From positions 1 to 64,000 of the forward strand of contig JAFVCE010000015.1 of the NCBI GenBank assembly GCA_017479385.1: 64,000 nt of DNA, given 5' to 3'. Both the position numbers and the translations under genes were made by a program. The DNA is from Bacteroidales bacterium (GTDB lineage Bacteria > Bacteroidota > Bacteroidia > Bacteroidales > P3). Each line of letters starts with the position of its first letter. Position 1 is the first letter of the stretch. Positions 1-64,000 of the stretch are shown here, in pieces. The notes under the pieces are model-generated. The model was not told where the DNA came from. It saw nothing but the letters and a program-made list of their open reading frames with translations, and searched no databases.

Positions 1-711
1 CAAATAGACACTATTGCAAATAGACTGCGGAGATTGAATATGAGGCTGACACCGTATACTTCGGTGGATTCTATTGTGCAAGAGTTAACTGCTTTGTGGG
101 AACTACTTGATAATGATAATATGATGGATTCGTTATATGACTATTTTTATTGGGTAGTGTGTACCGCCATTGCATTAAACCGTACTGAATTCCATTTGAA
201 GAATCCCATTACATGGCATGAGTATAGCCCTACAGAGACCTATTGCCCACTGAGAGTTACGGCAACACCCGATGGGAAACATAAATTTTACGTAACGCCA
301 TGCTTGAATGATGGCACAATGCGTATATCAGCAACGTTTCACCAGTATGAATTGGATGGTAATGTTGAGTGCGAACTGTGGGGCGGAAAGTACTGGCAGT
401 CTGCGGCTGGAGTGATAGAGGCATGGCAATTCGACTATCATGACAGTACGTTCTATGTGCTGAAAGATGTATACGTACTATCATCGTGCGATTGGGTTCT
501 CAGTATGGATATAGTAACTTTCGGGAATGATGGCACATTGAAGAATCATGATGATCGGTTTATTCCTAACAATCAAAGTGGTTTCGTTGCGACGACAAGT
601 GTTGGGCTGCCAATAGGGTACACTTTCGATCCCGAAACGCTTACCGTTACAGCACAGACGCAGGATGGCGACAGCTTTGTAACCAAAACATGGAAACTTA
701 AATTAGATTGA
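1..711 (+). CDS. Hypothetical protein, 5' end outside window
   Basis: The frame is open from the first base to a TGA at 709-711. A TTG at 34 and an ATG at 40 are possible starts, but the translation reads naturally through them, so the gene probably begins upstream of the window. No signal peptide or membrane segment is visible in what remains. The protein is rich in Tyr, Trp, Asp and Thr, with alternating hydrophobic and polar stretches that suggest beta structure in the C-terminal half. I recognise no family. It is followed after 4 bp by the broken secreted-protein gene at 716, so the two may have formed one accessory unit. Confidence 0.55.
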   Translation, partial: QIDTIANRLRRLNMRLTPYTSVDSIVQELTALWELLDNDNMMDSLYDYFYWVVCTAIALNRTEFHLKNPITWHEYSPTETYCPLRVTATPDGKHKFYVTPCLNDGTMRISATFHQYELDGNVECELWGGKYWQSAAGVIEAWQFDYHDSTFYVLKDVYVLSSCDWVLSMDIVTFGNDGTLKNHDDRFIPNNQSGFVATTSVGLPIGYTFDPETLTVTAQTQDGDSFVTKTWKLKLD

Positions 712-715
712 TGAA

Positions 716-1059
716 ATGAAAAAGGCAATTATTATTTTTTGTGCAGCTTTGCTGTGCGCATACGGTGGGGATGGAGTGCGGGGCAAGAAGCCTTGGTAGA
801 CCATGGCAATAAGTATACTATTGAGGCGGTTTATGGATCTTTATACAATTCCCAGTAGTCGTATTATGTAGAGAGGAAGGCTACTGATGGTATTCATGCT
901 TTTTTAGGTCAGTGCATCACTGAGCAGAATGATTTTCTGGATGGCGACACTTCTAAATACGAGGTATGCCTCATATCTATCAGTAAACAATTGCCCAATG
1001 TGCTTTCGCTCGACTACTTATGGCAAATTATTCGGATGAGTGCAGTACTACAACCATAA
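716..1059 (+). pseudogene. Broken small secreted-protein gene
   Basis: An ATG at 716 opens a convincing signal peptide (MKKAIIIFCAALLCA) but the frame stops at the TAG at 797-799. In a neighbouring frame a coherent protein continues (it begins QEALVDHGNKYTIEAVYG), is interrupted by a second TAG at 856-858, and then runs about 66 more codons to a TAA at 1057-1059. One frameshift near 785 and one nonsense codon would thus explain a former secreted protein of about 110 residues. Further frame remnants may extend toward 1200. The function is unknown. Sequencing error could mimic one lesion but is less likely to explain both. Confidence 0.6.
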
Positions 1060-1305
1060 CAATATATATCATGTATTATGTAGTGCCTACATTGGCCTCG
1101 GCAATCTGCGCTAAGCAAAGTAGGTTTAGCAAAAATATCTTAAGTATGGGTATGTTTGTACATGTGGTAATTCTTATGATTGGATACCATCGTAGATGAC
1201 GCGAGCACGTTACCTGATGATGATTAGTTAGATTGGCTTGAGAGATTTGCTCTAATAGACTATTGACAGAGACGATGATTTTTATTACAGTGTTTCATTT
1301 TTTTA
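1060..1305. other. Non-coding stretch, nothing clear
   Basis: About 250 bp after the broken gene contain no supported gene. A short frame from an ATG at 1071 (about 42 codons) may be a further remnant of the upstream pseudogene but has no independent support. Confidence 0.4.
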
Positions 1306-1313
1306 TACCTTTG
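1306..1313 (+). promoter_or_regulatory. Bacteroidota -7 box, lipoprotein promoter
   Basis: TACCTTTG matches the Bacteroidota -7 consensus TAnnTTTG and lies downstream of a T-rich stretch that could hold the -33 element. If used, it would give a leader of about 190 nt for the lipoprotein gene at 1510, including the long hairpin at 1421-1474. Confidence 0.55.
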
Positions 1314-1420
1314 CAGTGCAGAAAGATTATGTAAGTGATATATTGTAAAGTTCATAGCGTGCTGGTTATTACCCCCCCCTATATATCATAGGATCGGTGA
1401 GGGTAGTGTCGGCGGGTGTG

Positions 1421-1474
1421 ATACAGGAAGAGCCGAGATGACGACAACTGTCGTCATCTCGGCTCTTCCTGTAT
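1421..1474. repeat. Perfect 25-bp-stem inverted repeat
   Basis: Positions 1421-1445 and 1450-1474 are exact reverse complements, separated only by the 4-nt loop AACT. The stem is GC-balanced, so the RNA hairpin would be very stable. It lies between the promoter box at 1306 and the lipoprotein start at 1510, inside the predicted leader. No T-run follows it, so it does not look like a standard intrinsic terminator. It also lacks the 11-bp modular structure of the other palindromes in this window. Confidence 0.9.
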
Positions 1475-1509
1475 ATTGATATTGCAAACAAACACAAAGA
1501 AATAGAACT

Positions 1510-2235
1510 ATGATAAAGACTGTAAAGATGATGGCCTTCGTGGCCGTAGCAGCAGTAGGCCTGACTTTTGCCTCTTGCGAGAAGGAAGAAACCTCCGATA
1601 CTGGTAATACACCAGCGCCGACTCCGCAGCCGCAACCGACCCCAGAAGGCTTTGTTGATCTCGGTTTGCCAAGCGGCCTACTATGGGCCACGTGCAACAT
1701 TGGAGCCAGTAGCCCCGAGGAACATGGCAACTACTATGCATGGGGAGAGACTTCTACAAAAGAAATCTACATCTGGGATACTTATACCTATGCCTATGGC
1801 AACTCATACGATGCCTTGACAAAGTATTGCAACACCGCGATGTATGGTCATAACGGCTTTACCGACAACCTAACCACACTTGAGGCGATGGACGATGCTG
1901 CCACGGCTGCCTTTGGCGATGGCGTACGCACTCCTACAAAGGAAGAATGGGAGGAACTGATGGCCAACACCACGGCAGAATGGACTACCATGAATGGAGT
2001 CGATGGCCGCATCTTTACTGCTACCAATGGCAATAGCCTATTCCTGCCAGCTGCAGGCTACCGCAGCAGTAGAGACCGTCGCGATCTTGATAGCCACGGC
2101 AGTTATTGGTCATCGTCGCTTGATGAGAGCTACACTATAGACGCGTGGTACGTTAACTTCTACTCCGATGGCCAAAGTGTAGGTAGCCAATACCGCTACT
2201 TGGGTAGAACGGTGCGCCCAGTGCGAAGCCGATAG
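1510..2235 (+). CDS. FISUMP-domain surface lipoprotein
   Basis: A 241-residue lipoprotein. Residues 1-22 form a signal peptide ending in a lipobox (LTFAS-C, Cys23). The acidic residues right after it (CEKEE) resemble the Bacteroidota lipoprotein export signal, which suggests surface exposure. A Pro/Thr-rich linker follows (residues 32-46). The rest matches the Fibrobacter succinogenes major paralogous (FISUMP, TIGR02145) domain: it opens with FVDLGLPSGLLWATCN, has GVRTPTKEEWEEL in the middle, and ends in GRTVRPVR. This domain is common in secreted Bacteroidota proteins, and its biochemical role is not established. The gene is monocistronic and converges on the minus-strand gene at 2262. Confidence 0.88.
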   Translation: MIKTVKMMAFVAVAAVGLTFASCEKEETSDTGNTPAPTPQPQPTPEGFVDLGLPSGLLWATCNIGASSPEEHGNYYAWGETSTKEIYIWDTYTYAYGNSYDALTKYCNTAMYGHNGFTDNLTTLEAMDDAATAAFGDGVRTPTKEEWEELMANTTAEWTTMNGVDGRIFTATNGNSLFLPAAGYRSSRDRRDLDSHGSYWSSSLDESYTIDAWYVNFYSDGQSVGSQYRYLGRTVRPVRSR

Positions 2236-2261
2236 CGTTGATCCACGCAATATTTAGCAGT

Positions 2262-2663
2262 TCAATCTTGAGGGTTTATCTCAGCTATCGACATAACCTC
2301 GCACACCACATATTGGCTATTGCCACGCCAGGGAAGCGTGCCAAGATAGCGTTTCCAGCGCAACTCGACATGTTTACCCGAGGCGCGCATTAGGGTGTCG
2401 GCCACTGCCTTGTCGGTTACCGAGAACTTAAACTCGTTGCTTTGGAGACGATTAACTCCTGCGGCCGACTTAAATCCGCTCTGTATCACCTTGCCTTCAT
2501 AGGTCTTAAACACTACGCCTTCCTTTTGAAAATAGTTCAAGTCGCCAGCATTTACTCCTGTGCTGTAGACAAAACAAAAGCGGAAGAATACAAATGTGGC
2601 CAATGCTACTATTACCACCGCACTGACGATGGTAATGATCTTGGTTTTTGAGCTACGTTGCAT
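2262..2663 (-). CDS. Small membrane-anchored hypothetical protein
   Basis: 133 residues. A single N-terminal transmembrane helix lies at about residues 9-28 after a basic start (MQRSSKTK), so most of the protein should be periplasmic. The soluble part is a mixed alpha/beta stretch with no cysteine pair and no catalytic motif that I recognise. Similar short one-helix proteins are common and unassigned in Bacteroidales. It is 74 bp upstream of the TIGR02757 gene on the same strand and could head that transcription unit. Confidence 0.65.
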   Translation of the reverse strand: MQRSSKTKIITIVSAVVIVALATFVFFRFCFVYSTGVNAGDLNYFQKEGVVFKTYEGKVIQSGFKSAAGVNRLQSNEFKFSVTDKAVADTLMRASGKHVELRWKRYLGTLPWRGNSQYVVCEVMSIAEINPQD

Positions 2664-2737
2664 GTTTGTACTATTTAGGTTTATTATTCTACTTACAATT
2701 GCGATAAACGTGTGTTTTGATACGAAAAAGCATTTTA

Positions 2738-3487
2738 TTATTGCGGGTTTATACCGAGTCCGAATAGTGCAAAGTCGGCTTTTGTGGGGTCGGAGGGGAA
2801 CACCTCGCGCAGTGTGTCGGTGAGTTTCAGCGCAGCCTGCATCGTAGCGTTACGCCCGTGGATAAGCCCCAATTTGTTGGCTTCGCTGAGCACGTGGGTA
2901 TCCATCGGTATGATTAGCGTGCGTTTATCAACCACGTCTGCCCAATGCCCAAGGTCGACAGGCGAGTTGTCGCGCACCATCCATCGCAAGAACATGCACA
3001 GCCTTTTGCACGACGAGATTGCGTTGCGTGGGGTTACATGCATGTCGCCATGGGCAAAGAACCAGTTGCACAGCGTTTTTACGACATCCAATGCGCATGT
3101 GGGGGCGGTTGATGCAACATATTGTTTCAGCGATGTGTGCTCGTCAATCAGTTGGCTGTAGGCATCGAAAAACGCACGCATCGTGCCGTGATTATATAGC
3201 CGATAGAAGCAGTGCTCGTCGTTGGGAGCAAATGTGCGTGCATATTCTCTATTTCTTATCCACATAGCCATGTCGCCCTGTGCCTTGTTGAGCAGTTGTT
3301 CAATCTTGGGCATAAACTGTGTGCGACTGCCATAACTGAGTGATGCAGCCACAAACGCCACGGCCTCTTGATTCTCCTCTCCGTTCACTTGGTGCATCCA
3401 CCACGAGGGGTCGCCGTTGATAAATCCAGCCTCCTCGTAGCGTTCGGCCAGTTGACGCAACGTTAGTATGGTTTCTTGCGGTATCAT
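2738..3487 (-). CDS. TIGR02757 family protein (DUF2400)
   Basis: 249 residues, the normal length for this conserved family of unknown function. Typical features are the opening segment with DPSWWMHQ, the block EAVAFVAASLSYGSR, the central CKRLCMFLRWMVR, the PMDTHVL motif and the C-terminal FALFGLGI. The family looks distantly like helix-hairpin-helix DNA glycosylases, with the PxDTHV segment in the place of their catalytic loop, but activity is unproven. It lies 22 bp downstream of the thioesterase gene at 3510, so the two are probably co-transcribed. Confidence 0.85.
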   Translation of the reverse strand: MIPQETILTLRQLAERYEEAGFINGDPSWWMHQVNGEENQEAVAFVAASLSYGSRTQFMPKIEQLLNKAQGDMAMWIRNREYARTFAPNDEHCFYRLYNHGTMRAFFDAYSQLIDEHTSLKQYVASTAPTCALDVVKTLCNWFFAHGDMHVTPRNAISSCKRLCMFLRWMVRDNSPVDLGHWADVVDKRTLIIPMDTHVLSEANKLGLIHGRNATMQAALKLTDTLREVFPSDPTKADFALFGLGINPQ

Positions 3488-3509
3488 TGGTGGCTTAAAC
3501 TGTGGCGTA

Positions 3510-3896
3510 TCATGCCGACATCAATCTTTCTTTGACTGTGGGGGGTATCACGGCGGCGCATTTTTGTGTGCGGCTATAGCCAGCCATCACCGTGTTGCAT
3601 GTTGCGTAGACTGTGCCTTGAGCATCTACAATGCTCTGTCGAAGTGTCAGACTTTTGTTGCCAAACCTCTCAACGGTGGTGGCAACGGCAACTTTATTGT
3701 GGAAGCGCAGTTGTTGCACAAAGTCGACTTCGTAGTGCACAATCATCACCGTGAAGTCGCCCTCTTCGGGTGGCAACCCATGCTGGGTGAAGAAAGCTTC
3801 CTTACCCAGGTCGAAATATTCCATTATGACTGCATTGTTCACGTGTCCCATTTGGTCGATGTCGTTGAAACGCATCTGTATGTCAAGTGTGTGCAT
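3510..3896 (-). CDS. Acyl-CoA thioesterase, YbgC/4HBT family
   Basis: 128 residues forming a single hotdog domain. The N-terminal signature RFNDIDQMGHVNNAVIMEYFD is the 4-hydroxybenzoyl-CoA thioesterase motif with its catalytic Asp (D14 region) and the conserved GHVNN turn. The enzyme should hydrolyse acyl-CoA or acyl-ACP thioesters in the cytoplasm; the natural substrate cannot be read from sequence. It is 18 bp downstream of the histidine kinase on the same strand, so it may belong to that transcription unit. Confidence 0.88.
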   Translation of the reverse strand: MHTLDIQMRFNDIDQMGHVNNAVIMEYFDLGKEAFFTQHGLPPEEGDFTVMIVHYEVDFVQQLRFHNKVAVATTVERFGNKSLTLRQSIVDAQGTVYATCNTVMAGYSRTQKCAAVIPPTVKERLMSA

Positions 3897-3914
3897 AGTG
3901 CTGATGGGTTGTGG

Positions 3915-4766
3915 TTAGGGTTGATTTATTTTGAGTGAAAAGAAGTATTCCAATCCGCCTTCGACACGGTTGCGGGCATATATTTCGCCACCGTGAAATT
4001 GCACGGCGTGCTTCACAATTGATAGCCCCAGTCCCGAACCTCCGCTGCGACGCGAGCGCCCCTGGTCAATACGCACAAAGCGGTCGAACAGTCGAGCCAA
4101 GTATTCGTCGGCCACGCCCACGCCATTGTCGTAGAAGTGCAGAAAAACGGTGTCGGTTGGCTCTTTGTAGGTCTCTATCACCACGGTGCTGTCTGCGCCA
4201 GCATAGTTCACCGAGTTCTCTATCAAGTTGCGAAAAATGCTGTAGAGCAACTCGTCGTTGCCATAAATGGTTGTGTCGGGCAACAGATTTTTTATGGCAA
4301 TATGATTGTCGTGCGCCTTGTCGTCGAACTCGGCAATAGCCTCGTTTGCCACCTTTTGCAGACTTATCGGCTCTACAGGAAACAGTGTGGCGCTTTCTTC
4401 CAACTTGTTTATCATTGACACGTCTGCCAACAATGCCGACAGCCGCAACGTCTGCTCGTAGCAGCGTTGCAAGTAGTAGAGCCGTTTTTCGTCGCTCAAC
4501 GGACGGTTGCCCAGCAGTATTTCAAGGTATCCGCGAATGCTGCTCACTGGGGTTTTAAGCTCGTGGGCAATGTTCGACGTCATCTCCTGTTTCAGTTGCT
4601 GATTGCGTCGCTGCTCGGCTATGGCCTGTTCGCGGTTGCGTTCAGCCTCGTCGGCAAGGGCTTTCAATCGGCGGTTTTTGCGGTTTATGCGCCACAACTC
4701 GATGGCCACCACCGCCACTGCCACAGCTATGCCCCACGGTGCCCAATCAGACCATTCCATAACCAA
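3915..4766 (-). CDS. Sensor histidine kinase
   Basis: 283 residues. One transmembrane helix (about residues 10-27) is followed by a basic, helical linker, a HisKA dimerisation domain with the phospho-accepting His68 in SNIAHELKTPVSS, and a HATPase_c domain. The latter shows the N box (NLIENSVNYA), the G1 box (DNGVGV), the F box (LFDRFVRID) and the G2 box (GSGLGLSIV). There is no extracytoplasmic sensor domain: only about nine residues precede the helix, so it senses within or close to the membrane or through a partner. It starts 20 bp inside the end of the response regulator gene, which shows translational coupling of the pair. Confidence 0.93.
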   Translation of the reverse strand: MVMEWSDWAPWGIAVAVAVVAIELWRINRKNRRLKALADEAERNREQAIAEQRRNQQLKQEMTSNIAHELKTPVSSIRGYLEILLGNRPLSDEKRLYYLQRCYEQTLRLSALLADVSMINKLEESATLFPVEPISLQKVANEAIAEFDDKAHDNHIAIKNLLPDTTIYGNDELLYSIFRNLIENSVNYAGADSTVVIETYKEPTDTVFLHFYDNGVGVADEYLARLFDRFVRIDQGRSRRSGGSGLGLSIVKHAVQFHGGEIYARNRVEGGLEYFFSLKINQP

Positions 4767-5397
4767 ACCCAGTTTTGTTGATTATGCGGTTGCCGTGGCT
4801 GCCCAATTTCTTGCGCAGGCGGGCAATATGCACGTCTACGCTGCGTTCGCTCACCAGTGTTTGGTCGGGCCACACAGCTTGCATTATCTCCTGTCGGCTA
4901 AAAAAACGTCCGGGGTGGGCGTTGAAAAACTGCCATATAAGATACTCGCGATGGGTCAGTTGAGGCACTTCGCCAGGCATTATTCCGTGCGAACGGCGCA
5001 ACACTGCTCGCACCCTGGCCAGCACCGTGTCGAATGCAAACGGCTTGGTGATATAGTCGTCGGCACCCGAGAGAAAACCCTGCATTTGATCGGCGTGCTG
5101 ATCGCGAGCGGTGAGGAATATCACTGGTGTGCTGTCGCCGCGAGCGCGAAGCAACACCGCCAGGTCGAACCCCGACATGCGCTCTAACATTACGTCGAGC
5201 AGCAGCAAGTCGTAGTGCTCGCCTGCGTCAATCATAGACAGAGCTTGCTCGGCGCTATTGGCACAGTCAACTGCATAGCCCTCGGCATCAAGGTTGAAAT
5301 GCAGAATCTCGCACAAATCTTGCTCATCGTCGACCACCAATATGCGCTCTGGTGCAGCGGTGGGGTATGAGTCGTGGTGGTATGTTGGCGAGACCAT
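4747..5397 (-). CDS. OmpR-family response regulator
   Basis: 216 residues. The receiver domain begins after about 17 extra residues (ERILVVDDEQD), with the phospho-accepting Asp68 in DLLLLDVML, the Thr in FLTARD and the switch Lys in YITKPF. A winged-helix DNA-binding domain fills the C-terminal half (RSVDVHIARLRKKLG). It is the partner of the overlapping histidine kinase. The start was placed at the first ATG; a later start is not available without cutting into the receiver domain. Targets cannot be inferred from this window. Confidence 0.93.
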   Translation of the reverse strand: MVSPTYHHDSYPTAAPERILVVDDEQDLCEILHFNLDAEGYAVDCANSAEQALSMIDAGEHYDLLLLDVMLERMSGFDLAVLLRARGDSTPVIFLTARDQHADQMQGFLSGADDYITKPFAFDTVLARVRAVLRRSHGIMPGEVPQLTHREYLIWQFFNAHPGRFFSRQEIMQAVWPDQTLVSERSVDVHIARLRKKLGSHGNRIINKTGFGYGMV

Positions 5398-5489
5398 AGT
5401 GTAGCAGTTTTCTTTAAGTAACGAACAAGGTGTTTTTTTGTTGTAAAAAGAAAAAGAGAAACATCAAATCTGACATTTCTCTCTTTGTG

Positions 5490-5562
5490 TGGCATCGACT
5501 GGATTTGAACCAGTGACGCAAGGATTTTCAGTCCTTCGCTCTACCAACTGAGCTACGACGCC
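5490..5562 (-). tRNA. tRNA-Phe (GAA)
   Basis: Read on the minus strand, a 73-nt cloverleaf forms. It has a 7-bp acceptor stem (GGCGTCG with CGATGCC, one G-U pair), a D arm with AGTTGGTA, an anticodon stem AAGGA/TCCTT around CTGAAAA, a T arm with TTCAAAT, and discriminator A. The anticodon GAA reads phenylalanine codons. CCA is not encoded. Confidence 0.97.
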
Positions 5563-5588
5563 ATCATTTCTTCTCTCGAAATCGTTTG

Positions 5589-5620
5589 CAAAGTTATGTC
5601 ATTCCCGTCAAACCGACAAA
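5589..5620 (-). promoter_or_regulatory. tRNA-Phe promoter
   Basis: On the minus strand a -33 TTTG (5620-5617) and a -7 TAACTTTG (5596-5589) are separated by 20 bp, an excellent match to the Bacteroidota housekeeping promoter. It points directly at tRNA-Phe 27 bp away. Confidence 0.75.
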
Positions 5621-5749
5621 TTTTTTTTTTCAAAAAAAACATCTTGCTCTGTTAATCAGCACAGTGAAACGACAAAAAGGGCGCTTTTGCAGCTTTGATC
5701 TTGAGATTATATTGCGATGAGCTCCACTTGATAAGGGCATCAGGAGGGG

Positions 5750-5859
5750 AACATGTAGGTATCAAGTAGGGCCGTTCTTCAGTCGTTCTTCCGTTGTTAT
5801 TCAGTCAATGTCTGAAGAACAACTGAAGAACGGCCTTACTTGAGCCCAAGTTGGTGTTA
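5750..5859. repeat. 11-bp modular palindrome, copy 1
   Basis: Ten consecutive 11-bp modules. Left modules include ATCAAGTAGGG (5761) and CCGTTCTTCAG (5772); right modules include AGAACAACTGA (5816) and AGAACGGCCTT (5827), which mirror the left ones. This copy is imperfect near its centre. It is the only copy found outside a divergent gap: it sits between tRNA-Phe and the cassette at 6023-7678, both on the minus strand. The rest of the 5621-6022 gap holds only poly-T, the GC-rich palindromes at 5900-5994 and unremarkable sequence. Confidence 0.85.
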
Positions 5860-5899
5860 AGTGCATTGTTGCCGAGAGGTCATACATCAGAAAAAACAT

Positions 5900-5994
5900 C
5901 CCCTCCCGAGGAGGGGTAGGGGGTGGTTCAACGTTGACAAGATACGTTTTAACCGAAAAAAACAACCCCTCCATGGGGAGGGGTTAGGGGTGGG
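5900..5994. repeat. GC-rich palindrome pair (CCCCTCC...GGAGGGG)
   Basis: Two similar motifs lie at 5900-5926 and 5966-5994. Each is a short palindrome (CCCCTCC, 3-4 nt, GGAGGGG) followed by TTAGGGGTGGG or a close variant. The same motif is the core of the 66-bp tandem array at 51091-51500. Each could fold into a small strong hairpin. Function unknown. Confidence 0.75.
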
Positions 5995-6022
5995 TAAAAC
6001 ATCTTTTTATGAGATGTAAGCA

Positions 6023-6880
6023 CTATTGGACATTCTCATAAACAAACACTTCTCGCCATCTTTTAACATTCTCGTCAAAAACCATGTTGGATTGTTGTGT
6101 AAGTACGCAGGTAAGACGGTTCTCTTTGTCGTATAAAAAAGTCCTGTCAATAACATCCTCTGATAGGTAACATCTATCGGTTTTTAATCGGCCATTGGCT
6201 GTAGTGTACATTACAAAACGGCATCTCTGGTCATGAAAGTGCCCGTAATCGTCATAACAGTTGGGGGGAACAAGTAAATTATATCTTGCAAATTTTGTTA
6301 CGGATTTAATGCTATCAAACTCAGCATAACAAAATGCGCTAAATCTAAATCCTTCTTCTTCAAAATCAAGATACTGCGTCAAAGAATCTATCACAATTGA
6401 ATCATAGGAAAAAGAGTCTTTATAAAATTCGAGTGTTCTATATAGTCCGTCATATCCGAACAATGATAACATACGGTATTTGTCGTATTCTATCATTGTT
6501 GCTTTCTCATCGTGTGCTGGAGGATAACATACGGTGTCGGATTTTAGCAACGAATATCTTATCAGACTATCGTACACTGTTTTATCATCACGTTTGAGGT
6601 ATAAGGGCTTAAATACGTTAACTATTAAGGTGTTGTCTGCTTGGTAATCGTAATATGTGGAATCTTCTATGCATCGGTCATTCCCTCTAATGTGATACTT
6701 TATTGTATCGCCAGAAAAGAATAGAATGTTTTTTCCTATCAGACGTGTCTCATCGCTCTCAAAAGGAGATGGCGTTAGTGACACGTCTGATATAACTTTA
6801 TAATAGGTTATTTTTACACCCTGCGCTTGTCCGATAAAGGATAACAAAAGTAGTAATGCAAAAAAACTATTTCTTCTCAT
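6023..6880 (-). CDS. Secreted hypothetical protein, possible immunity partner
   Basis: 285 residues with a clear Sec signal peptide (MRRNSFFALLLLLSFIGQAQG, cleavage near residue 21), so the mature protein is periplasmic or outer-membrane associated. There is no lipobox. The rest is Tyr/Asp/Ser-rich with many short beta-like segments, and I recognise no family. Its start codon follows the stop of the 6881 gene with no gap, so the two are translated as a unit. Both are visibly more AT-rich than their neighbours, which suggests acquisition. Pairing a secreted protein with an unsecreted hydrolase-like one recalls effector/immunity cassettes, but that is inference. Confidence 0.6.
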   Translation of the reverse strand: MRRNSFFALLLLLSFIGQAQGVKITYYKVISDVSLTPSPFESDETRLIGKNILFFSGDTIKYHIRGNDRCIEDSTYYDYQADNTLIVNVFKPLYLKRDDKTVYDSLIRYSLLKSDTVCYPPAHDEKATMIEYDKYRMLSLFGYDGLYRTLEFYKDSFSYDSIVIDSLTQYLDFEEEGFRFSAFCYAEFDSIKSVTKFARYNLLVPPNCYDDYGHFHDQRCRFVMYTTANGRLKTDRCYLSEDVIDRTFLYDKENRLTCVLTQQSNMVFDENVKRWREVFVYENVQ

Positions 6881-7678
6881 TTATTGCTCCTCATTAGTAT
6901 AAGCCCAAAATATTGTTTTACAATACACTGCGACGGATGTTAAAAGTATCTTCCCCTTATTGTCGCCCATTACGGCTGCTTTCACTTGTGGAGCCTTAAA
7001 TCCTGCACCAATATTGGCTTTCCACTTTGCATAGTGTTCGTCTGATATTCTCCATCCTTGCGTATTCATGTGTAGGATAATATGTGTCCCTCCATGCATT
7101 ACACGCAGTTCATCTGTGTCATACATGGCCTGTTCGGCACCATCCCATTGTTTTGCGTTGTGACTAAAGTTCCCCTTGTCGATCAATGCTTTTATTACTG
7201 CGGCATTCGCTATGCGCTTAAATGGCGATTTGTTTATTTGGAGTGGCAACAACCGTCTATATTCTTGTGCTTTAGCAGATTTATCCGCATACGCTTTATC
7301 ATTGTTCAAATGTACTTCTGCAATTGCAAACATTTCGCACTTTAATTCTTCAGTCATTTTATTCATGTAAACTGCAGAACTTTCTCCGTATATTGTAGAT
7401 GCCATCTGTCTTAATGTAATATAATTTTGGTTTAGTTCCTTTATATTGTATGCCCCAATCACATGCTCGTAATCATCTTTTTCAACAGAATCCGCAATGA
7501 AAACCTTTTTACCATCCCAGCTTCTGGTGTCGCCAAGATAAAAACCATCTATATTGTAATATCGGCCATCAGGTATATCTTTGGGTAATGAAGTGTCAAG
7601 ATGGTGACTGATTTGCGTGACAGGAGTAATATCTGTAATATTGTTCCATTCCCTTTTCCAATATTCTATTGTATCCAC
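6881..7678 (-). CDS. Hypothetical protein, hydrolase/effector-like
   Basis: 265 residues, with no signal peptide and no membrane segment. The middle region has MASTIYGESS followed by EMFAIAEVHLNN. This is reminiscent of SleB-type cell-wall hydrolases, where a YGEA motif precedes a helix ending in LN, and of effector domains carried by some Bacteroidota secretion substrates. The resemblance is short and unverified. It is directly coupled to the secreted protein at 6023. No Hcp, VgrG, Rhs or PAAR gene is nearby, so a secretion route is not visible. The start chosen is the first ATG; the upstream gap to uvrA is 55 bp. Confidence 0.55.
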   Translation of the reverse strand: MDTIEYWKREWNNITDITPVTQISHHLDTSLPKDIPDGRYYNIDGFYLGDTRSWDGKKVFIADSVEKDDYEHVIGAYNIKELNQNYITLRQMASTIYGESSAVYMNKMTEELKCEMFAIAEVHLNNDKAYADKSAKAQEYRRLLPLQINKSPFKRIANAAVIKALIDKGNFSHNAKQWDGAEQAMYDTDELRVMHGGTHIILHMNTQGWRISDEHYAKWKANIGAGFKAPQVKAAVMGDNKGKILLTSVAVYCKTIFWAYTNEEQ

Positions 7679-7733
7679 GTGTTCTTTTAATAGTTAAGAT
7701 ATGCTCTATGGAGAGGATGTCTCTTGCCAGCAT

Positions 7734-10589
7734 TCATGCTTTCTTTGGGTGGCAGGCTTGTAGTTCTTCGTTCAAGTAGCGACCTGTGTAGTTGTCGGCT
7801 TGTTTGGCAAGCTGTTCGGGTGTGCCTGCAAACACTATTTCGCCACCAGCTCGGCCACCGTCGGGACCGAGGTCGATTATCCAGTCGGCCACTTTTATCA
7901 CGTCCATGTTGTGCTCAATTATGAGCACTGAGTTGCCCTTGTCGACAAGGCGTTGCAGCACATCGATAAGCACGCGGATGTCTTCAAAGTGCAAACCTGT
8001 GGTGGGCTCGTCGAGTATGTAGAGGGTGTTGCCGGTGTCGGTTCGAGCCAACTCGGCAGCAAGTTTGATGCGCTGCGCTTCGCCCCCGCTCAGTGTGGTG
8101 CTTTGTTGGCCAAGTGTCAAGTAGCCCAACCCCACTTCGAGCAAGGTGTTTAGCTTGCGATGTATTTTGGGCATGGCCGAGAAAAACTCGGTTGCTTCGG
8201 CTATGGTCATATTCAGCACATCGGCTATCGACTTGCCTTTATAGCGTATTTCCAGTGTTTCGCGGTTGTAGCGTTTGCCATTGCACACCTCGCACGTTAC
8301 GTATACATCGGGTAGGAAGTTCATCTCGATGGTGCGTAGCCCAGCCCCTTTACAATGTTCGCATCGTCCGCCGCCCACGTTGAAAGAGAAACGTCCCGAT
8401 TTGTAGCCACGGATGCGTGCCGAGGGCAGTTCGGCAAAGAGGCGACGTATGTCGTCGAATACGCCGACGTATGTGGCAGGATTGCTGCGTGGTGTGCGTC
8501 CAATGGGGCTTTGGTCTATCTGTATCACTTTGTCGATTTGGTCAATGCCCTGAATTTTGTCGTAAGGTAAGGACGACTGCAACGAGCGATAGAAATGCTG
8601 CGAAAGTATAGGTAGCAGAGTGTCGTTGACCAGACTACTTTTGCCGCTGCCAGATACACCGGTCATACACACCAGTAAGCCTAACGGTAGGTCGAGCGTA
8701 ACACCCTTAAGATTGTTGCCGCGTGCCCCCTCCAACACAAGATGCTTGCGCCCTTTGATGGTGCGACGTTTGGGTAGGGCAATGTCTTTTGTGCGACTCA
8801 GATAGTCGAGCGTCAAACTTGGAGTGTTGGAATTATTGTGCATGGCCATTTGTTGTGGTGTGCCTGCAAAGAGCACTTTCCCACCATGTACACCTGCCCC
8901 AGGCCCGATGTCAACCAAGTAGTCGGCGGCAAGCATCATGTCGCGGTCGTGTTTCACCACGATGATACTGTTGCCCATGTCGCGCAGTTGCTGTAAGGAA
9001 TCTATAAGGCGTCGATTGTCGCGTTGATGCAGTCCGATAGATGGCTCATCGAGGATATATAAAACGTTGACCAGTTGCGACCCTATCTGTGTGGCAAGGC
9101 GTATGCGTTGTGCCTCACCACCCGACAACGACCGAGCACTGCGGTTCATTGAAAGGTAACCTACTCCTACGTTGATCAGAAAATCGAGTCGTTTCAGTAT
9201 CTCGTTAAGCACATCGTGAGCCACCGTTGCGTCGCGATGGTCGAGTTGCGATTCGAGGTGTTGCAGCCATTGGTTAAGCTCGATGAGGTCCATGCTGGCC
9301 AGTTGTCCTATGTTTTTGTCGAGCAGACGGAATGCTAACGACTCGGGTTTGAGCCTTGTGCCATGACATTGTGGGCATTCAACGGTATTCATAAAGCTTG
9401 CTGCCCAGCGTTGCAAGGCAGGCGAACTCTCCTCCGAAGCCATATTGGCAATGTGGGTAACGATACCTTGAAACTCGCCAAGAAAGCCCGGGTCGTCAGG
9501 GTCTTCTATACTGGTGAAGTGGTTGCTGCCATAGAGTATGGCATTCATGGCCTCGTCGGTGAGCGATTCTATTGGGTCGTCGAGGGTGAAACCATAGTGT
9601 CGCCCCATGAGTTCTATCTTCCTATAAATATAGTTGTTTGGAGAATATTTGCCCAACACTTCTATACCCCCCTCTTTTATGCTGCGTTTGGAATTGGGAA
9701 TGAGCTTCTGCATGTCGATTTTAGCCACTTCGCCCAAACCATTACAATGGGGGCATGCACCGTAGGGCGAGTTGAAAGAGAAGGTGTTGGGTTCGGGCTC
9801 GGGAAAGGATGTGCCGGTGTCGGGATCCATGAGCATGCGGCTAAAGTAGCGTATGTTTTGGCCTTCGGTTGCGTCGTTATCTAAAATCATCAGCACTCCT
9901 TTACCTTGACGGAACGCAGTTTGCACTGCCGTGCGCAATCGCGAGGTGTTGGAGGTGCCACGCAAACGGTCAATAACAAGTTCAATATCGTGGGTTCGAT
10001 AGCGGTCTACTTGCATGCGATAGGTTAGTTCGCGTATTTCTCCGTCGACCCTTACACGCAGAAAACCACGCTTTGCCACCTGCTCGAAAAGCTCGCGGTA
10101 GTGCCCTTTGCGCCCTTTAACCAGTGGCGCAAGTATGGTTATGTCGGTGGAAGCATAGTCGGTGGTGATTATATCGAGAATCTTATCTTCGCTATATTTC
10201 ACCATGGGTTTGCCTGTGGTGGGAGAATAAGCTTTAGATGCTCTGGCAAAAAGCAGACGCAGAAAGTCGTAGGTGTCGGTGATAGTCCCCACCGTTGAGC
10301 GAGGATTGTTGTTGGTGCTCTTTTGCTCTATAGAGATTACTGGGCTTAACCCTTCTATAAGGTCTACGTTAGGGCGTTCCATGCTGCCAACAAAGCGGCG
10401 AGCATAGGCGGAGAAGGTATCCATATAGCGACGTTGCCCTTCGGCATAAATGGTGTCAAAGGCGAGGCTTGACTTCCCACTACCACTCAATCCTGTAAAC
10501 ACAACCAGCTTGTTGCGAGGTATTTCTATGTCTATGTTTTGCAAGTTGTGCTCTCTTGCACCCAGTATTGTTATCTTGTTGTCGTCCAT
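7734..10589 (-). CDS. uvrA: Excinuclease ABC subunit A
   Basis: 951 residues, full length. UvrA recognises DNA damage and loads UvrB in nucleotide excision repair. Both ATPase modules are complete: Walker A GLSGSGKSS near residue 34 and GVSGSGKSS in the second half, and signature motifs SLSGGEAQRIRLA and TLSGGEAQRIKLA. The zinc-module cysteines are present (ACPHC, ECPQC, RCEHC, TCEVC). The C terminus is short after GGEIVFAGTPEQL, as is usual in Bacteroidota. It is the last gene of the bamD-omega-coaBC-transglycosylase run, 41 bp behind the transglycosylase. Confidence 0.98.
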   Translation of the reverse strand: MDDNKITILGAREHNLQNIDIEIPRNKLVVFTGLSGSGKSSLAFDTIYAEGQRRYMDTFSAYARRFVGSMERPNVDLIEGLSPVISIEQKSTNNNPRSTVGTITDTYDFLRLLFARASKAYSPTTGKPMVKYSEDKILDIITTDYASTDITILAPLVKGRKGHYRELFEQVAKRGFLRVRVDGEIRELTYRMQVDRYRTHDIELVIDRLRGTSNTSRLRTAVQTAFRQGKGVLMILDNDATEGQNIRYFSRMLMDPDTGTSFPEPEPNTFSFNSPYGACPHCNGLGEVAKIDMQKLIPNSKRSIKEGGIEVLGKYSPNNYIYRKIELMGRHYGFTLDDPIESLTDEAMNAILYGSNHFTSIEDPDDPGFLGEFQGIVTHIANMASEESSPALQRWAASFMNTVECPQCHGTRLKPESLAFRLLDKNIGQLASMDLIELNQWLQHLESQLDHRDATVAHDVLNEILKRLDFLINVGVGYLSMNRSARSLSGGEAQRIRLATQIGSQLVNVLYILDEPSIGLHQRDNRRLIDSLQQLRDMGNSIIVVKHDRDMMLAADYLVDIGPGAGVHGGKVLFAGTPQQMAMHNNSNTPSLTLDYLSRTKDIALPKRRTIKGRKHLVLEGARGNNLKGVTLDLPLGLLVCMTGVSGSGKSSLVNDTLLPILSQHFYRSLQSSLPYDKIQGIDQIDKVIQIDQSPIGRTPRSNPATYVGVFDDIRRLFAELPSARIRGYKSGRFSFNVGGGRCEHCKGAGLRTIEMNFLPDVYVTCEVCNGKRYNRETLEIRYKGKSIADVLNMTIAEATEFFSAMPKIHRKLNTLLEVGLGYLTLGQQSTTLSGGEAQRIKLAAELARTDTGNTLYILDEPTTGLHFEDIRVLIDVLQRLVDKGNSVLIIEHNMDVIKVADWIIDLGPDGGRAGGEIVFAGTPEQLAKQADNYTGRYLNEELQACHPKKA

Positions 10590-10630
10590 AAAGTGTGATG
10601 GTGGTGTGGAAAAGATGTGGTTTAATGTTG

Positions 10631-11605
10631 TTAGAGGCTCTCAATGAGGGTGGTGTCTCGACGGCCATGAGTTATTGTGTTGTATTCGGTGCCTTTAGTG
10701 ATGGGCACTTTTACTTTGTAGGTCTTACCGTCTTTGTTTTTCAATGTGTCGGTAGTTATCCAAGGATTCAATGTGCGAAGCATCTTGTAGGAGGTGTTAT
10801 TTTGTTTGGCAAAGCGAACGAGGTCGATGTTATGTCCATTCAATGTTACCTCTTTGAATGGCACTTCTGGGTAGGTGTCGCAAACACGCACGTGGTAACC
10901 ATAGTCTTGCGGATGCTGCAAAATCAGTTTTATTGCCAAGATGCGATACACATAGCGTTGAGTTTCTTGGTTGAGTAGTAGGTCGTAGTAGCTTTTTTCT
11001 TCCTGCTTTTCAAGGCGGCGTTTTAGTCCGTTCTCTCCACAATTATAGGCGGCGGCAGCCTCTGTCCAGCCTCCGAATTGGTGCTTGAGCGATTTTAGGT
11101 AGGCGCATGCTGCTCGGGTCGACTGTTCAAGGTCGTTGCGCATATCTACCTCGGCCGTTATCTCCAGCCCGTATCTTTGGCCTGTGGTTTTCATGAATTG
11201 CCAGTAACCTGATGCTCCTGCAGGCGATGTAACAGTTTGTAGCCCACTCTCAATAACGCAAAGGTATTTGAAATCGTCGGGTATGCCCTCCTCTTTCAAT
11301 ATCTTTTCAATGGTGGGAAAGAAGCGTGAGGCGCGCTTTATAATGAAGAGTGTGTTTGATTGCCAGTACATGTTGCTTACAAGTTCGCGGTCGAGACTTT
11401 CGCGAACGTAGTATATGTTGAGAGGAACTCGCTCGCCAGCAAAGGTTAGTGTGTCGGGTATGGTGGGGGCATAGACACGATAGTCGTTACGAATGGCTTG
11501 GCGGTGGATCTCTTCGTTGTGGCTGTTGCGAGTTGAGAATATAAAGGCTTCTCCGACTAATGCCAAAGAAGCCAGTATAAGTGCAGCCAATGCTGTTTTT
11601 TTCAT
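10631..11605 (-). CDS. Lytic transglycosylase (SLT domain)
   Basis: 324 residues. An N-terminal hydrophobic signal (MKKTALAALILASLALVG) sends it to the periplasm. The SLT domain has the catalytic Glu in CVIESGLQ, then SPAGASGYWQFM and AAAAYNCGENG, all typical of MltD-like enzymes that cleave the MurNAc-GlcNAc bond of peptidoglycan. The last 70 residues resemble a single degenerate LysM repeat, fewer than in E. coli MltD. The start codon overlaps the coaBC stop by 4 bp, so the two are translationally coupled. Confidence 0.92.
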   Translation of the reverse strand: MKKTALAALILASLALVGEAFIFSTRNSHNEEIHRQAIRNDYRVYAPTIPDTLTFAGERVPLNIYYVRESLDRELVSNMYWQSNTLFIIKRASRFFPTIEKILKEEGIPDDFKYLCVIESGLQTVTSPAGASGYWQFMKTTGQRYGLEITAEVDMRNDLEQSTRAACAYLKSLKHQFGGWTEAAAAYNCGENGLKRRLEKQEEKSYYDLLLNQETQRYVYRILAIKLILQHPQDYGYHVRVCDTYPEVPFKEVTLNGHNIDLVRFAKQNNTSYKMLRTLNPWITTDTLKNKDGKTYKVKVPITKGTEYNTITHGRRDTTLIESL

Positions 11606-12774
11606 ACTATGGAGTTGACTATTTTGCGGGCGGTTTGCAGTTTGTTCATCAGTGGAAGCGCGGTCTCCGTGCCGTTGCGACTGATTATTGTAACCTTGTT
11701 TGTGTCGGTCTGAAAACCCGCACCACTGTCGCGGAGCGAGTTCATGATTATGAAGTCAAGGTTTTTCCGCTGTAATTTTTGCTTTGCATTGTCGAGTTCG
11801 TGGTCGGTTTCGAGCGCAAAGCCAACAAGGGTTTGTTGTGTTTTTTTTGTAGCTCCGAGGTGAGCCAGTATGTCGGGATTGGGGGTTAGTTGCAACGACA
11901 TGCCTTGTCCGCCCTGTTTCTTTATCTTGTTTGTTTGACAGGTTTCTGGACGATAGTCGGCCACCGCTGCGGCCAATATTGCTCCATTACAGTTTGGGAA
12001 AATGGATATGGCTGCGTCAAACATTTGTGTGGCCGACTCAACATCGGTGCGATGTATGTTTGCACATGGAGTTGCAAGGTGGGTTGGACCTGCTATCAAC
12101 TCCACCTGTGCACCCTGTTCGGCTAAGGCTTGAGCCAAAGCAAATCCCATTTTGCCCGATGAGAAATTGCCAATGAAACGCACAGGATCGATGCGCTCGT
12201 AGGTTGGTCCTGCTGTAACAAGCCACATCTGTCCTTGCAAGGGGCGAGCTGTGTCTGCAAGTATTGCCGACACGATGAGGTCGGGATCGGCCATACGTCC
12301 GTCGCCGTTTGCCCCACATGCCAACGCTCCGTTGCCTGGACCAATAATTGTGGCTCCCCATTCACGTAAGGAGGCCACATTGCGTTGCACGGCAGGGTGG
12401 TGCCACATATCGGTGTTCATGGCTGGAGCAAGGTAGAGTTTGCTTGGGTGGGTGGCAGCAATGAGGGTTGACAGAGCATCATCGGCTATGCCCGAGGCTG
12501 CTTTGGCCAGGATGTCGGCTGTGGCTGGTGCCACGAGCAGCATGTCTGCCCAGTCTTTTATTGATATGTGCTCGGTGGCGTGGGCATTACCCTCAAAGAG
12601 GTCGGAATAAAGTGGGTGGCTGCTGACAGTTTCAAGGGTGGCACGAGTAACGAACTGCAGGGCCGATTGCGTTACGGCACAACGCACACTATGCCCCTGC
12701 TTTACGAGCATACGCACCATCTCGGGCGTTTTATAGGCGGCAATGCCTCCGCTGGCACCAACCACTATGTTCAT
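11602..12774 (-). CDS. coaBC: CoaBC, pantothenate-to-CoA bifunctional enzyme
   Basis: 390 residues. The N-terminal CoaC domain (residues 1-175) decarboxylates phosphopantothenoylcysteine. It shows the FMN-binding GASGGIAAYK, the His in TEHISI, PAMNTDMW and the active-site ACGANGDGRM. The C-terminal CoaB domain joins phosphopantothenate to cysteine and has WLVTAGPTYERIDPVR, NFSSGKMG and AAVADYRP. Together they carry out two successive steps of coenzyme A synthesis. The gene starts 4 bp after the omega subunit gene and overlaps the transglycosylase by 4 bp. Confidence 0.97.
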   Translation of the reverse strand: MNIVVGASGGIAAYKTPEMVRMLVKQGHSVRCAVTQSALQFVTRATLETVSSHPLYSDLFEGNAHATEHISIKDWADMLLVAPATADILAKAASGIADDALSTLIAATHPSKLYLAPAMNTDMWHHPAVQRNVASLREWGATIIGPGNGALACGANGDGRMADPDLIVSAILADTARPLQGQMWLVTAGPTYERIDPVRFIGNFSSGKMGFALAQALAEQGAQVELIAGPTHLATPCANIHRTDVESATQMFDAAISIFPNCNGAILAAAVADYRPETCQTNKIKKQGGQGMSLQLTPNPDILAHLGATKKTQQTLVGFALETDHELDNAKQKLQRKNLDFIIMNSLRDSGAGFQTDTNKVTIISRNGTETALPLMNKLQTARKIVNSIV

Positions 12775-12778
12775 GGCT

Positions 12779-13150
12779 TTACATCTCTTTTATTATCTCG
12801 TCTTCGAGCACTTCAAGACGCTTTTGCTGTTGATTTTCTTTGGAGGGGTTGCGATAGTAGATGTCGCCCTCAAGATATTCCTCTGTGGCTTCAATGGTGG
12901 GCTTGGGTTGACGCTCATAGCGACGCACTATTTCTACCTGTTCACGGTTCTCATACATGTCGTCAAACATGTCGTTGCTGCTTTTGAAAGCGTCTATTTT
13001 GTTGTGCAACTCTTTTTTCTCTTCGGCGGCTATTTGGTTGGCACGCTTGGTGAGCATGGCTACGGTTTCGTAGATGTTGCCTGTCAGTTGGTCAAAATCG
13101 GCGGTGTTGCGGGTTACGGTTGTGCTTGCTTGTTTCTTTTTTTCTTCCAT
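12779..13150 (-). CDS. rpoZ: RNA polymerase omega subunit, Bacteroidota type
   Basis: 123 residues. The core TGNIYETVAMLTKRANQIA matches the omega/Rpb6 fold helix that clamps the beta-prime subunit. The extension ENREQVEIVRRYERQPKPTIEATEEYL followed by IYYRNP is the hallmark of the divergent Bacteroidota omega-like protein. The last 20 residues are charged and probably disordered. It sits between bamD and coaBC, an arrangement commonly conserved in Bacteroidales. Confidence 0.88.
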   Translation of the reverse strand: MEEKKKQASTTVTRNTADFDQLTGNIYETVAMLTKRANQIAAEEKKELHNKIDAFKSSNDMFDDMYENREQVEIVRRYERQPKPTIEATEEYLEGDIYYRNPSKENQQQKRLEVLEDEIIKEM

Positions 13151-13191
13151 ATTGTGAATGTGCTTTTGTGCTTTTAATAAAGGGTTGAAGA

Positions 13192-14001
13192 TTATTTGCC
13201 CTGCTCGGTTTCGGCCATTAGGGCACGCGTGTCGGTATAGATGCGCTGTGCTTGCGCCAAATGCTTCGACTGTGTGAAACTGCTACTGAAGCGGTCGAAG
13301 TCGTTTACTACCTGTTGCAATCGTTCGTATTTTTTGTCCTCACGACTGTTTTTGGCATATAAGAAGCCCGAGTGGAGCATGTAGAACATGGCATCTTCGC
13401 GCATTGGGGCATCGGGATAGAGGTTGATGAACGTTTTAAGCGACTCGTAGGCTGCGTGATACTCCTCAATGAAGTAGTAGCCGTAGGCAATTTCATAGTC
13501 CTTTCGCATCAGTTTCTCGCGCATCTCGTCAATATATCTGTTCACTTCGGCCATGCGCACACTGGATGGCCAGCGCTCGGCAAACTGCTCAAATTCGCCA
13601 ATGGCTTCTTTGGTCAAGGTTTGGTCAAGGCTGTAAGAGGGCGACTCAAGGTATTTGCAGTAGGCCGACATAAAGGCCGCCTCTTCAACGTGGTCGCTAT
13701 AGGGGAATTGGCGTGCAAAGCGTTTGAACTGATGGGCAGCTGAAAAGTAGTCTTTCTCCTTGAGCAAAGCCTGTGCGTAGTACCAGTTTATGTTCTCGGA
13801 GTGCTGCTTGTCGCGATAGTGAAGCGTTAGGTTTTCAAACAACTGAATGGCTTTGGAAAAACTATTGTCCTCATAGTATTTCATTGCGGCGTTGTATTTT
13901 GCCTCATAGTCGTTGCTTTTCAGCAACTTCTCATACCCGTTGCAACCCACTAACATTATGCAGGTTGCAATTGTTGCCAATGCTTTTTTTGCCAAATTCA
14001 T
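13192..14001 (-). CDS. bamD: Outer-membrane assembly lipoprotein BamD
   Basis: 269 residues from the ATG at 14001. The signal peptide ends in a lipobox (MLVGC), and the mature lipoprotein consists of TPR-like helix pairs (KYNAAMKYYEDNSFSKAIQL, WYYAQALLKEKDYFSAAHQF), as in BamD, which works with BamA to insert beta-barrel proteins. An in-frame ATG at 14019 exists, but the -7 box TATCTTTG at 14015-14008 overlaps that region, so the 14001 start is preferred. The box ends only 6 nt before this ATG, so the transcript would have almost no leader. It heads the run leading to uvrA. Confidence 0.92.
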   Translation of the reverse strand: MNLAKKALATIATCIMLVGCNGYEKLLKSNDYEAKYNAAMKYYEDNSFSKAIQLFENLTLHYRDKQHSENINWYYAQALLKEKDYFSAAHQFKRFARQFPYSDHVEEAAFMSAYCKYLESPSYSLDQTLTKEAIGEFEQFAERWPSSVRMAEVNRYIDEMREKLMRKDYEIAYGYYFIEEYHAAYESLKTFINLYPDAPMREDAMFYMLHSGFLYAKNSREDKKYERLQQVVNDFDRFSSSFTQSKHLAQAQRIYTDTRALMAETEQGK

Positions 14002-14007
14002 AGTGGG

Positions 14008-14015
14008 CAAAGATA
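14008..14015 (-). promoter_or_regulatory. bamD -7 box
   Basis: TATCTTTG on the minus strand, 6 nt before the bamD ATG. It fits TAnnTTTG exactly and fixes the choice of start codon. Confidence 0.6.
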
Positions 14016-14072
14016 GCATTTTTATTCTAAATGAGCATCATGTTTTTTGTGAAATGTGCCCACAAGGGGCAT

Positions 14073-14160
14073 ATCACCTTCCGATCAACTCCCTATCATC
14101 TCCTTATCAACTCCCTATCATCTCCTGCCGTTCTTCAGTCAAAGTGGGAGATGATAGGGT
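14073..14160. repeat. 11-bp modular palindrome, copy 2 (variant)
   Basis: Eight consecutive 11-bp modules. ATCAACTCCCT and ATCATCTCCTT/G alternate twice (14084-14127), followed in phase by CCGTTCTTCAG (14128). The arm CCCTATCATCTCC (14113-14125) is matched by GGAGATGATAGGG (14147-14159). It lies between the divergent bamD and guaA promoters. Apart from this element and the two promoter boxes, the 340-bp gap 14002-14341 shows nothing else. Confidence 0.85.
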
Positions 14161-14308
14161 GAAAATGGAGCGTTGGTTTGGGGTTGATTTTTTTGTTGTG
14201 GCGAGCAAGTGGTCGGCATAGTGCGATGCCGTGCCGTGGAAACGAGTTGACATTCACCGCTGTCGATGGTTGTGGGCAGAAAAAAGAGGTAGTTTGCAAA
14301 AAAAGATG

Positions 14309-14316
14309 TAAGTTTG
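14309..14316 (+). promoter_or_regulatory. guaA -7 box
   Basis: TAAGTTTG matches TAnnTTTG, 25 bp before the guaA ATG. A TTTG at 14293 is too close for a standard -33 element, so this is a moderate call. Confidence 0.5.
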
Positions 14317-14341
14317 CATCTTAAAACATAAGCGAAAACGC

Positions 14342-15868
14342 ATGGATACTATCATCATACTCGACTTTGGCTCGCAATATACGCAACTGATTGCACGCAA
14401 AGTAAGGGAACTCAATGTGTACTGCGAAATCCACCCCTTCAACAAGGTGCCCGTTCTGGGTGACGACGTGAAGGGGGTGATTTTTTCGGGCAGCCCATAT
14501 AGTTGTAATGCTGCCGACGCTCCGGTGCCTCCTATTGAGGGCATCAAAGGTCGTTTGCCACTGCTTGGAGTGTGCTATGGGGCGCAATATTTGGCCGAGT
14601 GGGGTGGCGGACGTGTGCAGAAGTCGCAAACGCGTGAATATGGCCGTGCTAACCTGCAATTCGTCGACAACGAGTGCCCACTGATGAAAGATGTGCCCAT
14701 GCAGTCGCAGGTGTGGATGAGCCACGGCGACACCATTGAGCAACTGCCTGATGGCTATCGCGTGATATGCTCTACGTCGTCTGTACGTAATGCAGGTTTC
14801 CAAGTAGAGGGCGAGCTGACGTTTGGCCTACAGTTCCATCCCGAAGTGCACCACTCGACCGACGGTATGACCCTGCTGCGCAACTTTGTGGTTGGCGTGT
14901 GTGGTTGCCGACAGGAGTGGACGCCTCAGTCGTTTATTGAGACCACCGTCGAGGCTTTGCGCCGTCAGGTGGGCAACGACAAGGTTGTGCTTGGGTTGAG
15001 CGGTGGTGTCGATAGCACGGTGGCTGCCATGTTGTTGCACCGCGCTGTGGGCAACCAGTTGCATTGCATTTTTGTCGACAATGGTTTGCTGCGTAAGAAC
15101 GAGTTTAACGATGTGCTCGAATCGTATAAAGATATGGGGCTGAATGTTAAAGGCGTTGATGCCAGTCAGCGCTTTTATGAGGTTCTGTCGGGCGTTACCG
15201 ACCCTGAACGCAAGCGCAAAGCCATTGGCAAGACCTTTGTGGAGGTGTTTGATGCCGAGGCAAAGACAATAGTTGATGCAAAATGGCTCGGTCAAGGTAC
15301 CATATATCCTGATGTCATTGAGTCGTCGTCGGTTAAAGGTCCCAGTCAGACGATAAAAAGTCACCACAACGTTGGAGGCTTGCCCGACTATATGAAACTT
15401 GGTCTTGTAGAGCCCTTGCGCAGTCTATTTAAGGACGAGGTGCGCCGTGTGGGTAGACAGTTGGGAATAAAAGACACGCTCATCGGTAGGCACCCATTCC
15501 CCGGACCAGGATTGGCAATACGCATATTGGGTGAGGTTACACCCGAAAAGGTCAGGGTGTTGCAAGAAGTTGACGACATATTTATCACGAGTTTGCGTAA
15601 ACACGGGCTCTACGATAAGGTGTGGCAGGCTGGAGCTGTGCTGTTGCCAATACAGAGTGTTGGCGTGATGGGCGATGAGCGCACCTACGAACGCGTTGTG
15701 GCTTTGCGGGCGGTGGAAAGTGTTGATGGTATGACAGCCGACTGGTGTCATCTGCCATACGACTTCCTTGCTCAAGTGTCGAACGACATCATTAACTGCG
15801 TAAAGGGTGTAAATCGAGTGTGTTACGACATCAGTTCGAAACCCCCTGCAACTATTGAGTGGGAGTAA
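14342..15868 (+). CDS. guaA: GMP synthase (glutamine-hydrolysing)
   Basis: 508 residues, full length. Converts XMP to GMP with ATP and glutamine. The class I amidotransferase domain (residues 1-190) has the nucleophile Cys in LLGVCYGAQ and the His/Glu pair in [10 protein letters not shown]. The ATP pyrophosphatase domain has the P-loop [14 protein letters not shown], and the C-terminal dimerisation domain ends PPATIEWE as in the family. The next gene's ATG follows 13 bp after the stop. Confidence 0.98.
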
Positions 15869-15881
15869 ACCGCTGTTGGTT

Positions 15882-17399
15882 ATGGTTTTATCCTCAACAT
15901 TGAAATCCTTACGATTGGGTGGCAAACATTGGCACAGATGTCTTGTTGTGCTAGTTGTGTCGTGTTTGACATGTTGCTTCTCTGTTGCAACGCATGCCCA
16001 GGCACCGGGTACAGCCCCTGTTACTGTGAGCAATCAAACTCAGATGATGCACGGCAAGAAATACTATGTGCACCTCGTAGAGAAGGGTCAAACGGTCTAC
16101 AGCATATCGCGTGCCTATAAGGTGAAGAGCTACGATGCGGTTACTCATGTCGACATACATTTCCTTCATCCTGGCGACACCGTGTGGTTGCCCTGTCGAG
16201 GCCAGTTTAGCGAGGCTGCTATTGAATTGCAACCACAGCAAAAAACGGCAAATGAACCGCAGACGACGCCCCCATCGGTTTTGCCAAAAGTGAAGCCCAT
16301 TGGGAAGAATATTCGTGTGTCGCTGCTCATGCCTCTGCATTTGAGGCAACTTGATAACATATCGACTTCGAAGTTTGATGTCGAACAGCGTGGTAAGAAG
16401 TCTTATCGCCAGTTCGAATTTATAGAATTTTACGAGGGCTTGGCAATGGCCATTGAAGAGTTGCAAAGCCAAGGCATCGGTGTGGTGCTCAACGTAACTG
16501 ATGTAGATATGGGCGAGGGGAGTACTGTGGAACAGGCTTTTGCTCTACACAATGCAACCGATGCCGACTTTGTGGTGGCGTTGCTGTTGCGCGACGATTT
16601 CACCCGTGCGGCAGCCATAGCACAGCAAAGCCAGGTGTATATTGTCAACCCCATGAGCACGCGTAGCGAGATATGTACCGACAATCCTTTTGTGGTTAAA
16701 ACACAGCCTTCGGTCAAGGCGCAACTTGAGGCCATTGTGGCCGACATAAAGGCCACGCTACCCGACCGTCATGTGTTTGTGGTTCATTCAGGCTCAAAGA
16801 ATGAGAAAGCCAATTTGGAAACTGTGCGTCAGTTGCTTGATGCCGATGGCACATTGAAATACACCATTCTTAACTGGAATCAAAGTGCCAAGTTGCCATC
16901 ATTGCTCAAAGTCAATCCTGGAGCAGCCTTTATCAGCATCTACGACCAGAAGAAGGACGACAACCGAGTTATGGCAGGTAATCTGCTCAATAGACTATCG
17001 GCCGAAAAAAACAACCCTCCTACGCTGTATACGCTTACCGATTGGACTGCCGATTTCAACGATATAGACCTTTCGCAGTTACAGCATCTCAACTATCACA
17101 CGTTTTACACTTCGTGGGATATGACTAATGAGCGTCATACCCTGTTTTTGCAGCATTTCCGCGAACGTTATAATTCCGAACCAACGTCCCCCTTGGCATC
17201 GGTGGCCTACGACCTTATGACATACATTTGTAAGGGGCTCCACAAACAGGGTGTAGAGTTCTGGAATAAGCCAACTATATCGGATGCCGACCTTATGCAG
17301 CCACTTGAACTACGTCGCACTAAGGCTGGACTTGAAAACGAAAAGGCTCGATTGTTCAAAATGAGTAAGTGGCGCATGGTACCCGTAGGCGGAAAATAA
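15882..17399 (+). CDS. LysM protein with periplasmic-binding fold
   Basis: 505 residues from the ATG at 15882 (a GTG at 15855 inside guaA is less likely). An N-terminal hydrophobic signal is followed by a LysM domain (YYVHLVEKGQTVYSISRAYKV), which should bind peptidoglycan. After a short linker, residues 140-490 look like a type 1 periplasmic-binding fold: IRVSLLMPLHLRQLD, then FIEFYEGLAMAIEELQSQGI, DFVVALLLRDDF and a C-terminal SVAYDLMTYI. LysM fused to this fold is seen in Bacteroidota, and the ligand is unknown. Co-directional with guaA and lpxC (13 bp gaps). Confidence 0.82.
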   Translation: MVLSSTLKSLRLGGKHWHRCLVVLVVSCLTCCFSVATHAQAPGTAPVTVSNQTQMMHGKKYYVHLVEKGQTVYSISRAYKVKSYDAVTHVDIHFLHPGDTVWLPCRGQFSEAAIELQPQQKTANEPQTTPPSVLPKVKPIGKNIRVSLLMPLHLRQLDNISTSKFDVEQRGKKSYRQFEFIEFYEGLAMAIEELQSQGIGVVLNVTDVDMGEGSTVEQAFALHNATDADFVVALLLRDDFTRAAAIAQQSQVYIVNPMSTRSEICTDNPFVVKTQPSVKAQLEAIVADIKATLPDRHVFVVHSGSKNEKANLETVRQLLDADGTLKYTILNWNQSAKLPSLLKVNPGAAFISIYDQKKDDNRVMAGNLLNRLSAEKNNPPTLYTLTDWTADFNDIDLSQLQHLNYHTFYTSWDMTNERHTLFLQHFRERYNSEPTSPLASVAYDLMTYICKGLHKQGVEFWNKPTISDADLMQPLELRRTKAGLENEKARLFKMSKWRMVPVGGK

Positions 17400-17412
17400 A
17401 CAAAGGAAATGT

Positions 17413-18339
17413 ATGGATTGTCAGACGACACTGAATAAAGAATTTAGACTAACAGGTCCAGGCCTGCATACAGGCCGCACGGTTACGGTAACCGTGAAAC
17501 CAGCTCCCGACAACTTTGGAATAGCATTCCGTCGAATAGATAGAAACAATATTATTACTCAACCGGCTTTAGCATCCTTGGTAGGCGAAACGTCGCGTGG
17601 CACAACTCTCGGGTGTGGACGGCACAGTATTGCCACCATTGAGCATTTGATGTCGGCCCTGCACGGCATGAACATCGATAACGCCTTGATAGAATTGGAT
17701 GGCGGCGAGGTGCCAATCATTGATGGGTCGGCGCGTCCATGGATACTGCAACTACTACGTGTGGGCGTGAAGAAAGGCTCGGCAGAAAGAAAGGTATACA
17801 CCATCAACGATCCGCTGCATTTCGAATATGCTCCAACAGGATCGGTTTTTGATGTCGAACCCTGCGACCATTTCTCTGTTCATTGCAGCATCGACTTCCC
17901 CAATAGCGTCATAGGTCAACAGCAGGCAGAAATGAATGACTTTTCTGAATATGTCAAAGAGATTGCTCCCTGCCGCACTTTTGTATTTCTACATGAAATA
18001 GAGCCCCTGATGCACCTCAACTTGATAAAAGGAGGAAGCCTTGACAATGCCTTGGTGTTTGTGAATAAGGAACTAACAGTACGGCAGTTGAAGCGTCTGG
18101 CCAAAATATTCAACAAGGACATAGCCAACTTTAAGGTGCACGATGGAGTGCTCAACACCACCGATCCCTACTTCCCTAATGAGCCTGCACGCCACAAGTT
18201 GCTTGATTTTATAGGCGATGTCCGCCTTGTAGGTGTGCCACTCAATGCACGTTTCTCAATACATAAACCTGGGCACAAGGCCAACAATGCTTTTGCCCGT
18301 TACATAGTAGATTATATCAAGAAAACACCACAACAATAA
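17413..18339 (+). CDS. lpxC: UDP-3-O-acyl-GlcNAc deacetylase LpxC
   Basis: 308 residues. LpxC is the zinc-dependent committed step of lipid A synthesis. Zinc and catalytic motifs are present: TIEHLMSAL (His78), ARHKLLDFIGD and the terminal HKPGHKANNAFA, with the GGEVPIIDGSA loop. Most Bacteroidota carry LpxC fused to a FabZ dehydratase domain (about 460 residues). Here the protein stops right after the deacetylase and lpxA follows 4 bp later, so no FabZ remains at this locus. The complete active-site set argues against a broken enzyme. Confidence 0.95.
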   Translation: MDCQTTLNKEFRLTGPGLHTGRTVTVTVKPAPDNFGIAFRRIDRNNIITQPALASLVGETSRGTTLGCGRHSIATIEHLMSALHGMNIDNALIELDGGEVPIIDGSARPWILQLLRVGVKKGSAERKVYTINDPLHFEYAPTGSVFDVEPCDHFSVHCSIDFPNSVIGQQQAEMNDFSEYVKEIAPCRTFVFLHEIEPLMHLNLIKGGSLDNALVFVNKELTVRQLKRLAKIFNKDIANFKVHDGVLNTTDPYFPNEPARHKLLDFIGDVRLVGVPLNARFSIHKPGHKANNAFARYIVDYIKKTPQQ

Positions 18340-18343
18340 AGAT

Positions 18344-19132
18344 ATGAAGCTTTACGATCTGCATCCCGATGCAAAGATTGGCGAAAAAGTAACCATCTCC
18401 AATTTTACAACAATATGCGAGGATGTCGAAATTGGCGACAATACCTGGATTGGCCCCAATGTAACTATATTCCCTGGCGCGAGAATAGGCAAGAATTGCA
18501 AAATCTTTCCGGGGACAGTTATTGCAGCCGTGCCGCAGGATCTTAAATTTGCAGGCGAATATACCACCGTTGAAATTGGAGATAACAACACCATACGTGA
18601 GTGCTGCACCATAAATAGAGGTACCTCTGCCTCGGGTAAAACTGTCATTGGTAATGGTAACTTGCTTATGGCCTATGTTCATGTGGCACACGATTGTGTT
18701 GTTGGAAACATGTGTGTTTTGGCCAACAACTCGACTTTGGCTGGACATGTCATCTTGGGCGACTATGTCATTTTGGGTGGAAAAACTGCTTGTTTGCAGT
18801 TCATTCACATAGGTTCGCATGTCATCACTCAAGGAGGAGCCTTGATTGATAAGGACATCCCGCCCTTTGTTAAAGCCGCTCGCTACCCCATACAGTACGC
18901 CGGTGTTAACTCTTTAGGTTTGCAACGCCGTGGATTCTCTCGCGTAAGTATCAATATCATCACCGACATCTACCGCTACATTTTCCAGAAAGGACTTATA
19001 GTGTCAGATGCTGTTGAGTTGGTGAAAGAACACTACGGTAATACCGACGAGGGCAAACAGGTGCTGGCATTCATTGGTAATGCAAACACAGGTCTTCTTA
19101 GGGGCTATGCTTTTATGAAGAAAAACGATTAG
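18344..19132 (+). CDS. lpxA: UDP-GlcNAc O-acyltransferase LpxA
   Basis: 262 residues. LpxA transfers a hydroxyacyl chain from ACP to UDP-GlcNAc, the first step of lipid A synthesis. The N-terminal two thirds are left-handed beta-helix hexapeptide repeats (for example ARIGKNCKIFPGTVI, VVGNMCVLANNSTLAGHVILG). The catalytic His lies in AYVHVAHDC. The C-terminal helical domain begins near NSLGLQRRGFS. It directly follows lpxC, so two early lipid A steps are co-expressed. Confidence 0.97.
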   Translation: MKLYDLHPDAKIGEKVTISNFTTICEDVEIGDNTWIGPNVTIFPGARIGKNCKIFPGTVIAAVPQDLKFAGEYTTVEIGDNNTIRECCTINRGTSASGKTVIGNGNLLMAYVHVAHDCVVGNMCVLANNSTLAGHVILGDYVILGGKTACLQFIHIGSHVITQGGALIDKDIPPFVKAARYPIQYAGVNSLGLQRRGFSRVSINIITDIYRYIFQKGLIVSDAVELVKEHYGNTDEGKQVLAFIGNANTGLLRGYAFMKKND

Positions 19133-19145
19133 TGGGGGTAGCCAC

Positions 19146-19562
19146 CTACCTTGCATGTATCATTGTGGTCTCTACAATGGCCACGATATGTCCATCGGTC
19201 TGACGGGTTATAGTTGTGCGATATAGGGCGGTGCTACGACCATGATGAACGCTTGATGCGGTTGCAACAAGTACTCCCTCTTTGGCTGGTGCCAAGTAGT
19301 TAATATTTGCATTCAGCGACACCCAATGCAACGTGTTGCTTTCGTACTCGTCAGTGTTAGCAGCAACGGCAACGGCGAAGTCGGCAAGTGTGAATAAAGC
19401 TCCGCCCATGACGGTTCCAAGGGCGTTGCATAACTGCTGGTTCAACGTAAAACGACATTGACAGGTGTGTTGCTCTACCTTATCAATTTCAATAAATGTT
19501 TGTTCGGTGGCATACCTATCGGCGGAGAAAATCTGTTTTGCTAACGAGGTTAAATCTTTCAT
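19146..19562 (-). CDS. PaaI-type hotdog thioesterase
   Basis: 138 residues with one hotdog domain: NALGTVMGGALFTLADFAVAVAAN carries the conserved Gly-Gly and Asp of the PaaI/YigI group, and INYLAPAKEGVLVATAS and HHGRSTALYRTTI follow. It should hydrolyse an acyl- or aryl-CoA thioester. It converges with lpxA across only 13 bp and starts 2 bp after the beta-barrel gene at 19565, so it is the last gene of the ugd run. Confidence 0.88.
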   Translation of the reverse strand: MKDLTSLAKQIFSADRYATEQTFIEIDKVEQHTCQCRFTLNQQLCNALGTVMGGALFTLADFAVAVAANTDEYESNTLHWVSLNANINYLAPAKEGVLVATASSVHHGRSTALYRTTITRQTDGHIVAIVETTMIHAR

Positions 19563-19564
19563 TA

Positions 19565-20230
19565 TTAGAATTTATAAGCTAAATGTAGCGAGAAAAGTCT
19601 ATTGAAAGCGCCTTTGTTCTCTCTCCAAATTCTATATGTCCCACTACCATTCTGTTTTGTAATGCTAAGCATCGATGTCTGCCACTGAGCCCCAACTCCC
19701 CAGTGGTGGCTGAGAAAATAGGTGGCATATACGAAGAATGGCAAAGCATCAACTTTCTTAAAATTGTCAGATGATGCCCTGTCATCAATACCGTTATTGG
19801 TAACACTTGCCCCCACAAGCAGTGCAGGTGCGATACCTGTAGATAGCCTTAATTGACCGTTGAGGGCAGTATAGCCTACGCTAATTGGTATTTCCACGTA
19901 GTTTGCCGATAACTGACGATTTGAGGCTTCGATGTAAGAGCCTTTCTGACTGAATCCTACGGCAATACCGATACGCCACGGCGACAGACCATCAGCATCT
20001 ATGCTAAATGTTGTTCCTATACCAGCATGCAGACCAATGTGGTTATAGTTGCCTGCACCATCGCCATCTATTTGGCTCATATTCATGCCAACAAATGCAA
20101 TTGCATCAAATCTGTTTTGAGCTTGAACGTGGAAAACGGTGGCAAAGATTAAAGCCATGCTCAACATACACCGTAAAAAAAGTACGTGGTGGGCAACTTG
20201 TCTTGTGTTCAATTGCGGTTTATTCAGCAT
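19565..20230 (-). CDS. Outer-membrane beta-barrel protein, PorT-like
   Basis: 221 residues from the ATG at 20230, which lies just after the stop of the previous gene. A longer frame upstream would overlap that gene heavily and is not used. A signal sequence (FLRCMLSMALIFATVFHVQAQ) precedes alternating beta strands: IGLHAGIGTTFSI, YVEIPISVGYTAL, GQLRLSTGIAPALLVG, with a C-terminal LFSLHLAYKF ending in aromatic Phe. This is the outer-membrane beta-barrel (PorT/OmpA-like) family of Bacteroidota. The cargo or ligand is unknown. Confidence 0.8.
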   Translation of the reverse strand: MLNKPQLNTRQVAHHVLFLRCMLSMALIFATVFHVQAQNRFDAIAFVGMNMSQIDGDGAGNYNHIGLHAGIGTTFSIDADGLSPWRIGIAVGFSQKGSYIEASNRQLSANYVEIPISVGYTALNGQLRLSTGIAPALLVGASVTNNGIDDRASSDNFKKVDALPFFVYATYFLSHHWGVGAQWQTSMLSITKQNGSGTYRIWRENKGAFNRLFSLHLAYKF

Positions 20231-20244
20231 TTCTTTATGCACAT

Positions 20245-22500
20245 TTACTCTCCCAATACTGCTGCCATTTCGGCAGAATCCCAATATGTAGTGTGGCGAA
20301 ATTCGTTGTTGGCATCTTTTTGACGACTTTCTGTTATGCGATCGCGTACCAGTTGTTGAATTGTTCGATACTCTGATAAGAGGCCGTTCCATTCGGTTTC
20401 GTCAATGCTTCGCCGTTGCAACAGTTCACACAACACCATATAGGCATGTCGCACCTTTGCCAATGGATAGTCTCCCCACAATGCATCCAGCCGATTGTGT
20501 ATGTCCTGCCACGAGTCAAGCACGCCATTTTCTATGTCTTCAAGCATGGCATCCAAGTCCTTACCAGCTATCAACTGTCCACCAATGTTGACCCACCTCT
20601 GCACTCGATCGGTATCACCGAGGTTTGTAGGTGGAAGATTTGAGCCATAATGTTTGGTAAGAACAGATATGGCATAGTAAATAAGCATCTCCCTGTAAGC
20701 GCGATATGCTTCGCCTGGTTTAAGCAATATCGTTCTACGCTTACCACGTTCCATACCATAGGCTACGACTTCGGTCGCACCATTATCTTTATACGACCGC
20801 TCCGTCCACATTCTAATCAAGTCTCTTGCTACAAGCATCTCTTCGGCAATATCGGGAGCAAAGGGCGAAAACTCAATGTGTTGACGTTTTAATGTGCGTT
20901 TATCGCGAGCTGCAAATTTGGTGATGTTGCGGTGTAGGGCATACATATTGTACATCCACCAATAGGCTGGCATCACCTCAAGTTGGTTCTTTCTCGTGTT
21001 GTTGTTTACCAACGAGAATGGCAATGTTATGTTCAGTTCATGAGGATAGTCGGCCTTAGCCAGCAGGGTATATGATGCAAAGCGCGACGAGTGCTTGACG
21101 CTACTGCACAGCGCAGGCCAAAAGCCACGTCCTGCTTGCAGCTCACCATCGGCAGTTCTGCCATTGTGGTTGCTCCCAAGTGTGGCACCAGCAGCCACAT
21201 TGCTTTGTCCCATTGTGAGTGCAGCTATGAGAAACGAGTTGTTGTGGTGTTGCTCGTGAGACGGAAAGATCATACTATTCCCCACCTCACAACGTGCTAA
21301 AGTGCTGTTGTCGCCCACTACGCTATCGTTCAGCCGCAGGCCAAACTCCAACCTCACATTCTCTCCCAATACAAAACGTTCGGCTATTACGCCATGGGTA
21401 ATCGTACAGTTGTCGGCAATAATGCCATCAATCAATGCCACGGCGTTGCGAATGCTCACATGGTTGCCTATGCTACCACGAGTGCATGATGACATTTGGG
21501 CAAACCTTTGCATCAATTTATTTCGGTTGCGAAACCGAGCCCAAAGGTAGGCATCACCCACCGTCATGCCCTTAAAGGGGCTAATACTTCGTCCGCCATT
21601 CTCGTTCATCACGGCTATACTCACCCCGTCTGTGCTAAACGATAATTCGCCGACACCTGCAATGTTACAGTCGTGGCCTATCGATATGTTGCTTATCAGC
21701 GAACAACGTTCGATGGTTGTATTGTCTCCTATTGTGCAATCTTTGAGATTAGAGGCCGTGATTACGCAGTTGTTGCCAATCGATATTTGTCCTTCCAGAT
21801 GGCAATCACGCATGGCGAAAGTGCTTGAGGCAACAGTTACTTCGCTCCAATCACCGCTGCGGTTGCCTTGTGCTTCAAGGCTGTGTATTTCTTCAGGCGT
21901 CAGATGCCGATACAATCCCAGCGACATTCGTAGACTTTCGGCACCACAAAACACAATGCCCTGCATACCCAGTGCGCGTGCTGATGCAACGTTGGTAGCG
22001 TTGTCGTCAATGAATATGCACTCCTCGGGCTTAAGATGATAGCGGTTTAATAGCACTTGGAATAGCCTCGGATCGGGTTTCACAAGCCCCTCGTCGCCAC
22101 TCACTACATAGTGATCTATCTTTTGCAGTATTTGAAAACGCTTTCTTGCATCGGGGAAAGTCTCACTGCTCCAGTTGGTAAGCCCATATATGGCTGTGTC
22201 GGGCATGCATTTTAGTTCGTCTATCAGCGCACTCATGCCGTCAACTTCACCCGTCAACATATCGTCCCACTTCGACCTGTAGCACTCTATGGCTTCGGCG
22301 TACTCGGGAAATTTCTGTTTCAAACTGGCTATACACTCGGCTTGTGGGGCACCAGCATCAATTGTGTTGCGCCATTCGGCGTTGGCCACGTGGCGTAGAA
22401 AGAACCAACTGCGAGCCTCGTCGCCAAACAAGTTGGCGTAAAAAACCTCTGGTTGCCATCGCACAAGTACGTTGCCAAAGTCGAATATTATGTTCCTCAT
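20245..22500 (-). CDS. HAD phosphatase fused to DUF4954
   Basis: 751 residues. Residues 1-195 are a HAD-superfamily hydrolase of the YihX type: motif I IIFDFGNVLV, motif II GLTNW, motif III Lys in GLVKPDPRLF and motif IV IFIDDNATN, a family that includes sugar-phosphate phosphatases. From about residue 197 (YRHLTPEEIHSLEAQG) the protein matches DUF4954, whose hexapeptide-repeat region suggests a nucleotide-sugar or acyl transferase fold (IGNNCVITASNLKDCTIGDNT). DUF4954 proteins are normally separate, about 650 residues. The gene lies 12 bp after rfbB, which points to sugar-nucleotide or surface-glycan metabolism. Confidence 0.85.
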   Translation of the reverse strand: MRNIIFDFGNVLVRWQPEVFYANLFGDEARSWFFLRHVANAEWRNTIDAGAPQAECIASLKQKFPEYAEAIECYRSKWDDMLTGEVDGMSALIDELKCMPDTAIYGLTNWSSETFPDARKRFQILQKIDHYVVSGDEGLVKPDPRLFQVLLNRYHLKPEECIFIDDNATNVASARALGMQGIVFCGAESLRMSLGLYRHLTPEEIHSLEAQGNRSGDWSEVTVASSTFAMRDCHLEGQISIGNNCVITASNLKDCTIGDNTTIERCSLISNISIGHDCNIAGVGELSFSTDGVSIAVMNENGGRSISPFKGMTVGDAYLWARFRNRNKLMQRFAQMSSCTRGSIGNHVSIRNAVALIDGIIADNCTITHGVIAERFVLGENVRLEFGLRLNDSVVGDNSTLARCEVGNSMIFPSHEQHHNNSFLIAALTMGQSNVAAGATLGSNHNGRTADGELQAGRGFWPALCSSVKHSSRFASYTLLAKADYPHELNITLPFSLVNNNTRKNQLEVMPAYWWMYNMYALHRNITKFAARDKRTLKRQHIEFSPFAPDIAEEMLVARDLIRMWTERSYKDNGATEVVAYGMERGKRRTILLKPGEAYRAYREMLIYYAISVLTKHYGSNLPPTNLGDTDRVQRWVNIGGQLIAGKDLDAMLEDIENGVLDSWQDIHNRLDALWGDYPLAKVRHAYMVLCELLQRRSIDETEWNGLLSEYRTIQQLVRDRITESRQKDANNEFRHTTYWDSAEMAAVLGE

Positions 22501-22512
22501 CGGCGATAGGTC

Positions 22513-23607
22513 TTATCGGTTGGCGTACATTTCTTGGTAGTATTTCATGTATTCGCCACTGGTGATGTTATCCATCCATGCTTGATTCTCAAGATACCAT
22601 TTGACGGTACGCTCAATACCCTCCTCAAATTGCAGTGAGGGTTGCCATCCCAACTCGGTCTTAAGTTTACGACTGTCAATAGCATAGCGCATATCGTGTC
22701 CGGCACGGTCGGTTACAAATGTTATTAGGTTGTCGTCTTCGCCATCGGCACGCCCAAGCAGACGGTCGACGGTGCGTATTAGAACCTTTATTAGATCAAT
22801 GTTTTTCCATTCGTTAAAGCCACCAATATTGTAGGTGTCGCCCACGCGCCCCTCATGAAAAATGAGGTCAATGGCACGAGCATGGTCTTCAACAAACAGC
22901 CAGTCGCGTACGTTTTCACCTTTGCCATATACTGGCAGAGGACGACGATGACGGATATTGTTGATAAACAATGGTATTAGCTTTTCGGGAAATTGGTAAG
23001 GACCGTAGTTGTTTGAGCAATTGCTTATCAAGGTGGGCATACCATAGGTGTCGTGGAAAGCGCGCACAAAATGGTCGCTACTGGCTTTGGCGGCGCTATA
23101 AGGACTGTGAGGATGATATGGTGTTTGCTCGGTGAAGAACGCAGTTCCACAGGGACCGCCACCGGGTTCATTGCCACCTTGGGGGTTGTCCATCTGCAAC
23201 GCACCGTATACTTCGTCGGTACTAATGTGGTAGAATCGTTTACCCTCGTAGTTGCCTTGCCAGCACATGTTGGCCGCTTGCAGCAGACTGAGTGTCCCCA
23301 TCACGTTGGTTTGGGCAAAGGTGAAAGGATCTTTGATGCTGCGGTCGACGTGGCTTTCGGCTGCCAGGTGTATGATGCCGTCGATGTTATGCTTGCGCAT
23401 CAGTGCCACAATGCTGTCAAAGTCGCATATATCCACATGCTCAAAGCAGTAGTTTTCGCGGTGCTCAACATCGGCAAGATTGGCCAAATTGCCAGCGTAG
23501 GTCAGTTTATCAGCGCACACAATGCGGTGTTGCGGATATTTGTTGACGAACAATCTCACCACGTGATTGCCTATAAATCCGGCTCCGCCGGTAATCATGA
23601 TATTCAT
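22513..23607 (-). CDS. rfbB: dTDP-glucose 4,6-dehydratase
   Basis: 364 residues, an extended short-chain dehydrogenase. NAD binding is at MITGGAGFIGNHVV. The catalytic Asp/Glu pair and Thr lie in HISTDEVYG, and the YxxxK motif in PYSAAKASSDH. Family-specific blocks are NCSNNYGPYQFPEKLIP and YNIGGFNEWKNIDL. It makes dTDP-4-keto-6-deoxyglucose, the precursor of rhamnose and related sugars. The rest of a dTDP-rhamnose set is not in the window. It lies 61 bp after ugd. Confidence 0.96.
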   Translation of the reverse strand: MNIMITGGAGFIGNHVVRLFVNKYPQHRIVCADKLTYAGNLANLADVEHRENYCFEHVDICDFDSIVALMRKHNIDGIIHLAAESHVDRSIKDPFTFAQTNVMGTLSLLQAANMCWQGNYEGKRFYHISTDEVYGALQMDNPQGGNEPGGGPCGTAFFTEQTPYHPHSPYSAAKASSDHFVRAFHDTYGMPTLISNCSNNYGPYQFPEKLIPLFINNIRHRRPLPVYGKGENVRDWLFVEDHARAIDLIFHEGRVGDTYNIGGFNEWKNIDLIKVLIRTVDRLLGRADGEDDNLITFVTDRAGHDMRYAIDSRKLKTELGWQPSLQFEEGIERTVKWYLENQAWMDNITSGEYMKYYQEMYANR

Positions 23608-23668
23608 GTTAATGTGTGTGTTTTGATGATTGGTTTAAGAAGTGGGATTTCTTGAGGAAACGAAATGT

Positions 23669-24913
23669 TTAGTCGCGGTTAAAGATATCGCGGGTGTAGA
23701 CCTTTTCTTTCACGTCGTCAAGGCAACTATCGTAGCGGTTTGCCAGTATGGCTTGGCTTTCGCGCTTGAAACGGTCAAGGTCGTTAACCACGATGCTGCC
23801 AAAGAACGTGGTGCCGTCGGGCAACGATGGCTCGTAGATTATCACCTTTGCTCCCTTGGCTTTTATGCGTTTCATAACACCTTGAATGCTGCTTTGGCGG
23901 AAGTTGTCGCTACCGCTCTTCATGGTGAGCCTATACACGCCAATAATGCACTCATGCTCGCTACGGCTGCTCCAGTTGTTATTGGAGTCGTAGTAGGTGT
24001 AGTAACCTGCCTTTTTCAACACCTGATTGGCTATAAAGTCCTTGCGTGTGCGGTTGCTCTCCACAATGGCACGTATCAACTCTTCGGGTACGTCGGCATA
24101 GTTTGCCAAAAGTTGTTTGGTGTCTTTGGGCAAGCAGTAGCCACCATAGCCAAACGAGGGGTTGTTGTAGTGGGTGCCGATACGTGGGTCAAGGCACACA
24201 CCGTCTATGATTTGCTGTGTGTTGAGTCCCTTCATTTCGGCATAGGTGTCGAGCTCGTTAAAGTAGCTCACGCGCAATGCCAGATAGGTGTTGGCAAACA
24301 GTTTCACTGCTTCGGCTTCGGTTGAACCCATGTATAGCACTGGGGCATCGTGTTTTTCTGCTCCTTGCAGCAGCAAGTCGGCAAAAGCCTTTGCGCGCTC
24401 GGCCAGCGTGGGGTTGGTATGATCGTAGCCCACGATGATGCGACTGGGGTAGAGATTGTCGTAGAGGGCTTTACTTTCGCGCAGAAATTCGGGGGCAAAC
24501 ATCATGTTTTGGCACCCCAGTTGTTGCTTCAAATGGGCGGTATAACCCACGGGGACGGTGCTTTTGATGACCATCGTAGCCGATGGATTTACCTGCATCA
24601 CCTTGCTCACCACGTCCTCAACCGCGCTGGTGTCGAACGTGTTGCGAGTGCTGTCGTAGTTGGTTGGTGCAGCAATCACCACAAACTCTGCTCCTGCATA
24701 GCCCTGCTCCCAGTTGGTTGTGGCGCGGAGCGACAACTTACGGTTGGCAAGGTAGTCTTCAATCTCGTTGTCTTGTATGGGCGAGCGACGACGGTTGACC
24801 ATGTCAACACGCTCCTCTACAACGTCCACCGCCATTACGTCGTTGTGTTGCGCCAGCAATGTGGCTATCGACATGCCGACATACCCTGTGCCGGCTACTG
24901 CTATTTTTCCCAT
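23669..24913 (-). CDS. ugd: UDP-glucose 6-dehydrogenase family protein
   Basis: 414 residues from the ATG at 24913, just after an A/G-rich leader. The frame stays open 35 codons upstream, but the Rossmann motif [16 protein letters not shown] begins right after this ATG. The active-site Cys is in [16 protein letters not shown], with the catalytic Lys in [15 protein letters not shown]. It oxidises UDP-glucose (or a related nucleotide sugar) to the uronic acid for surface polysaccharides. It heads the minus-strand run that ends with the thioesterase at 19146. Confidence 0.93.
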
Positions 24914-25041
24914 TTTCTCCTCTTTTTTATAGAAAAACACTGCTTTAACGCACATGTCCTTTTTATATTGTGCAGCCTCTGCATTTATGTTTTCAACGCA
25001 CGTTCTTCGCCCCACCAACCTATCATCGCCTGCATTGGTTG

Positions 25042-25096
25042 GGGCATGTTGGGACTTGATAGGGACTTGATAAGGACTTGATAGGGAGATGGTCCC
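25042..25096. repeat. 11-bp modular repeat, copy 3 (short variant)
   Basis: GACTTGATAGG, GACTTGATAAG and GACTTGATAGG follow each other in exact 11-bp phase at 25053, 25064 and 25075. Their complements contain ATCAAGTC, the same word as in the other copies. Nothing equivalent to the GTTCTTCAG arm is left in phase. It lies in the divergent gap between ugd and the alcohol dehydrogenase. The remaining part 24914-25041 is unremarkable. Confidence 0.7.
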
Positions 25097-25105
25097 TATA
25101 TGATA

Positions 25106-25164
25106 CTGATAATCAGGGACTTTGCTGTGGGTGATGGCTAAAGATGCAAGTGCTTGATTATCAG
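25106..25164. promoter_or_regulatory. Inverted CTGATAATCA pair, possible operator
   Basis: CTGATAATCA (25106-25115) is matched in inverse orientation by TGATTATCAG (25155-25164), 39 bp apart and 27 bp upstream of the -7 box at 25191. A similar word, TTGATAATCAGTTGCTAAT, lies upstream of the porP gene (62242-62260). It could bind a dimeric regulator; no regulator is assigned. Confidence 0.35.
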
Positions 25165-25190
25165 CATGCTAATATTTTTGGAAAAATGTT

Positions 25191-25198
25191 TATATTTG
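25191..25198 (+). promoter_or_regulatory. Alcohol dehydrogenase -7 box
   Basis: TATATTTG matches TAnnTTTG and is preceded by TTTTTGG about 15 bp upstream. It lies 65 bp before the ATG at 25263. Confidence 0.6.
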
Positions 25199-25262
25199 CA
25201 TTATTGGGCAAAAGCGAAGGCTTTTGACTAAAAAGGATGTAAAAAATTATAAATCAACATTT

Positions 25263-26429
25263 ATGGAAGGAAATTTTAGATACAGCAATCCCACTCATCT
25301 ATATTTTGGGCAGAAAGCCATGGAGTCGCTAAAGAAGGAGGTTGAAGCGTTTGGGCAAACGGTGATGCTTTGCTATGGAGGTGGGTCGATAAAGCGCAAC
25401 GGCATTTACGACAACGTGATGCAGGTGTTGCAGGCTGCAGGGAAAACGGTGGTTGACGATGGTGGTGTGATGCCTAACCCCACGATTGAGAAATTGAGAG
25501 AGGGTGCTGCAAAAGTGCGCGACAATAAGGTAGACTTGATATTGGCTGTTGGTGGTGGCTCTACTGTCGACTATGCCAAGGGTGTCAGTGTGTCGGCCTA
25601 TTGTGATGAAGACCCATGGCAAAAGTACTATGTGCGACAAGAAAACCCATCGTGCCCCATTGTGCCAGTGGGCGTGGTGCTCACCATGGTGGGTACCGGG
25701 AGCGAAATGAATGGTGGCAGCGTGATAACAAACCACGCCGAGGGCATGAAGATAGGCAAGGTGTTTCGCGACGATGTGTTCCCCCGCTTCACTATCCTCA
25801 ATCCAGAGTTTACCTTCACCGTGCCACAACGTCAGATGGTGGCTGGAGTATTCGACATTATGAGCCACATAATGGAGCAATATTTTGCTGGCGATGGCGA
25901 CTACACCACCGACTATATTGCCGAGGGACTGATGCGGTCGTTGATTCACAGCAGTCGCATTGCTGTGCGCGACCCTCGCAACTACGAGGCACGCTCGAAC
26001 ATAATGTGGACTGCCACGTGGGCATTGAACACGCTGCTCAAGTGTGGTAAGGGCGGCGACTGGATGGTGCACATGATAGGCCAAGCCATTGGTGCCCACA
26101 CCGATGCTACCCATGGCATGACGCTCTCGGCTGTATCATTGCCCTATTATAGGTTTATCATGCACGATGGGTTGCACAAGTTTGTGCGTTTTGCAAAGGT
26201 GGTATGGGATGTCGACCCCGCTGGCAAGACCGACGAGCAGGTGGCTAACGATGGGCTGCTGGCTCTTGAGGCTTGGATGCGCGAAGTTGGTGTGTCAATG
26301 CATAGCGCCGAACTGGGCGTTACGGAGCAGAATATTCCAGCCATTGCCGACAGCACATTCTTGTTGCCTGCTGGCTATCGACATCTCACTCGCGACGAAG
26401 TGATAAATATTCTCCGTCAGAGTCTTTGA
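25263..26429 (+). CDS. Iron-containing alcohol dehydrogenase (YqhD/BDH-like)
   Basis: 388 residues from the ATG at 25263; a TTG at 25224 is a weaker start. The NAD(P)-binding motif is LILAVGGGSTVDYAKGVS, and GVVLTMVGTGSEMNGGSVI follows. Metal ligands are in FDIMSHIMEQYF, ATHGMTLSAV and the preceding GAHTDATH. The arrangement matches the YqhD/butanol dehydrogenase branch, which usually uses NADPH to reduce aldehydes. It overlaps or abuts the glycosyltransferase gene, but no functional link is evident. Confidence 0.93.
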   Translation: MEGNFRYSNPTHLYFGQKAMESLKKEVEAFGQTVMLCYGGGSIKRNGIYDNVMQVLQAAGKTVVDDGGVMPNPTIEKLREGAAKVRDNKVDLILAVGGGSTVDYAKGVSVSAYCDEDPWQKYYVRQENPSCPIVPVGVVLTMVGTGSEMNGGSVITNHAEGMKIGKVFRDDVFPRFTILNPEFTFTVPQRQMVAGVFDIMSHIMEQYFAGDGDYTTDYIAEGLMRSLIHSSRIAVRDPRNYEARSNIMWTATWALNTLLKCGKGGDWMVHMIGQAIGAHTDATHGMTLSAVSLPYYRFIMHDGLHKFVRFAKVVWDVDPAGKTDEQVANDGLLALEAWMREVGVSMHSAELGVTEQNIPAIADSTFLLPAGYRHLTRDEVINILRQSL

Positions 26430-26446
26430 AACGCGCTGAAACTTTG

Positions 26447-28093
26447 ATGGATGGAGGTTGCCAGGCATTGGTAAAATGGCGTGAGTTTTGTGCCACCAAT
26501 CATGGTTGGCGTGGGCACATTGTTGCATTGGTCGTGGTGGCCGTTGTGGCTGTGTGCCTCAATGTGCGCCACCTGAACGAGCCTCCTGCCTATGTACATG
26601 CTTGGGCGCAGGCCGACAACTATTCGCTTGCACTGGGTTTTTTGCACAACGGGGGCGATATTTTGCATCCCGAGACAATGATTTTCAATAAACAGCAGCT
26701 TGACTTTCAGCAGCCATTGTCGACCGTTACGGCATGCGATTTGCCACTGCACCACTGGCTGGTGTCGTGGTTTATGAGACTGCTGGGTACCAACCAGCCG
26801 TGGGTGTTTAGATTGTTCACATTACTGGTTGTTGTCGGTGGTCTATGGGCACTGTATGGTGTGGCTTTTATTGTAGCACAATCGGCGTGGAAAGCCATGT
26901 TGGTGGCATTGTTTGCTGCCACAGCTCCGTCGTTTGCATACTATAGTGCCTCTTTTTTGCCCACAGCACCATCACTGGCTTGTGCCATGGGTGGCCTGTT
27001 GGCCTACTGCGTCGAGGTGCGTTCGGCTGGTGGGAAAAGGGTGGCTTTGCCTGTGGCTGTGGCGTTGCTGACGCTGGCAACAATGATGCGAACCTCGATG
27101 GCTGTGTTGTGGGTAGCGGTGGCTGCCTTTCACTTGTTGCGCATTTTTAGGGGCGAGGCTTCGTTGCGCCGAGCTTGGTTGCCCTACGCTGTAGCGGTGA
27201 TATTATTTGCTGCATGGCAATTGTGGAGCGCACATTTGCGACACGAATACGGTTCGCTTTTCCTCGGCCGACTGATGTTGCCACGCGACTGGGAACAGGT
27301 GCAGTGGGTTTGGCAGGCGGTGAACAACGGGTGGAAGTATCATTATTTCACACGTGCTCACTACTGGCTACTTATCATTGTTGTAGTCGGAGCGTTAGTG
27401 ATGGCTTTTGTCGGTCGAAATAAGGGTGTAAAACCACAAAGGCAAAAACTCTCGCTGTGGTGGCTATTGGCCATTTGGCTGTTTGGTGAACTGCTTTTTG
27501 TGGGGGCCATGTTCGTGCAATTTCACGACCACGACTATTATTTTCTCGATAGTATGTTTCTGCCTGTGGTGTTCTTGTTTGCTCTTTCACTGTCGCGTTT
27601 GCCACGAGTGCAGGGCAGTGGGGTAGCTATGGTGGTGGGACTGATACTGATCGGCGCATCGTTCATGATGGTAAAAGATGCTACAAATATGCAGCGCACG
27701 CGGCGCACAGATGGGCTACCATCGTTGCAAACAGCCGTCAACTACAAATCGGCTAACCGCTTGTTGCGCAGTTGTGGCGTTGACAATACCGATGTGCGAC
27801 TTGTTACTCTTTTGGCCTATCCGCAAAACACTCCAGCTTGCATGATGAATCGTCAATGTTTGGCTGTGATGTGGGCCATTGATAGTGTGGCAAACTACGT
27901 GCTTTCGCAACCTTTTGATTATGTGCTTATAGAGGATGCGGCCTTTGAAGAAAAGTTTGAGGCGTTGCCCGATGTGCTTGGACGACTGCAACGCATAGGT
28001 GGGAACGACACGCTGTCGGTGTGCCGCTTGGCCGATAGTGTGGTCAACGTCTCATGCAACGACTTTTTCTGCCACGGGACATCTATTCGATGA
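26447..28093 (+). CDS. GT39/ArnT-like membrane glycosyltransferase
   Basis: 548 residues from the ATG at 26447 (a TTG at 26426 would overlap the previous stop). An initial helix (HIVALVVVAVVAVCLNV) is followed by a periplasmic loop with HAWAQADNYSLALGFL. This resembles the Asp-containing first loop of dolichyl/undecaprenyl-phosphate sugar transferases. About ten further hydrophobic helices follow, then a C-terminal soluble tail. Such enzymes add a lipid-linked sugar to lipid A, protein or glycan on the periplasmic side. The acceptor is not known. Confidence 0.78.
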   Translation: MDGGCQALVKWREFCATNHGWRGHIVALVVVAVVAVCLNVRHLNEPPAYVHAWAQADNYSLALGFLHNGGDILHPETMIFNKQQLDFQQPLSTVTACDLPLHHWLVSWFMRLLGTNQPWVFRLFTLLVVVGGLWALYGVAFIVAQSAWKAMLVALFAATAPSFAYYSASFLPTAPSLACAMGGLLAYCVEVRSAGGKRVALPVAVALLTLATMMRTSMAVLWVAVAAFHLLRIFRGEASLRRAWLPYAVAVILFAAWQLWSAHLRHEYGSLFLGRLMLPRDWEQVQWVWQAVNNGWKYHYFTRAHYWLLIIVVVGALVMAFVGRNKGVKPQRQKLSLWWLLAIWLFGELLFVGAMFVQFHDHDYYFLDSMFLPVVFLFALSLSRLPRVQGSGVAMVVGLILIGASFMMVKDATNMQRTRRTDGLPSLQTAVNYKSANRLLRSCGVDNTDVRLVTLLAYPQNTPACMMNRQCLAVMWAIDSVANYVLSQPFDYVLIEDAAFEEKFEALPDVLGRLQRIGGNDTLSVCRLADSVVNVSCNDFFCHGTSIR

Positions 28094-28117
28094 CATGATG
28101 TAAAAGACATAAAAAAG

Positions 28118-28156
28118 AGGCGTTGCATGGGGAGAAATATCCCTTTTGCAACGCCT
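28118..28156. terminator. Bidirectional terminator hairpin
   Basis: AGGCGTTGCA (28118-28127) pairs with TGCAACGCCT (28147-28156), with further inner pairing, flanked by an A-run on the left and a T-rich stretch on the right. It lies between the convergent glycosyltransferase and pseudouridine synthase genes and can serve both. Confidence 0.75.
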
Positions 28157-28169
28157 TAAAGTTTTCTTT

Positions 28170-29300
28170 CTAAATCATCTTTAGGTAGCCAACCTCGCGC
28201 TCGGTAAGTTCGCGCCAGCGTCCACGTGGCAGGTCTTTTTTTGTTAACCCCGCAAATACAACGCGGTCGAGTTTGTGCACCTCGTAGCCAAGGCTTTCAA
28301 AAAGCCGACGCACTATGCGATTGCGTCCCGAGTGCAACTCTACACCGACTATGCGTTTATCCGCTCCGTTGCCAACGTATTGTATGTCGTCTACATTCAT
28401 TGGCCCGTCTTCAAGTTCGATACCTTCGAGTAGGCGGCGCATGTCGTCGCGCGTAACAGGTTTGTTGAGCTCAACTTGATATATTTTGTATACGCGCGTG
28501 GAAGGATGTGTCAGTTTGCGTGCCAGTTCTCCATCATTGGTAAAGAGCAGCAATCCTGTGGTTGCGCGGTCAAGTCGACCAACTGGGTATATGCGTTCGG
28601 GACAGCAACCGTCCATGAGCATCATCACGGTGCGTCGCTCTTGTGGGTCGTCGGTGGTGGTGATGAAGCCTTTGGGTTTGTTGAGAAGGAAGTAGCGCAA
28701 GTGTTCAGAACGCAGCACTTCGCCACCGTAGTTCACTGTGTCGCCTGGCATCACTTGGTAGCCCATCTCGGTTACCACTCGACCATTGACACTCACACTG
28801 CCTGCAGCTATCAGAGCATCGGCTTCGCGGCGCGAGCAGATACCTGCATGGGCTATGTATTTATTCAAGCGCATCGCTCCTTCTGGTTGGCGTTTGCGTG
28901 GTTGAGACGCTGTGGATGGAGTATTGCGTCGGCGGTTAGAGGTCGGCCGTTGTGCAGTGCGTGGACTGTCGGCATAGTCTCGATTGGCATAGTTGCGCTC
29001 GTTGTGGTCGCGTTTGCGTGTGGATCTTGCATTGTCTTTGTCCGCGATGTCTCCTCTTGAGCGTCCGAAATTTGACGCACGACGTGCAGGCTTGCTGTCG
29101 TCGTGGGGCGCTCTGTCTGCGTATTTGTGAGGGGCTCTCCCGCGATGATGCATTGGCGAGCCTTCATCGTGTTGAGTTTTGTCGGAGGCCTTGCGCTTTG
29201 CGGCTTGTGGTTGTTGACCATTGTTGCCATATCGTGGCCTTGCATCTGCACTCGTTGTGCGATGGGTGTTATCCTTTCTTGGTTTCTCCTTTTTCTCCAT
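28170..29300 (-). CDS. rRNA pseudouridine synthase, RsuA/RluB family
   Basis: 376 residues from the ATG at 29300 (MEKKEKPRKD). Residues 1-142 form a charged, Arg/Asn/Asp-rich low-complexity tail that is probably disordered and RNA-binding. An S4 domain (MRLNKYIAHAGICSRREAD) and the catalytic domain with Asp in GRLDRATTGLLLFTNDG follow, then NRIVRRLFESLGYEV. The family makes pseudouridine in ribosomal RNA; RluB-like activity on 23S is the likeliest. The gene begins inside the 3' end of the 29269 gene (32 bp overlap). Confidence 0.9.
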   Translation of the reverse strand: MEKKEKPRKDNTHRTTSADARPRYGNNGQQPQAAKRKASDKTQHDEGSPMHHRGRAPHKYADRAPHDDSKPARRASNFGRSRGDIADKDNARSTRKRDHNERNYANRDYADSPRTAQRPTSNRRRNTPSTASQPRKRQPEGAMRLNKYIAHAGICSRREADALIAAGSVSVNGRVVTEMGYQVMPGDTVNYGGEVLRSEHLRYFLLNKPKGFITTTDDPQERRTVMMLMDGCCPERIYPVGRLDRATTGLLLFTNDGELARKLTHPSTRVYKIYQVELNKPVTRDDMRRLLEGIELEDGPMNVDDIQYVGNGADKRIVGVELHSGRNRIVRRLFESLGYEVHKLDRVVFAGLTKKDLPRGRWRELTEREVGYLKMI

Positions 29301-29766
29301 TTTGTTCTTTCTTCCATTCGGCCAATTCCATAGCTGCACGATAGTGTCCCCCAAAGTGCATCACATAAGGACCGGCATTCTCCAATTCTTGATATTTCAA
29401 AAACTTCTCGGTTTCATGGGCAAGCATGAGAAAAATGTCGAGGTTGCGTTGTTTGAGCCATCGGAGAGATTCGATGTTGTGGCGGCATGCAAGCGCATAG
29501 TGCAGGTTTACTGGTGTCATGGCCTGCCTTATACACTCCTTTGCTTTCTCGTCGCCATCGCAGGCATTACTCAATATGGCCAGCCATGCATAATTATTCT
29601 TGAATAACCATACCATGGCATCGTCGTCGGCTCGGACGGCATTGCTAAATGCTGCTAATTGTGGATAGCCAGAATTGACAAGCCATTTGAAGAAATCTAT
29701 ACGCCCACCAACGCTTTTAACCAACGCCAGTAGTACCTTCACATCGTATTGCTCAAGCCCTTTCAC
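29269..29766 (-). CDS. Hypothetical helical protein
   Basis: 165 residues, soluble, mostly helical. It reads as a series of short helix pairs (FFKWLVNSGYPQLAAFSNAVR, MVWLFKNNYAWLAILSNAC, HYALACRHNIESLRWLKQRN) that suggest ankyrin-like or other alpha-solenoid repeats, but no confident family assignment is possible. The C terminus is Lys/Glu-rich. It starts 1 bp after the pheT stop and overlaps the pseudouridine synthase start, so it is embedded in the glnS-pheT operon and is a real coding gene. Confidence 0.7.
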   Translation of the reverse strand: MKGLEQYDVKVLLALVKSVGGRIDFFKWLVNSGYPQLAAFSNAVRADDDAMVWLFKNNYAWLAILSNACDGDEKAKECIRQAMTPVNLHYALACRHNIESLRWLKQRNLDIFLMLAHETEKFLKYQELENAGPYVMHFGGHYRAAMELAEWKKEQNGEKGETKKG

Positions 29767-29767
29767 T

Positions 29768-32245
29768 TCAGCCCCTTATCTTTGCTTGCAGCTGGCTTTC
29801 CAATTGTTTCTGAATTTTTGCCATTACCGAGTCTATTTGTTTGTCGGTCAAAGTCTTTTCGGTATCTTGCAAAATAAAGGTTACAGCATACGATTTTTTA
29901 CCTTCAGCAATGCCTTTACCTTCGTATATGTCAAAGAGTGTTACTTGCTGAAGTAGGCGTTTTTCTGCCTGTCGCGCCACCTGTTCAATCTCGGCAAACG
30001 TGGTGCTTTTATCTACAACCATGGCAAGGTCGCGCTTTACGCTGGGGAACTTTGGTATTTCTGCGTATGTAACCTCTTTGTTGGGATAGTTCTTCAACAA
30101 CAAATCCCAGTCGAGGTCGGCGTAGAATACCTCTTGTTTTATATCCATGCGTTTAAGTAGGTTGCGTGAAATGCAGCCGAAGGTGGCAACGACTTTCTTG
30201 CTATCGCGCAGCACAATATTGGCTCCTTCAGAGTATAATGCGCTATTGCTTGGCTCCAATACCAGTCGAGATTCGTTTACTCTCATCTTCTTCAAGATAT
30301 TGTACACAAACATTTTCATGTAGAAGATGTCGGCAGATTGCGCTTTACTATGCCATGTCTCTGGTGATACATCGCCAGTGACAAAGAGAGAAATGTGATG
30401 AGTTTCGGCAAATTTTTTAGTTACGGGCAAGTCTTCGCCGTTGGCATTAGTGCGGATGTAGGTATGTCCGAATTCGTAGGTGCGCTGGTTAAATATCTTG
30501 TAGTTTATGTTGCGAGCAATGCACTCCAATCCTCCGTAGAGCAAGGTCTGGCGCATCACATTGAGTTCTTTTGAGAGAGGATTGATTATCTGCACACATG
30601 CTTCGGCCTTAAAGTCGGGGTTATCCTCGTAGTATTCGCTTTTGGTGAGGGAATTGTTCATGATTTCACTGAAGCCACTGGCACTCAGATAGTCGCTGAC
30701 CATGTTCTTTAGCCGCAGAGGATTAGGCTTTTTGCTGTATGAGAGACAACTATTGAGCCACTCATCGAAGTCAATGTTATTGTAGCCATATATTCTCATT
30801 ATCTCTTCAACCACGTCGCATTCCCGAGTAACGTCGACTTTGCAAGTGGGTATGCGCACGGTTAATCCGTCAGTGCTCTCGTGTTCTATCTCTATTTCAA
30901 GCGAGGTGAGAGCTGTTTTAACTATTTCTGTGGGTATGTTTTTCCCGATGAGGTTGAAGATGCGTTGGTAGTTGATTTCAACTTTTGCTTTCTCAATAGG
31001 GGTGGGGTATATATCAATCATCTCGCCACACACTTTGCCCCCGGCTATTTGCTGTATCAAGTAGACGGCGCGACGCAACGCCCACTCGGTGATGTTGGGG
31101 TCGCAACCGCGCTCGTATCTGAAAGATGCATCGGTCTTTATATTGTGGCGTTTCGACGTTTTTCGTATGCTTACTGGGTTGAAGTATGCACTTTCGATGA
31201 ATATATTTTTGGTGTTGGTCGTAACACCGCTCTTTAGACCTCCAAATACGCCTGCAATGCACATGCCCTCTTTCTCGTTGCATATCATCAAGTCGCGCTG
31301 GTCAAGGCGGTGCTCCACACCATCAAGGGTGGTAAAAGGGGTATCTTGAGGCAGTTGTTTGACGGTTATCTTTCCGCCTTCTATCATGTCGGCATCGAAT
31401 GCGTGTAGGGGCTGTCCCACTTCCATGAGCACGTAGTTGGTGATATCAACTATGTTGTTTATTGGGCGCAGACCAACCGAGCGCAGACGGCTTTGCAACC
31501 ATTCTGGACTATCCTTAACCTCTACATTGCGCATGGTTATGCCCGTATAGCGAGGGCATAGGGTGCTGTCGGCCACCTCTACGCTTATTGATGTGCCTTC
31601 TGTTTGTGGTGTAAGGTGATCGGCAATTGTGGGACGACGAATTTCGAGGTGTTTACCCTCGCGAGTGTTGCGCACTGCCACTATGTCGCGCGCCACGCCG
31701 ATGTGCGATGTGGCATCGCTTCGGTTGGCAGTGATAGCCACTTCAAGTATATATTCGTCCTTTATATTAAAGTAGTCCTTTGCCGGAGTGCCAGGTACTG
31801 CATCGTCGGGCAGTACCATTATGCCGTCGTGATCGTTGCCCAACTGTAGTTCATCGGCGGCGCAGAGCATTCCTTCGCTCATCACTCCACGCAGTTTTCC
31901 TTTCTTTATCTCGTGATATTCGGTGTCGGAGGTATATATTTTCGTACCTACACAGGCGCATACCACCTTTTGTCCTGCCGCCACATTGGGGGCGCCACAC
32001 ACTATGTTGAGCGGTGTGTCGGTACCAATATTTACTGTGGTAACGTGCAGATGATCGGAGTCGGGGTGTGGCTCGCACGTAAGCACTTGGCCTATCACCA
32101 CGTGTTCCAACCCACCTTTTATCGTCTCTTTTTTCTCCACGCCCTCCACTTCCAGACCGCTAAATGTCAGCAAATCGTCAAGTTGTGCGGGGGTAATGTC
32201 GTCAATGTCGACATAATCTTTTAGCCACGAATAGGATATGTTCAT
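29768..32245 (-). CDS. pheT: Phenylalanyl-tRNA synthetase beta subunit
   Basis: 825 residues, full length. The order of domains is the N-terminal B1 (MNISYSWLKDYVDID), a tRNA-binding OB domain (VVIGQVLTCEPHPDSDHLHV), B3/B4 editing region, B5 (SFRYERGCDPNITEWALRRA nearby), the inactive synthetase-like core and the C-terminal anticodon-binding domain (FPSVKRDLAMVVDKST). It charges tRNA-Phe together with PheS, which is not in the window. It is transcribed after glnS and the glycosyltransferase at 32255 (9 bp gap). Confidence 0.97.
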   Translation of the reverse strand: MNISYSWLKDYVDIDDITPAQLDDLLTFSGLEVEGVEKKETIKGGLEHVVIGQVLTCEPHPDSDHLHVTTVNIGTDTPLNIVCGAPNVAAGQKVVCACVGTKIYTSDTEYHEIKKGKLRGVMSEGMLCAADELQLGNDHDGIMVLPDDAVPGTPAKDYFNIKDEYILEVAITANRSDATSHIGVARDIVAVRNTREGKHLEIRRPTIADHLTPQTEGTSISVEVADSTLCPRYTGITMRNVEVKDSPEWLQSRLRSVGLRPINNIVDITNYVLMEVGQPLHAFDADMIEGGKITVKQLPQDTPFTTLDGVEHRLDQRDLMICNEKEGMCIAGVFGGLKSGVTTNTKNIFIESAYFNPVSIRKTSKRHNIKTDASFRYERGCDPNITEWALRRAVYLIQQIAGGKVCGEMIDIYPTPIEKAKVEINYQRIFNLIGKNIPTEIVKTALTSLEIEIEHESTDGLTVRIPTCKVDVTRECDVVEEIMRIYGYNNIDFDEWLNSCLSYSKKPNPLRLKNMVSDYLSASGFSEIMNNSLTKSEYYEDNPDFKAEACVQIINPLSKELNVMRQTLLYGGLECIARNINYKIFNQRTYEFGHTYIRTNANGEDLPVTKKFAETHHISLFVTGDVSPETWHSKAQSADIFYMKMFVYNILKKMRVNESRLVLEPSNSALYSEGANIVLRDSKKVVATFGCISRNLLKRMDIKQEVFYADLDWDLLLKNYPNKEVTYAEIPKFPSVKRDLAMVVDKSTTFAEIEQVARQAEKRLLQQVTLFDIYEGKGIAEGKKSYAVTFILQDTEKTLTDKQIDSVMAKIQKQLESQLQAKIRG

Positions 32246-32254
32246 ATCGTTGTG

Positions 32255-33667
32255 TTATTGTTTCCGTTTGTAGAGTTTATATTTTTGTGTGCCGAGGCAT
32301 AACTCTTCATATTGTTCGGCCATTTCGGCATTCAGTGTGCAACCATCGGTGAGCAGGTGAGAGCCACTACATTGGCTGTCAAGGGTGATGCCCCCATATA
32401 TGTGATAGTAGCTGTGGAGCGAGTATTCGCCTTGCATCGAGGCAGTGATTCCAACGGTCTCACCTTTTTGCAGATGTGGAAGTATCAACTCCATATCGTT
32501 GAGCAAAGCATTGTCGCGCCCAGCTTTCCCATAGTTGGCCATGTTTATGCCCACGCCTGTTCCCAACAGCAGCAGTGCAAACACGGCCAATATGCTGTTC
32601 GATGCCAGTCCTTGCAGCTGGTTGTGCATCTCTTTATCTATTATCAATGCCACTGAAAAGGCAAGCACGGGGTAGGCTGTGAGCAGATAAAAATCGCGTT
32701 GCTTGGTGCTTACCATCATGGGTATCACCCCGAGGAATGCCAACGCAAGCAACATCAGTGCTGTGCGGTGCTTTGCAACGAAGGTTTTCAGACTTGGTTT
32801 GCTCCTATGTTGCAACGCTGTAATGCTCACCACAACTGCTGTTGCAAGCCACACCAAAGCAGTGTGAACAAAGAAACGGCCAACAATATACCACCTGTTG
32901 TGCAAATATACGTGGCTACCTCCAATTACTTGATGTGTTAGGTAGGTGTACAGATAGTGTTTGGCCTCGGGATTGAGAATTACGATGATAAGAATTGGGA
33001 GAATGGTTGCAAGCAATGTTATAGCCGTTAGCAGCAATGCTCGACCAACCGATTGCTGTTTGCGATGCGTAAGCCAGTGCAAGGCTGGTAGCGCCAATGG
33101 GAAAAGACCAGTGAATCCTTTGGTGAGGAATGCTGCCGAAAGCAACAACCCACCCCCCATGTGCCACCACACACTATTGCCATCGCGTTGTAGCATGCAC
33201 AGCACTGCGGCCAGTACAAACACAAGCATCGTACACTCCAGCATGTTGAAAAAAGCAAAATGTGTGGCTGGTGGAATCATCAGCCATAGCAGCAGTGGCA
33301 ACCAAGCGGTTCTATACTCGTGTCCGACGGTGTGCCACAGGGCTATTATCAATGTTGCAGCAATTACTATCATCAGCAGTGCGTAGGCTTTGGCTGAGAG
33401 TATAGTGGTGCCAAAGACCGACATCCAGCAGGCCAACATATTCATCATCAGCGGTGGATGCTCGAAAAACTGAGGAAACTGAGTGGTGGTTTCTTGCAAA
33501 TTCCAAAACGAGCACTGTCCCTCGGCAATGTTTTTTGCTATGTCGGTGTATATCAATCCGTCCATGAACATGCCCTTTGTGAGCATCGACGGACTGACCA
33601 AAACCAACATCAGCCCCACCACGGCAACGTATGGCCATGGGCTTTTTATTTGTTGCTCTTTGCCCAA
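32255..33667 (-). CDS. GT39/ArnT-like membrane glycosyltransferase
   Basis: 470 residues. After the first helix ([17 protein letters not shown]), the loop [20 protein letters not shown] carries the acidic residues typical of the ArnT/PMT active site, and [19 protein letters not shown] follows. About ten more transmembrane helices and a C-terminal periplasmic domain complete it. It should transfer a sugar from a polyprenyl phosphate on the periplasmic face. It begins inside glnS (22 bp overlap), between two tRNA synthetase genes, an odd but tightly coupled position. Confidence 0.85.
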
Positions 33668-35364
33668 CTGTCTTTAAGTGTTGCTGTGCGGTTGAAAACG
33701 GGGTGTTCGGGGGTCGACTCTTTGTCTACGCAAAAATATCCCATGCGTTCAAACTGGTAGCGAGCAATGCCGTCGGCAAAGCGGCTGGTGTCGTGGGTGA
33801 GCAGGGCTGGCTCGGCTTGAGCCGTTACGGTTCTGAGCGAGGTCGGATTCAGATTGTCGAGGAATGTTTTGCCTTCTGGAGCCTCGTCGGGGGCTTCTGT
33901 CGAGAACAGGCGGTCGAACAATCGCACCTCAACCTCTTTTGCGTGCCGTGCCGACACCCAATGGATGGTGCCTTTCACCTTGCGCCCGTCGGGAGCATCG
34001 CCACCTCGTGTGGCGGGGTCGTAGGTGCAGTGGATGCAGGTGATGCGACCTTCGGCATCTTTTTCAACGCTTTGAGCCGTAACAAAGTAGGCATAGCGCA
34101 GACGCACCTCTTGCCCAAGCGCCAAGCGGAAGTATTTCTTTGGGGCTTCTTCCATAAAGTCGTCGCGCTCGATATACAGCTCACGGCAGAATGGCACCTC
34201 TCTCATTCCGTCGGCAGCGTCCTCTGGATTGTTTACCGCCTCAAGCATTTCTTCGTGGTCGACGGGGTAGTTGTCAATCACTACCTTTACAGGGTCTATC
34301 ACGGCCATGCGTCGTAGGGCGGTGCGGTTCAAATGCTCGCGCAGCGAAAACTCAAGCAGGCTGTAGTCTATTATGTTGTCGCGTTTGGCCACCCCGATGC
34401 GTTCGCAGAATGCACGGATGCTTTCGGGCGTATAGCCACGGCGACGGAAACCACAAATGGTGGGCATGCGGGGGTCGTCCCAACCACTCACGTAGCCCTC
34501 TTTTACCAACTGCAGCAGTTTGCGCTTACTCATCACCGTGTAGTTTATATTGAGGCGCGCAAACTCATATTGGTGGCTTGGCCAGATGTCGAGTTGGTTG
34601 ATAAACCAGTCGTAGAGCGGACGGTGAATGTCGAATTCGAGGGTGCATATCGAGTGGGTGATGTGCTCAATGCTGTCGCTTTGACCATGGGCGTAGTCGT
34701 ACATGGGGTATATGCACCACTTGTCGCCCGTGCGGTGGTGGGTGGCATGCAGTATGCGGTACATGATTGGGTCGCGGAACATCATGTTGGGGTGAGCCAT
34801 GTCGATTTTTGCCCGAAGCACCTTGCTACCATCGGCAAATTCCCCTTTACGCATACGCTCAAAAAGGTCGAGGTTTTCTTCTATCGAGCGGTTGCGCCAT
34901 GGGCTGTTTGTTCCGGGGGTGGTAACTGTGCCTCGACCTGCGCGTATCTCTTCCAGCGTTTGATCGTCGACATAGGCCAACCCTTTGCGTATCAGTTTAC
35001 ATGCCCATTCATAGAGTTGCTCAAAATAGTCGCTTGCATAGTGCATCTCCGCCCAGTCGAATCCAAGCCAGTGAATGTCTTCCTGTATGGCATCAACATA
35101 TTCGGTGTCTTCCTTCACGGGGTTGGTGTCGTCGAAGCGCAGATTGGTTTTTCCTCCATATTTCTTTGCCAAACCAAAGTTCAAGCATATCGATTTGGCA
35201 TGCCCTATGTGTAGATAACCATTAGGTTCGGGTGGGAAACGGGTTTGAATGCTGGTGTATTTTCCTTCATTCAATCCAGTTTCGATGATTTCTTCCAAAA
35301 AGTTAAGAGGCTTTGATGCAGCGGCATTATCGTTCATATATGTCTGAATGTTTGTATGATACAT
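33646..35364 (-). CDS. glnS: Glutaminyl-tRNA synthetase
   Basis: 572 residues from the ATG at 35364; the ATG at 35337 would also leave the whole enzyme intact. Class I signatures are present: HIGH-type [19 protein letters not shown] and KMSKS-type [10 protein letters not shown]. The region [18 protein letters not shown] and the beta-barrel anticodon-binding domain ([16 protein letters not shown]-type) are characteristic of GlnRS. It charges tRNA-Gln directly. The predicted promoter box is at 35398-35391. Confidence 0.97.
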
Positions 35365-35390
35365 TGGTTAGCACCGATTGTGCCAAACTT

Positions 35391-35398
35391 CAAAGTTA
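35391..35398 (-). promoter_or_regulatory. glnS -7 box
   Basis: TAACTTTG on the minus strand, matching TAnnTTTG, about 26 bp before the ATG at 35364. Confidence 0.6.
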
Positions 35399-35454
35399 CG
35401 TTTTTTTTGCTTTCGTGTATACAAAAAGTAAGCATTGCCGACTCATTTGGCCGT

Positions 35455-35553
35455 ATCATGTAGGTATCAACTTCGGCATTTCTTCAGTATATGTTCAGTC
35501 GTTCTTCAGTGATTGACTGAAGAACGACTGAAGAACGACCTTACTTGATGCCT
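35455..35553. repeat. 11-bp modular palindrome, copy 4
   Basis: Nine consecutive 11-bp modules, starting ATCATGTAGGT (35455), ATCAACTTCGG (35466) and CATTTCTTCAG (35477) and ending AGAACGACTGA (35521), AGAACGACCTT (35532) and ACTTGATGCCT (35543). The central arms CAGTCGTTCTTCAGT and ACTGAAGAACGACTG are perfect complements. It lies midway between the divergent glnS and typA promoter boxes; the remaining gap sequence shows nothing else. Confidence 0.9.
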
Positions 35554-35617
35554 ACAAGTGCCGAGGTAAATGTATCTTCGTCCGAGAAATGAGTTCGGCT
35601 CATTTGCGCAAAAATCG

Positions 35618-35625
35618 TACCTTTG
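35618..35625 (+). promoter_or_regulatory. typA -7 box
   Basis: TACCTTTG matches TAnnTTTG, 33 bp before the typA ATG at 35659. It rules out start codons upstream of about 35630. Confidence 0.65.
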
Positions 35626-35658
35626 CAGTTCGTTTCAAACACACATATATATCAAGCA

Positions 35659-37494
35659 ATGCAAAACATACGCAACATTGCCATCATTGCCCACGTCGAC
35701 CACGGTAAAACCACATTGGTCGACCGCATGCTTCATCAAGCAAAACTGTTTCGCGACAATCAGACAACAGGCGAATTGATTCTTGACAACAACGACCTCG
35801 AACGCGAGCGCGGCATAACCATATTGTCGAAAAATGTCTCGGTTCGCTATAAAGGCTACAAAATTAACATAATAGACACACCAGGCCACAGCGACTTTGG
35901 TGGCGAGGTGGAGCGAGTGTTGAACATGGCCGACGGCGTGTTGTTGGTGGTCGATGCCTTTGAAGGACCGATGCCTCAAACACGATTTGTGCTTCAAAAA
36001 GCCATCGAGTTGGGGCTGAAACCGATTGTGGTGGTCAACAAAGTGGATAAGCCCAATTGCGATCCCGAAGCCACACAAGAGTCGGTATTCGACCTTATGT
36101 TCAACCTCGGCGCATCGAACGATCAGCTTGAGTTCCCAACCGCTTTTGGCAGTGCCAAACAAGGGTGGATGGGCGAGGATTGGCGCACCCCGACCGACGA
36201 TATTAGCTACTTGATGGACCTTATCATAGACCACATCCCCGCACCGATTGTCCCCGAGGGCAACACTCAGATGATGATCTCGTCGCTCGACTATAGTTCT
36301 TACCTCGGACGCATAGCCGTCGGCAGACTGCACCGTGGCACCTTGCAAGCCGGGCAGAACGTGTGCCTGATGAAGCGCGAGGGCGGTCAAATAAACAGCC
36401 GTGTAAAGGAATTGTATGTCTTTGAAGGCTTGGGAAAAGAAAGGGTGAAAACCCCGGTAGAGGCAGGCGAGATATGCGCCGTGTTGCTTGAATTGGACAA
36501 AAATGTGGCCTTTGAAATAGGCGACACCATATGCGACAGCGATGCTCCTGAGGCTTTGCCGCCAATAAAAGTCGACGAGCCCACGATGAGCATGCTCTTC
36601 ACCATCAACAACTCTCCCTTCTTTGGCAAAGAAGGAAAGTATGTTACCAGTCGCCACTTGCGCGACCGTTTGTTCAAAGAACTTGAAAAGAACTTGGCAA
36701 TGCGCATCGAGGAGACAGGCTCGCCCGACGCGTTGCTCGTTTATGGTAGAGGCATAATGCACCTCAGCGTCTTGATTGAGACAATGCGGCGCGAGGGATA
36801 TGAGTTGCAAGTGGGTCAGCCAAAGGTTATTATCAAAGAAATTGACGGACAGAAATGTGAGCCCATTGAACAACTCACGGTGCTTGTGCCCGAGGAGTTT
36901 TCAAGCAAAGTGATAGATGTCGTAACTCGAAGAAAAGGCGAGGTGGGCACCATCGACACAAAAGGCGACCGTGTGCAACTGGAGTTCAGCATACCCAGTC
37001 GTGGCATTATAGGCCTTCGCAACACACTGCTCACGGCCACCAACGGTGAAGCCATCATCGCTCATCGCTTCCTTGAGTTTCAACCATGGAAAGGCGATAT
37101 GGACACCCACAAAATGGGAGCCTTGATTGCTAAAGAGACAGGCGAGGCAACGGCCTACAGCATCAGTAAGTTGCAAGACCGTGGCCCATTCTTTATCGAG
37201 CCTGGCGAAATGGTTTACAGCGGACAGGTGATTGGTGAAAGCCTGCGTCCGGGCAACGACATTGTTATCAACGTCGTTACGGCCAAGAACTTAACCAATA
37301 TGCGCACCAAGAGTGCCGACGAGAAATCTACCTGCTCGCCAGCAATTAAATTCAGCTTGGAGGAGGCTATGGAGTATATTCGCGACGACGAATACCTTGA
37401 AATCACTCCTCAAAGTCTGCGCATACGTAAGATAATACTTGATGAAACCGAACGCAAACGCGCTCGTATAGCGGCTGGATATAAAGACGAATAA
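35659..37494 (+). CDS. typA: Ribosome-binding GTPase TypA/BipA
   Basis: 611 residues from the ATG at 35659 (12 codons inside the open frame, just after the promoter). Translation-factor GTPase motifs: G1 [13 protein letters not shown]2 around [11 protein letters not shown]3 [12 protein letters not shown] and G4 VNKVDKP. Domains II, III and V and the BipA-specific C-terminal domain ([16 protein letters not shown]) follow. BipA helps 50S subunit assembly and stress or cold adaptation. The gene is monocistronic and converges on mntP. Confidence 0.97.
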
Positions 37495-37513
37495 TAGGCC
37501 CTTGTAATCGGCT

Positions 37514-38092
37514 CTATGCCGTGAGGTGCTCAATAAGTATTTTCACCCCCAAACCAACAAGCACACACCCAGCAACAATTGATGCTGTGCGCTGGGGTAT
37601 ATGCACTCTCTTTTGCCCCAGAAGAGCCCCCACAAAAGCCACTATTAGCGTGGTTAGGGCAATAGTTGCCACCACAGGCATCACCTGTCGCATTGGCAGG
37701 TTGAGCCCCAAGCCTATACCAACAGCCAAAGCATCTATGCTTGTGGCAATGCCAAGCAGAAACATAGCACCTATCGAAACCTGCTTCCCATCGGCTATTA
37801 CTCCCTCGTTGCTCCCCTTGCCATTCATCACCCCTTCGTATATCATTTTACCACCAGCATAGGAAAGTAGCGCAAACGCTATCCAGTGATCAATGCTCTC
37901 TATTATCTGGCTAAAAGCATCACCAAGTATAGCTCCAGCCAAGGGAAATAAGCCCTGACAAATGGCAAATATAACGGCCATAAGAAAGGCTTGTTTGATA
38001 GTCAGATGGCTGCGGAAAGATGTGGCTGCCGACACCACAAGAGAGTCAACACAAAGAGCAAGCGATAGTAGCAGAGTCTCTACGATAGTCAT
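37514..38092 (-). CDS. mntP: Manganese efflux pump MntP
   Basis: 192 residues from the ATG at 38092, 1 bp after the stop of the preceding gene. Six transmembrane helices in two repeats, with the conserved Asp motifs LALCVDSLVVSAA in helix 1 and GIATSIDALAVGIG in the second half. MntP exports Mn2+ from the cytoplasm. The yybP-ykoY riboswitch often found before mntP is not visible; the gene appears to depend on the transcript of the upstream gene. Confidence 0.93.
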   Translation of the reverse strand: MTIVETLLLSLALCVDSLVVSAATSFRSHLTIKQAFLMAVIFAICQGLFPLAGAILGDAFSQIIESIDHWIAFALLSYAGGKMIYEGVMNGKGSNEGVIADGKQVSIGAMFLLGIATSIDALAVGIGLGLNLPMRQVMPVVATIALTTLIVAFVGALLGQKRVHIPQRTASIVAGCVLVGLGVKILIEHLTA

Positions 38093-38093
38093 T

Positions 38094-38966
38094 TTACTTG
38101 TTGTTTTCAGCATGAGCCACCATGCCCATAGTGTGTCGAAGGTTCATCTCGGCTACGTAGATGTTGTGGCTTTGATCTACCATGAGGTCTATACCAAGCG
38201 GACCGTGATAGAAAGGAACTATATTGGTCTGCAACCACAACTCCACCTCGGCACGTTTGTCTAATAGGCGATGGGTGTGTGGCTGCGTTAGTTTGGCAAT
38301 GCGTTGCTCTATCTCGCTGTCAGTAAGTGGAATATTCTCTTTATAGACACCGCTACCAGTACGAAATAAAGAATAACCACGAAAGTGTAGTATATGGTCG
38401 GTTACCATATACTCCAACGCCAAATCTTCAACCACGGTGCGTGTTTTCTCGGCAATAACCATACCTTGTTGGGCAACCACTTTAGCCAACCAATCACGGT
38501 CTATAGGAGTCATTACCGTATGAAGCCATCGCAAACCCCTTCCAGCTCCGCTCCAGGGTGCTTTTAACACCACGTTTTTTTCTTCCTGCAACAGACGTTC
38601 TACCTCCGCCTCACTTGTTACAGACCATGCCTCCTGCTGCAGTGGTAGTATGGTGCTTCTATGTTGTAGCCTACGGATAGTAGCTATTTCGGTATCGTTT
38701 GGTAGCAAAGTTTGGGGCACGTTACGTTTTAGTAACTCCGTTTTAACTACGTTGTTCCATCCCCATGCCGTTATTTTTTCTGCCTTTTTTGCCACAATTC
38801 GCAACGTTTCATCGTAGGCGGAGAGACATTTGGCGTCAGGATACAGTATGTGCATCAACGAAGATGCGCGTTTGGCAAAGTCGACAGCCGAGCGGGGAGG
38901 TACATAATTAGCACGACCTTTGGCAAGGCAAAGGTCGTGCTCGGGGTTGAATATGCAAAGGTGCAT
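38094..38966 (-). CDS. ATP-grasp-like conserved protein
   Basis: 290 residues, cytoplasmic. The start MHLCIFNPEHDLCLAKG is a conserved Bacteroidales motif. The middle has VVLKAPWSGAGRGLRW, like the ATP-binding lysine and glycine-rich loop of ATP-grasp enzymes, and the C-terminal GIDLMV and EMNLRHTMG resemble the metal-binding Asp/Glu-x-Asn end of that fold. A carboxylate-amine ligase activity is therefore possible; substrates are unknown. It is 43 bp downstream of serA and 1 bp upstream of mntP. Confidence 0.72.
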   Translation of the reverse strand: MHLCIFNPEHDLCLAKGRANYVPPRSAVDFAKRASSLMHILYPDAKCLSAYDETLRIVAKKAEKITAWGWNNVVKTELLKRNVPQTLLPNDTEIATIRRLQHRSTILPLQQEAWSVTSEAEVERLLQEEKNVVLKAPWSGAGRGLRWLHTVMTPIDRDWLAKVVAQQGMVIAEKTRTVVEDLALEYMVTDHILHFRGYSLFRTGSGVYKENIPLTDSEIEQRIAKLTQPHTHRLLDKRAEVELWLQTNIVPFYHGPLGIDLMVDQSHNIYVAEMNLRHTMGMVAHAENNK

Positions 38967-39009
38967 ATACAGATGTAGGCGCGCCCAAGGTGGGCTTTAC
39001 CAATTATTT

Positions 39010-39924
39010 CTACACCTGGAATTTACGGTTGCCAGTTTTGAAGAAGTCGGCAATCTGGTTGGCAGCGGCTATACCAGCGTTGATGTTGGCCTCTTCGGTT
39101 TGTGCACCCATCTTTTTAGGAGTGGCAAAGTAACGCCCCTCATATGCTTTGAATTCGGCATCGGCATCGGGCATGATGTCGGTGATGTATTTAATGTCGG
39201 TGCGTTCGGCCATGAGTTTGAGCAATCCAGCTTCGTCGATGACCTCTTTACGGGCGCTATTAACCAGTATGCCACCTTTGTGCATTTTGCCTACGAGATC
39301 GTAGTTGATGCTTTGTTTGGTCTCAGCTGTAGCGGGGATGTGCAGGCTGACGATGTCGCATGTTTCAAACAGGGCCTGTTGTGAGGCTACTGCTGTGGCC
39401 ATGCCGCTGGCGTTGATTTGTTCGGCTGTCATGAAGGCGTCGAAGGCATACACTTCCATGCCGAAGCCTTTTGCTATGCGAGCTACGTTGCGTCCGACGT
39501 TACCAAAGGCCAAGATACCAAGTTTTTTGCCCATCAGTTCGCTACCACTCTTGCCGTTATAGAAGTTGCGCACGGCGTAGACCAGCATGCCCATGACCAG
39601 TTCGGCCACGGCGTTGCTGTTTTGTCCTGGGGTGTTCATGGCTACGATGCCACGAGCGGTGCAAGCTTCGAGGTCGAGGTTGTCGTAGCCAGCACCAGCG
39701 CGAACCACTATTTTCAGTTGTTTGGCGTGGTCAATAACTTCTTTGGTTACTTTGTCGGAACGTACGATGAGGGCATCGGCGTCGGCTACAGCGGCGTAGA
39801 GCTCGTTTACGTCGGTATATTTCTCAAGGAGGGCAAACTGGTGTCCGTTCTCCTCAACCACTTTTTTTATGCCATCGACTGCAATCTTGGCAAAGGGTTT
39901 CTCTGTTGCAACGAGAATTTTCAT
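39010..39924 (-). CDS. serA: D-3-phosphoglycerate dehydrogenase (Lys-type)
   Basis: 304 residues, a short form without the C-terminal ACT regulatory domain. It oxidises 3-phosphoglycerate, the first step of serine synthesis. The NAD motif is GILAFGNVGRNVARI and the catalytic Arg225 lies in NSARKEVID. The usual catalytic His (HIGAST) is replaced: the sequence is TPKKMGAQTEEAN, with Lys270/271 in that place. This matches the type III-K enzymes described from Entamoeba and seen in Bacteroidota. It follows serC after 101 bp. Confidence 0.95.
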   Translation of the reverse strand: MKILVATEKPFAKIAVDGIKKVVEENGHQFALLEKYTDVNELYAAVADADALIVRSDKVTKEVIDHAKQLKIVVRAGAGYDNLDLEACTARGIVAMNTPGQNSNAVAELVMGMLVYAVRNFYNGKSGSELMGKKLGILAFGNVGRNVARIAKGFGMEVYAFDAFMTAEQINASGMATAVASQQALFETCDIVSLHIPATAETKQSINYDLVGKMHKGGILVNSARKEVIDEAGLLKLMAERTDIKYITDIMPDADAEFKAYEGRYFATPKKMGAQTEEANINAGIAAANQIADFFKTGNRKFQV

Positions 39925-39959
39925 CTTTTTTCTCTTTTTGATATGTTTGAAAACCTTAC

Positions 39960-40007
39960 GGACATCTTTGATGTCGTCTGCTTATTGTCAGAGCATCAAA
40001 GATGTCC
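39960..40007. repeat. 14-bp inverted repeat between serC and serA
   Basis: GGACATCTTTGATG (39960-39973) and CATCAAAGATGTCC (39994-40007) are exact complements around a 20-nt loop. It lies in the 101-bp gap after serC and before serA. The T-run of a standard terminator is missing, so it may limit read-through into serA or protect the serC mRNA end. Confidence 0.8.
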
Positions 40008-40025
40008 ATAGGTCGATTTTATTAC

Positions 40026-41141
40026 TTACTTGTTGGCTTTCTCAAAGTCTTGCATGCACTGCACGAGGGCTTCGACGGCTTCGACTGGGCAAGCGTTGTA
40101 GAGGCTGGCGCGGAAACCACCCACCGAGCGGTGTCCTTTGATGCCGACCATGCCACGCTCTTTGGCAAAGGCCATGAATGCGTCTTGCAGGTTTTCGCGG
40201 CCTTCGGCCATTACCCAGCAGTGGTTCATTATCGAGCGGTCTTCTTTTTCGGCTGTGCCGCGGAACATGCTGTTGCGGTCAATTTCCTCATACAGCATGG
40301 CGCTCTTCTTGAGGTTGATTTTCTCCATCTCGGCAACGCCTCCGATGGTGTTCTTAACCCATTTCAGTGTTTCGTGCATGATGAAGATGGCGCTCACCGG
40401 TGGGGTGTTGAACATGCTGATGTTTTTGGCCTCTTCAGCGGCGTGGGTGCGGAAGTCGACCATTGTGGGCAGCGGGTTCATGTATTGACGATCGGTGATC
40501 TTGCCGAGGATGTCTTTGCGGACAATGTAGAAGGTAACGCCAGCAGGACCAACGTTCTTTTGGGCACCGCCATAGATGAGACCATATTTTTTCACGTCGA
40601 CCGGACGGCTCATAATGTCGGAGCTCATGTCGGCCACCAGCATCACGTTGTTGATTTCGCTGGCATCCATGTCGCGGCGTATTTCGGTGCCGTAGATGGT
40701 GTTGTTAGTGGTGATGTGGAAGTAGTCGGCATCGGCAGGGACAGTCCATCCTTTGGGGATGTAGCTGTAGGTCTTATCCTCGCTGTTGGCCACTATTACG
40801 GTTTCGCCAAACAGTTTAGCTTCTTTAGCAGCTTTCTTTGCCCAAACGCCAGTTTGCAGGTAGGCGGCTTTCTTGTTCAGCAGGTTGGCCGGAACGTTCA
40901 TGAAGCCAGTGCTGGCACCACCACCGAGGAAGAGGATTTCGTATTCGGCGGGTATGTTCAGCAGTTCGCGCCACAGTTGACGGGTCTCTTCCATGGTGCG
41001 TTCCCAACCAGGAGTACGATGGCTTATTTCGAGCAGACCGATACCGGTGTTGTCGAAGTCGCGGATGGCATTGATGGTGCTTTCAATTGCCTCTTTGGGC
41101 AGGACGCAAGGACCTGCGTTGAAGTTATAGGCTGTTTTCAT
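40026..41141 (-). CDS. serC: Phosphoserine aminotransferase
   Basis: 371 residues. The PLP enzyme that converts 3-phosphohydroxypyruvate to phosphoserine, the step after SerA. Family blocks: NFNAGPCVLPKEA, LEISHRTPGW, LGGGASTGFMNVP, the PLP-binding Lys in YGGAQKNVGPAGVT and the C-terminal GHRSVGGFRASLYNA. It is the first gene of the serC-serA run and has its own promoter box at 41220-41213. Confidence 0.97.
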   Translation of the reverse strand: MKTAYNFNAGPCVLPKEAIESTINAIRDFDNTGIGLLEISHRTPGWERTMEETRQLWRELLNIPAEYEILFLGGGASTGFMNVPANLLNKKAAYLQTGVWAKKAAKEAKLFGETVIVANSEDKTYSYIPKGWTVPADADYFHITTNNTIYGTEIRRDMDASEINNVMLVADMSSDIMSRPVDVKKYGLIYGGAQKNVGPAGVTFYIVRKDILGKITDRQYMNPLPTMVDFRTHAAEEAKNISMFNTPPVSAIFIMHETLKWVKNTIGGVAEMEKINLKKSAMLYEEIDRNSMFRGTAEKEDRSIMNHCWVMAEGRENLQDAFMAFAKERGMVGIKGHRSVGGFRASLYNACPVEAVEALVQCMQDFEKANK

Positions 41142-41212
41142 TTGATGTTTTATTTTTATAAGTTATTGATTTGTAAAACATTTGTCGTGTTGCATTTTTA
41201 GGTGCAACGAGG

Positions 41213-41220
41213 CAAAGATA
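41213..41220 (-). promoter_or_regulatory. serC -7 box
   Basis: TATCTTTG on the minus strand, matching TAnnTTTG, about 72 bp before the serC ATG. Confidence 0.6.
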
Positions 41221-41323
41221 GCATTTTTTGGGTATGAAAAGTTTTTTTTTGCTTATCAACCGTGGTGTGTTGCCTAATCTCGAACTCCTAATGTTCCCCA
41301 ATGGTGGGGGTGGGCAAGAGGGT

Positions 41324-41433
41324 GTCATGTAGGCATCAAATAGGGCAGTTCTTCAGTTGTTCTTCAGTCATCGACTGAAGAACAACTGAAGAACGACTGA
41401 AGAACGGCCTTACTTGATCCTTAGTTGATACCT
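41324..41433. repeat. 11-bp modular palindrome, copy 5
   Basis: Ten 11-bp modules in strict phase from 41324 (GTCATGTAGGC, ATCAAATAGGG, CAGTTCTTCAG and so on) to AGTTGATACCT (41423-41433). Central 22-bp arms, beginning GTTCTTCAGTT and ending AACTGAAGAAC, are perfect complements around a 3-nt loop. The right side carries one extra AGAACGACTGA module. It lies between the divergent serC and mscS promoters. Nothing else is recognised in 41221-41323 or 41434-41551. Confidence 0.92.
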
Positions 41434-41551
41434 ACTTTGGCTTGACTTTTCGATGTCTTTTCCCCCTCGTCTGCAACCCTTGTGAGGCAGTAGGTGCATG
41501 GGGGTGAAGAGCGATAGGGGAGCATTGTGAGGCCTACAAACGAAAAAAATG

Positions 41552-41559
41552 TATCTTTG
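41552..41559 (+). promoter_or_regulatory. mscS-gene -7 box
   Basis: TATCTTTG matches TAnnTTTG, 33 bp before the ATG at 41593. It excludes the longer frame that opens at 41527. Confidence 0.65.
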
Positions 41560-41592
41560 CACCCTCTTAAACCAATTTTACGAGTAGAAACT

Positions 41593-42642
41593 ATGGCACC
41601 AACCGACGATAATACCCTCCTCACGGCGCAGGCTTTGGCCGGGGTGGAAAAGAGCGATATTTTGCCCGAAGCAACCCCTGTGACGCAAACGCTGCAGGTG
41701 GTTGATAGCATTAAGAGCACTATGGCCGATAGCCTGCACAATGCCACGTTGGCCGACATTGGGCAGATGCTTACAGGGCAGAATACGCTGCTGCACGACG
41801 GTTTGTCGGCATTGTTGAAGATGACGCTTGCATTTGTTCCCAAACTCATTGTGGCCATTCTGATTTTGTGGATTGGCATGAAGTTGGCCAAGATGTTGAA
41901 ACGCGTCATTGTGCGAGCCCTTGACCGTCGCAATGCCGAGGCCTCGCTCAAGAGTTTCCTCTCGTCGCTGGTCGACCTGTTGCTTAAGGCCATGATTATC
42001 ATAATGGCCATGGATGTGATTGGCATCAAGGCCACATCGTTCATTGCGCTGTTGGGTGCCATGGGTCTGGCCATAGGCATGGCTTTGCAAGGCACGTTGC
42101 AGAACTTTGCGGGCGGGGTGATTATCTTGCTGATGAAGCCGTTCCGAGTGGGCGACTATATAGAGTGTGGCAGCTACAAGGGCTATGTTAAAGAGATACG
42201 CATTTTCCATACCATGATGCGTCCGTTTAATGGTCGCAACATCATCATCCCCAATAGCGAGTTGGCCACAAAGAGCCTCATCAACCACACGAAAGAGCCT
42301 GTTATACGTCTCGACGTGGTGGCCTCGGTGGCCTATGGCACCGACATTGAGCAGGCCAAGAGCGTGCTGTGGCAGGTGGTGAAAGAGAGTAAGGAGGTGG
42401 TGTGGGATCCCAAAGAACCATCCATTGTGTTGAGCAATCTTGGCGATAGTTCGGTCGATTTGACCTTGTGGCTTTGGGTTAAGGTGGAGGACTATTGGAC
42501 GCTTTGGAGCCACATCAGGGAGGATATATACAATGCCTTTAACCGCAGTGGCATCGAGATTCCTTTCCCTCAAGTTACTGTTCACACGCCGCAGCCTAAA
42601 CCTTCCGTTGAAAACACAGAAAAATTGCCCGCCAAATCGTGA
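41593..42642 (+). CDS. Small-conductance mechanosensitive channel
   Basis: 349 residues from the ATG at 41593. An N-terminal soluble extension of about 75 residues precedes three transmembrane helices: KLIVAILILWIGMKLA, LVDLLLKAMIIIMAMDVIG and the pore helix ALLGAMGLAIGMALQGTLQN. The cytoplasmic MscS vestibule domain follows (GGVIILLMKPFRVGDYI, IIPNSELA). It should open under membrane tension during osmotic down-shock. Its last codon overlaps the DUF4105 gene by 4 bp. Confidence 0.93.
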   Translation: MAPTDDNTLLTAQALAGVEKSDILPEATPVTQTLQVVDSIKSTMADSLHNATLADIGQMLTGQNTLLHDGLSALLKMTLAFVPKLIVAILILWIGMKLAKMLKRVIVRALDRRNAEASLKSFLSSLVDLLLKAMIIIMAMDVIGIKATSFIALLGAMGLAIGMALQGTLQNFAGGVIILLMKPFRVGDYIECGSYKGYVKEIRIFHTMMRPFNGRNIIIPNSELATKSLINHTKEPVIRLDVVASVAYGTDIEQAKSVLWQVVKESKEVVWDPKEPSIVLSNLGDSSVDLTLWLWVKVEDYWTLWSHIREDIYNAFNRSGIEIPFPQVTVHTPQPKPSVENTEKLPAKS

Positions 42643-43790
42643 AACGCATTATTGTACTGCTAATGGTGCTCGGCCTTTGGGCTGGCACACGGGCGCAAGA
42701 CAGCGCCCCACTGACCGATAGTGCCTTTGCTGCGCTGCTCACCTGCGGCGCGGGCGACGAGTTCTACACCGCGTTTGGCCACACGGCTATACGTGTGTGC
42801 GACTCGGCACAAGGCGTGGATGTGGTTTACAACTACGGCACTTTCGACTTCGACACGCCGCATTTCTATTGGCAGTTCACCCGTGGCAACCTCAACTACA
42901 TGCTCAGTCGCGCGTCGTTTAACCGCTTCATGACCGAGTATGCCTACGAAGGTCGCGCCGTGTGGCAGCAAAAACTCAATCTGACATCGCAGGAGGTAAA
43001 CAACCTGTATGTGATGCTCGAAACCAACTATTTGCCACAATACCGCTATTATCGCTACGACATCATAGCCGACAATTGTGCAACTCGTGTGCGCGACGTG
43101 ATTCGTGCTGCCCTGGTGCATCGCGACACTGCCGGGGCGAGCCGCGATGTGGCACCGCTGACCTACCGTCGTCATTTGGCTAACGCCATGCGTGGCAACC
43201 TTGAGTGGTGGCGGCTGGGCACCGATGTGCTGTTGGGTGCAACCACCGACCGTCGCTGCTCGGCGGCGCAGAGCATGTTTCTGCCCGTCAACTTGATGCT
43301 TCAGGCCGAGGCCATGACTGTGGGCAACGGACAGCCGTTGACGGAAGAAACAGAGACGTTGCTTGAGGCCACACTTGCGCCTCCTGCGCGCAGCTTTCCT
43401 CCGCAGGTGGTGTTTGGTGCGCTGTTTGTGGTGGCAATGGTGCTCACAGCCATGCAGATAAAGCGTGATTGGAACCTGGATGTGGTTGATAGGGTGCTGT
43501 TTGTGTTGGCTGGCGTGGTGGGGCTGTTTCTCGTTTTTATGTGGGCATTCACGGCTCACACATGTACGCAGTTGAACTATAACATTCTTTGGGCTTCGCC
43601 GTTGTTGATACTCATAGCGCTGCGTATGCGCCGCAGCCCGATGTGGGCAGTGTGGTTGCAGGTGGCAATGATAATAGCAGCCATTGTGTTGACGCTGGTC
43701 AATGGATTGTCGGCTGCACTGGTGTGGCTGCAATTAACCCTGCTTGTAAGGGTTTTGTCTTTGCGCTTGCGCCGTAGCAACGAGCAGTAG
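42639..43790 (+). CDS. DUF4105/Lnb-like membrane protein
   Basis: 383 residues. A signal peptide (KRIIVLLMVLGLWAGTRAQ) is followed by a periplasmic DUF4105 domain with FYTAFGHTAIRV and YDIIADNCATRVRD. The conserved His and Cys fit a papain/NlpC-like thiol active site. Four or five transmembrane helices follow from residue 255. Related Bacteroidales proteins have been described as Lnb, which N-acylates lipoproteins; assignment here rests on domain layout. The start (GTG at 42639) overlaps the mscS stop by 4 bp. The organism makes many lipoproteins, several in this window. Confidence 0.8.
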   Translation: MKRIIVLLMVLGLWAGTRAQDSAPLTDSAFAALLTCGAGDEFYTAFGHTAIRVCDSAQGVDVVYNYGTFDFDTPHFYWQFTRGNLNYMLSRASFNRFMTEYAYEGRAVWQQKLNLTSQEVNNLYVMLETNYLPQYRYYRYDIIADNCATRVRDVIRAALVHRDTAGASRDVAPLTYRRHLANAMRGNLEWWRLGTDVLLGATTDRRCSAAQSMFLPVNLMLQAEAMTVGNGQPLTEETETLLEATLAPPARSFPPQVVFGALFVVAMVLTAMQIKRDWNLDVVDRVLFVLAGVVGLFLVFMWAFTAHTCTQLNYNILWASPLLILIALRMRRSPMWAVWLQVAMIIAAIVLTLVNGLSAALVWLQLTLLVRVLSLRLRRSNEQ

Positions 43791-43804
43791 GGGTGGCACA
43801 ACCG

Positions 43805-45790
43805 TCAGAAACGGTGCCCGATGTTAAACATAAAACCGAGTTTTGAGGTGCGGTTCGACCACCCGACACGCAAATCGATCGGGCCGAAAAGGGTGTTGTA
43901 GCTGTATCCAACTTGGGCTCCCCATAGATTTGGCCCCGCAGCAAAGTCGCTCAGATAGTCGCTCTCGATGCCAGCTGCCACTTGTACACCCACATAATGA
44001 TTGCGCAACAAACGGTAGCGTGTCTGCAATTGCATAGCAATAAAATTCTGGCCAATATATTCGAAGTGAGCAATTCCTGCAAAGGGCATCTGTTGCTCTA
44101 CGTGGTTGCCAAACCATTCTCCACCAATGCAATTGCCATAAGCCAGTGGTGTCGACGCGTGAGGTAGTATGCGGCCGTAGAACATGGGTTGAAAGGTAAG
44201 CCGCTCGGCTGCCGAAATGTTTATGCGCCAGTGGGCACTGATTTCGGATAGGCCGAGTTCATCGTTGTAGGTAATTAGGTTGTTGGTCAGGTAGGCATAC
44301 TCGACGTGTAGGCGTATGCCAGCTGTAGGAAAGTACCAATTGTCTTCGGTGTTGAGATTTACAGCCATGCGGTAGGCAAACATATCCATGTCTTCAACCT
44401 CGAAATTGGCGGCACGCGAGGAGAGTAGCGGACCGTAGAAGTTGAAGTGGTTGTATTGCACCTGCATTTTCACGTCGAGGTGTCGCAGACGTATGTTTAA
44501 TGGAACTATGGCGGCTTGATGGCGACGATATTTTACGTTGAATGAGCGTTGCCCCTCGGTGTATATGTCGAGATTGTTGTCGATAAATGTGTATTCTACC
44601 GACGGACTGGTAGCCCAACGGGGAAAGACCGTTGCCTCGGTGTGAATGCGACGCAGATTGCCCAGCCTAAAGTGGGCACCCACTTCGAGTGGTAGGGTAG
44701 TGGGCAATGGCCATTTGATGGCTACTTGCAGTGCTCCAGTTTCTTCGCTGTCGAAATGCACGCCAGCAGCTATTATTGGTGTGCGACTGATGGGTAGAGG
44801 ATGGTCGTCGTTGATGCGTGGGTGGACTGATTGGCGAGGCTTGGGCGTAACTTGTGCAAGGCTTGCTTTTATGGCCAAAAGTTCGTCGCGATGCTGAAGT
44901 GCTGCCTCGGCACCACGTTGTAAAAGTGTGTCGATTGCATTGTGGTAAAAGCTTGCTGCCGAATATCCCTCAACGTTGACGCGCATCACCACGTCGCTCA
45001 TCTCTATGTTGTCAAGGTATTTGTTTTTGCAGTTGATGTCGATGATTTGTCCCAGCACAGCGGCAGCATTGGTCAAGTCGTCGGGTCCGAGGTCGTCTCC
45101 TTGCACAGTTACACCTATTATGATGTCGGCTCCCATGCTCTTGGCCAAGTCGGCAGGGTAGTTGTTTCGTAAGCCTCCGTCAACAAGCACACTGTCGCCA
45201 ATGCGCACGGGGGTGAATACCCCTGGAATGGCCATGGACGAGCGCATGGCTTGAATGAGTCTACCAGAACGGAAGTCGACTTCGTTGTTGGTTACAAGGT
45301 CGGTGGCAACACATGCAAAACGTATTGGAAGACTGTCGAAACTCATTGAGTCAAGGTAGTCGGCACATAACTTGGTGAAAAGCTTGTTGAGATTGCGTCC
45401 GCGTATAAGACCTCCTTGCTGGTCGGGGTGTCGGCTCAAGCCTCGTATAATCATGTAGGTGTTTTGCTCTTCGCGCTGGCGAAGAAGCAGTTGAGCGGGG
45501 TCGGTGTGGTCGGATAGGAGTTCATCCCATGCTTGCGAAAGCACCAGCGAGTCGAGTTCATCACAGGTGTAGCCAATGCAGTAAAGCCCTCCAATAAGGC
45601 TGCCCATGCTGGTGCCACATATAATGTCTATGGGAATGCCAACTTGCTCAATAGCCCTCAATGCGCTGATGTGTGCCACGCCTTTTGCTCCGCCACCGCT
45701 CAACACAACTGCCACCGTCGGCCTATCGCTTTGGGCTATGGCTGTTTGAACCAGGGTAAGTGCAAACAAGAGATATACAAACTTCTTCAT
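43805..45790 (-). CDS. Patatin-like phospholipase with beta-barrel
   Basis: 661 residues from the ATG at 45790. A signal peptide (MKKFVYLLFALTLVQTAIAQ) is followed by a patatin domain: oxyanion loop VVLSGGGAKGVAH, nucleophile Ser61 in ICGTSMGSLIGG, and catalytic Asp in LVDGGLRNNYP. After about residue 330 the protein becomes a beta-rich outer-membrane barrel ending in RTSKLGFMFNIGHRF. This resembles PlpD-type autotransported lipases, which carry a patatin on a BamA-like barrel. It follows the MATE gene by 2 bp and converges with the DUF4105 gene over 14 bp. Confidence 0.9.
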   Translation of the reverse strand: MKKFVYLLFALTLVQTAIAQSDRPTVAVVLSGGGAKGVAHISALRAIEQVGIPIDIICGTSMGSLIGGLYCIGYTCDELDSLVLSQAWDELLSDHTDPAQLLLRQREEQNTYMIIRGLSRHPDQQGGLIRGRNLNKLFTKLCADYLDSMSFDSLPIRFACVATDLVTNNEVDFRSGRLIQAMRSSMAIPGVFTPVRIGDSVLVDGGLRNNYPADLAKSMGADIIIGVTVQGDDLGPDDLTNAAAVLGQIIDINCKNKYLDNIEMSDVVMRVNVEGYSAASFYHNAIDTLLQRGAEAALQHRDELLAIKASLAQVTPKPRQSVHPRINDDHPLPISRTPIIAAGVHFDSEETGALQVAIKWPLPTTLPLEVGAHFRLGNLRRIHTEATVFPRWATSPSVEYTFIDNNLDIYTEGQRSFNVKYRRHQAAIVPLNIRLRHLDVKMQVQYNHFNFYGPLLSSRAANFEVEDMDMFAYRMAVNLNTEDNWYFPTAGIRLHVEYAYLTNNLITYNDELGLSEISAHWRINISAAERLTFQPMFYGRILPHASTPLAYGNCIGGEWFGNHVEQQMPFAGIAHFEYIGQNFIAMQLQTRYRLLRNHYVGVQVAAGIESDYLSDFAAGPNLWGAQVGYSYNTLFGPIDLRVGWSNRTSKLGFMFNIGHRF

Positions 45791-45792
45791 AA

Positions 45793-47166
45793 TCAAGAAA
45801 TTTTATCGATAATATCGCGCCGCAACCGCGCCCATTGCACGATGCTGCGTGTGGCTAAAAACAGCAAGAATGAGGTCCAGAGGATGCCATTCCAAATGGT
45901 GGGAGTATAGGTGTCGGGATGAAAAATCAGTTTTAGACCGAAGTAGGAACACACAAATACCAGACTGGCGGCGAGCATGGCGTGAAGCATGGTCGAAGAA
46001 GCTGTGGCTCCGATATAAACACCATCCATCAAAAATGCGCCGAAACCACATATAGGCACCGCCACAACCCACCACACATAACTTTTTGCATACGTGAGAA
46101 GTGCATTATCGTTTGTGAAAAGCCCCAATATCCATTGCCCACAAGAAGCATAAAGGGCAGAGAAAAGAATGGCAAAAATGGCACTCCACAGGGTAAGACG
46201 GCGCAGAGCGAGTCGTAGGTTATTGGCATGTCGTGCACCGATGTAGCGTCCCACAAGGCTTTCGCCAGCGTAGGCCAATCCGTCCATGATGTAACTAAAC
46301 AGGGTGAAAAGTTGCATCAAAAGCGTGTTTATGGCCAACGTGTTACCTCCGATGTGTGCACCTGCTACGGGAAGGAAAGTGAATACCGCCGACAAACATA
46401 CGGTGCGTAGAAAGATGTCGGCATTGACTTTGAAGAACTTTCCCATGGCTTTGAACTGAATGCTGTCGGCAATGATGTCTATCAAGGGCTGCTTTTCGGT
46501 GTTTCTTTTCTGTTGTTGCTTTATCTCTTTCACCGTTAAAACAATGCCTATTGCCAAACCACTATATTGGGCTATCACCGTTCCCAAAGCCACTCCAGCA
46601 ATGTCCCAATGCCACACCAACACAAATGCCAACGAGCAAACAATGTTGACCACGTTGAGGGCAATTGAAATCCACATCGGTATGTGCGGTTTTTGTAGGC
46701 CAATGAACCAACCTTTGATGGCATAAAGCCCCAACGTGGCAGGAGCCGCCCAAATGCGAACAGCGAAGTAGGTAAGTGCAAGATGCAAAATAGTGGCGTC
46801 GGTGGCAAACAGGAGCGTGGCCCCGCGTGCAATTGGGTGTTGAAGAGAAATAAGAAGTGTAGCAGCGCAAAGGGCAATGAAAGAGGCTTGGATAAGTGTT
46901 TTTATGGCAACATCGAAACGTTTTGCACCGAAGGCTTGGGCTGTGAACCCCGAAGTCCCCATGCGCAAAAAACCAAAATTCCAATATATTAGATTGAATA
47001 TTGATGTGCCTATGGCTATGGCTGCAATGTGCATTGACGAAAGATGCCCAACTATAGCAGTGTCGACCATACCCAACAGTGGCACAGATATATTGGCAAT
47101 GACATTGGGCAGAGCCAAACGTCCGATGTGTTTATCCATAGCCCTGTTGGGCAGATGTTTTGTCAT
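45793..47166 (-). CDS. MATE-family efflux transporter
   Basis: 457 residues with twelve predicted transmembrane helices. The opening HIGRLALPNVIANISVPLLGMVDTAIVGHLS and the repeated half-domain pattern are typical of the MATE/DinF family. These exchange cationic drugs or metabolites for Na+ or H+. A second in-frame Met ten residues in (47139) is an alternative start. The stop lies just before the patatin gene, forming a two-gene operon. Confidence 0.92.
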   Translation of the reverse strand: MTKHLPNRAMDKHIGRLALPNVIANISVPLLGMVDTAIVGHLSSMHIAAIAIGTSIFNLIYWNFGFLRMGTSGFTAQAFGAKRFDVAIKTLIQASFIALCAATLLISLQHPIARGATLLFATDATILHLALTYFAVRIWAAPATLGLYAIKGWFIGLQKPHIPMWISIALNVVNIVCSLAFVLVWHWDIAGVALGTVIAQYSGLAIGIVLTVKEIKQQQKRNTEKQPLIDIIADSIQFKAMGKFFKVNADIFLRTVCLSAVFTFLPVAGAHIGGNTLAINTLLMQLFTLFSYIMDGLAYAGESLVGRYIGARHANNLRLALRRLTLWSAIFAILFSALYASCGQWILGLFTNDNALLTYAKSYVWWVVAVPICGFGAFLMDGVYIGATASSTMLHAMLAASLVFVCSYFGLKLIFHPDTYTPTIWNGILWTSFLLFLATRSIVQWARLRRDIIDKIS

Positions 47167-47191
47167 CTTTTATAGTTATCTACAGCAAAGG

Positions 47192-47199
47192 CAAAAATA
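47192..47199 (-). promoter_or_regulatory. MATE operon -7 box
   Basis: TATTTTTG on the minus strand matches TAnnTTTG, 25 bp before the ATG. This is the one divergent gap in the window (47167-47335) without a modular palindrome. Confidence 0.45.
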
Positions 47200-47289
47200 G
47201 GAAGAAAACAGAACGTGGGCAAGGTCAAATTTTATCAGTACTTTTAGTGGCTTTTTTCTTTCAATTTTGCGAAAAAAAAAAAAGATAAC

Positions 47290-47297
47290 TACCTTTG
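47290..47297 (+). promoter_or_regulatory. -7 box for the LemA-like gene
   Basis: TACCTTTG matches TAnnTTTG, 38 bp before the GTG start at 47336. Confidence 0.6.
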
Positions 47298-47335
47298 CAA
47301 AAGATAAAGTTGTGAAGATAATTATATAACACTCT

Positions 47336-47845
47336 GTGATAGGCTGGATTATATACATTCTACTTATGCTCACCGTGGTTCTTTTACCAGTGGGCATTGT
47401 GTGGATGATTGCTTCATCGGTGTTTAATAAACGTGACAGTTTGATACGCGAAGAGGCCGAAGCTCATAGGAAGATTCTCGAAAGTTCCTACGATCGTATT
47501 TGGAGTATAGTCAAGCAACGTGCCGAACTTACCGAAAGTGAACGACGTTCGTTTAATGGTATTTATCCCGAATTGATTGACCGCTATACCAACGATGAAG
47601 TGGTGCTTAATTGGATTTTTGACTGCAATATTGACTTTGATCCAGATGATTACGTGTCTCTAAAGGAGGACATAGAAGACGAGTGCAACCGTTTTTACAT
47701 GCACCAAGAACGTATGATGAAGGTCATCGAGAATCATCGTCAACTACTCACTACATGGCCTGGTAAGTGGTTTGTGAAGAACAAGCAGGCAATAAACTAT
47801 ACCCCAGTGGCGGTTGATCACAATCGCTGGAGCACAGGCCTCTGA
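47336..47845 (+). CDS. LemA-like membrane protein, tentative
   Basis: 169 residues with a GTG start, placed by the promoter at 47290. An N-terminal transmembrane helix (WIIYILLMLTVVLLPVGIVW) is followed by long charged helices. The C-terminal half reads FYMHQERMMKVIENHRQL, then LTTWPGKWFV. This pattern resembles the end of LemA proteins (N-terminal helix, coiled domain, then an F/WPG-like turn). The similarity is by eye only. It lies 35 bp ahead of the peptide-ABC ATPase and may be co-transcribed. Confidence 0.6.
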   Translation: MIGWIIYILLMLTVVLLPVGIVWMIASSVFNKRDSLIREEAEAHRKILESSYDRIWSIVKQRAELTESERRSFNGIYPELIDRYTNDEVVLNWIFDCNIDFDPDDYVSLKEDIEDECNRFYMHQERMMKVIENHRQLLTTWPGKWFVKNKQAINYTPVAVDHNRWSTGL

Positions 47846-47880
47846 ATTTCGTCTATTTTACATTTCCATAATAACTGTCT

Positions 47881-49572
47881 TTGGATAGCGACAACATACT
47901 TGAAGTGCAGCACTTGAGCATTGGCTTCAAGGATGGTGATATTGTGAGGCAGGTGATTAACGATGTCTCTTTTTCATTGCGTAGAGGCGAAACCCTCGGC
48001 ATTGTAGGCGAATCGGGCTCGGGCAAGTCGGTAACATCTATGTCGCTCATGCAGCTTTTGCCTCCCAATGCTGTGATTATTGACGGGAAAGCCCTGTTTG
48101 CACAGGATGAGAACGCCGAACCGATTGACCTGCTTCAAGCTTCGCATGCACAGATGCAGGACATACGTGGCAGGCGCATAGCCATGATTTTTCAAGAACC
48201 GATGACCTCGCTCAACCCTGTACACCGTTGCGGAAAACAGATTGACGAGACTCTTAAACGCCACACTTCTCTCGATGCAACCGCTCGCAAACAGCGCATT
48301 TTGTCGCTTTTTAGGGAAGTGATGTTGCCCGATCCAGAGCGTACCTATCGCAGTTTTCCTCACGAAATTAGTGGGGGACAAAAGCAGCGCGTGATGATTG
48401 CCATGGCTTTGGCTTGTAATCCAGACATTCTTATTGCCGATGAACCCACCACAGCCCTCGATGTTACGGTGCAGCGTGGCATAATAGACCTGTTACTTTC
48501 GTTGCAACGTCGCCGTCACATGGCCATCATTTTTGTAACCCATGACTTGGGTGTCGTCAGTCTTGTGGCGCACCGAGTGATGGTGATGTATAAAGGACAG
48601 GTGGTAGAAGAGGGCACCACCGAGCGGGTGTTGCACCATCCCACACAGCCTTACACACGCGGATTGTTGGCTTGCCGTCCGCCGTTAGATGCCCGCCCAC
48701 AGCACCTCCCCACCGTGCAGGATATGCTTGAAGGACGTGAAATTGACACTTCGCTTCGCGCAACTTTTGTTCCACCGCAAGGCTCGATACCACTTCTGTC
48801 GGTCAACGGACTAAAGGTCGACTATGCAGTGAAACGCAATCTGTGGGGACACATCAGCCGAAAACTGACAGCTGTAGATGATGTGAGCTTTGATTTGTAT
48901 GAGGGCGAAACTCTCGGGCTGGTTGGAGAATCGGGATGTGGAAAAACCAGCATCGGACGAGCTTTAATGGGGCTAATCAGTATGGCCGACGGTTCGGTGG
49001 CCTATCGTGGTAACAACATCAGCCAACTGTCGCGCCACGAGCGGCGCAATCTCTGCACAAAGATGCAGATAGTGTTTCAAGACCCCTATTCCTCGCTCAA
49101 TCCTCGGCAAACCATCGGACAAGCCATTCTCGAACCCCTACGTGTGCATCGCGGTGGTAGCGAGGCAGCGTTGCGAGCACAGGTGATTGACATGATGCAG
49201 CAAGTGGGGCTTGAGCCCGAATGGTACAGCCGTTTCCCTCACGAGTTTTCGGGCGGACAAAGGCAGCGGGTGTGCATAGCGCGCGCTTTGGTGTTGAAAC
49301 CCGAAATGGTGGTGTGCGACGAGTCGGTGTCGGCACTGGATGTGTCGGTTCAGGCGCAGGTGCTCAATCTGCTCAACGACCTCAAACAACGACACGGTTT
49401 TTCATGTCTTTTCATTACTCACGACCTCTCGGTGGTACGCTTTTTGGCCGATAGGGTGATGGTGATGCAACGGGGAAAGATAGAGGAAATGGCCGAGGCT
49501 GACAGCATTTTCAATCAACCACAGACATCCTACACCCAATCGTTGCTCGACGCAGTGCCTCGCATCGGATAG
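47881..49572 (+). CDS. Duplicated peptide ABC transporter ATPase
   Basis: 563 residues from a TTG start, containing two ABC ATPase domains in one chain. The first has Walker A VGESGSGKSVTS, signature ISGGQKQRVM and LIADEPTTALD. The second has VGESGCGKTSIGRAL, FSGGQRQRVCIA and VCDESVSALD. This is the DppD-DppF (YejF/GsiA-like) fused arrangement that powers oligopeptide importers. No permease or binding-protein gene is near, so the membrane partners must be encoded elsewhere. No break is visible. Confidence 0.93.
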   Translation: MDSDNILEVQHLSIGFKDGDIVRQVINDVSFSLRRGETLGIVGESGSGKSVTSMSLMQLLPPNAVIIDGKALFAQDENAEPIDLLQASHAQMQDIRGRRIAMIFQEPMTSLNPVHRCGKQIDETLKRHTSLDATARKQRILSLFREVMLPDPERTYRSFPHEISGGQKQRVMIAMALACNPDILIADEPTTALDVTVQRGIIDLLLSLQRRRHMAIIFVTHDLGVVSLVAHRVMVMYKGQVVEEGTTERVLHHPTQPYTRGLLACRPPLDARPQHLPTVQDMLEGREIDTSLRATFVPPQGSIPLLSVNGLKVDYAVKRNLWGHISRKLTAVDDVSFDLYEGETLGLVGESGCGKTSIGRALMGLISMADGSVAYRGNNISQLSRHERRNLCTKMQIVFQDPYSSLNPRQTIGQAILEPLRVHRGGSEAALRAQVIDMMQQVGLEPEWYSRFPHEFSGGQRQRVCIARALVLKPEMVVCDESVSALDVSVQAQVLNLLNDLKQRHGFSCLFITHDLSVVRFLADRVMVMQRGKIEEMAEADSIFNQPQTSYTQSLLDAVPRIG

Positions 49573-49593
49573 GCTGCGAGGACAATACCGTTG

Positions 49594-50991
49594 CTACAGG
49601 TACTTGCTTATATTGTCGAGCAACTCGGCGTTAAGCTTCTTTGCCATAAACTTGTGGTCGTGGTTGTTGATGAGAAACACCTGTGGCGTTACTGTTACGT
49701 CGTACACTTCGCGCCAGTCCACATTTGCCTCTCCACCGTTCAGATTTACCCATCGCCGATTGTTGATGTTGTTGTCGGCAATAAATTTTTTCCATTTCTT
49801 TACAGTAACCTCGTCGGGTTCGGTGAGCACGGTGTAGGCATATATGTCAAGACTATCGGCAATGCGGTCGAATACCTTATACAGAGCCGGTATTGCTTCG
49901 CGACAATGGCCGCATGTGGGGCTCCAAAACACCAGTAGGGTGAACTGACCGGGCATGTGATGCAGCGAACATGGGCGGTGCAAGGTGTCGAACATTATCA
50001 ACTCTGGAGCCTCTTTGCCCACCAGCAGACGCTCCCATTTTGTGGCACGCTCCACCTGCTCGTCTATCACCGACGGCGACGACCAAAAAGCTTTCCCAGA
50101 GGCATAGTAGCGTTGCACCAGATGCACATACACCTCGTCGTAGACCATGACGTTGCTTTGCAAAAACTTCTCGGTCATGGTGTGAACCAGCCACTTATAC
50201 ACTTCTGGGGCTTTCTCCGAGCGGTCTATCATGGTGTCGAGCAACGGACATATCAGCGTGGGTGGCATACCCTTCATGTAGTGGTCAACATAGTCCATCA
50301 CATGTTGATAAAACAGAGCCTTCGGGGTGCGTACAATCATGTTGTCGTCCAGTGGAATATTGTCAAAATAGTGAGCCATAAAGTAGTCGAAACGGGCGCG
50401 ACTGTCGAGGGTGTCGCCTTGCTGGTTTGCAACAGGCACTTCTACGGGGCGTGTCGAGTTTATCATCTTTGCGGCCATGCTTTCGGGATGATTGTTAATC
50501 AGTGCCAGTTTTATGCTGTCGAGCCGTGCAAAAGCCTGTTCTTGATAAGCCGCAAAGGCCACCGAATCCAACTCGCTTTTTGCCTTGCGCAGGGCGGTAT
50601 ATATTGCCTCGTTGTCGTTGTGATAGGCAATAAACAACTCGTTCTGTCGCGACCCCTTCACCTTCATGTTACCTCGCCAGTCGCTCTCGGTGGTGTGGAA
50701 TCGAAAGTTGATGGGCTCGTTATAATTCACAAACTCTACGTATCGGCCTTTGGGATTGGTGAAAAAGTACAGCCCCGGAAGCATTTCGCGCTTGCCTTCA
50801 AACACAAATCGCCCATGCCCATCGTTCACAGCTGTGTCGCACACGTAGGTGTCCTGTGCGTAATAGTAGCCCATGAGCATTATCGAGTCGTGATTATCGT
50901 CTATCTGTAGCACCACTTTATAGCCCCCTTTTGCAGCCATGGCGCATTGGCATGTCATCAACAAACAGAGTGTCAGTAGTTTCAGTCGCAT
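49594..50991 (-). CDS. Secreted thioredoxin-like protein (DUF4369/DUF5106)
   Basis: 465 residues from the ATG at 50991, preceded by the promoter box at 51019-51012. A signal peptide (LLTLCLLMTCQCAMA) leads into a DUF4369-like beta domain, a helical DUF5106-like region and a C-terminal TlpA/thioredoxin domain with CxxC in SPTCGHCREAIP. This layout is typical of Bacteroidota periplasmic oxidoreductases. The gene is monocistronic and converges on the ABC ATPase with a 21-bp gap. Confidence 0.88.
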   Translation of the reverse strand: MRLKLLTLCLLMTCQCAMAAKGGYKVVLQIDDNHDSIMLMGYYYAQDTYVCDTAVNDGHGRFVFEGKREMLPGLYFFTNPKGRYVEFVNYNEPINFRFHTTESDWRGNMKVKGSRQNELFIAYHNDNEAIYTALRKAKSELDSVAFAAYQEQAFARLDSIKLALINNHPESMAAKMINSTRPVEVPVANQQGDTLDSRARFDYFMAHYFDNIPLDDNMIVRTPKALFYQHVMDYVDHYMKGMPPTLICPLLDTMIDRSEKAPEVYKWLVHTMTEKFLQSNVMVYDEVYVHLVQRYYASGKAFWSSPSVIDEQVERATKWERLLVGKEAPELIMFDTLHRPCSLHHMPGQFTLLVFWSPTCGHCREAIPALYKVFDRIADSLDIYAYTVLTEPDEVTVKKWKKFIADNNINNRRWVNLNGGEANVDWREVYDVTVTPQVFLINNHDHKFMAKKLNAELLDNISKYL

Positions 50992-51011
50992 GATATTGGT
51001 TGTTTTATTGG

Positions 51012-51019
51012 CAAAGATA
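51012..51019 (-). promoter_or_regulatory. -7 box for thioredoxin-like gene
   Basis: TATCTTTG on the minus strand, matching TAnnTTTG, 20 bp before the ATG at 50991. It excludes the longer frame opening at 51057. Confidence 0.6.
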
Positions 51020-51090
51020 ATGAAAAAAAAGCTTTTCCAGTAGGACGTATGCCACACTTTCGGTTGAGCTTTTTTAACACTATCTTCTCC

Positions 51091-51500
51091 ATTTACCCTC
51101 TCCTCGGGAGGGGCTGTTGCACTCTCAAGTACATATTTGCCATAGACCCACCCCTCTGTCCCCTCCCGAGGAGGGGAGGCTGTTGCACTCTCATGTACAT
51201 GTTAGCCACAGACCCACCCCTCTGTCCCCTCCCGAGGAGGGGAGGCTGTTGCACTCTCAAGTACATGTTAGCCATAGACCCACCCCTTTGTCCCCTCCCG
51301 GGGAGGGGAGGTTTGTTGCACTCTCAAGTACATATTTGCCATAGCCCCACCCCTTTGTCCCCTCCCGAGGAGGGGAGGCTATCGCAACCTCAAATACATA
51401 TTTGCCATAGACCCACCCCTCAGTCCCCTCCCAGGGAGGGGAGGCTGTTGCAATCTCTATCTCAAACTCTTCCCCTCCTGGGAGGGGTTAGGGGTGGGGC
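51091..51500. repeat. 66-bp GC-rich tandem repeat array
   Basis: Six tandem units with a period of 66 bp (once 67), marked by the word TGTTGC or a close form at 51115, 51181, 51247, 51314, 51380 and 51446. Each unit contains a CCCCTCCCGAGGAGGGG-type palindrome, an AAGTACATATTTGCCATAG-like segment and CCACCCCT. The array ends in a GGGGTTAGGGGTGGGG variant that matches the 5900-5994 motifs. Because 66 is a multiple of 3, both strands show open frames of repeated peptides, but these have no start signal or homologue and are not genes. It occupies most of the 716-bp gap 50992-51707. Confidence 0.92.
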
Positions 51501-51530
51501 AACACATCAACAACACATCAATAATACGCC

Positions 51531-51673
51531 CTCAAATAGGCAACAAAACACCATCAAACAGGCATCAAGTAGGGATCAACTTCGGCATTTCTTCAGTATA
51601 TGTTCAGTTGTTCTTCAGTCAACGACTGAAGAACAACTGAAGAACGGCCTTACTTGATACCTATTTGATGCGT
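51531..51673. repeat. 11-bp modular palindrome, copy 6 (longest)
   Basis: Thirteen modules in unbroken 11-bp phase (143 bp). ATCAA words begin at 51553, 51564 and 51575; then come CATTTCTTCAG, TATATGTTCAG, TTGTTCTTCAG, the centre, AGAACAACTGA, AGAACGGCCTT, ACTTGATACCT and ATTTGATGCGT. The central arms CAGTTGTTCTTCAGTC and GACTGAAGAACAACTG are perfect complements. It shares two modules with copy 4 at 35466-35498. It lies just upstream of the GNAT-HD gene in the divergent gap with the thioredoxin-like gene. Confidence 0.92.
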
Positions 51674-51707
51674 ATAATAATGGGAGGAGAAACGCGTTAT
51701 TGTCGGC

Positions 51708-52820
51708 ATGAATGAATGTTTGTCGGTGCGCCGCGGTGTGGCAGACGATGTTGAGCGTGTGCTACTTATGTTCGACCACTCTCGCCAACTGATGCGAGCG
51801 TCGGGCAACGACGGTCAGTGGGTGGGCTATCCAACGCGTCGAGATGTAGAGGACGATCTTGCCAGTGGCAGTCTGCATGTTGTGGAGTGCAATGGTAGGG
51901 CGGTGGGATGTTTCTCGCTTGTGGACGGAATCGACCCCAATTATGGCTTTATCGAGCATGGACGATGGTTGGATAGGCGGAGCAGTTACTTTACTATTCA
52001 CCGTCTTGCTTGCAATGGTGAGGCCCGCGGTGTGGCTGCTGCAGCATTCGACTTTGCCAAAAGGCACTGTTCTTATCTGCGTGCCGATACTCATAGGTTG
52101 AATGTTGCGATGCTGCACATTCTTGAAAAAGAGGGTTTTGTGCGCTCGGGTATGGTTTATATGGCCGACGGTGGCGCGCGCGAGGCTTTTGAGTGGTGGC
52201 GTTTTGACGAAGTGAGGGCTGATTTGAGATCTTTTGTCGAAGACGAAATCATACCACTATACGATAGCTTTGATGTGGCTCATGGACGTGCCCATGCTCG
52301 GCGGGTGATGGCTCGGGCCATGTTGTTGGCCGTTACGATGGATGTCGACCCCGAAATGGTGTTTGTGGCTGCAGCTATGCACGATGTTGGCCTCGGTGTG
52401 GGACGCGCAGAGCATCACCTTGAGAGTGCCCGCATTATTCGTTCTGACAGGCGTTTGGCACGGTGGTTTAGCGAAAAGGAAATAGAGGTTATTGCTCAGG
52501 CTGCGGCCGACCATCGGGCATCGGCATCCGAACCTCCGCACACCATTTATGGCTGCATTGTGGCCGAAGCCGATCGCGACATTGAGCCCGAAACCATTGT
52601 GTGGCGCACGGTGAGATATGGCCTTGACCACTATCCCCACCTCGACCGTGAGCAGCACTGGCAACGTGCGCTGACGCATCTAAAGGAAAAGTATGGCCGT
52701 GGGGGCTACCTGCAGTTGTGGTTGCCCACGTCGCCCAATGCCGAGCCCCTTGACGAGTTGCGCCGTTTGATTGACGATGAGCATAGTTTGCGTCTTCTGT
52801 TTAACTCTTTCATGCCATGA
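51708..52820 (+). CDS. GNAT acetyltransferase fused to HD hydrolase
   Basis: 370 residues. Residues 1-165 are a GNAT domain (SLHVVECNGRAVGCFSLVDGI, FTIHRLACNGEARGVAAAAF with the acetyl-CoA loop, and LHILEKEGFVRSG). Residues about 185-300 are an HD domain: HGRAHARRV supplies an early His, AAAMHDVGLG the His-Asp pair, and later Asp in ADHRAS. The two activities in one chain suggest a small-molecule or nucleotide enzyme; the substrate cannot be told. The ATG at 51708 sits 35 bp after the modular palindrome. The stop overlaps the DUF456 start by 4 bp. Confidence 0.87.
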   Translation: MNECLSVRRGVADDVERVLLMFDHSRQLMRASGNDGQWVGYPTRRDVEDDLASGSLHVVECNGRAVGCFSLVDGIDPNYGFIEHGRWLDRRSSYFTIHRLACNGEARGVAAAAFDFAKRHCSYLRADTHRLNVAMLHILEKEGFVRSGMVYMADGGAREAFEWWRFDEVRADLRSFVEDEIIPLYDSFDVAHGRAHARRVMARAMLLAVTMDVDPEMVFVAAAMHDVGLGVGRAEHHLESARIIRSDRRLARWFSEKEIEVIAQAAADHRASASEPPHTIYGCIVAEADRDIEPETIVWRTVRYGLDHYPHLDREQHWQRALTHLKEKYGRGGYLQLWLPTSPNAEPLDELRRLIDDEHSLRLLFNSFMP

Positions 52821-53308
52821 ACGTGTTGCTCGTAATCCTTGCAGCGTTGCTGCTTTTGGTGGGACTGGTGGGAGCAGTGGTGCCGGGCTTACCCGGACCG
52901 CCACTGTCGTGGCTGGGAATGTTGCTGTTGATGCTGGCTCCGAATGTGGAGATGCAGGTGCCACTGCTTATAGGTGCCGCTGTGGTGGCGGTGGTGGTAA
53001 CGGTGATAGACTATGTGGTGCCATCAATAAGCACCAAACGTTTTGGCGGCACGAAGGCCGGTGTGTGGGGATGCAACGTGGGATTGGTGCTGTCGATTGT
53101 CGGCTTGCCCTTTGGCCCAGGCGGATTGATAGGCATGGTGTTTTGGCCTTTTGTTGGGGCTTTTGTGGGCGAGAAGATAGGCGGCGCTGAAGCCAAACAC
53201 GCCCTGCGTGCTGCTATGGGGGCTTTCTTGGGCTTTTTATCGGGCACGATGATAAAGCTGGTCTACGGCCTTGTGTTGCTGGTGCTATGCATACGCCTGC
53301 TGCTGTAG
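52817..53308 (+). CDS. DUF456 family membrane protein
   Basis: 163 residues, almost entirely hydrophobic with four or five membrane segments and glycine-rich repeats (GLVGAVVPGLPGPPLSWLG, GLPFGPGGLIGMVFW). This is the DUF456 family, whose function is unknown. It is coupled to the GNAT-HD gene by a 4-bp overlap. Confidence 0.9.
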   Translation: MNVLLVILAALLLLVGLVGAVVPGLPGPPLSWLGMLLLMLAPNVEMQVPLLIGAAVVAVVVTVIDYVVPSISTKRFGGTKAGVWGCNVGLVLSIVGLPFGPGGLIGMVFWPFVGAFVGEKIGGAEAKHALRAAMGAFLGFLSGTMIKLVYGLVLLVLCIRLLL

Positions 53309-53343
53309 TCTTTTTTAAGGTGAGATAAAAAAACAGATTATAT

Positions 53344-53631
53344 ATGACTCAAGAAGAGTTGTGGGAAAGAAAGTATAACGAGGTGATGGAATACATGACA
53401 ACTCACCACCGCAATCCGTCGAAACATCGTGTAGAGGAACATCCGATGGTAAACTGGATGAAACATCAGCGCAAGATGTTGAATCAAGGCAAACTCAAGC
53501 CTGAACGGAAAGACAAGTTGATGGCTCTGCTTAATCAGGCCAACCTGCTGAAGCGGAAAAACCAGTGGGGCTCAGAAGAAGAGGCTCCCGAGCAGCATGA
53601 CCTTGACGGGCTGCTGAACGGGTGCGTTTGA
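53344..53631 (+). CDS. Helicase-associated-domain mini protein
   Basis: 95 residues, soluble and basic. LWERKYNEVMEYMTTHHRNP followed by MVNWMKHQRKMLNQGKL and KPERKDKLMALL matches one helicase-associated (HA) repeat, where the family shows a Trp, a WxxxQR block and GKLxxER. These small domains are thought to bind nucleic acid. Normally they occur in tandem at the end of large helicases; here one stands alone. It lies 35 bp after DUF456 and converges with apt over 8 bp. Confidence 0.72.
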   Translation: MTQEELWERKYNEVMEYMTTHHRNPSKHRVEEHPMVNWMKHQRKMLNQGKLKPERKDKLMALLNQANLLKRKNQWGSEEEAPEQHDLDGLLNGCV

Positions 53632-53639
53632 GTGGTGGT

Positions 53640-54191
53640 CTATATTTGCATAAGTGTGTGAACAGGTGCTATCTGCTCAAGGGCTTTTCTCCCATCAAGT
53701 GCCGCCAGCTCTGCAAGAAACACAAACTCGGCAATCTCGACCCTCATGCCATTGGGACTGTTGGCTTGTAGCGCCCGAGCCAAGTCGAGTGCAGTGCCTC
53801 CGGTGGCCAAAAAATCGTCAATCAACGATATGCGCACACATCCATCTTCGGCCTTCAAACGCTGCATGTCGCTGTGGCGGAAGAACAACTCGTCGCTGCC
53901 ATATTCTTTCTTTATCTCCACCCTGCAAAGGTCGCCATCACTGTAGGGTATCTTGCCCCGTTTACGAACAGGAAGCAGGTGCCTTACGTGGGTTGACACG
54001 GTCAGCAATGGTGCGGTGAACAGAAAACCACGCGCCTCGATAGCTGTTGCGTTGGGGGCGGTGCATAGGCTGTCAATTTGGTTTATCACGGCTTTGAATG
54101 CCTCGTGGTCTGCAAGGAATGGCAGGACGTCGATGAAATCGATGCCAGGTTTGGGAAAATCGGGATAGTGGGCAATGATATTTTCAAACAT
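53640..54191 (-). CDS. apt: Adenine phosphoribosyltransferase
   Basis: 183 residues from the ATG at 54191; the longer frame up to 54254 would run into the AtoE-like gene. It salvages adenine to AMP with PRPP. Typical blocks are FENIIAHYPDFPKPGIDFID, EARGFLFTAPL, and the PRPP loop VRISLIDDFLATGGTALDLA. It is the last gene of the minus-strand run that begins at 61309, 34 bp after the transporter. Confidence 0.93.
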   Translation of the reverse strand: MFENIIAHYPDFPKPGIDFIDVLPFLADHEAFKAVINQIDSLCTAPNATAIEARGFLFTAPLLTVSTHVRHLLPVRKRGKIPYSDGDLCRVEIKKEYGSDELFFRHSDMQRLKAEDGCVRISLIDDFLATGGTALDLARALQANSPNGMRVEIAEFVFLAELAALDGRKALEQIAPVHTLMQI

Positions 54192-54225
54192 GACTGGATG
54201 TGTTGTTTTGCTTTGTTTTTGTTGA

Positions 54226-55566
54226 TTAGGCTGCCCATATAAGCAGTCCGACACATATCACGATGCCTGTCAACAGCAGGTCTATCAAGCAATAACCCAT
54301 AATGTCTTTGGCGTTGAGACGCGCAATGGCCAAGGCAGGAAGTGCCCAGAAAGGCTGGATAAGGTTGGTCCATGCGTCGCCACAGGCAATGGCAGTGCCT
54401 GTCAGGGCTGGGTCAACACCAAGATTTGCTCCGGCCGTAAACATGATGGGCGCTTGAATTGCCCAGTGTCCGCCACCAGAAGGCACGAAAAGATTGAGAA
54501 TAGCGGCGCATAGGAATGTGAGTAGAGGGTAGGTGAGGGGGGTACTTATGTCAATGCAGGCATTGCTGAGCACCGTACCTAAACTTACGCCCGATGCACC
54601 GATGCCTGTTATTATGCCCATAATGCCGGCGTAGAATGGGAACTGAAGAATGATGCCAGAAGCACCCGATGCCGCTTTTGAAAAGGCTTTCACATAGGCC
54701 AACGGTGTGCGGTGCAACAGCAAGCCGATGGTTAGGAATAGCAGTATGACCGAGCCCAGATCGAAGTTGCCTCCACGAAATCCGAGGATGACAACCAAGT
54801 AGGCCAGTCCCATCAGCGCTATGAGCCACGACAGAATGGGGCTATGCTCGGCTCGTTGGGCAGGAGTGGGGTTGGTAGGACGCGAAATGGGTTGAGCCTC
54901 GTCGTCAAGCAATGACGGATCTACAGTTACCACGTCGTGGCGTGGATGCATCAGTGTGTTTGCAATGGTGATGACCACAATGACCAAGAGTACCATGACG
55001 AGGTTGTGAGGATCGAGCAAAGTTCGACTGATAGGTATGGGCGAAGTCAATGCACCATTGGTGGCTTTGGATAGAGCCTCGCCGGGTGTGGCCATGGTGA
55101 GCGGTATGGAACCAGAAAGACCAGCGTGCCAAACCACAAAACCGCTGTATGCCGAGGCTATGAGCAACCGGTAGTCGACCCCTTTCAACTGCCTGGCCAA
55201 CTCTTTTGCAAACACCACTCCCACAATCAGTCCAAAACCCCAGTTTAGCCAACAGGCCAACGACGACACCACGGTAACCAGGGCAATGGCGGCCGCAGGG
55301 GTCTTGGGTAGGCGTGCAAGTGCAGTGATGCCACTGCGCACAGCTGGTGCTGCGGCTAAGGCAGAGCCACACACCAACACCAGCGACATCTGCATGGCAA
55401 AGGCAAGGAGGTTCCAAACGCCACCTCCCCAATGGTCAATTACCTCAAGTGGGGTCTGACTGCATACAATCATGGCTATCAGAGCAGCCACAAAAGTGAG
55501 TACGATGGCAAAGATAAATGGTTCGGGCAGCCACCGTTGTACCAGTTTTACGCAGAACTTAATCAT
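54226..55566 (-). CDS. Short-chain fatty acid transporter (AtoE-like)
   Basis: 446 residues with about eleven membrane helices. Family markers are LVQRWLPEPFIFAIVLTFVAA at the N terminus, ASAYSGFVVWHAGLSGSIPL, VQFPFYAGIMGII-like segment (residues 305-325) and NLFVPSGGGHWAIQAPIM. AtoE carries short-chain fatty acids such as butyrate or acetoacetate. It overlaps the phosphatase gene by 8 bp, so it belongs to the same operon. Confidence 0.92.
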   Translation of the reverse strand: MIKFCVKLVQRWLPEPFIFAIVLTFVAALIAMIVCSQTPLEVIDHWGGGVWNLLAFAMQMSLVLVCGSALAAAPAVRSGITALARLPKTPAAAIALVTVVSSLACWLNWGFGLIVGVVFAKELARQLKGVDYRLLIASAYSGFVVWHAGLSGSIPLTMATPGEALSKATNGALTSPIPISRTLLDPHNLVMVLLVIVVITIANTLMHPRHDVVTVDPSLLDDEAQPISRPTNPTPAQRAEHSPILSWLIALMGLAYLVVILGFRGGNFDLGSVILLFLTIGLLLHRTPLAYVKAFSKAASGASGIILQFPFYAGIMGIITGIGASGVSLGTVLSNACIDISTPLTYPLLTFLCAAILNLFVPSGGGHWAIQAPIMFTAGANLGVDPALTGTAIACGDAWTNLIQPFWALPALAIARLNAKDIMGYCLIDLLLTGIVICVGLLIWAA

Positions 55567-56710
55567 TGTCGAAGCCTAATAGAAGTCGTATTTTTGTCGG
55601 TATGTCTGTGTTGTTCATAATGCCAGAAAAGTGGAATGCGCCAGGTCCGAAAGCGAAAACTGGCACCATCACGCCCGTGTGGTTACCCCAAAGAAAGTGC
55701 ACATCGTTGCCACCATTGGCAATATCGCCGTTGGGAAGTGTAACACCGCCCGTTTCGTGGTCGGCAGTAACCACCACGAGGGTTTGGCCATCGTTGGCAG
55801 CAAAGTCGAGCACGGCATTAAGCATCTGCTCAAAATCTGCCATTTCGGCACGCAAATAAGCACTATCGTTGTTGTGACAAGCCCAGTCAATCTGTGAGCC
55901 CTCTATCATCATGGCAAACCCTTTGGGGTTGCGATTGAGCATTGTTAAGGCTTTTTGTGCACCCACCGTGAGTACGTTGCCTCGCGCAGGGGCCGTCAGT
56001 GGGTCGCCTTCATAGAGCAAAGCCACCATCTTATCCCCGTCAAAATTTTGCATACTATCAAGGGTGTAGACCACCTTATATCCGCGTTTGGTTAGCGTGT
56101 CGAGTGGTGAAAGCCCGTCTTTACGGTTCTCTGTTAGGAAATTCATACGTCCTCCACCAATCATTACGCTGTGGTTGCACTGCGATAATTGTAGACTTAA
56201 AGTGTCGAACATACGACGATAGGGCACATGCCCGTAGGTCGATGCTGGTGTTGCGTCAAGTACACTGCTGGTTACAACAAAGCCTGTTTGCATCCCCACG
56301 CTAACAGCATCATCAAAAATGGTGGGGTAGCGGCTGCTATCGGAAGCCCAATTTACATGGTTGTTCTCCACTTTATGCCCAGTGGTCAGTGCCGTGCCAC
56401 CAGCCGACGAGTCGGTACGGTACTTGTTAAGAGAATACGTTCGCGAAAAACCACTGTAGGGGAAGCGTAGAAATGCCGAATTGTCTTCTTTTTGTGCTAC
56501 CACCGAACTGTAAACTTGTGCCACGCCCATACCGTCACCAATAATCAATATTACGTTCTTGGGCATATTCTCCTCGCTTTTTGCTATGGAGTCTTCGGCT
56601 TCAAGATATTCTACAAGTTCTTCTATGTCGTAACTCAACTCAAGCAAGTCGGCGCAGCTGGTAAGCATTAACGAGGTCGCAAATAGGACACTTATCAGAA
56701 TCTTCTTCAT
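55559..56710 (-). CDS. Alkaline phosphatase lipoprotein
   Basis: 383 residues. A lipobox (LMLTSC, Cys19) marks a lipoprotein, followed by an acidic spacer of about 30 residues. The phosphatase core has VILIIGDGMGVAQ, the nucleophile Ser in RTDSSAGGTALTTG, SQIDWACHNND and VVTADHETGG, all metal-binding sites of the PhoA family. It should release phosphate from esters outside the inner membrane. Its start overlaps tatC by 4 bp, but its own signal is Sec/lipoprotein, not Tat. Confidence 0.93.
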   Translation of the reverse strand: MKKILISVLFATSLMLTSCADLLELSYDIEELVEYLEAEDSIAKSEENMPKNVILIIGDGMGVAQVYSSVVAQKEDNSAFLRFPYSGFSRTYSLNKYRTDSSAGGTALTTGHKVENNHVNWASDSSRYPTIFDDAVSVGMQTGFVVTSSVLDATPASTYGHVPYRRMFDTLSLQLSQCNHSVMIGGGRMNFLTENRKDGLSPLDTLTKRGYKVVYTLDSMQNFDGDKMVALLYEGDPLTAPARGNVLTVGAQKALTMLNRNPKGFAMMIEGSQIDWACHNNDSAYLRAEMADFEQMLNAVLDFAANDGQTLVVVTADHETGGVTLPNGDIANGGNDVHFLWGNHTGVMVPVFAFGPGAFHFSGIMNNTDIPTKIRLLLGFDND

Positions 56711-57417
56711 GTTTCTATAGTTTTCTTTTTTTCAGTTCGTTTAACAATAAAGATACTTCCTTCCCACAATATCCATATAGGCAATGCTACAAGCATGAGT
56801 GTAAAGGGGTCGCCGGTAGGAGTAATTACGGCCGAAACAATTAGGATGACCACTATTGCATGACGACGATAGCGAGTCATGAACGACGATTTTAGCACAC
56901 CTATACGTGCCAGAAGCCAGCAAAATACGGGCAATTCAAATGCTATGCCCATAATGAGGCTCATGATGAAAAGGAGATTGATGTAGGAAGTGAGTGCGAT
57001 GCGGTTTTCAATGTCGGGACTAACTCTGTAGTAGAACAGGAAATCTACCGTTACAGGGAAGATGAGAAAGTAGTTTATTGCCGCCCCAGCCACGAACAAC
57101 AGGTATGATGTTGCCATGGCACCAGCGGCTATGCGCCTTTCAATGTTGTAAAGCCCGGGCGAGATGAATGCAAATATCTGGTACAGTGCAAAGGGCATGG
57201 CTAATAGCAATCCAGCCAATGCTGCCACCTTTATATGGGTTAGAAACTGCTGAGCTATGTCGATGTTTATAATTTGCATCGCAGCAGGTTTAGGATAAAG
57301 CACCGCTTGAAACAGCATGTCTTTGAAAAAGAAGCATGCCACGGTGGCTAAAGCATAGACCACCAGTGTGTGCAAAATGCAGGCTCGCAGTTCTTCCAGA
57401 TGTTCCCAGAAGGTCAA
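56707..57417 (-). CDS. tatC: Twin-arginine translocase subunit TatC
   Basis: 236 residues, six membrane helices. MTFWEHLEELRACILHTLVV is the conserved TatC start that binds twin-arginine signals, and FALYQIFAFISPGLYNIERR and the Phe/Glu-containing GIAFELPVFCWLL follow. TatC is the receptor core of the translocase for folded proteins. It starts 11 bp after tatA. Confidence 0.96.
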   Translation of the reverse strand: MTFWEHLEELRACILHTLVVYALATVACFFFKDMLFQAVLYPKPAAMQIINIDIAQQFLTHIKVAALAGLLLAMPFALYQIFAFISPGLYNIERRIAAGAMATSYLLFVAGAAINYFLIFPVTVDFLFYYRVSPDIENRIALTSYINLLFIMSLIMGIAFELPVFCWLLARIGVLKSSFMTRYRRHAIVVILIVSAVITPTGDPFTLMLVALPIWILWEGSIFIVKRTEKKKTIET

Positions 57418-57428
57418 CGGCAGTGTGG

Positions 57429-57611
57429 TTATTCGTCTTTTTTCTCGGTTTTGTTTGGCTCTTCGTCTTTGCCGTTCATGCCATCTTTGAAGCTTTTAAT
57501 GCCTTTTCCCATACCGTGCATCAGTTCGGGTATCTTTTTCCCACCGAACAGTAGCAGCAATGCAAGCACGATGATGCCAATTTCCCACGGACTAATGTTG
57601 AGTAATGTCAT
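57429..57611 (-). CDS. tatA: Twin-arginine translocase subunit TatA
   Basis: 60 residues: a membrane helix ([21 protein letters not shown]) followed by an amphipathic helix and a charged tail, the TatA/E layout with the conserved FGGKKIPEL hinge. No tatB-like gene is present, so this is a minimal two-component Tat system. The start overlaps the end of the aldo-keto reductase gene by 4 bp. Confidence 0.95.
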
Positions 57612-58984
57612 AACAATGAATCTTTAAGGTGGTTGGTATATTTTTCTATTATCTGCATTTTTTGCGGAATATCTATGTTTTGAGGGCAGTGCAATTTACA
57701 CTCTCCGCAGGCTATGCAGTGGTCGGCCTGGCGCATGCGAGACACGCTCTTATCGTACGACTGCAAGTATGCTTTGCGTGCGCGTCGGAATTCGCGCTGT
57801 TCTACCGAACCCTCGCTCACAACGTTCCCCTCGTTTATACTCTTGTTGTAGTGGGCAAACACCGATGGTATGTCTATCCCGAAAGGGCATGGCATGCAAT
57901 ACTGGCATGCTGTGCAAGGCACTGATGGATAATGGGCTATTTCATCGGCCACACGCTCAAGCAGCGATAGTTCGGCATCGGTCAGTGGCTTTAATGGCGA
58001 GTGGGTGTGGATATTGTCTTGCAGGTGCTCCATATAGGTCATTCCACTCAACGAAGTTAGCACCAATGGTTTCGATCCACAATAGCGAAATGCCCATGAT
58101 GCGAGACTGCTTTGTGGGCTTTGTGTTTTCAAAAGTTCGGTGGTGTGAGGGTTGAGCGAGGCCAATCTTCCGCCCAGTAGGGGCTCCATTATGATGGCTG
58201 GTATGTTGCGTTGTTCCAGCTCCCCATACAGGTAGTCGGCGTTGACGTTGTTGGGGTTTATCTCATGTGCAAAGTGCCAGTCAACATAGTTCATCTGTAT
58301 TTGAACAAAGTCCCAATGCACTTTGTCGTGAAGTTGCATCAAGAGGTCGTATTCTTCCTGTACACCGTGGAACGAAAAGCCGAGGTTGCGTATACGGCCT
58401 TCGGCACGTTCGTTGATCAAAAAGTCGAGCATGCCGTTGTCAACAAATCTGTTCTTAAAGCCATTGGGAGTTCCGACGTTGTGCAACAGGTAGTAGTCAA
58501 AATAGTCTACCTGTAGGTTACGCATCGATTGGTGATACATGTTCACGCTTGCGTCATAGGTGAATGTCTTGAAGTTAGACATTTTTGTGGCAATGAGGTA
58601 GTCGGTTCTGGGATGACGGCTTAAGGCTTTGCCAGTAACGGTCTCCGATTCGCCTCGACAATACACGGGCGACGTGTCAAAATAGTTCACGCCGTGGCTT
58701 ATGGCGTAGTCTACCATTTCGTTGACAATCTCTTGGTCAATTGGTGCATTGGGGTTTTCGCGAGCACTGCCACCACCCTCTACCGGCAGACGCATCATGC
58801 CGTAGCCCAACAGCGACACTTGTTGTCCGTGGCTGTCGGTGCGCATGGTCATCTTTCCTTCGGGCTCCGATGTGGGATTGCTGGTCGCATTTGAGGGGGC
58901 GTTTGTTGGCCTACATCCCACCGCCAGCGCCGCACCGACTGCCGTGGCAGCTGTCATTCCTTTCAAAAAATCACGTCGTTTCAT
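57608..58984 (-). CDS. Tat-exported aldo-keto reductase with ferredoxin domain
   Basis: 458 residues from the ATG at 58984, chosen because the twin-arginine signal begins there: [21 protein letters not shown] cysteine follows (VGCRPT), so it may be a Tat lipoprotein. The body is an aldo-keto reductase-type barrel ([33 protein letters not shown]). The C terminus has two 4Fe-4S motifs, [17 protein letters not shown] and [18 protein letters not shown]. Related enzymes are often predicted oxidoreductases of unknown substrate. It is encoded directly upstream of tatA, its likely export machinery. Confidence 0.93.
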
Positions 58985-59030
58985 TGAGTGAGTGTTGTGT
59001 GATGAATGGACTTGCAAGTGTACACGCTAT

Positions 59031-60440
59031 CTATCTTTCGGTGTGGACGCGCCGTCCCTCGACATAAATTGCAGTCATCGGACGTGCCGGGCAATAGTAT
59101 TCGCAAGCTCCGCATCCAATGCACATGCTCTCATCGACGGCGGGTAAGCGGCGACCTGTTGTGGCATCGTCGACCATTGTTATGGCTTGAGACGGACAAT
59201 GACGGGCGCATGCACCGCAGTCTATACCCTTTGCCGACACACAATTATCGTGCAACGTAACGGCAAATCCTATGCTTATGGCTGTTTTCTCCTCTTTGCT
59301 CACAGGCTGTATGGCACCAGTTGGGCACACCTGGCTGCAGCGGTTGCATGCTGTGCGGCAATAGCCCTGGCTGTACGACAGTTGTGGCTGCATAAAGTTG
59401 GCAAGGTCGGTTGAAGGTTGCAACACATGTTCGGGACATTGGCTGACGCACAACTGGCAACCTGTGCAGCGCGACGAGAAGTTTTTCAAGCTTTGCGCTC
59501 CGAAAGGCTTCAGTGGGTTGGCTCGTTGAGGGATGCTTTTTGCTGTTAGCACGGCCAAACCACCGTCGAATTTCTGCTCCTGTGCTTGCATTGCCATGGT
59601 GGCAGAAAGGGCAGCACTGGTGGCAATAAAGCGTCGTCGACTGCCATCGGGTTCAACCTCTTTGGGGCTTTTATGTCTGCGACCAAATGCTATTGCACCT
59701 GTCGGACACTGGTCGAGACAGTCAAAGCAGTCAACGCATCGCGAGGTGTCGACCCTCTTTTTGTCAATGTCAATGCACATGGCTTTGCACGCATGTTCGC
59801 ATTTGCGGCAACTTACGCACTTCTCACCGTCGATGCCAATGCCTGTTACCGAGTGTCTGCTCAACGTGCCCAACAGCGTCCCCACCGGACAAATGGTGTT
59901 GCACCACAGGCGTCCGCCCAGCAATGCGCTGACAAATATCACCGTGGCCGACACCACCGCCACCCACATTATTGTGCCCCCCGACACTATCCCTCTAATT
60001 ATGCGTCCATAGGTGCTGTAGGGGGCTATGAGTAGGGCAAGGCCGTTCATGCCCGTGAGCATCAGCACAACGAATGCCAGCAGCACCACATAGCGCAGCC
60101 AGCGCAACTCTTTGTGGTACGAAAAACGGTGGCGAGACCCTATATGAAACATCTTCTTGGCAGTTGTGCCAATCCACGTAAACACATCTTGTGCAATGCC
60201 CAGTGGGCATATCACCGAGCAATATATGCGTCCCACCAGCAGGCACATCAGAATTACCGCACCAGCCATGACGAAGTTGCCTGCCAGTAGGGCAGGCAAT
60301 AGTTGCACTTTGGGTATCCATGCAGCCCCGTGGAGCATCGTGCCACTGTTGTCAAGCAGTAGGGCGGTGACACTCAAGAGCATCGCCGCAGCCACCACCA
60401 TCCTTATCACCTTGGGGACAGTGCGTTTTGTTGCTTTCAT
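59031..60440 (-). CDS. NapH-like membrane polyferredoxin, fused
   Basis: 469 residues. Four or five helices in residues 10-190 contain the NapH/CcoG-type motifs CSVICPLGIAQDVF and CNTICPVGTLLG, and two 4Fe-4S clusters follow (CVSCRKCEHACKAMC, CVDCFDCLDQCP). At residues 267-280 comes a second twin-arginine-like motif, SRRRFIATSAALSATMA, then a periplasmic-type ferredoxin with CTGCQLCVSQCP, CNRCSQVCP, CGACARHCP and CIGCGACEYYCP. It reads like NapH joined to a NapG/MauM-like protein. It may pass quinol electrons across the membrane, probably to the reductase encoded next (46 bp downstream). Confidence 0.92.
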   Translation of the reverse strand: MKATKRTVPKVIRMVVAAAMLLSVTALLLDNSGTMLHGAAWIPKVQLLPALLAGNFVMAGAVILMCLLVGRIYCSVICPLGIAQDVFTWIGTTAKKMFHIGSRHRFSYHKELRWLRYVVLLAFVVLMLTGMNGLALLIAPYSTYGRIIRGIVSGGTIMWVAVVSATVIFVSALLGGRLWCNTICPVGTLLGTLSRHSVTGIGIDGEKCVSCRKCEHACKAMCIDIDKKRVDTSRCVDCFDCLDQCPTGAIAFGRRHKSPKEVEPDGSRRRFIATSAALSATMAMQAQEQKFDGGLAVLTAKSIPQRANPLKPFGAQSLKNFSSRCTGCQLCVSQCPEHVLQPSTDLANFMQPQLSYSQGYCRTACNRCSQVCPTGAIQPVSKEEKTAISIGFAVTLHDNCVSAKGIDCGACARHCPSQAITMVDDATTGRRLPAVDESMCIGCGACEYYCPARPMTAIYVEGRRVHTER

Positions 60441-61309
60441 TTTGATTTGAGCATTGTGTAGACAGCCAAACCTGCTACCGATTTTATGCCAGTCTTTTTG
60501 GTGATGTTTTTGCGGTGGGTGTTGACAGTGTTGACGGCAATGTTGAGTTTGGCGGCAATCTCCTTGCTGCTCAATCCCTGTGCCACCAGTTTCAACACAT
60601 CATGTTCGCGGTCGCTCAAGTCGTAGTCTTCGTTGGGCGACAGCAACACCTCTTCAACCACAGTGTGCCGCTCCAAGTCGCGCGTGAGTTGCAAAATGTC
60701 AAACACCATCTGTGTCAGTTCGTCCGACAAATGCTCGCCGGGGATGTACTTGTAGATGATTTTGGTAAGGTCTGACAGTTTGTCCTTTATGTCGTCGTGG
60801 CCTTTCGACAAGAAATGCTCTATCGTCGAACGGCTCACCGAGTGGTTTTTATCCATCTCGTGCAACATGGCCTTCAGTTTACGCTCCTCGCGGTTCACGT
60901 GGTTTTGCACCTCAAGGTAGTAGTCGGCAAAATATTTGCGCAACACGTTGCCAGTGGTTTTCTCTATCGAGGCCGTCATTTGCTCCAAAAAACGCTGCAT
61001 GTGGGGCAGACGCTCGTTGATGTAGTAATGGTGCGAGGCTTGTAGGTGCTTCACCACCAGTCGGTTATCAATCTGCGACAGCTCATCGTTGTCAGGCCTA
61101 TAGTCGTCAAAACTGTATATATTGCACACCATGAGGAAGAAGTTGATGTCGATGCCGTGGTCTCGACACACCTCTTTTACGGTGGAATCGCCAAAGCCCA
61201 TGGGTATGCCAAAACGGGGCAGAAGCAGAATTAAATCGTAGTTGGCGGCTATCATATCGGCCATTTTCATTCGGCCGGAGAAATAACTATTGCGTATGGT
61301 ATTCAGCAT
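60437..61309 (-). CDS. YtfE/hemerythrin-like domain fused to LuxR HTH
   Basis: 290 residues. Residues 15-60 resemble the ScdA/YtfE N-terminal domain but lack its Cys-Cys motif (FGIPMGFGD in its place). Residues 85-225 form a hemerythrin-like helix bundle with the expected ligands: His93/94, His103, His137-xxx-Glu141, His171 and His215-xxx-Glu219. Residues 228-290 are a LuxR-type DNA-binding domain (LSDREHDVLKLVAQGLSSKEIA, TVNTHRKNI). It is probably an iron-based sensor of oxygen, nitric oxide or redox stress. It heads the eight-gene operon and overlaps the polyferredoxin gene by 4 bp. Confidence 0.87.
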   Translation of the reverse strand: MLNTIRNSYFSGRMKMADMIAANYDLILLLPRFGIPMGFGDSTVKEVCRDHGIDINFFLMVCNIYSFDDYRPDNDELSQIDNRLVVKHLQASHHYYINERLPHMQRFLEQMTASIEKTTGNVLRKYFADYYLEVQNHVNREERKLKAMLHEMDKNHSVSRSTIEHFLSKGHDDIKDKLSDLTKIIYKYIPGEHLSDELTQMVFDILQLTRDLERHTVVEEVLLSPNEDYDLSDREHDVLKLVAQGLSSKEIAAKLNIAVNTVNTHRKNITKKTGIKSVAGLAVYTMLKSK

Positions 61310-61343
61310 AATGCAACATTATTTGTGTATATAAATATGCTCG

Positions 61344-61351
61344 CAAATATA
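61344..61351 (-). promoter_or_regulatory. Redox/Tat operon -7 box
   Basis: TATATTTG on the minus strand, matching TAnnTTTG, 34 bp before the ATG at 61309. Confidence 0.6.
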
Positions 61352-61414
61352 CGCTTTTTTTCGAGGAATTGGCAGTAAAAAAGTTTGTTTATTACAACAA
61401 GGGAGCACATAGGC

Positions 61415-61513
61415 ATCATGTAGGTGTCAAGTAGGGCTGTTCTTCAGTCGTTCTTCAGTCACTGACTGAAGAACGACTGAAGAACAGCCCTACTTGACAC
61501 CTATTTGTGGCGT
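61415..61513. repeat. 11-bp modular palindrome, copy 7 (perfect)
   Basis: Nine 11-bp modules from ATCATGTAGGT (61415) to ATTTGTGGCGT (61503). Within it, 61421-61461 and 61463-61503 are exact reverse complements, 41-bp arms around a single central base (C at 61462). It is placed between the operon promoter at 61351-61344 and the LRR gene promoter at 61556. Nothing else is seen in the 258-bp gap. Confidence 0.95.
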
Positions 61514-61555
61514 TCGAGTCCTCACGGAGTTGCTTTCATCTATTGCTTATTTTCT

Positions 61556-61563
61556 TACCTTTG
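61556..61563 (+). promoter_or_regulatory. LRR gene -7 box
   Basis: TACCTTTG ends 4 nt before the ATG at 61568, so the transcript would start at or within the first codons. It supports that ATG over the longer frame from 61505. Confidence 0.55.
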
Positions 61564-61567
61564 CAGC

Positions 61568-62155
61568 ATGAAACGTTACGTATTCTTGTTTGCTGTTTTA
61601 GCCTTGTTGTGCCCGCAAGTGGTTGTAGGCCAGTTGCAAACCACCATCACGACACCCGACGGAAACACCCTATGGTTTCGCGCCACTGCCGAAGGCGCAG
61701 TGGTAACGCATGCAATCGTCAGTTGGCCCTACTATGCTGCAGGCCAACGGCCTTGTGGGGCGGTTACATTGCCCGACAGTGTGGCTTTTGGGGATCGAGT
61801 GTTGCCAGTTGTTGAGGTTGGCCGAAATGCCTTCTACAACTGCGACAGCCTTTCGTCGATTGCACTCGGACGGCATGTTAAACGCATTGCCACACAGGCC
61901 TTTAATGGCTGTGTGGCGTTGAAAAACGTCTCGTTGCCCGACTCGTTGCACGCCATTGGCGAGGGGGCATTTGCTTATTGCCGCAGCTTGAGCGAGTTGA
62001 ATGTGCCCTCGACGGTCGATTCTGTTGGCATGTCGGCCTTCTCCATGTGCACAGGCTTGCGCCGTGTCAACCTTCCCACGAGTGGCGCTGCTCACATCGA
62101 CGGCACGGCTTTCCACGGTTGCTCGGTGCTTGAACGAGAGGATAAAGAACAGTAA
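61568..62155 (+). CDS. BspA-type leucine-rich repeat protein
   Basis: 195 residues from the ATG at 61568. A signal peptide (YVFLFAVLALLCPQVVVGQ) is followed by a beta-rich lead and about three BspA-like (LRR_5) repeats: VGRNAFYNCDSLSSIALG, IATQAFNGCVALKNVSLP and IGEGAFAYCRSLSELNVP. These short proteins are exported and often adhesive or surface-located. No type IX C-terminal domain is visible at the short C terminus. It precedes the porP operon but has its own promoter. Confidence 0.85.
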   Translation: MKRYVFLFAVLALLCPQVVVGQLQTTITTPDGNTLWFRATAEGAVVTHAIVSWPYYAAGQRPCGAVTLPDSVAFGDRVLPVVEVGRNAFYNCDSLSSIALGRHVKRIATQAFNGCVALKNVSLPDSLHAIGEGAFAYCRSLSELNVPSTVDSVGMSAFSMCTGLRRVNLPTSGAAHIDGTAFHGCSVLEREDKEQ

Positions 62156-62241
62156 GAAAGATTGCGGCAAAAGACAGTTGAAAACTGGCCGAGAGATTGC
62201 CTTCAGAAGATGATTTGAGAAAAGTGTGATTTTACAACGGG

Positions 62242-62260
62242 TTGATAATCAGTTGCTAAT
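62242..62260 (+). promoter_or_regulatory. TTGATAATCAG motif before porP
   Basis: TTGATAATCAGTTGCTAAT lies 76 bp before the porP ATG and resembles 25154-25173 upstream of the alcohol dehydrogenase. A weak -7 box, TAATATTG, follows at 62304. The 180-bp gap holds nothing else. Function unproven. Confidence 0.3.
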
Positions 62261-62335
62261 TGGCTGTTGTGTAAAAAAGTTACATCGGTTAGAAAAAAAA
62301 ATGTAATATTGCATTTTGGAATATAGGTCTATCGT

Positions 62336-63346
62336 ATGCACTACAAAAGAACGAATTGGAAACAGGCGCTTGTGATGGCGGTGGCCATGCTGGGTGCTTT
62401 CACTGGTAAGGCGCAGGATATAGGCTTTTCTCAGTTCTACGCCAATCCGCTCTATCTCAACCCTGCATTCGCAGGCTCGGTGGTGGCTCCGCGCATATCG
62501 TTGAGTTACCGTGGTCAGTGGCCAGGACTGGTCAGTGCCTATACCACCGTTTCGGCCTCGTACGATCAGTATTTCAACGACTTGCATGGCGGTTTGGGCT
62601 TCCTTTTGGTGACCGACCGTCAGGGCGACCACGGGGCACTGTCCACCACCTCTATCGGGGCAATGTACTCGTTTCGTTTCCAAGTAGCACGCGACATATA
62701 TGTCAACGCAGCCCTGCAAGCCACGCTTGTCAACAACAACCTCAACTGGAGCGAATACCTGCGCTTCCCAGACCAGATTGACGATCAGTTGGGTTTCTCG
62801 TTTGCAACAGGTGCCACGCCGCCCGATAAGACCAGTAAATGGAGTCTCGACTTCAATGCTGGTGCGTTGGTTTTCAGCTCGAAGTGGTATGCTGGTATAG
62901 CAGCCGCCCACCTCACCCAGCCCAATCAGGCTTTCTATAGCGAAGACCGTGTGGCTATGAAATTCACCGTTCATGGGGGTGGTTTGATCAACGTGTCGGA
63001 AGAACGTCGCCGTCAGTCGGCGCTCGGGTTGGGCACGCCCATCATCTCGCCCAATGCGGTCTATCAATACCAAGGTGGGCAACATTACTTCAACTATGGT
63101 GTTTATCTTGACTGGATGCCATTCTTGGTAGGTGTGTGGTTCCGTAACGGCATAGAGAACCCCGACGCATTTATCTTTATGGCAGGTGTGCAGCAAGACT
63201 ATTTCAAAGTGGGCTACAGCTACGACGTAACCGTGTCGCAGTTGGCCAACAACACTGGTGGTGCCCATGAGCTCACGGTGGGTTTGTTGCTGCCAGTGCC
63301 CGAGCATAAAAAGAAGATAAAGGCCATACGTTGCCCCTCGTTCTAA
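62336..63346 (+). CDS. porP: Type IX secretion outer-membrane protein PorP
   Basis: 336 residues. A signal sequence (QALVMAVAMLGAFTGKAQD) precedes a PorP/SprF barrel: IGFSQFYANPLYLNPAFAGS is the family hallmark, followed by alternating strands and FKVGYSYDVTVSQLANNTGG near the end. PorP/SprF proteins act with the PorK-PorL-PorM-PorN complex in type IX secretion. Position directly upstream of gldK supports PorP rather than one of the many PorP/SprF paralogues. Confidence 0.92.
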   Translation: MHYKRTNWKQALVMAVAMLGAFTGKAQDIGFSQFYANPLYLNPAFAGSVVAPRISLSYRGQWPGLVSAYTTVSASYDQYFNDLHGGLGFLLVTDRQGDHGALSTTSIGAMYSFRFQVARDIYVNAALQATLVNNNLNWSEYLRFPDQIDDQLGFSFATGATPPDKTSKWSLDFNAGALVFSSKWYAGIAAAHLTQPNQAFYSEDRVAMKFTVHGGGLINVSEERRRQSALGLGTPIISPNAVYQYQGGQHYFNYGVYLDWMPFLVGVWFRNGIENPDAFIFMAGVQQDYFKVGYSYDVTVSQLANNTGGAHELTVGLLLPVPEHKKKIKAIRCPSF

Positions 63347-63430
63347 AGTGAAATAAAAAAGTTGTGCGACAGTGAAACAAAAAAACGCTGTCGTCCGTTA
63401 TAGAAATAAAACAACCGACAAATACAGCCT

Positions 63431-64000
63431 ATGAAATTGTTCAGAATGACATGTCTTGTGTTGACGGCCGGACTTTTGCTGACCTCGTGCTTTGGCAAAA
63501 GCAAGAAGTCGTCGACCACGGGTTGGAATCTTAACGACCCCAAGTGGGGCGGTTATGAAGTGTCCGACGCCACCGAGCAGGCCACTGCCCCAGGATTGGT
63601 GTTTATTGAAGGTGGTTCGTTCGTCATGGGACACGTCTCGGAAGACCCTCGCTACAGCTGGGATAACGTGGCCCACACCGTTACGGTGTCGTCGTTCTAT
63701 ATGGACGAAACCGAGGTGAGCAACGAAGCCTACGGCGAGTTCGTCTACTGGATGCGTCGCGCCTACAACGACGAGTATCCTGAGAAAGTGCGCGCCATAT
63801 ACCCCGACACTGCCGCATGGCGCGACAAGTTGGCTTGGCGTGAGAGTTTTGTCGACTACTATTTCCAAAGCCCCAACTATAAGGACTATCCAGTTGTTGG
63901 TGTGTCGTGGGAACAGGCTCAAGCTTTCTGCACTTGGCGTACCGACCGCGTGAACGAAAAAGTGCTCATCGACCGCGGTGTAATCAATAACGAGCAGGAA
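63431..64000 (+). CDS. gldK: Type IX secretion lipoprotein GldK/PorK, 3' end outside window
   Basis: The first 190 codons are present and open to the window edge. A lipobox (LLLTSC) at about residue 20 marks a lipoprotein. The body has the sulfatase-modifying (FGE-like) fold start LVFIEGGSFVMGHVSED, YMDETEVSNEAYGEFVYWMR and YPVVGVSWEQAQAFC. This is the GldK/PorK pattern, a ring component of the type IX secretion machine. It follows porP by 84 bp, as in porPKLMN operons; gldL, gldM and gldN should follow outside the window. Confidence 0.94.
   Translation, partial: MKLFRMTCLVLTAGLLLTSCFGKSKKSSTTGWNLNDPKWGGYEVSDATEQATAPGLVFIEGGSFVMGHVSEDPRYSWDNVAHTVTVSSFYMDETEVSNEAYGEFVYWMRRAYNDEYPEKVRAIYPDTAAWRDKLAWRESFVDYYFQSPNYKDYPVVGVSWEQAQAFCTWRTDRVNEKVLIDRGVINNEQE

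What the first reader, a model, noticed from the sequence alone, without database searches (positions are those of the whole stretch)
5750..61513. New family of palindromes built from 11-bp modules
Seven elements (5750-5859, 14073-14160, 25042-25096, 35455-35553, 41324-41433, 51531-51673, 61415-61513) are strings of 5-13 consecutive 11-bp modules with no phase slip. The vocabulary is small: ATCAAGTAGGG or ATCATGTAGGT on the outside, NNGTTCTTCAG inside, a TCANNGACTGA-like centre, then AGAACNACTGA, AGAACGGCCTT and ACTTGATACCT. Module numbers vary between copies, yet the 11-bp step is kept. This period is close to a DNA helical turn (10.5 bp) and equals the A-form RNA turn (11 bp), so each module would present the same face. 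The fact that 11 is not a multiple of 3 excludes a coding origin. I know of no described family like this.
Basis: seen in the sequence. Interest (0 to 1): 0.9.

Follow-up and report, generated by a model that had tools for sequence, protein, structure and literature searches.

The report
Promoter-side DNA arrays, 11-bp step
Bacteria of one gut group carry short DNA arrays, often beside gene switches, in which an 11-letter step is kept strictly while the letters differ between species, which suggests that the spacing, about one turn of the double helix, is what matters.

Summary
Five of the seven elements share one grammar; 14073 and 25042 are atypical. The window is most likely the misjoined front of contig C3 (joined inside an Hsp70 gene near 95.8 kb) and belongs to the species of MAG RGIG5009 (G061), which has 268 pattern hits, by extrapolation about 120 elements. 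In 36 parsed elements the centre is 5 nt in 34, and 117 of 119 TCA words outside the core sit on one 11-bp phase. Unequal arms (2+3 inner modules) are commonest, 25 of 36, so perfect palindromy is not the constant feature. Related species show the 11-bp step with other words: 24 of 45 Bacteroidales loci, 0 of 29 more distant loci. G061 elements favour divergent promoter regions (20 of 48 regions with an element, against 13 of 109 others). RAYT, Rfam and T-tract tests were negative. Arrays of the second vocabulary (G000) do not share that position, and 7-bp arrays are as frequent as 11-bp ones in the related loci. Best explanation: helically phased operator arrays for a cooperative DNA-binding protein, working like CarH or ParR sites. 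Binding and function are not shown; a satellite without function remains a strong rival.

The parts
5750..5859 (.). Element 1: outer ATCAAGTAGGG-type and inner NGTTCTTCAG-type words with an inverted right arm (3+1 inner modules and 16-nt centre by my parse); between genes in the same direction, beside a tRNA gene
14073..14160 (.). Element 2, atypical: five outer words of another pair (period 11 and 22) and one inner module; between a YfiO-like gene (-) and a GMP synthase gene (+)
25042..25096 (.). Element 3, atypical: about 3.4 copies of GGGACTTGATA; between divergent genes
35455..35553 (.). Element 4: 3+2 inner modules, 5-nt centre; between divergent genes, a class I tRNA synthetase of E/Q type (-) and bipA (+)
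41324..41433 (.). Element 5: 2+3 inner modules, 5-nt centre; between a gene called on - and an mscS-like gene (+)
51531..51673 (.). Element 6: 3+2 inner modules, 5-nt centre; between divergent called genes (HD-domain gene on the right)
61415..61513 (.). Element 7: 2+2 inner modules, 41-bp perfect arms around 1 nt; between a luxR-type gene (-) and a gene called on +; parsed as L251:14341

Best explanation
The elements are tandem, helically phased operator arrays upstream of promoters. Each 11-bp module is one recognition unit, so neighbouring protein units land on the same face of the DNA and bind cooperatively; the two arms meet at a fixed 5-nt centre. The array would let a global regulator or nucleoid protein act on the promoters on either side. 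Shown: register, grammar, position in G061, retention at several orthologous sites. Inferred: that a protein binds, that it is cooperative, and any effect on transcription.
For: Strict register: 117 of 119 TCA words on one phase; 34 of 36 elements with a 5-nt centre. Fixed grammar: 2-3 inner modules per arm in 35 of 36, 2+3 in 25 of 36. Position in G061, by regions of at least 150 bp: 15 of 35 divergent against 8 of 62 others hold an element (p=0.002); on newly fetched stretches 5 of 13 against 5 of 47 (p=0.03); pooled 20 of 48 against 13 of 109 (p=7e-5). G022 against G008, five aligned pairs pooled: element core 81.6% identical (570 bp), adjacent 40-bp flanks 68.5% (356 bp), beyond 87.1%. Of 9 G022 elements examined in G008, 6 have an array at the same site. 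Known proteins read tandem 11-bp repeats: CarH, and ParR of R1 (PMC9304148, PMC9426499; passages).
Against: No binding protein identified. Inner and outer words differ within one element and words differ between species, so one sequence-specific protein does not explain everything. Lag-11 segments of G000 lie 1 of 13 divergent and 6 of 13 convergent (background 18 and 21 of 99), and those of G004 0 of 7 divergent. In one of the five aligned pairs the core is less conserved than its flanks (0.768 against 0.846). Phase between modules and the -7 motif looked locked in the first set (p=0.010, n=17) but was not confirmed in the new set (p=0.20, n=10; a period of 13 did better there, p=0.02). Copying between elements could also raise core identity.
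Confidence: 0.4

Rival explanations
1. Neutral or selfish satellite-like DNA: modules are gained and lost in 11-bp steps by slippage and copied between elements by gene conversion; the register comes from the copying, not from selection.
For: Species-wide vocabularies (292 class B hits in G000, 5 in G003, 0 in the other 59 genomes searched). 3 of 5 core indels between G022 and G008 are 11, 11 and 22 bp; the others are 10 and 20. A module with another word stands in register in one G008 element. Arrays of 7-bp units occur in sister species and are as frequent as 11-bp ones in the related loci (45 against 43 segments).
Against: Pooled core identity above that of adjacent flanks, divergent-promoter bias in G061, fixed centre and module total.
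Confidence: 0.32
2. Structural DNA element: cruciform-prone inverted repeats that absorb supercoiling or insulate divergent promoters.
For: Long near-perfect arms; position between divergent promoters in G061; in the seven (3,3) elements inner arms match better within than between elements (0.970 against 0.921, permutation p=0.009).
Against: 25 of 36 elements have unequal arms; direct arrays without a palindrome occur in other species; a cruciform does not need an 11-bp step. The same permutation test gave p=0.34 for the three (2,2) elements and p=0.32-0.45 for outer modules.
Confidence: 0.14
3. RNA element: hairpin acting as terminator, processing or stability signal.
For: Stable predicted folds; lag-11 arrays of G000 lie more at convergent positions, by eye often beside strong hairpins.
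Against: T-rich 8-mers near G061 elements at background rate (24 of 95 sides, background 0.249); upstream of promoters; no Rfam family at the gathering score apart from a tRNA (weaker hairpin-like matches stay below it).
Confidence: 0.1

Closest known systems
CarH/CarA operators (B12-dependent or independent repressors)
   Same: Tandem 11-bp direct repeats at a promoter, protein bound to one face of the DNA (PMC9304148, passages)
   Different: Three to five repeats at a promoter with the word nnnnTnnACAn, one repeat covering the -35 element; here inverted arms with a fixed centre, other words, about 120 copies by extrapolation
ParR-parC centromere of plasmid R1
   Same: ParR of R1 needs at least two 11-bp repeats; parC usually lies upstream of parM (PMC9426499, passages)
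   Different: A plasmid centromere; here dispersed in a chromosome, and no segregation role is indicated
REP elements with RAYT
   Same: Dispersed intergenic palindromes in high copy
   Different: REPs are 20-40 bp, tagged GTAG or CGTC and lie mainly downstream of genes (PMC3733652, abstract); here 55-143 bp in the window, beside promoters in G061, and no Y1 transposase found in G061, G000, G008 or G009
Heptamer direct repeats (TAACTGA type)
   Same: Intergenic short-unit arrays; indels in unit steps between two Cyanothece strains (PMC4679880, passages)
   Different: 7-bp unit, one word, mostly just before start codons in the genome studied, one indirect repeat only

Membership tests
REP (RAYT-associated) | Y1 transposase (RAYT) in the genome | tested here: not met
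   PF01797: no match in G061, G000, G008, G009; 10 of 14 genomes searched have one, among them the element-rich G022 and G001
REP (RAYT-associated) | Located mainly downstream of genes | tested here: not met
   G061: 21 of 35 placed elements divergent, 2 of 35 convergent; by the lag-11 scan 14 of 29 divergent, 3 of 29 convergent
REP (RAYT-associated) | GTAG or CGTC tag at one foot of the hairpin | tested here: inconclusive
   GTAG occurs inside outer words, read by eye; not scored
Intrinsic terminator | T-tract after the hairpin | tested here: not met
   24 of 95 sides (0.253), background 0.249
Known structured RNA | Rfam match at the gathering score | tested here: not met
   only a tRNA in the window and in 10 loci
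CarH/CarA operator | Tandem 11-bp repeats near a promoter | tested here: met
CarH/CarA operator | Word nnnnTnnACAn and binding by a CarH protein | not tested
   no protein search was run and the word was not scored; the words read here look different
Mobile MITE | Empty sites with target duplication in close relatives | tested here: inconclusive
   of 9 G022 elements examined in G008: 6 with an array at the site, 1 absent together with a gene end, 2 in segments not shared

The most novel reading that the evidence does not exclude
A clade-wide class of dispersed regulatory DNA whose conserved identity is a helical register (11 bp, fixed centre) rather than a sequence: the words turn over between species together with an unknown partner, while position and spacing at promoters persist.
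Probability: 0.3. Interest if true: 0.92.

Novelty: new variant of a known kind. Interest (0 to 1): 0.74.

Why it matters
Repeat and motif searches look for conserved words and would miss elements that keep mainly their spacing. If the register is under selection, it points to an abundant, fast-changing DNA-binding system at many promoters of uncultured rumen bacteria. It also gives a direct test of whether helical phase can be conserved while the sequence is not.

Tried and rejected
REP/RAYT: no transposase found in the host genome. Terminator: T-tracts at background. Known RNA family. Phage or plasmid origin: no exact match of one 21-base pattern in viral contigs; no match of one element (161 bases) in the plasmid or phage collections. 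Promoter phase-locking: suggestive, not confirmed on new data. Synteny around bipA: among the ten genus regions compared, no shared neighbour beside bipA was found except in G004, about 10 kb away, so only the pair G022/G008 was compared in detail. A regional vocabulary inside one genome: rejected, because the contig is most likely chimeric. Literature: eight searches of the paper library; no listed paper describes this family, but the lists show only part of the papers found, and the library lacks most subscription papers.

Full report
Observation. The seven strings are present as described. Five share one vocabulary; 14073 and 25042 are related only in part. In the window the lag-11 self-match gives 7 segments, against 0 at lags 10 and 13 and 0 in each of 30 Markov simulations. 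Rfam finds only a tRNA.

Host. In the own genome G000 the class A pattern occurs 10 times, always inside C3:5.7-61.5 kb; a similarity search with one element adds C3:72 kb and four 14-base matches at E 3.2, which I take as chance. G000 carries bipA twice, the other genomes with a match once. A named contig of MAG RGIG5009 (roe deer rumen, JAFVBC010000018.1, 96,194 bp) encodes the window's MscS-like protein at 100% identity. 40 kb of it aligns to C3:55,826-95,825 with 4 mismatches and no gaps, and the match ends inside an Hsp70 gene on both sides (PF00012). So the front of C3 is most likely a misjoin and the window belongs to the RGIG5009 species (G061); a true recombinant cannot be excluded. 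G061 has 268 hits of the pattern in 1.9 Mb, and several of its contigs end in elements. 50 motif clusters in 0.8 Mb extrapolate to about 120 per genome.

Grammar in G061. 51 motif clusters were found (28 and 23); one lies inside a called gene and was dropped. 36 could be parsed with full 66-bp arms; the others are at contig ends or did not pass the parse. Inner modules NGTTCTTCAGT (left, right): (2,3) 13, (3,2) 12, (3,3) 7, (2,2) 3, (3,1) 1. The centre is 5 nt in 34 of 36. Outside the inner modules, 117 of 119 TCA words and 111 of 111 TCAA/TCAT words sit on one phase; arms were anchored on inner modules only, so the test is independent of the outer words. By eye, three-module arms tend to carry TCAACTTCGGC next to the core and two-module arms TCAAGTARGGC. 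In (3,3) elements inner arms match better within than between elements (0.970 against 0.921, p=0.009, n=7); in (2,2) elements (n=3, p=0.34) and in outer modules (p=0.32 and 0.45) no difference was seen.

Position. With my own simple codon-usage gene caller, 15 of 35 divergent and 8 of 62 other intergenic regions of at least 150 bp hold an element (p=0.002); on newly fetched stretches 5 of 13 and 5 of 47 (p=0.03); pooled 20 of 48 and 13 of 109 (p=7e-5). Left out: 15 clusters at contig edges, one inside a gene, two in shorter regions. A TAnnTTTG motif (the Bacteroidota -7 motif, recalled) lies outward on 29 of 41 gene sides, three of them more than 500 nt away; no background rate was computed. 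Distances from module to motif were clustered at period 11 in the first set (p=0.010, n=17, up to 160 nt) but not in the new set (p=0.20, n=10). I treat this as unproved.

Other species. The class B pattern has 292 hits in G000, 5 in G003 and none in the other 59 of 61 genomes; its reversed control has a few hits in three genomes (G025, G041, G052). The class A pattern matches in 10 of 61 genomes, of which G034, G037, G042 and G043 have a single two-mismatch or unlisted match; its reversed control has none. Intergenic self-match at lag 11 is the strongest lag in G061, G000, G022, G009, G004 and G003 (only 2.6 kb), fourth in G001 (z 4.4), weak in G020 (z 1.8) and not raised in G002, G026 and the other-family genome G038 (11 genomes). 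Around the MscS gene, 24 of 45 loci labelled Bacteroidales or Bacteroidetes (728 kb; L152 is the window's own species) have lag-11 arrays, and 0 of 29 more distant loci (468 kb; 26 of other phyla, 2 Flavobacteriales, 1 labelled Bacteroidales). In the 45 loci lag 7 gives as many segments as lag 11 (45 and 43), other lags that are not multiples of 7 or 11 give 0-8. Of 37 palindromes there with half-length of at least 26, 16 have an internal step of 11, 3 of 8, 1 of 7, 1 of 14 and 16 none. Two TTCTTC words 11 apart occur 12 times in 4 of the 45 loci and once in the 29. Upstream of bipA I read 11-bp arrays with different words in 7 of 19 species by eye. One stretch each of G039, G044 and G014 has no segment and one of G021 has one.

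Evolution. G022 and G008 are close enough to align. Of 9 G022 elements examined, 6 have an array at the same site in G008 (one with unrelated words, by eye), 1 is absent together with the neighbouring gene's end, and 2 lie in segments not shared; further G022 elements were not compared. In five aligned pairs the core indels are 11, 11, 22, 20 and 10 bp, so 3 of 5 are multiples of 11. Pooled identity is 0.816 in the core, 0.685 in adjacent flanks and 0.871 beyond; in 4 of 5 pairs the core exceeds its flanks, in one (0.768 against 0.846) it does not. This suggests retention with module turnover in register, but homogenisation could contribute.

Against the reading. Lag-11 segments of G000 lie 6 of 13 convergent and 1 of 13 divergent, those of G004 0 of 7 divergent; over seven genomes 28 of 76 are divergent, against 72 of 279 regions. 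So the position is not the same in all species, and the two vocabularies may not do the same thing. Seven-bp arrays also occur. No partner protein was found, and none was searched for beyond PF01797.

Mechanism and comparison. Tandem 11-bp repeats read by proteins are known for CarH (one face of the DNA) and for ParR of R1 (passages); PhoB/OmpR-type regulators and omega heptads are recalled parallels. The elements would work like such sites but are not members of those families. They fail the transposase and position tests for REP elements in G061. I found no description of this family in the searches.

Noticed in passing
G000 contig C3 near 95,825 (outside the window): Contig is most likely chimeric: two related species joined inside an Hsp70 gene; the window is the foreign part, which explains the second bipA copy.
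   Followed up: yes
window 51112-51457: 66-bp tandem repeat, 5.2 copies, with G/C-rich palindromes; 66 is six times 11, and it lies just before element 51531.
   Followed up: no
L082:16324-16404, L085:18179-18254, L089:15637-15715, L118:5264-5330, L170:12415-12485: Arrays and palindromes built of 7-bp units in sister species, parallel to the 11-bp ones.
   Followed up: partly
L044-L061, L072-L081 (class B, e.g. L054:4558-4602): Second element type in G000: typically four 11-bp modules between inverted arms, by eye often beside a strong hairpin.
   Followed up: partly
window 1421-1474: 26-bp perfect inverted repeat with 2 nt between the arms; not part of the family.
   Followed up: no
window 25103-25167: Inverted repeat that by eye resembles the arms of class B elements, just beside element 25042.
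   Followed up: no
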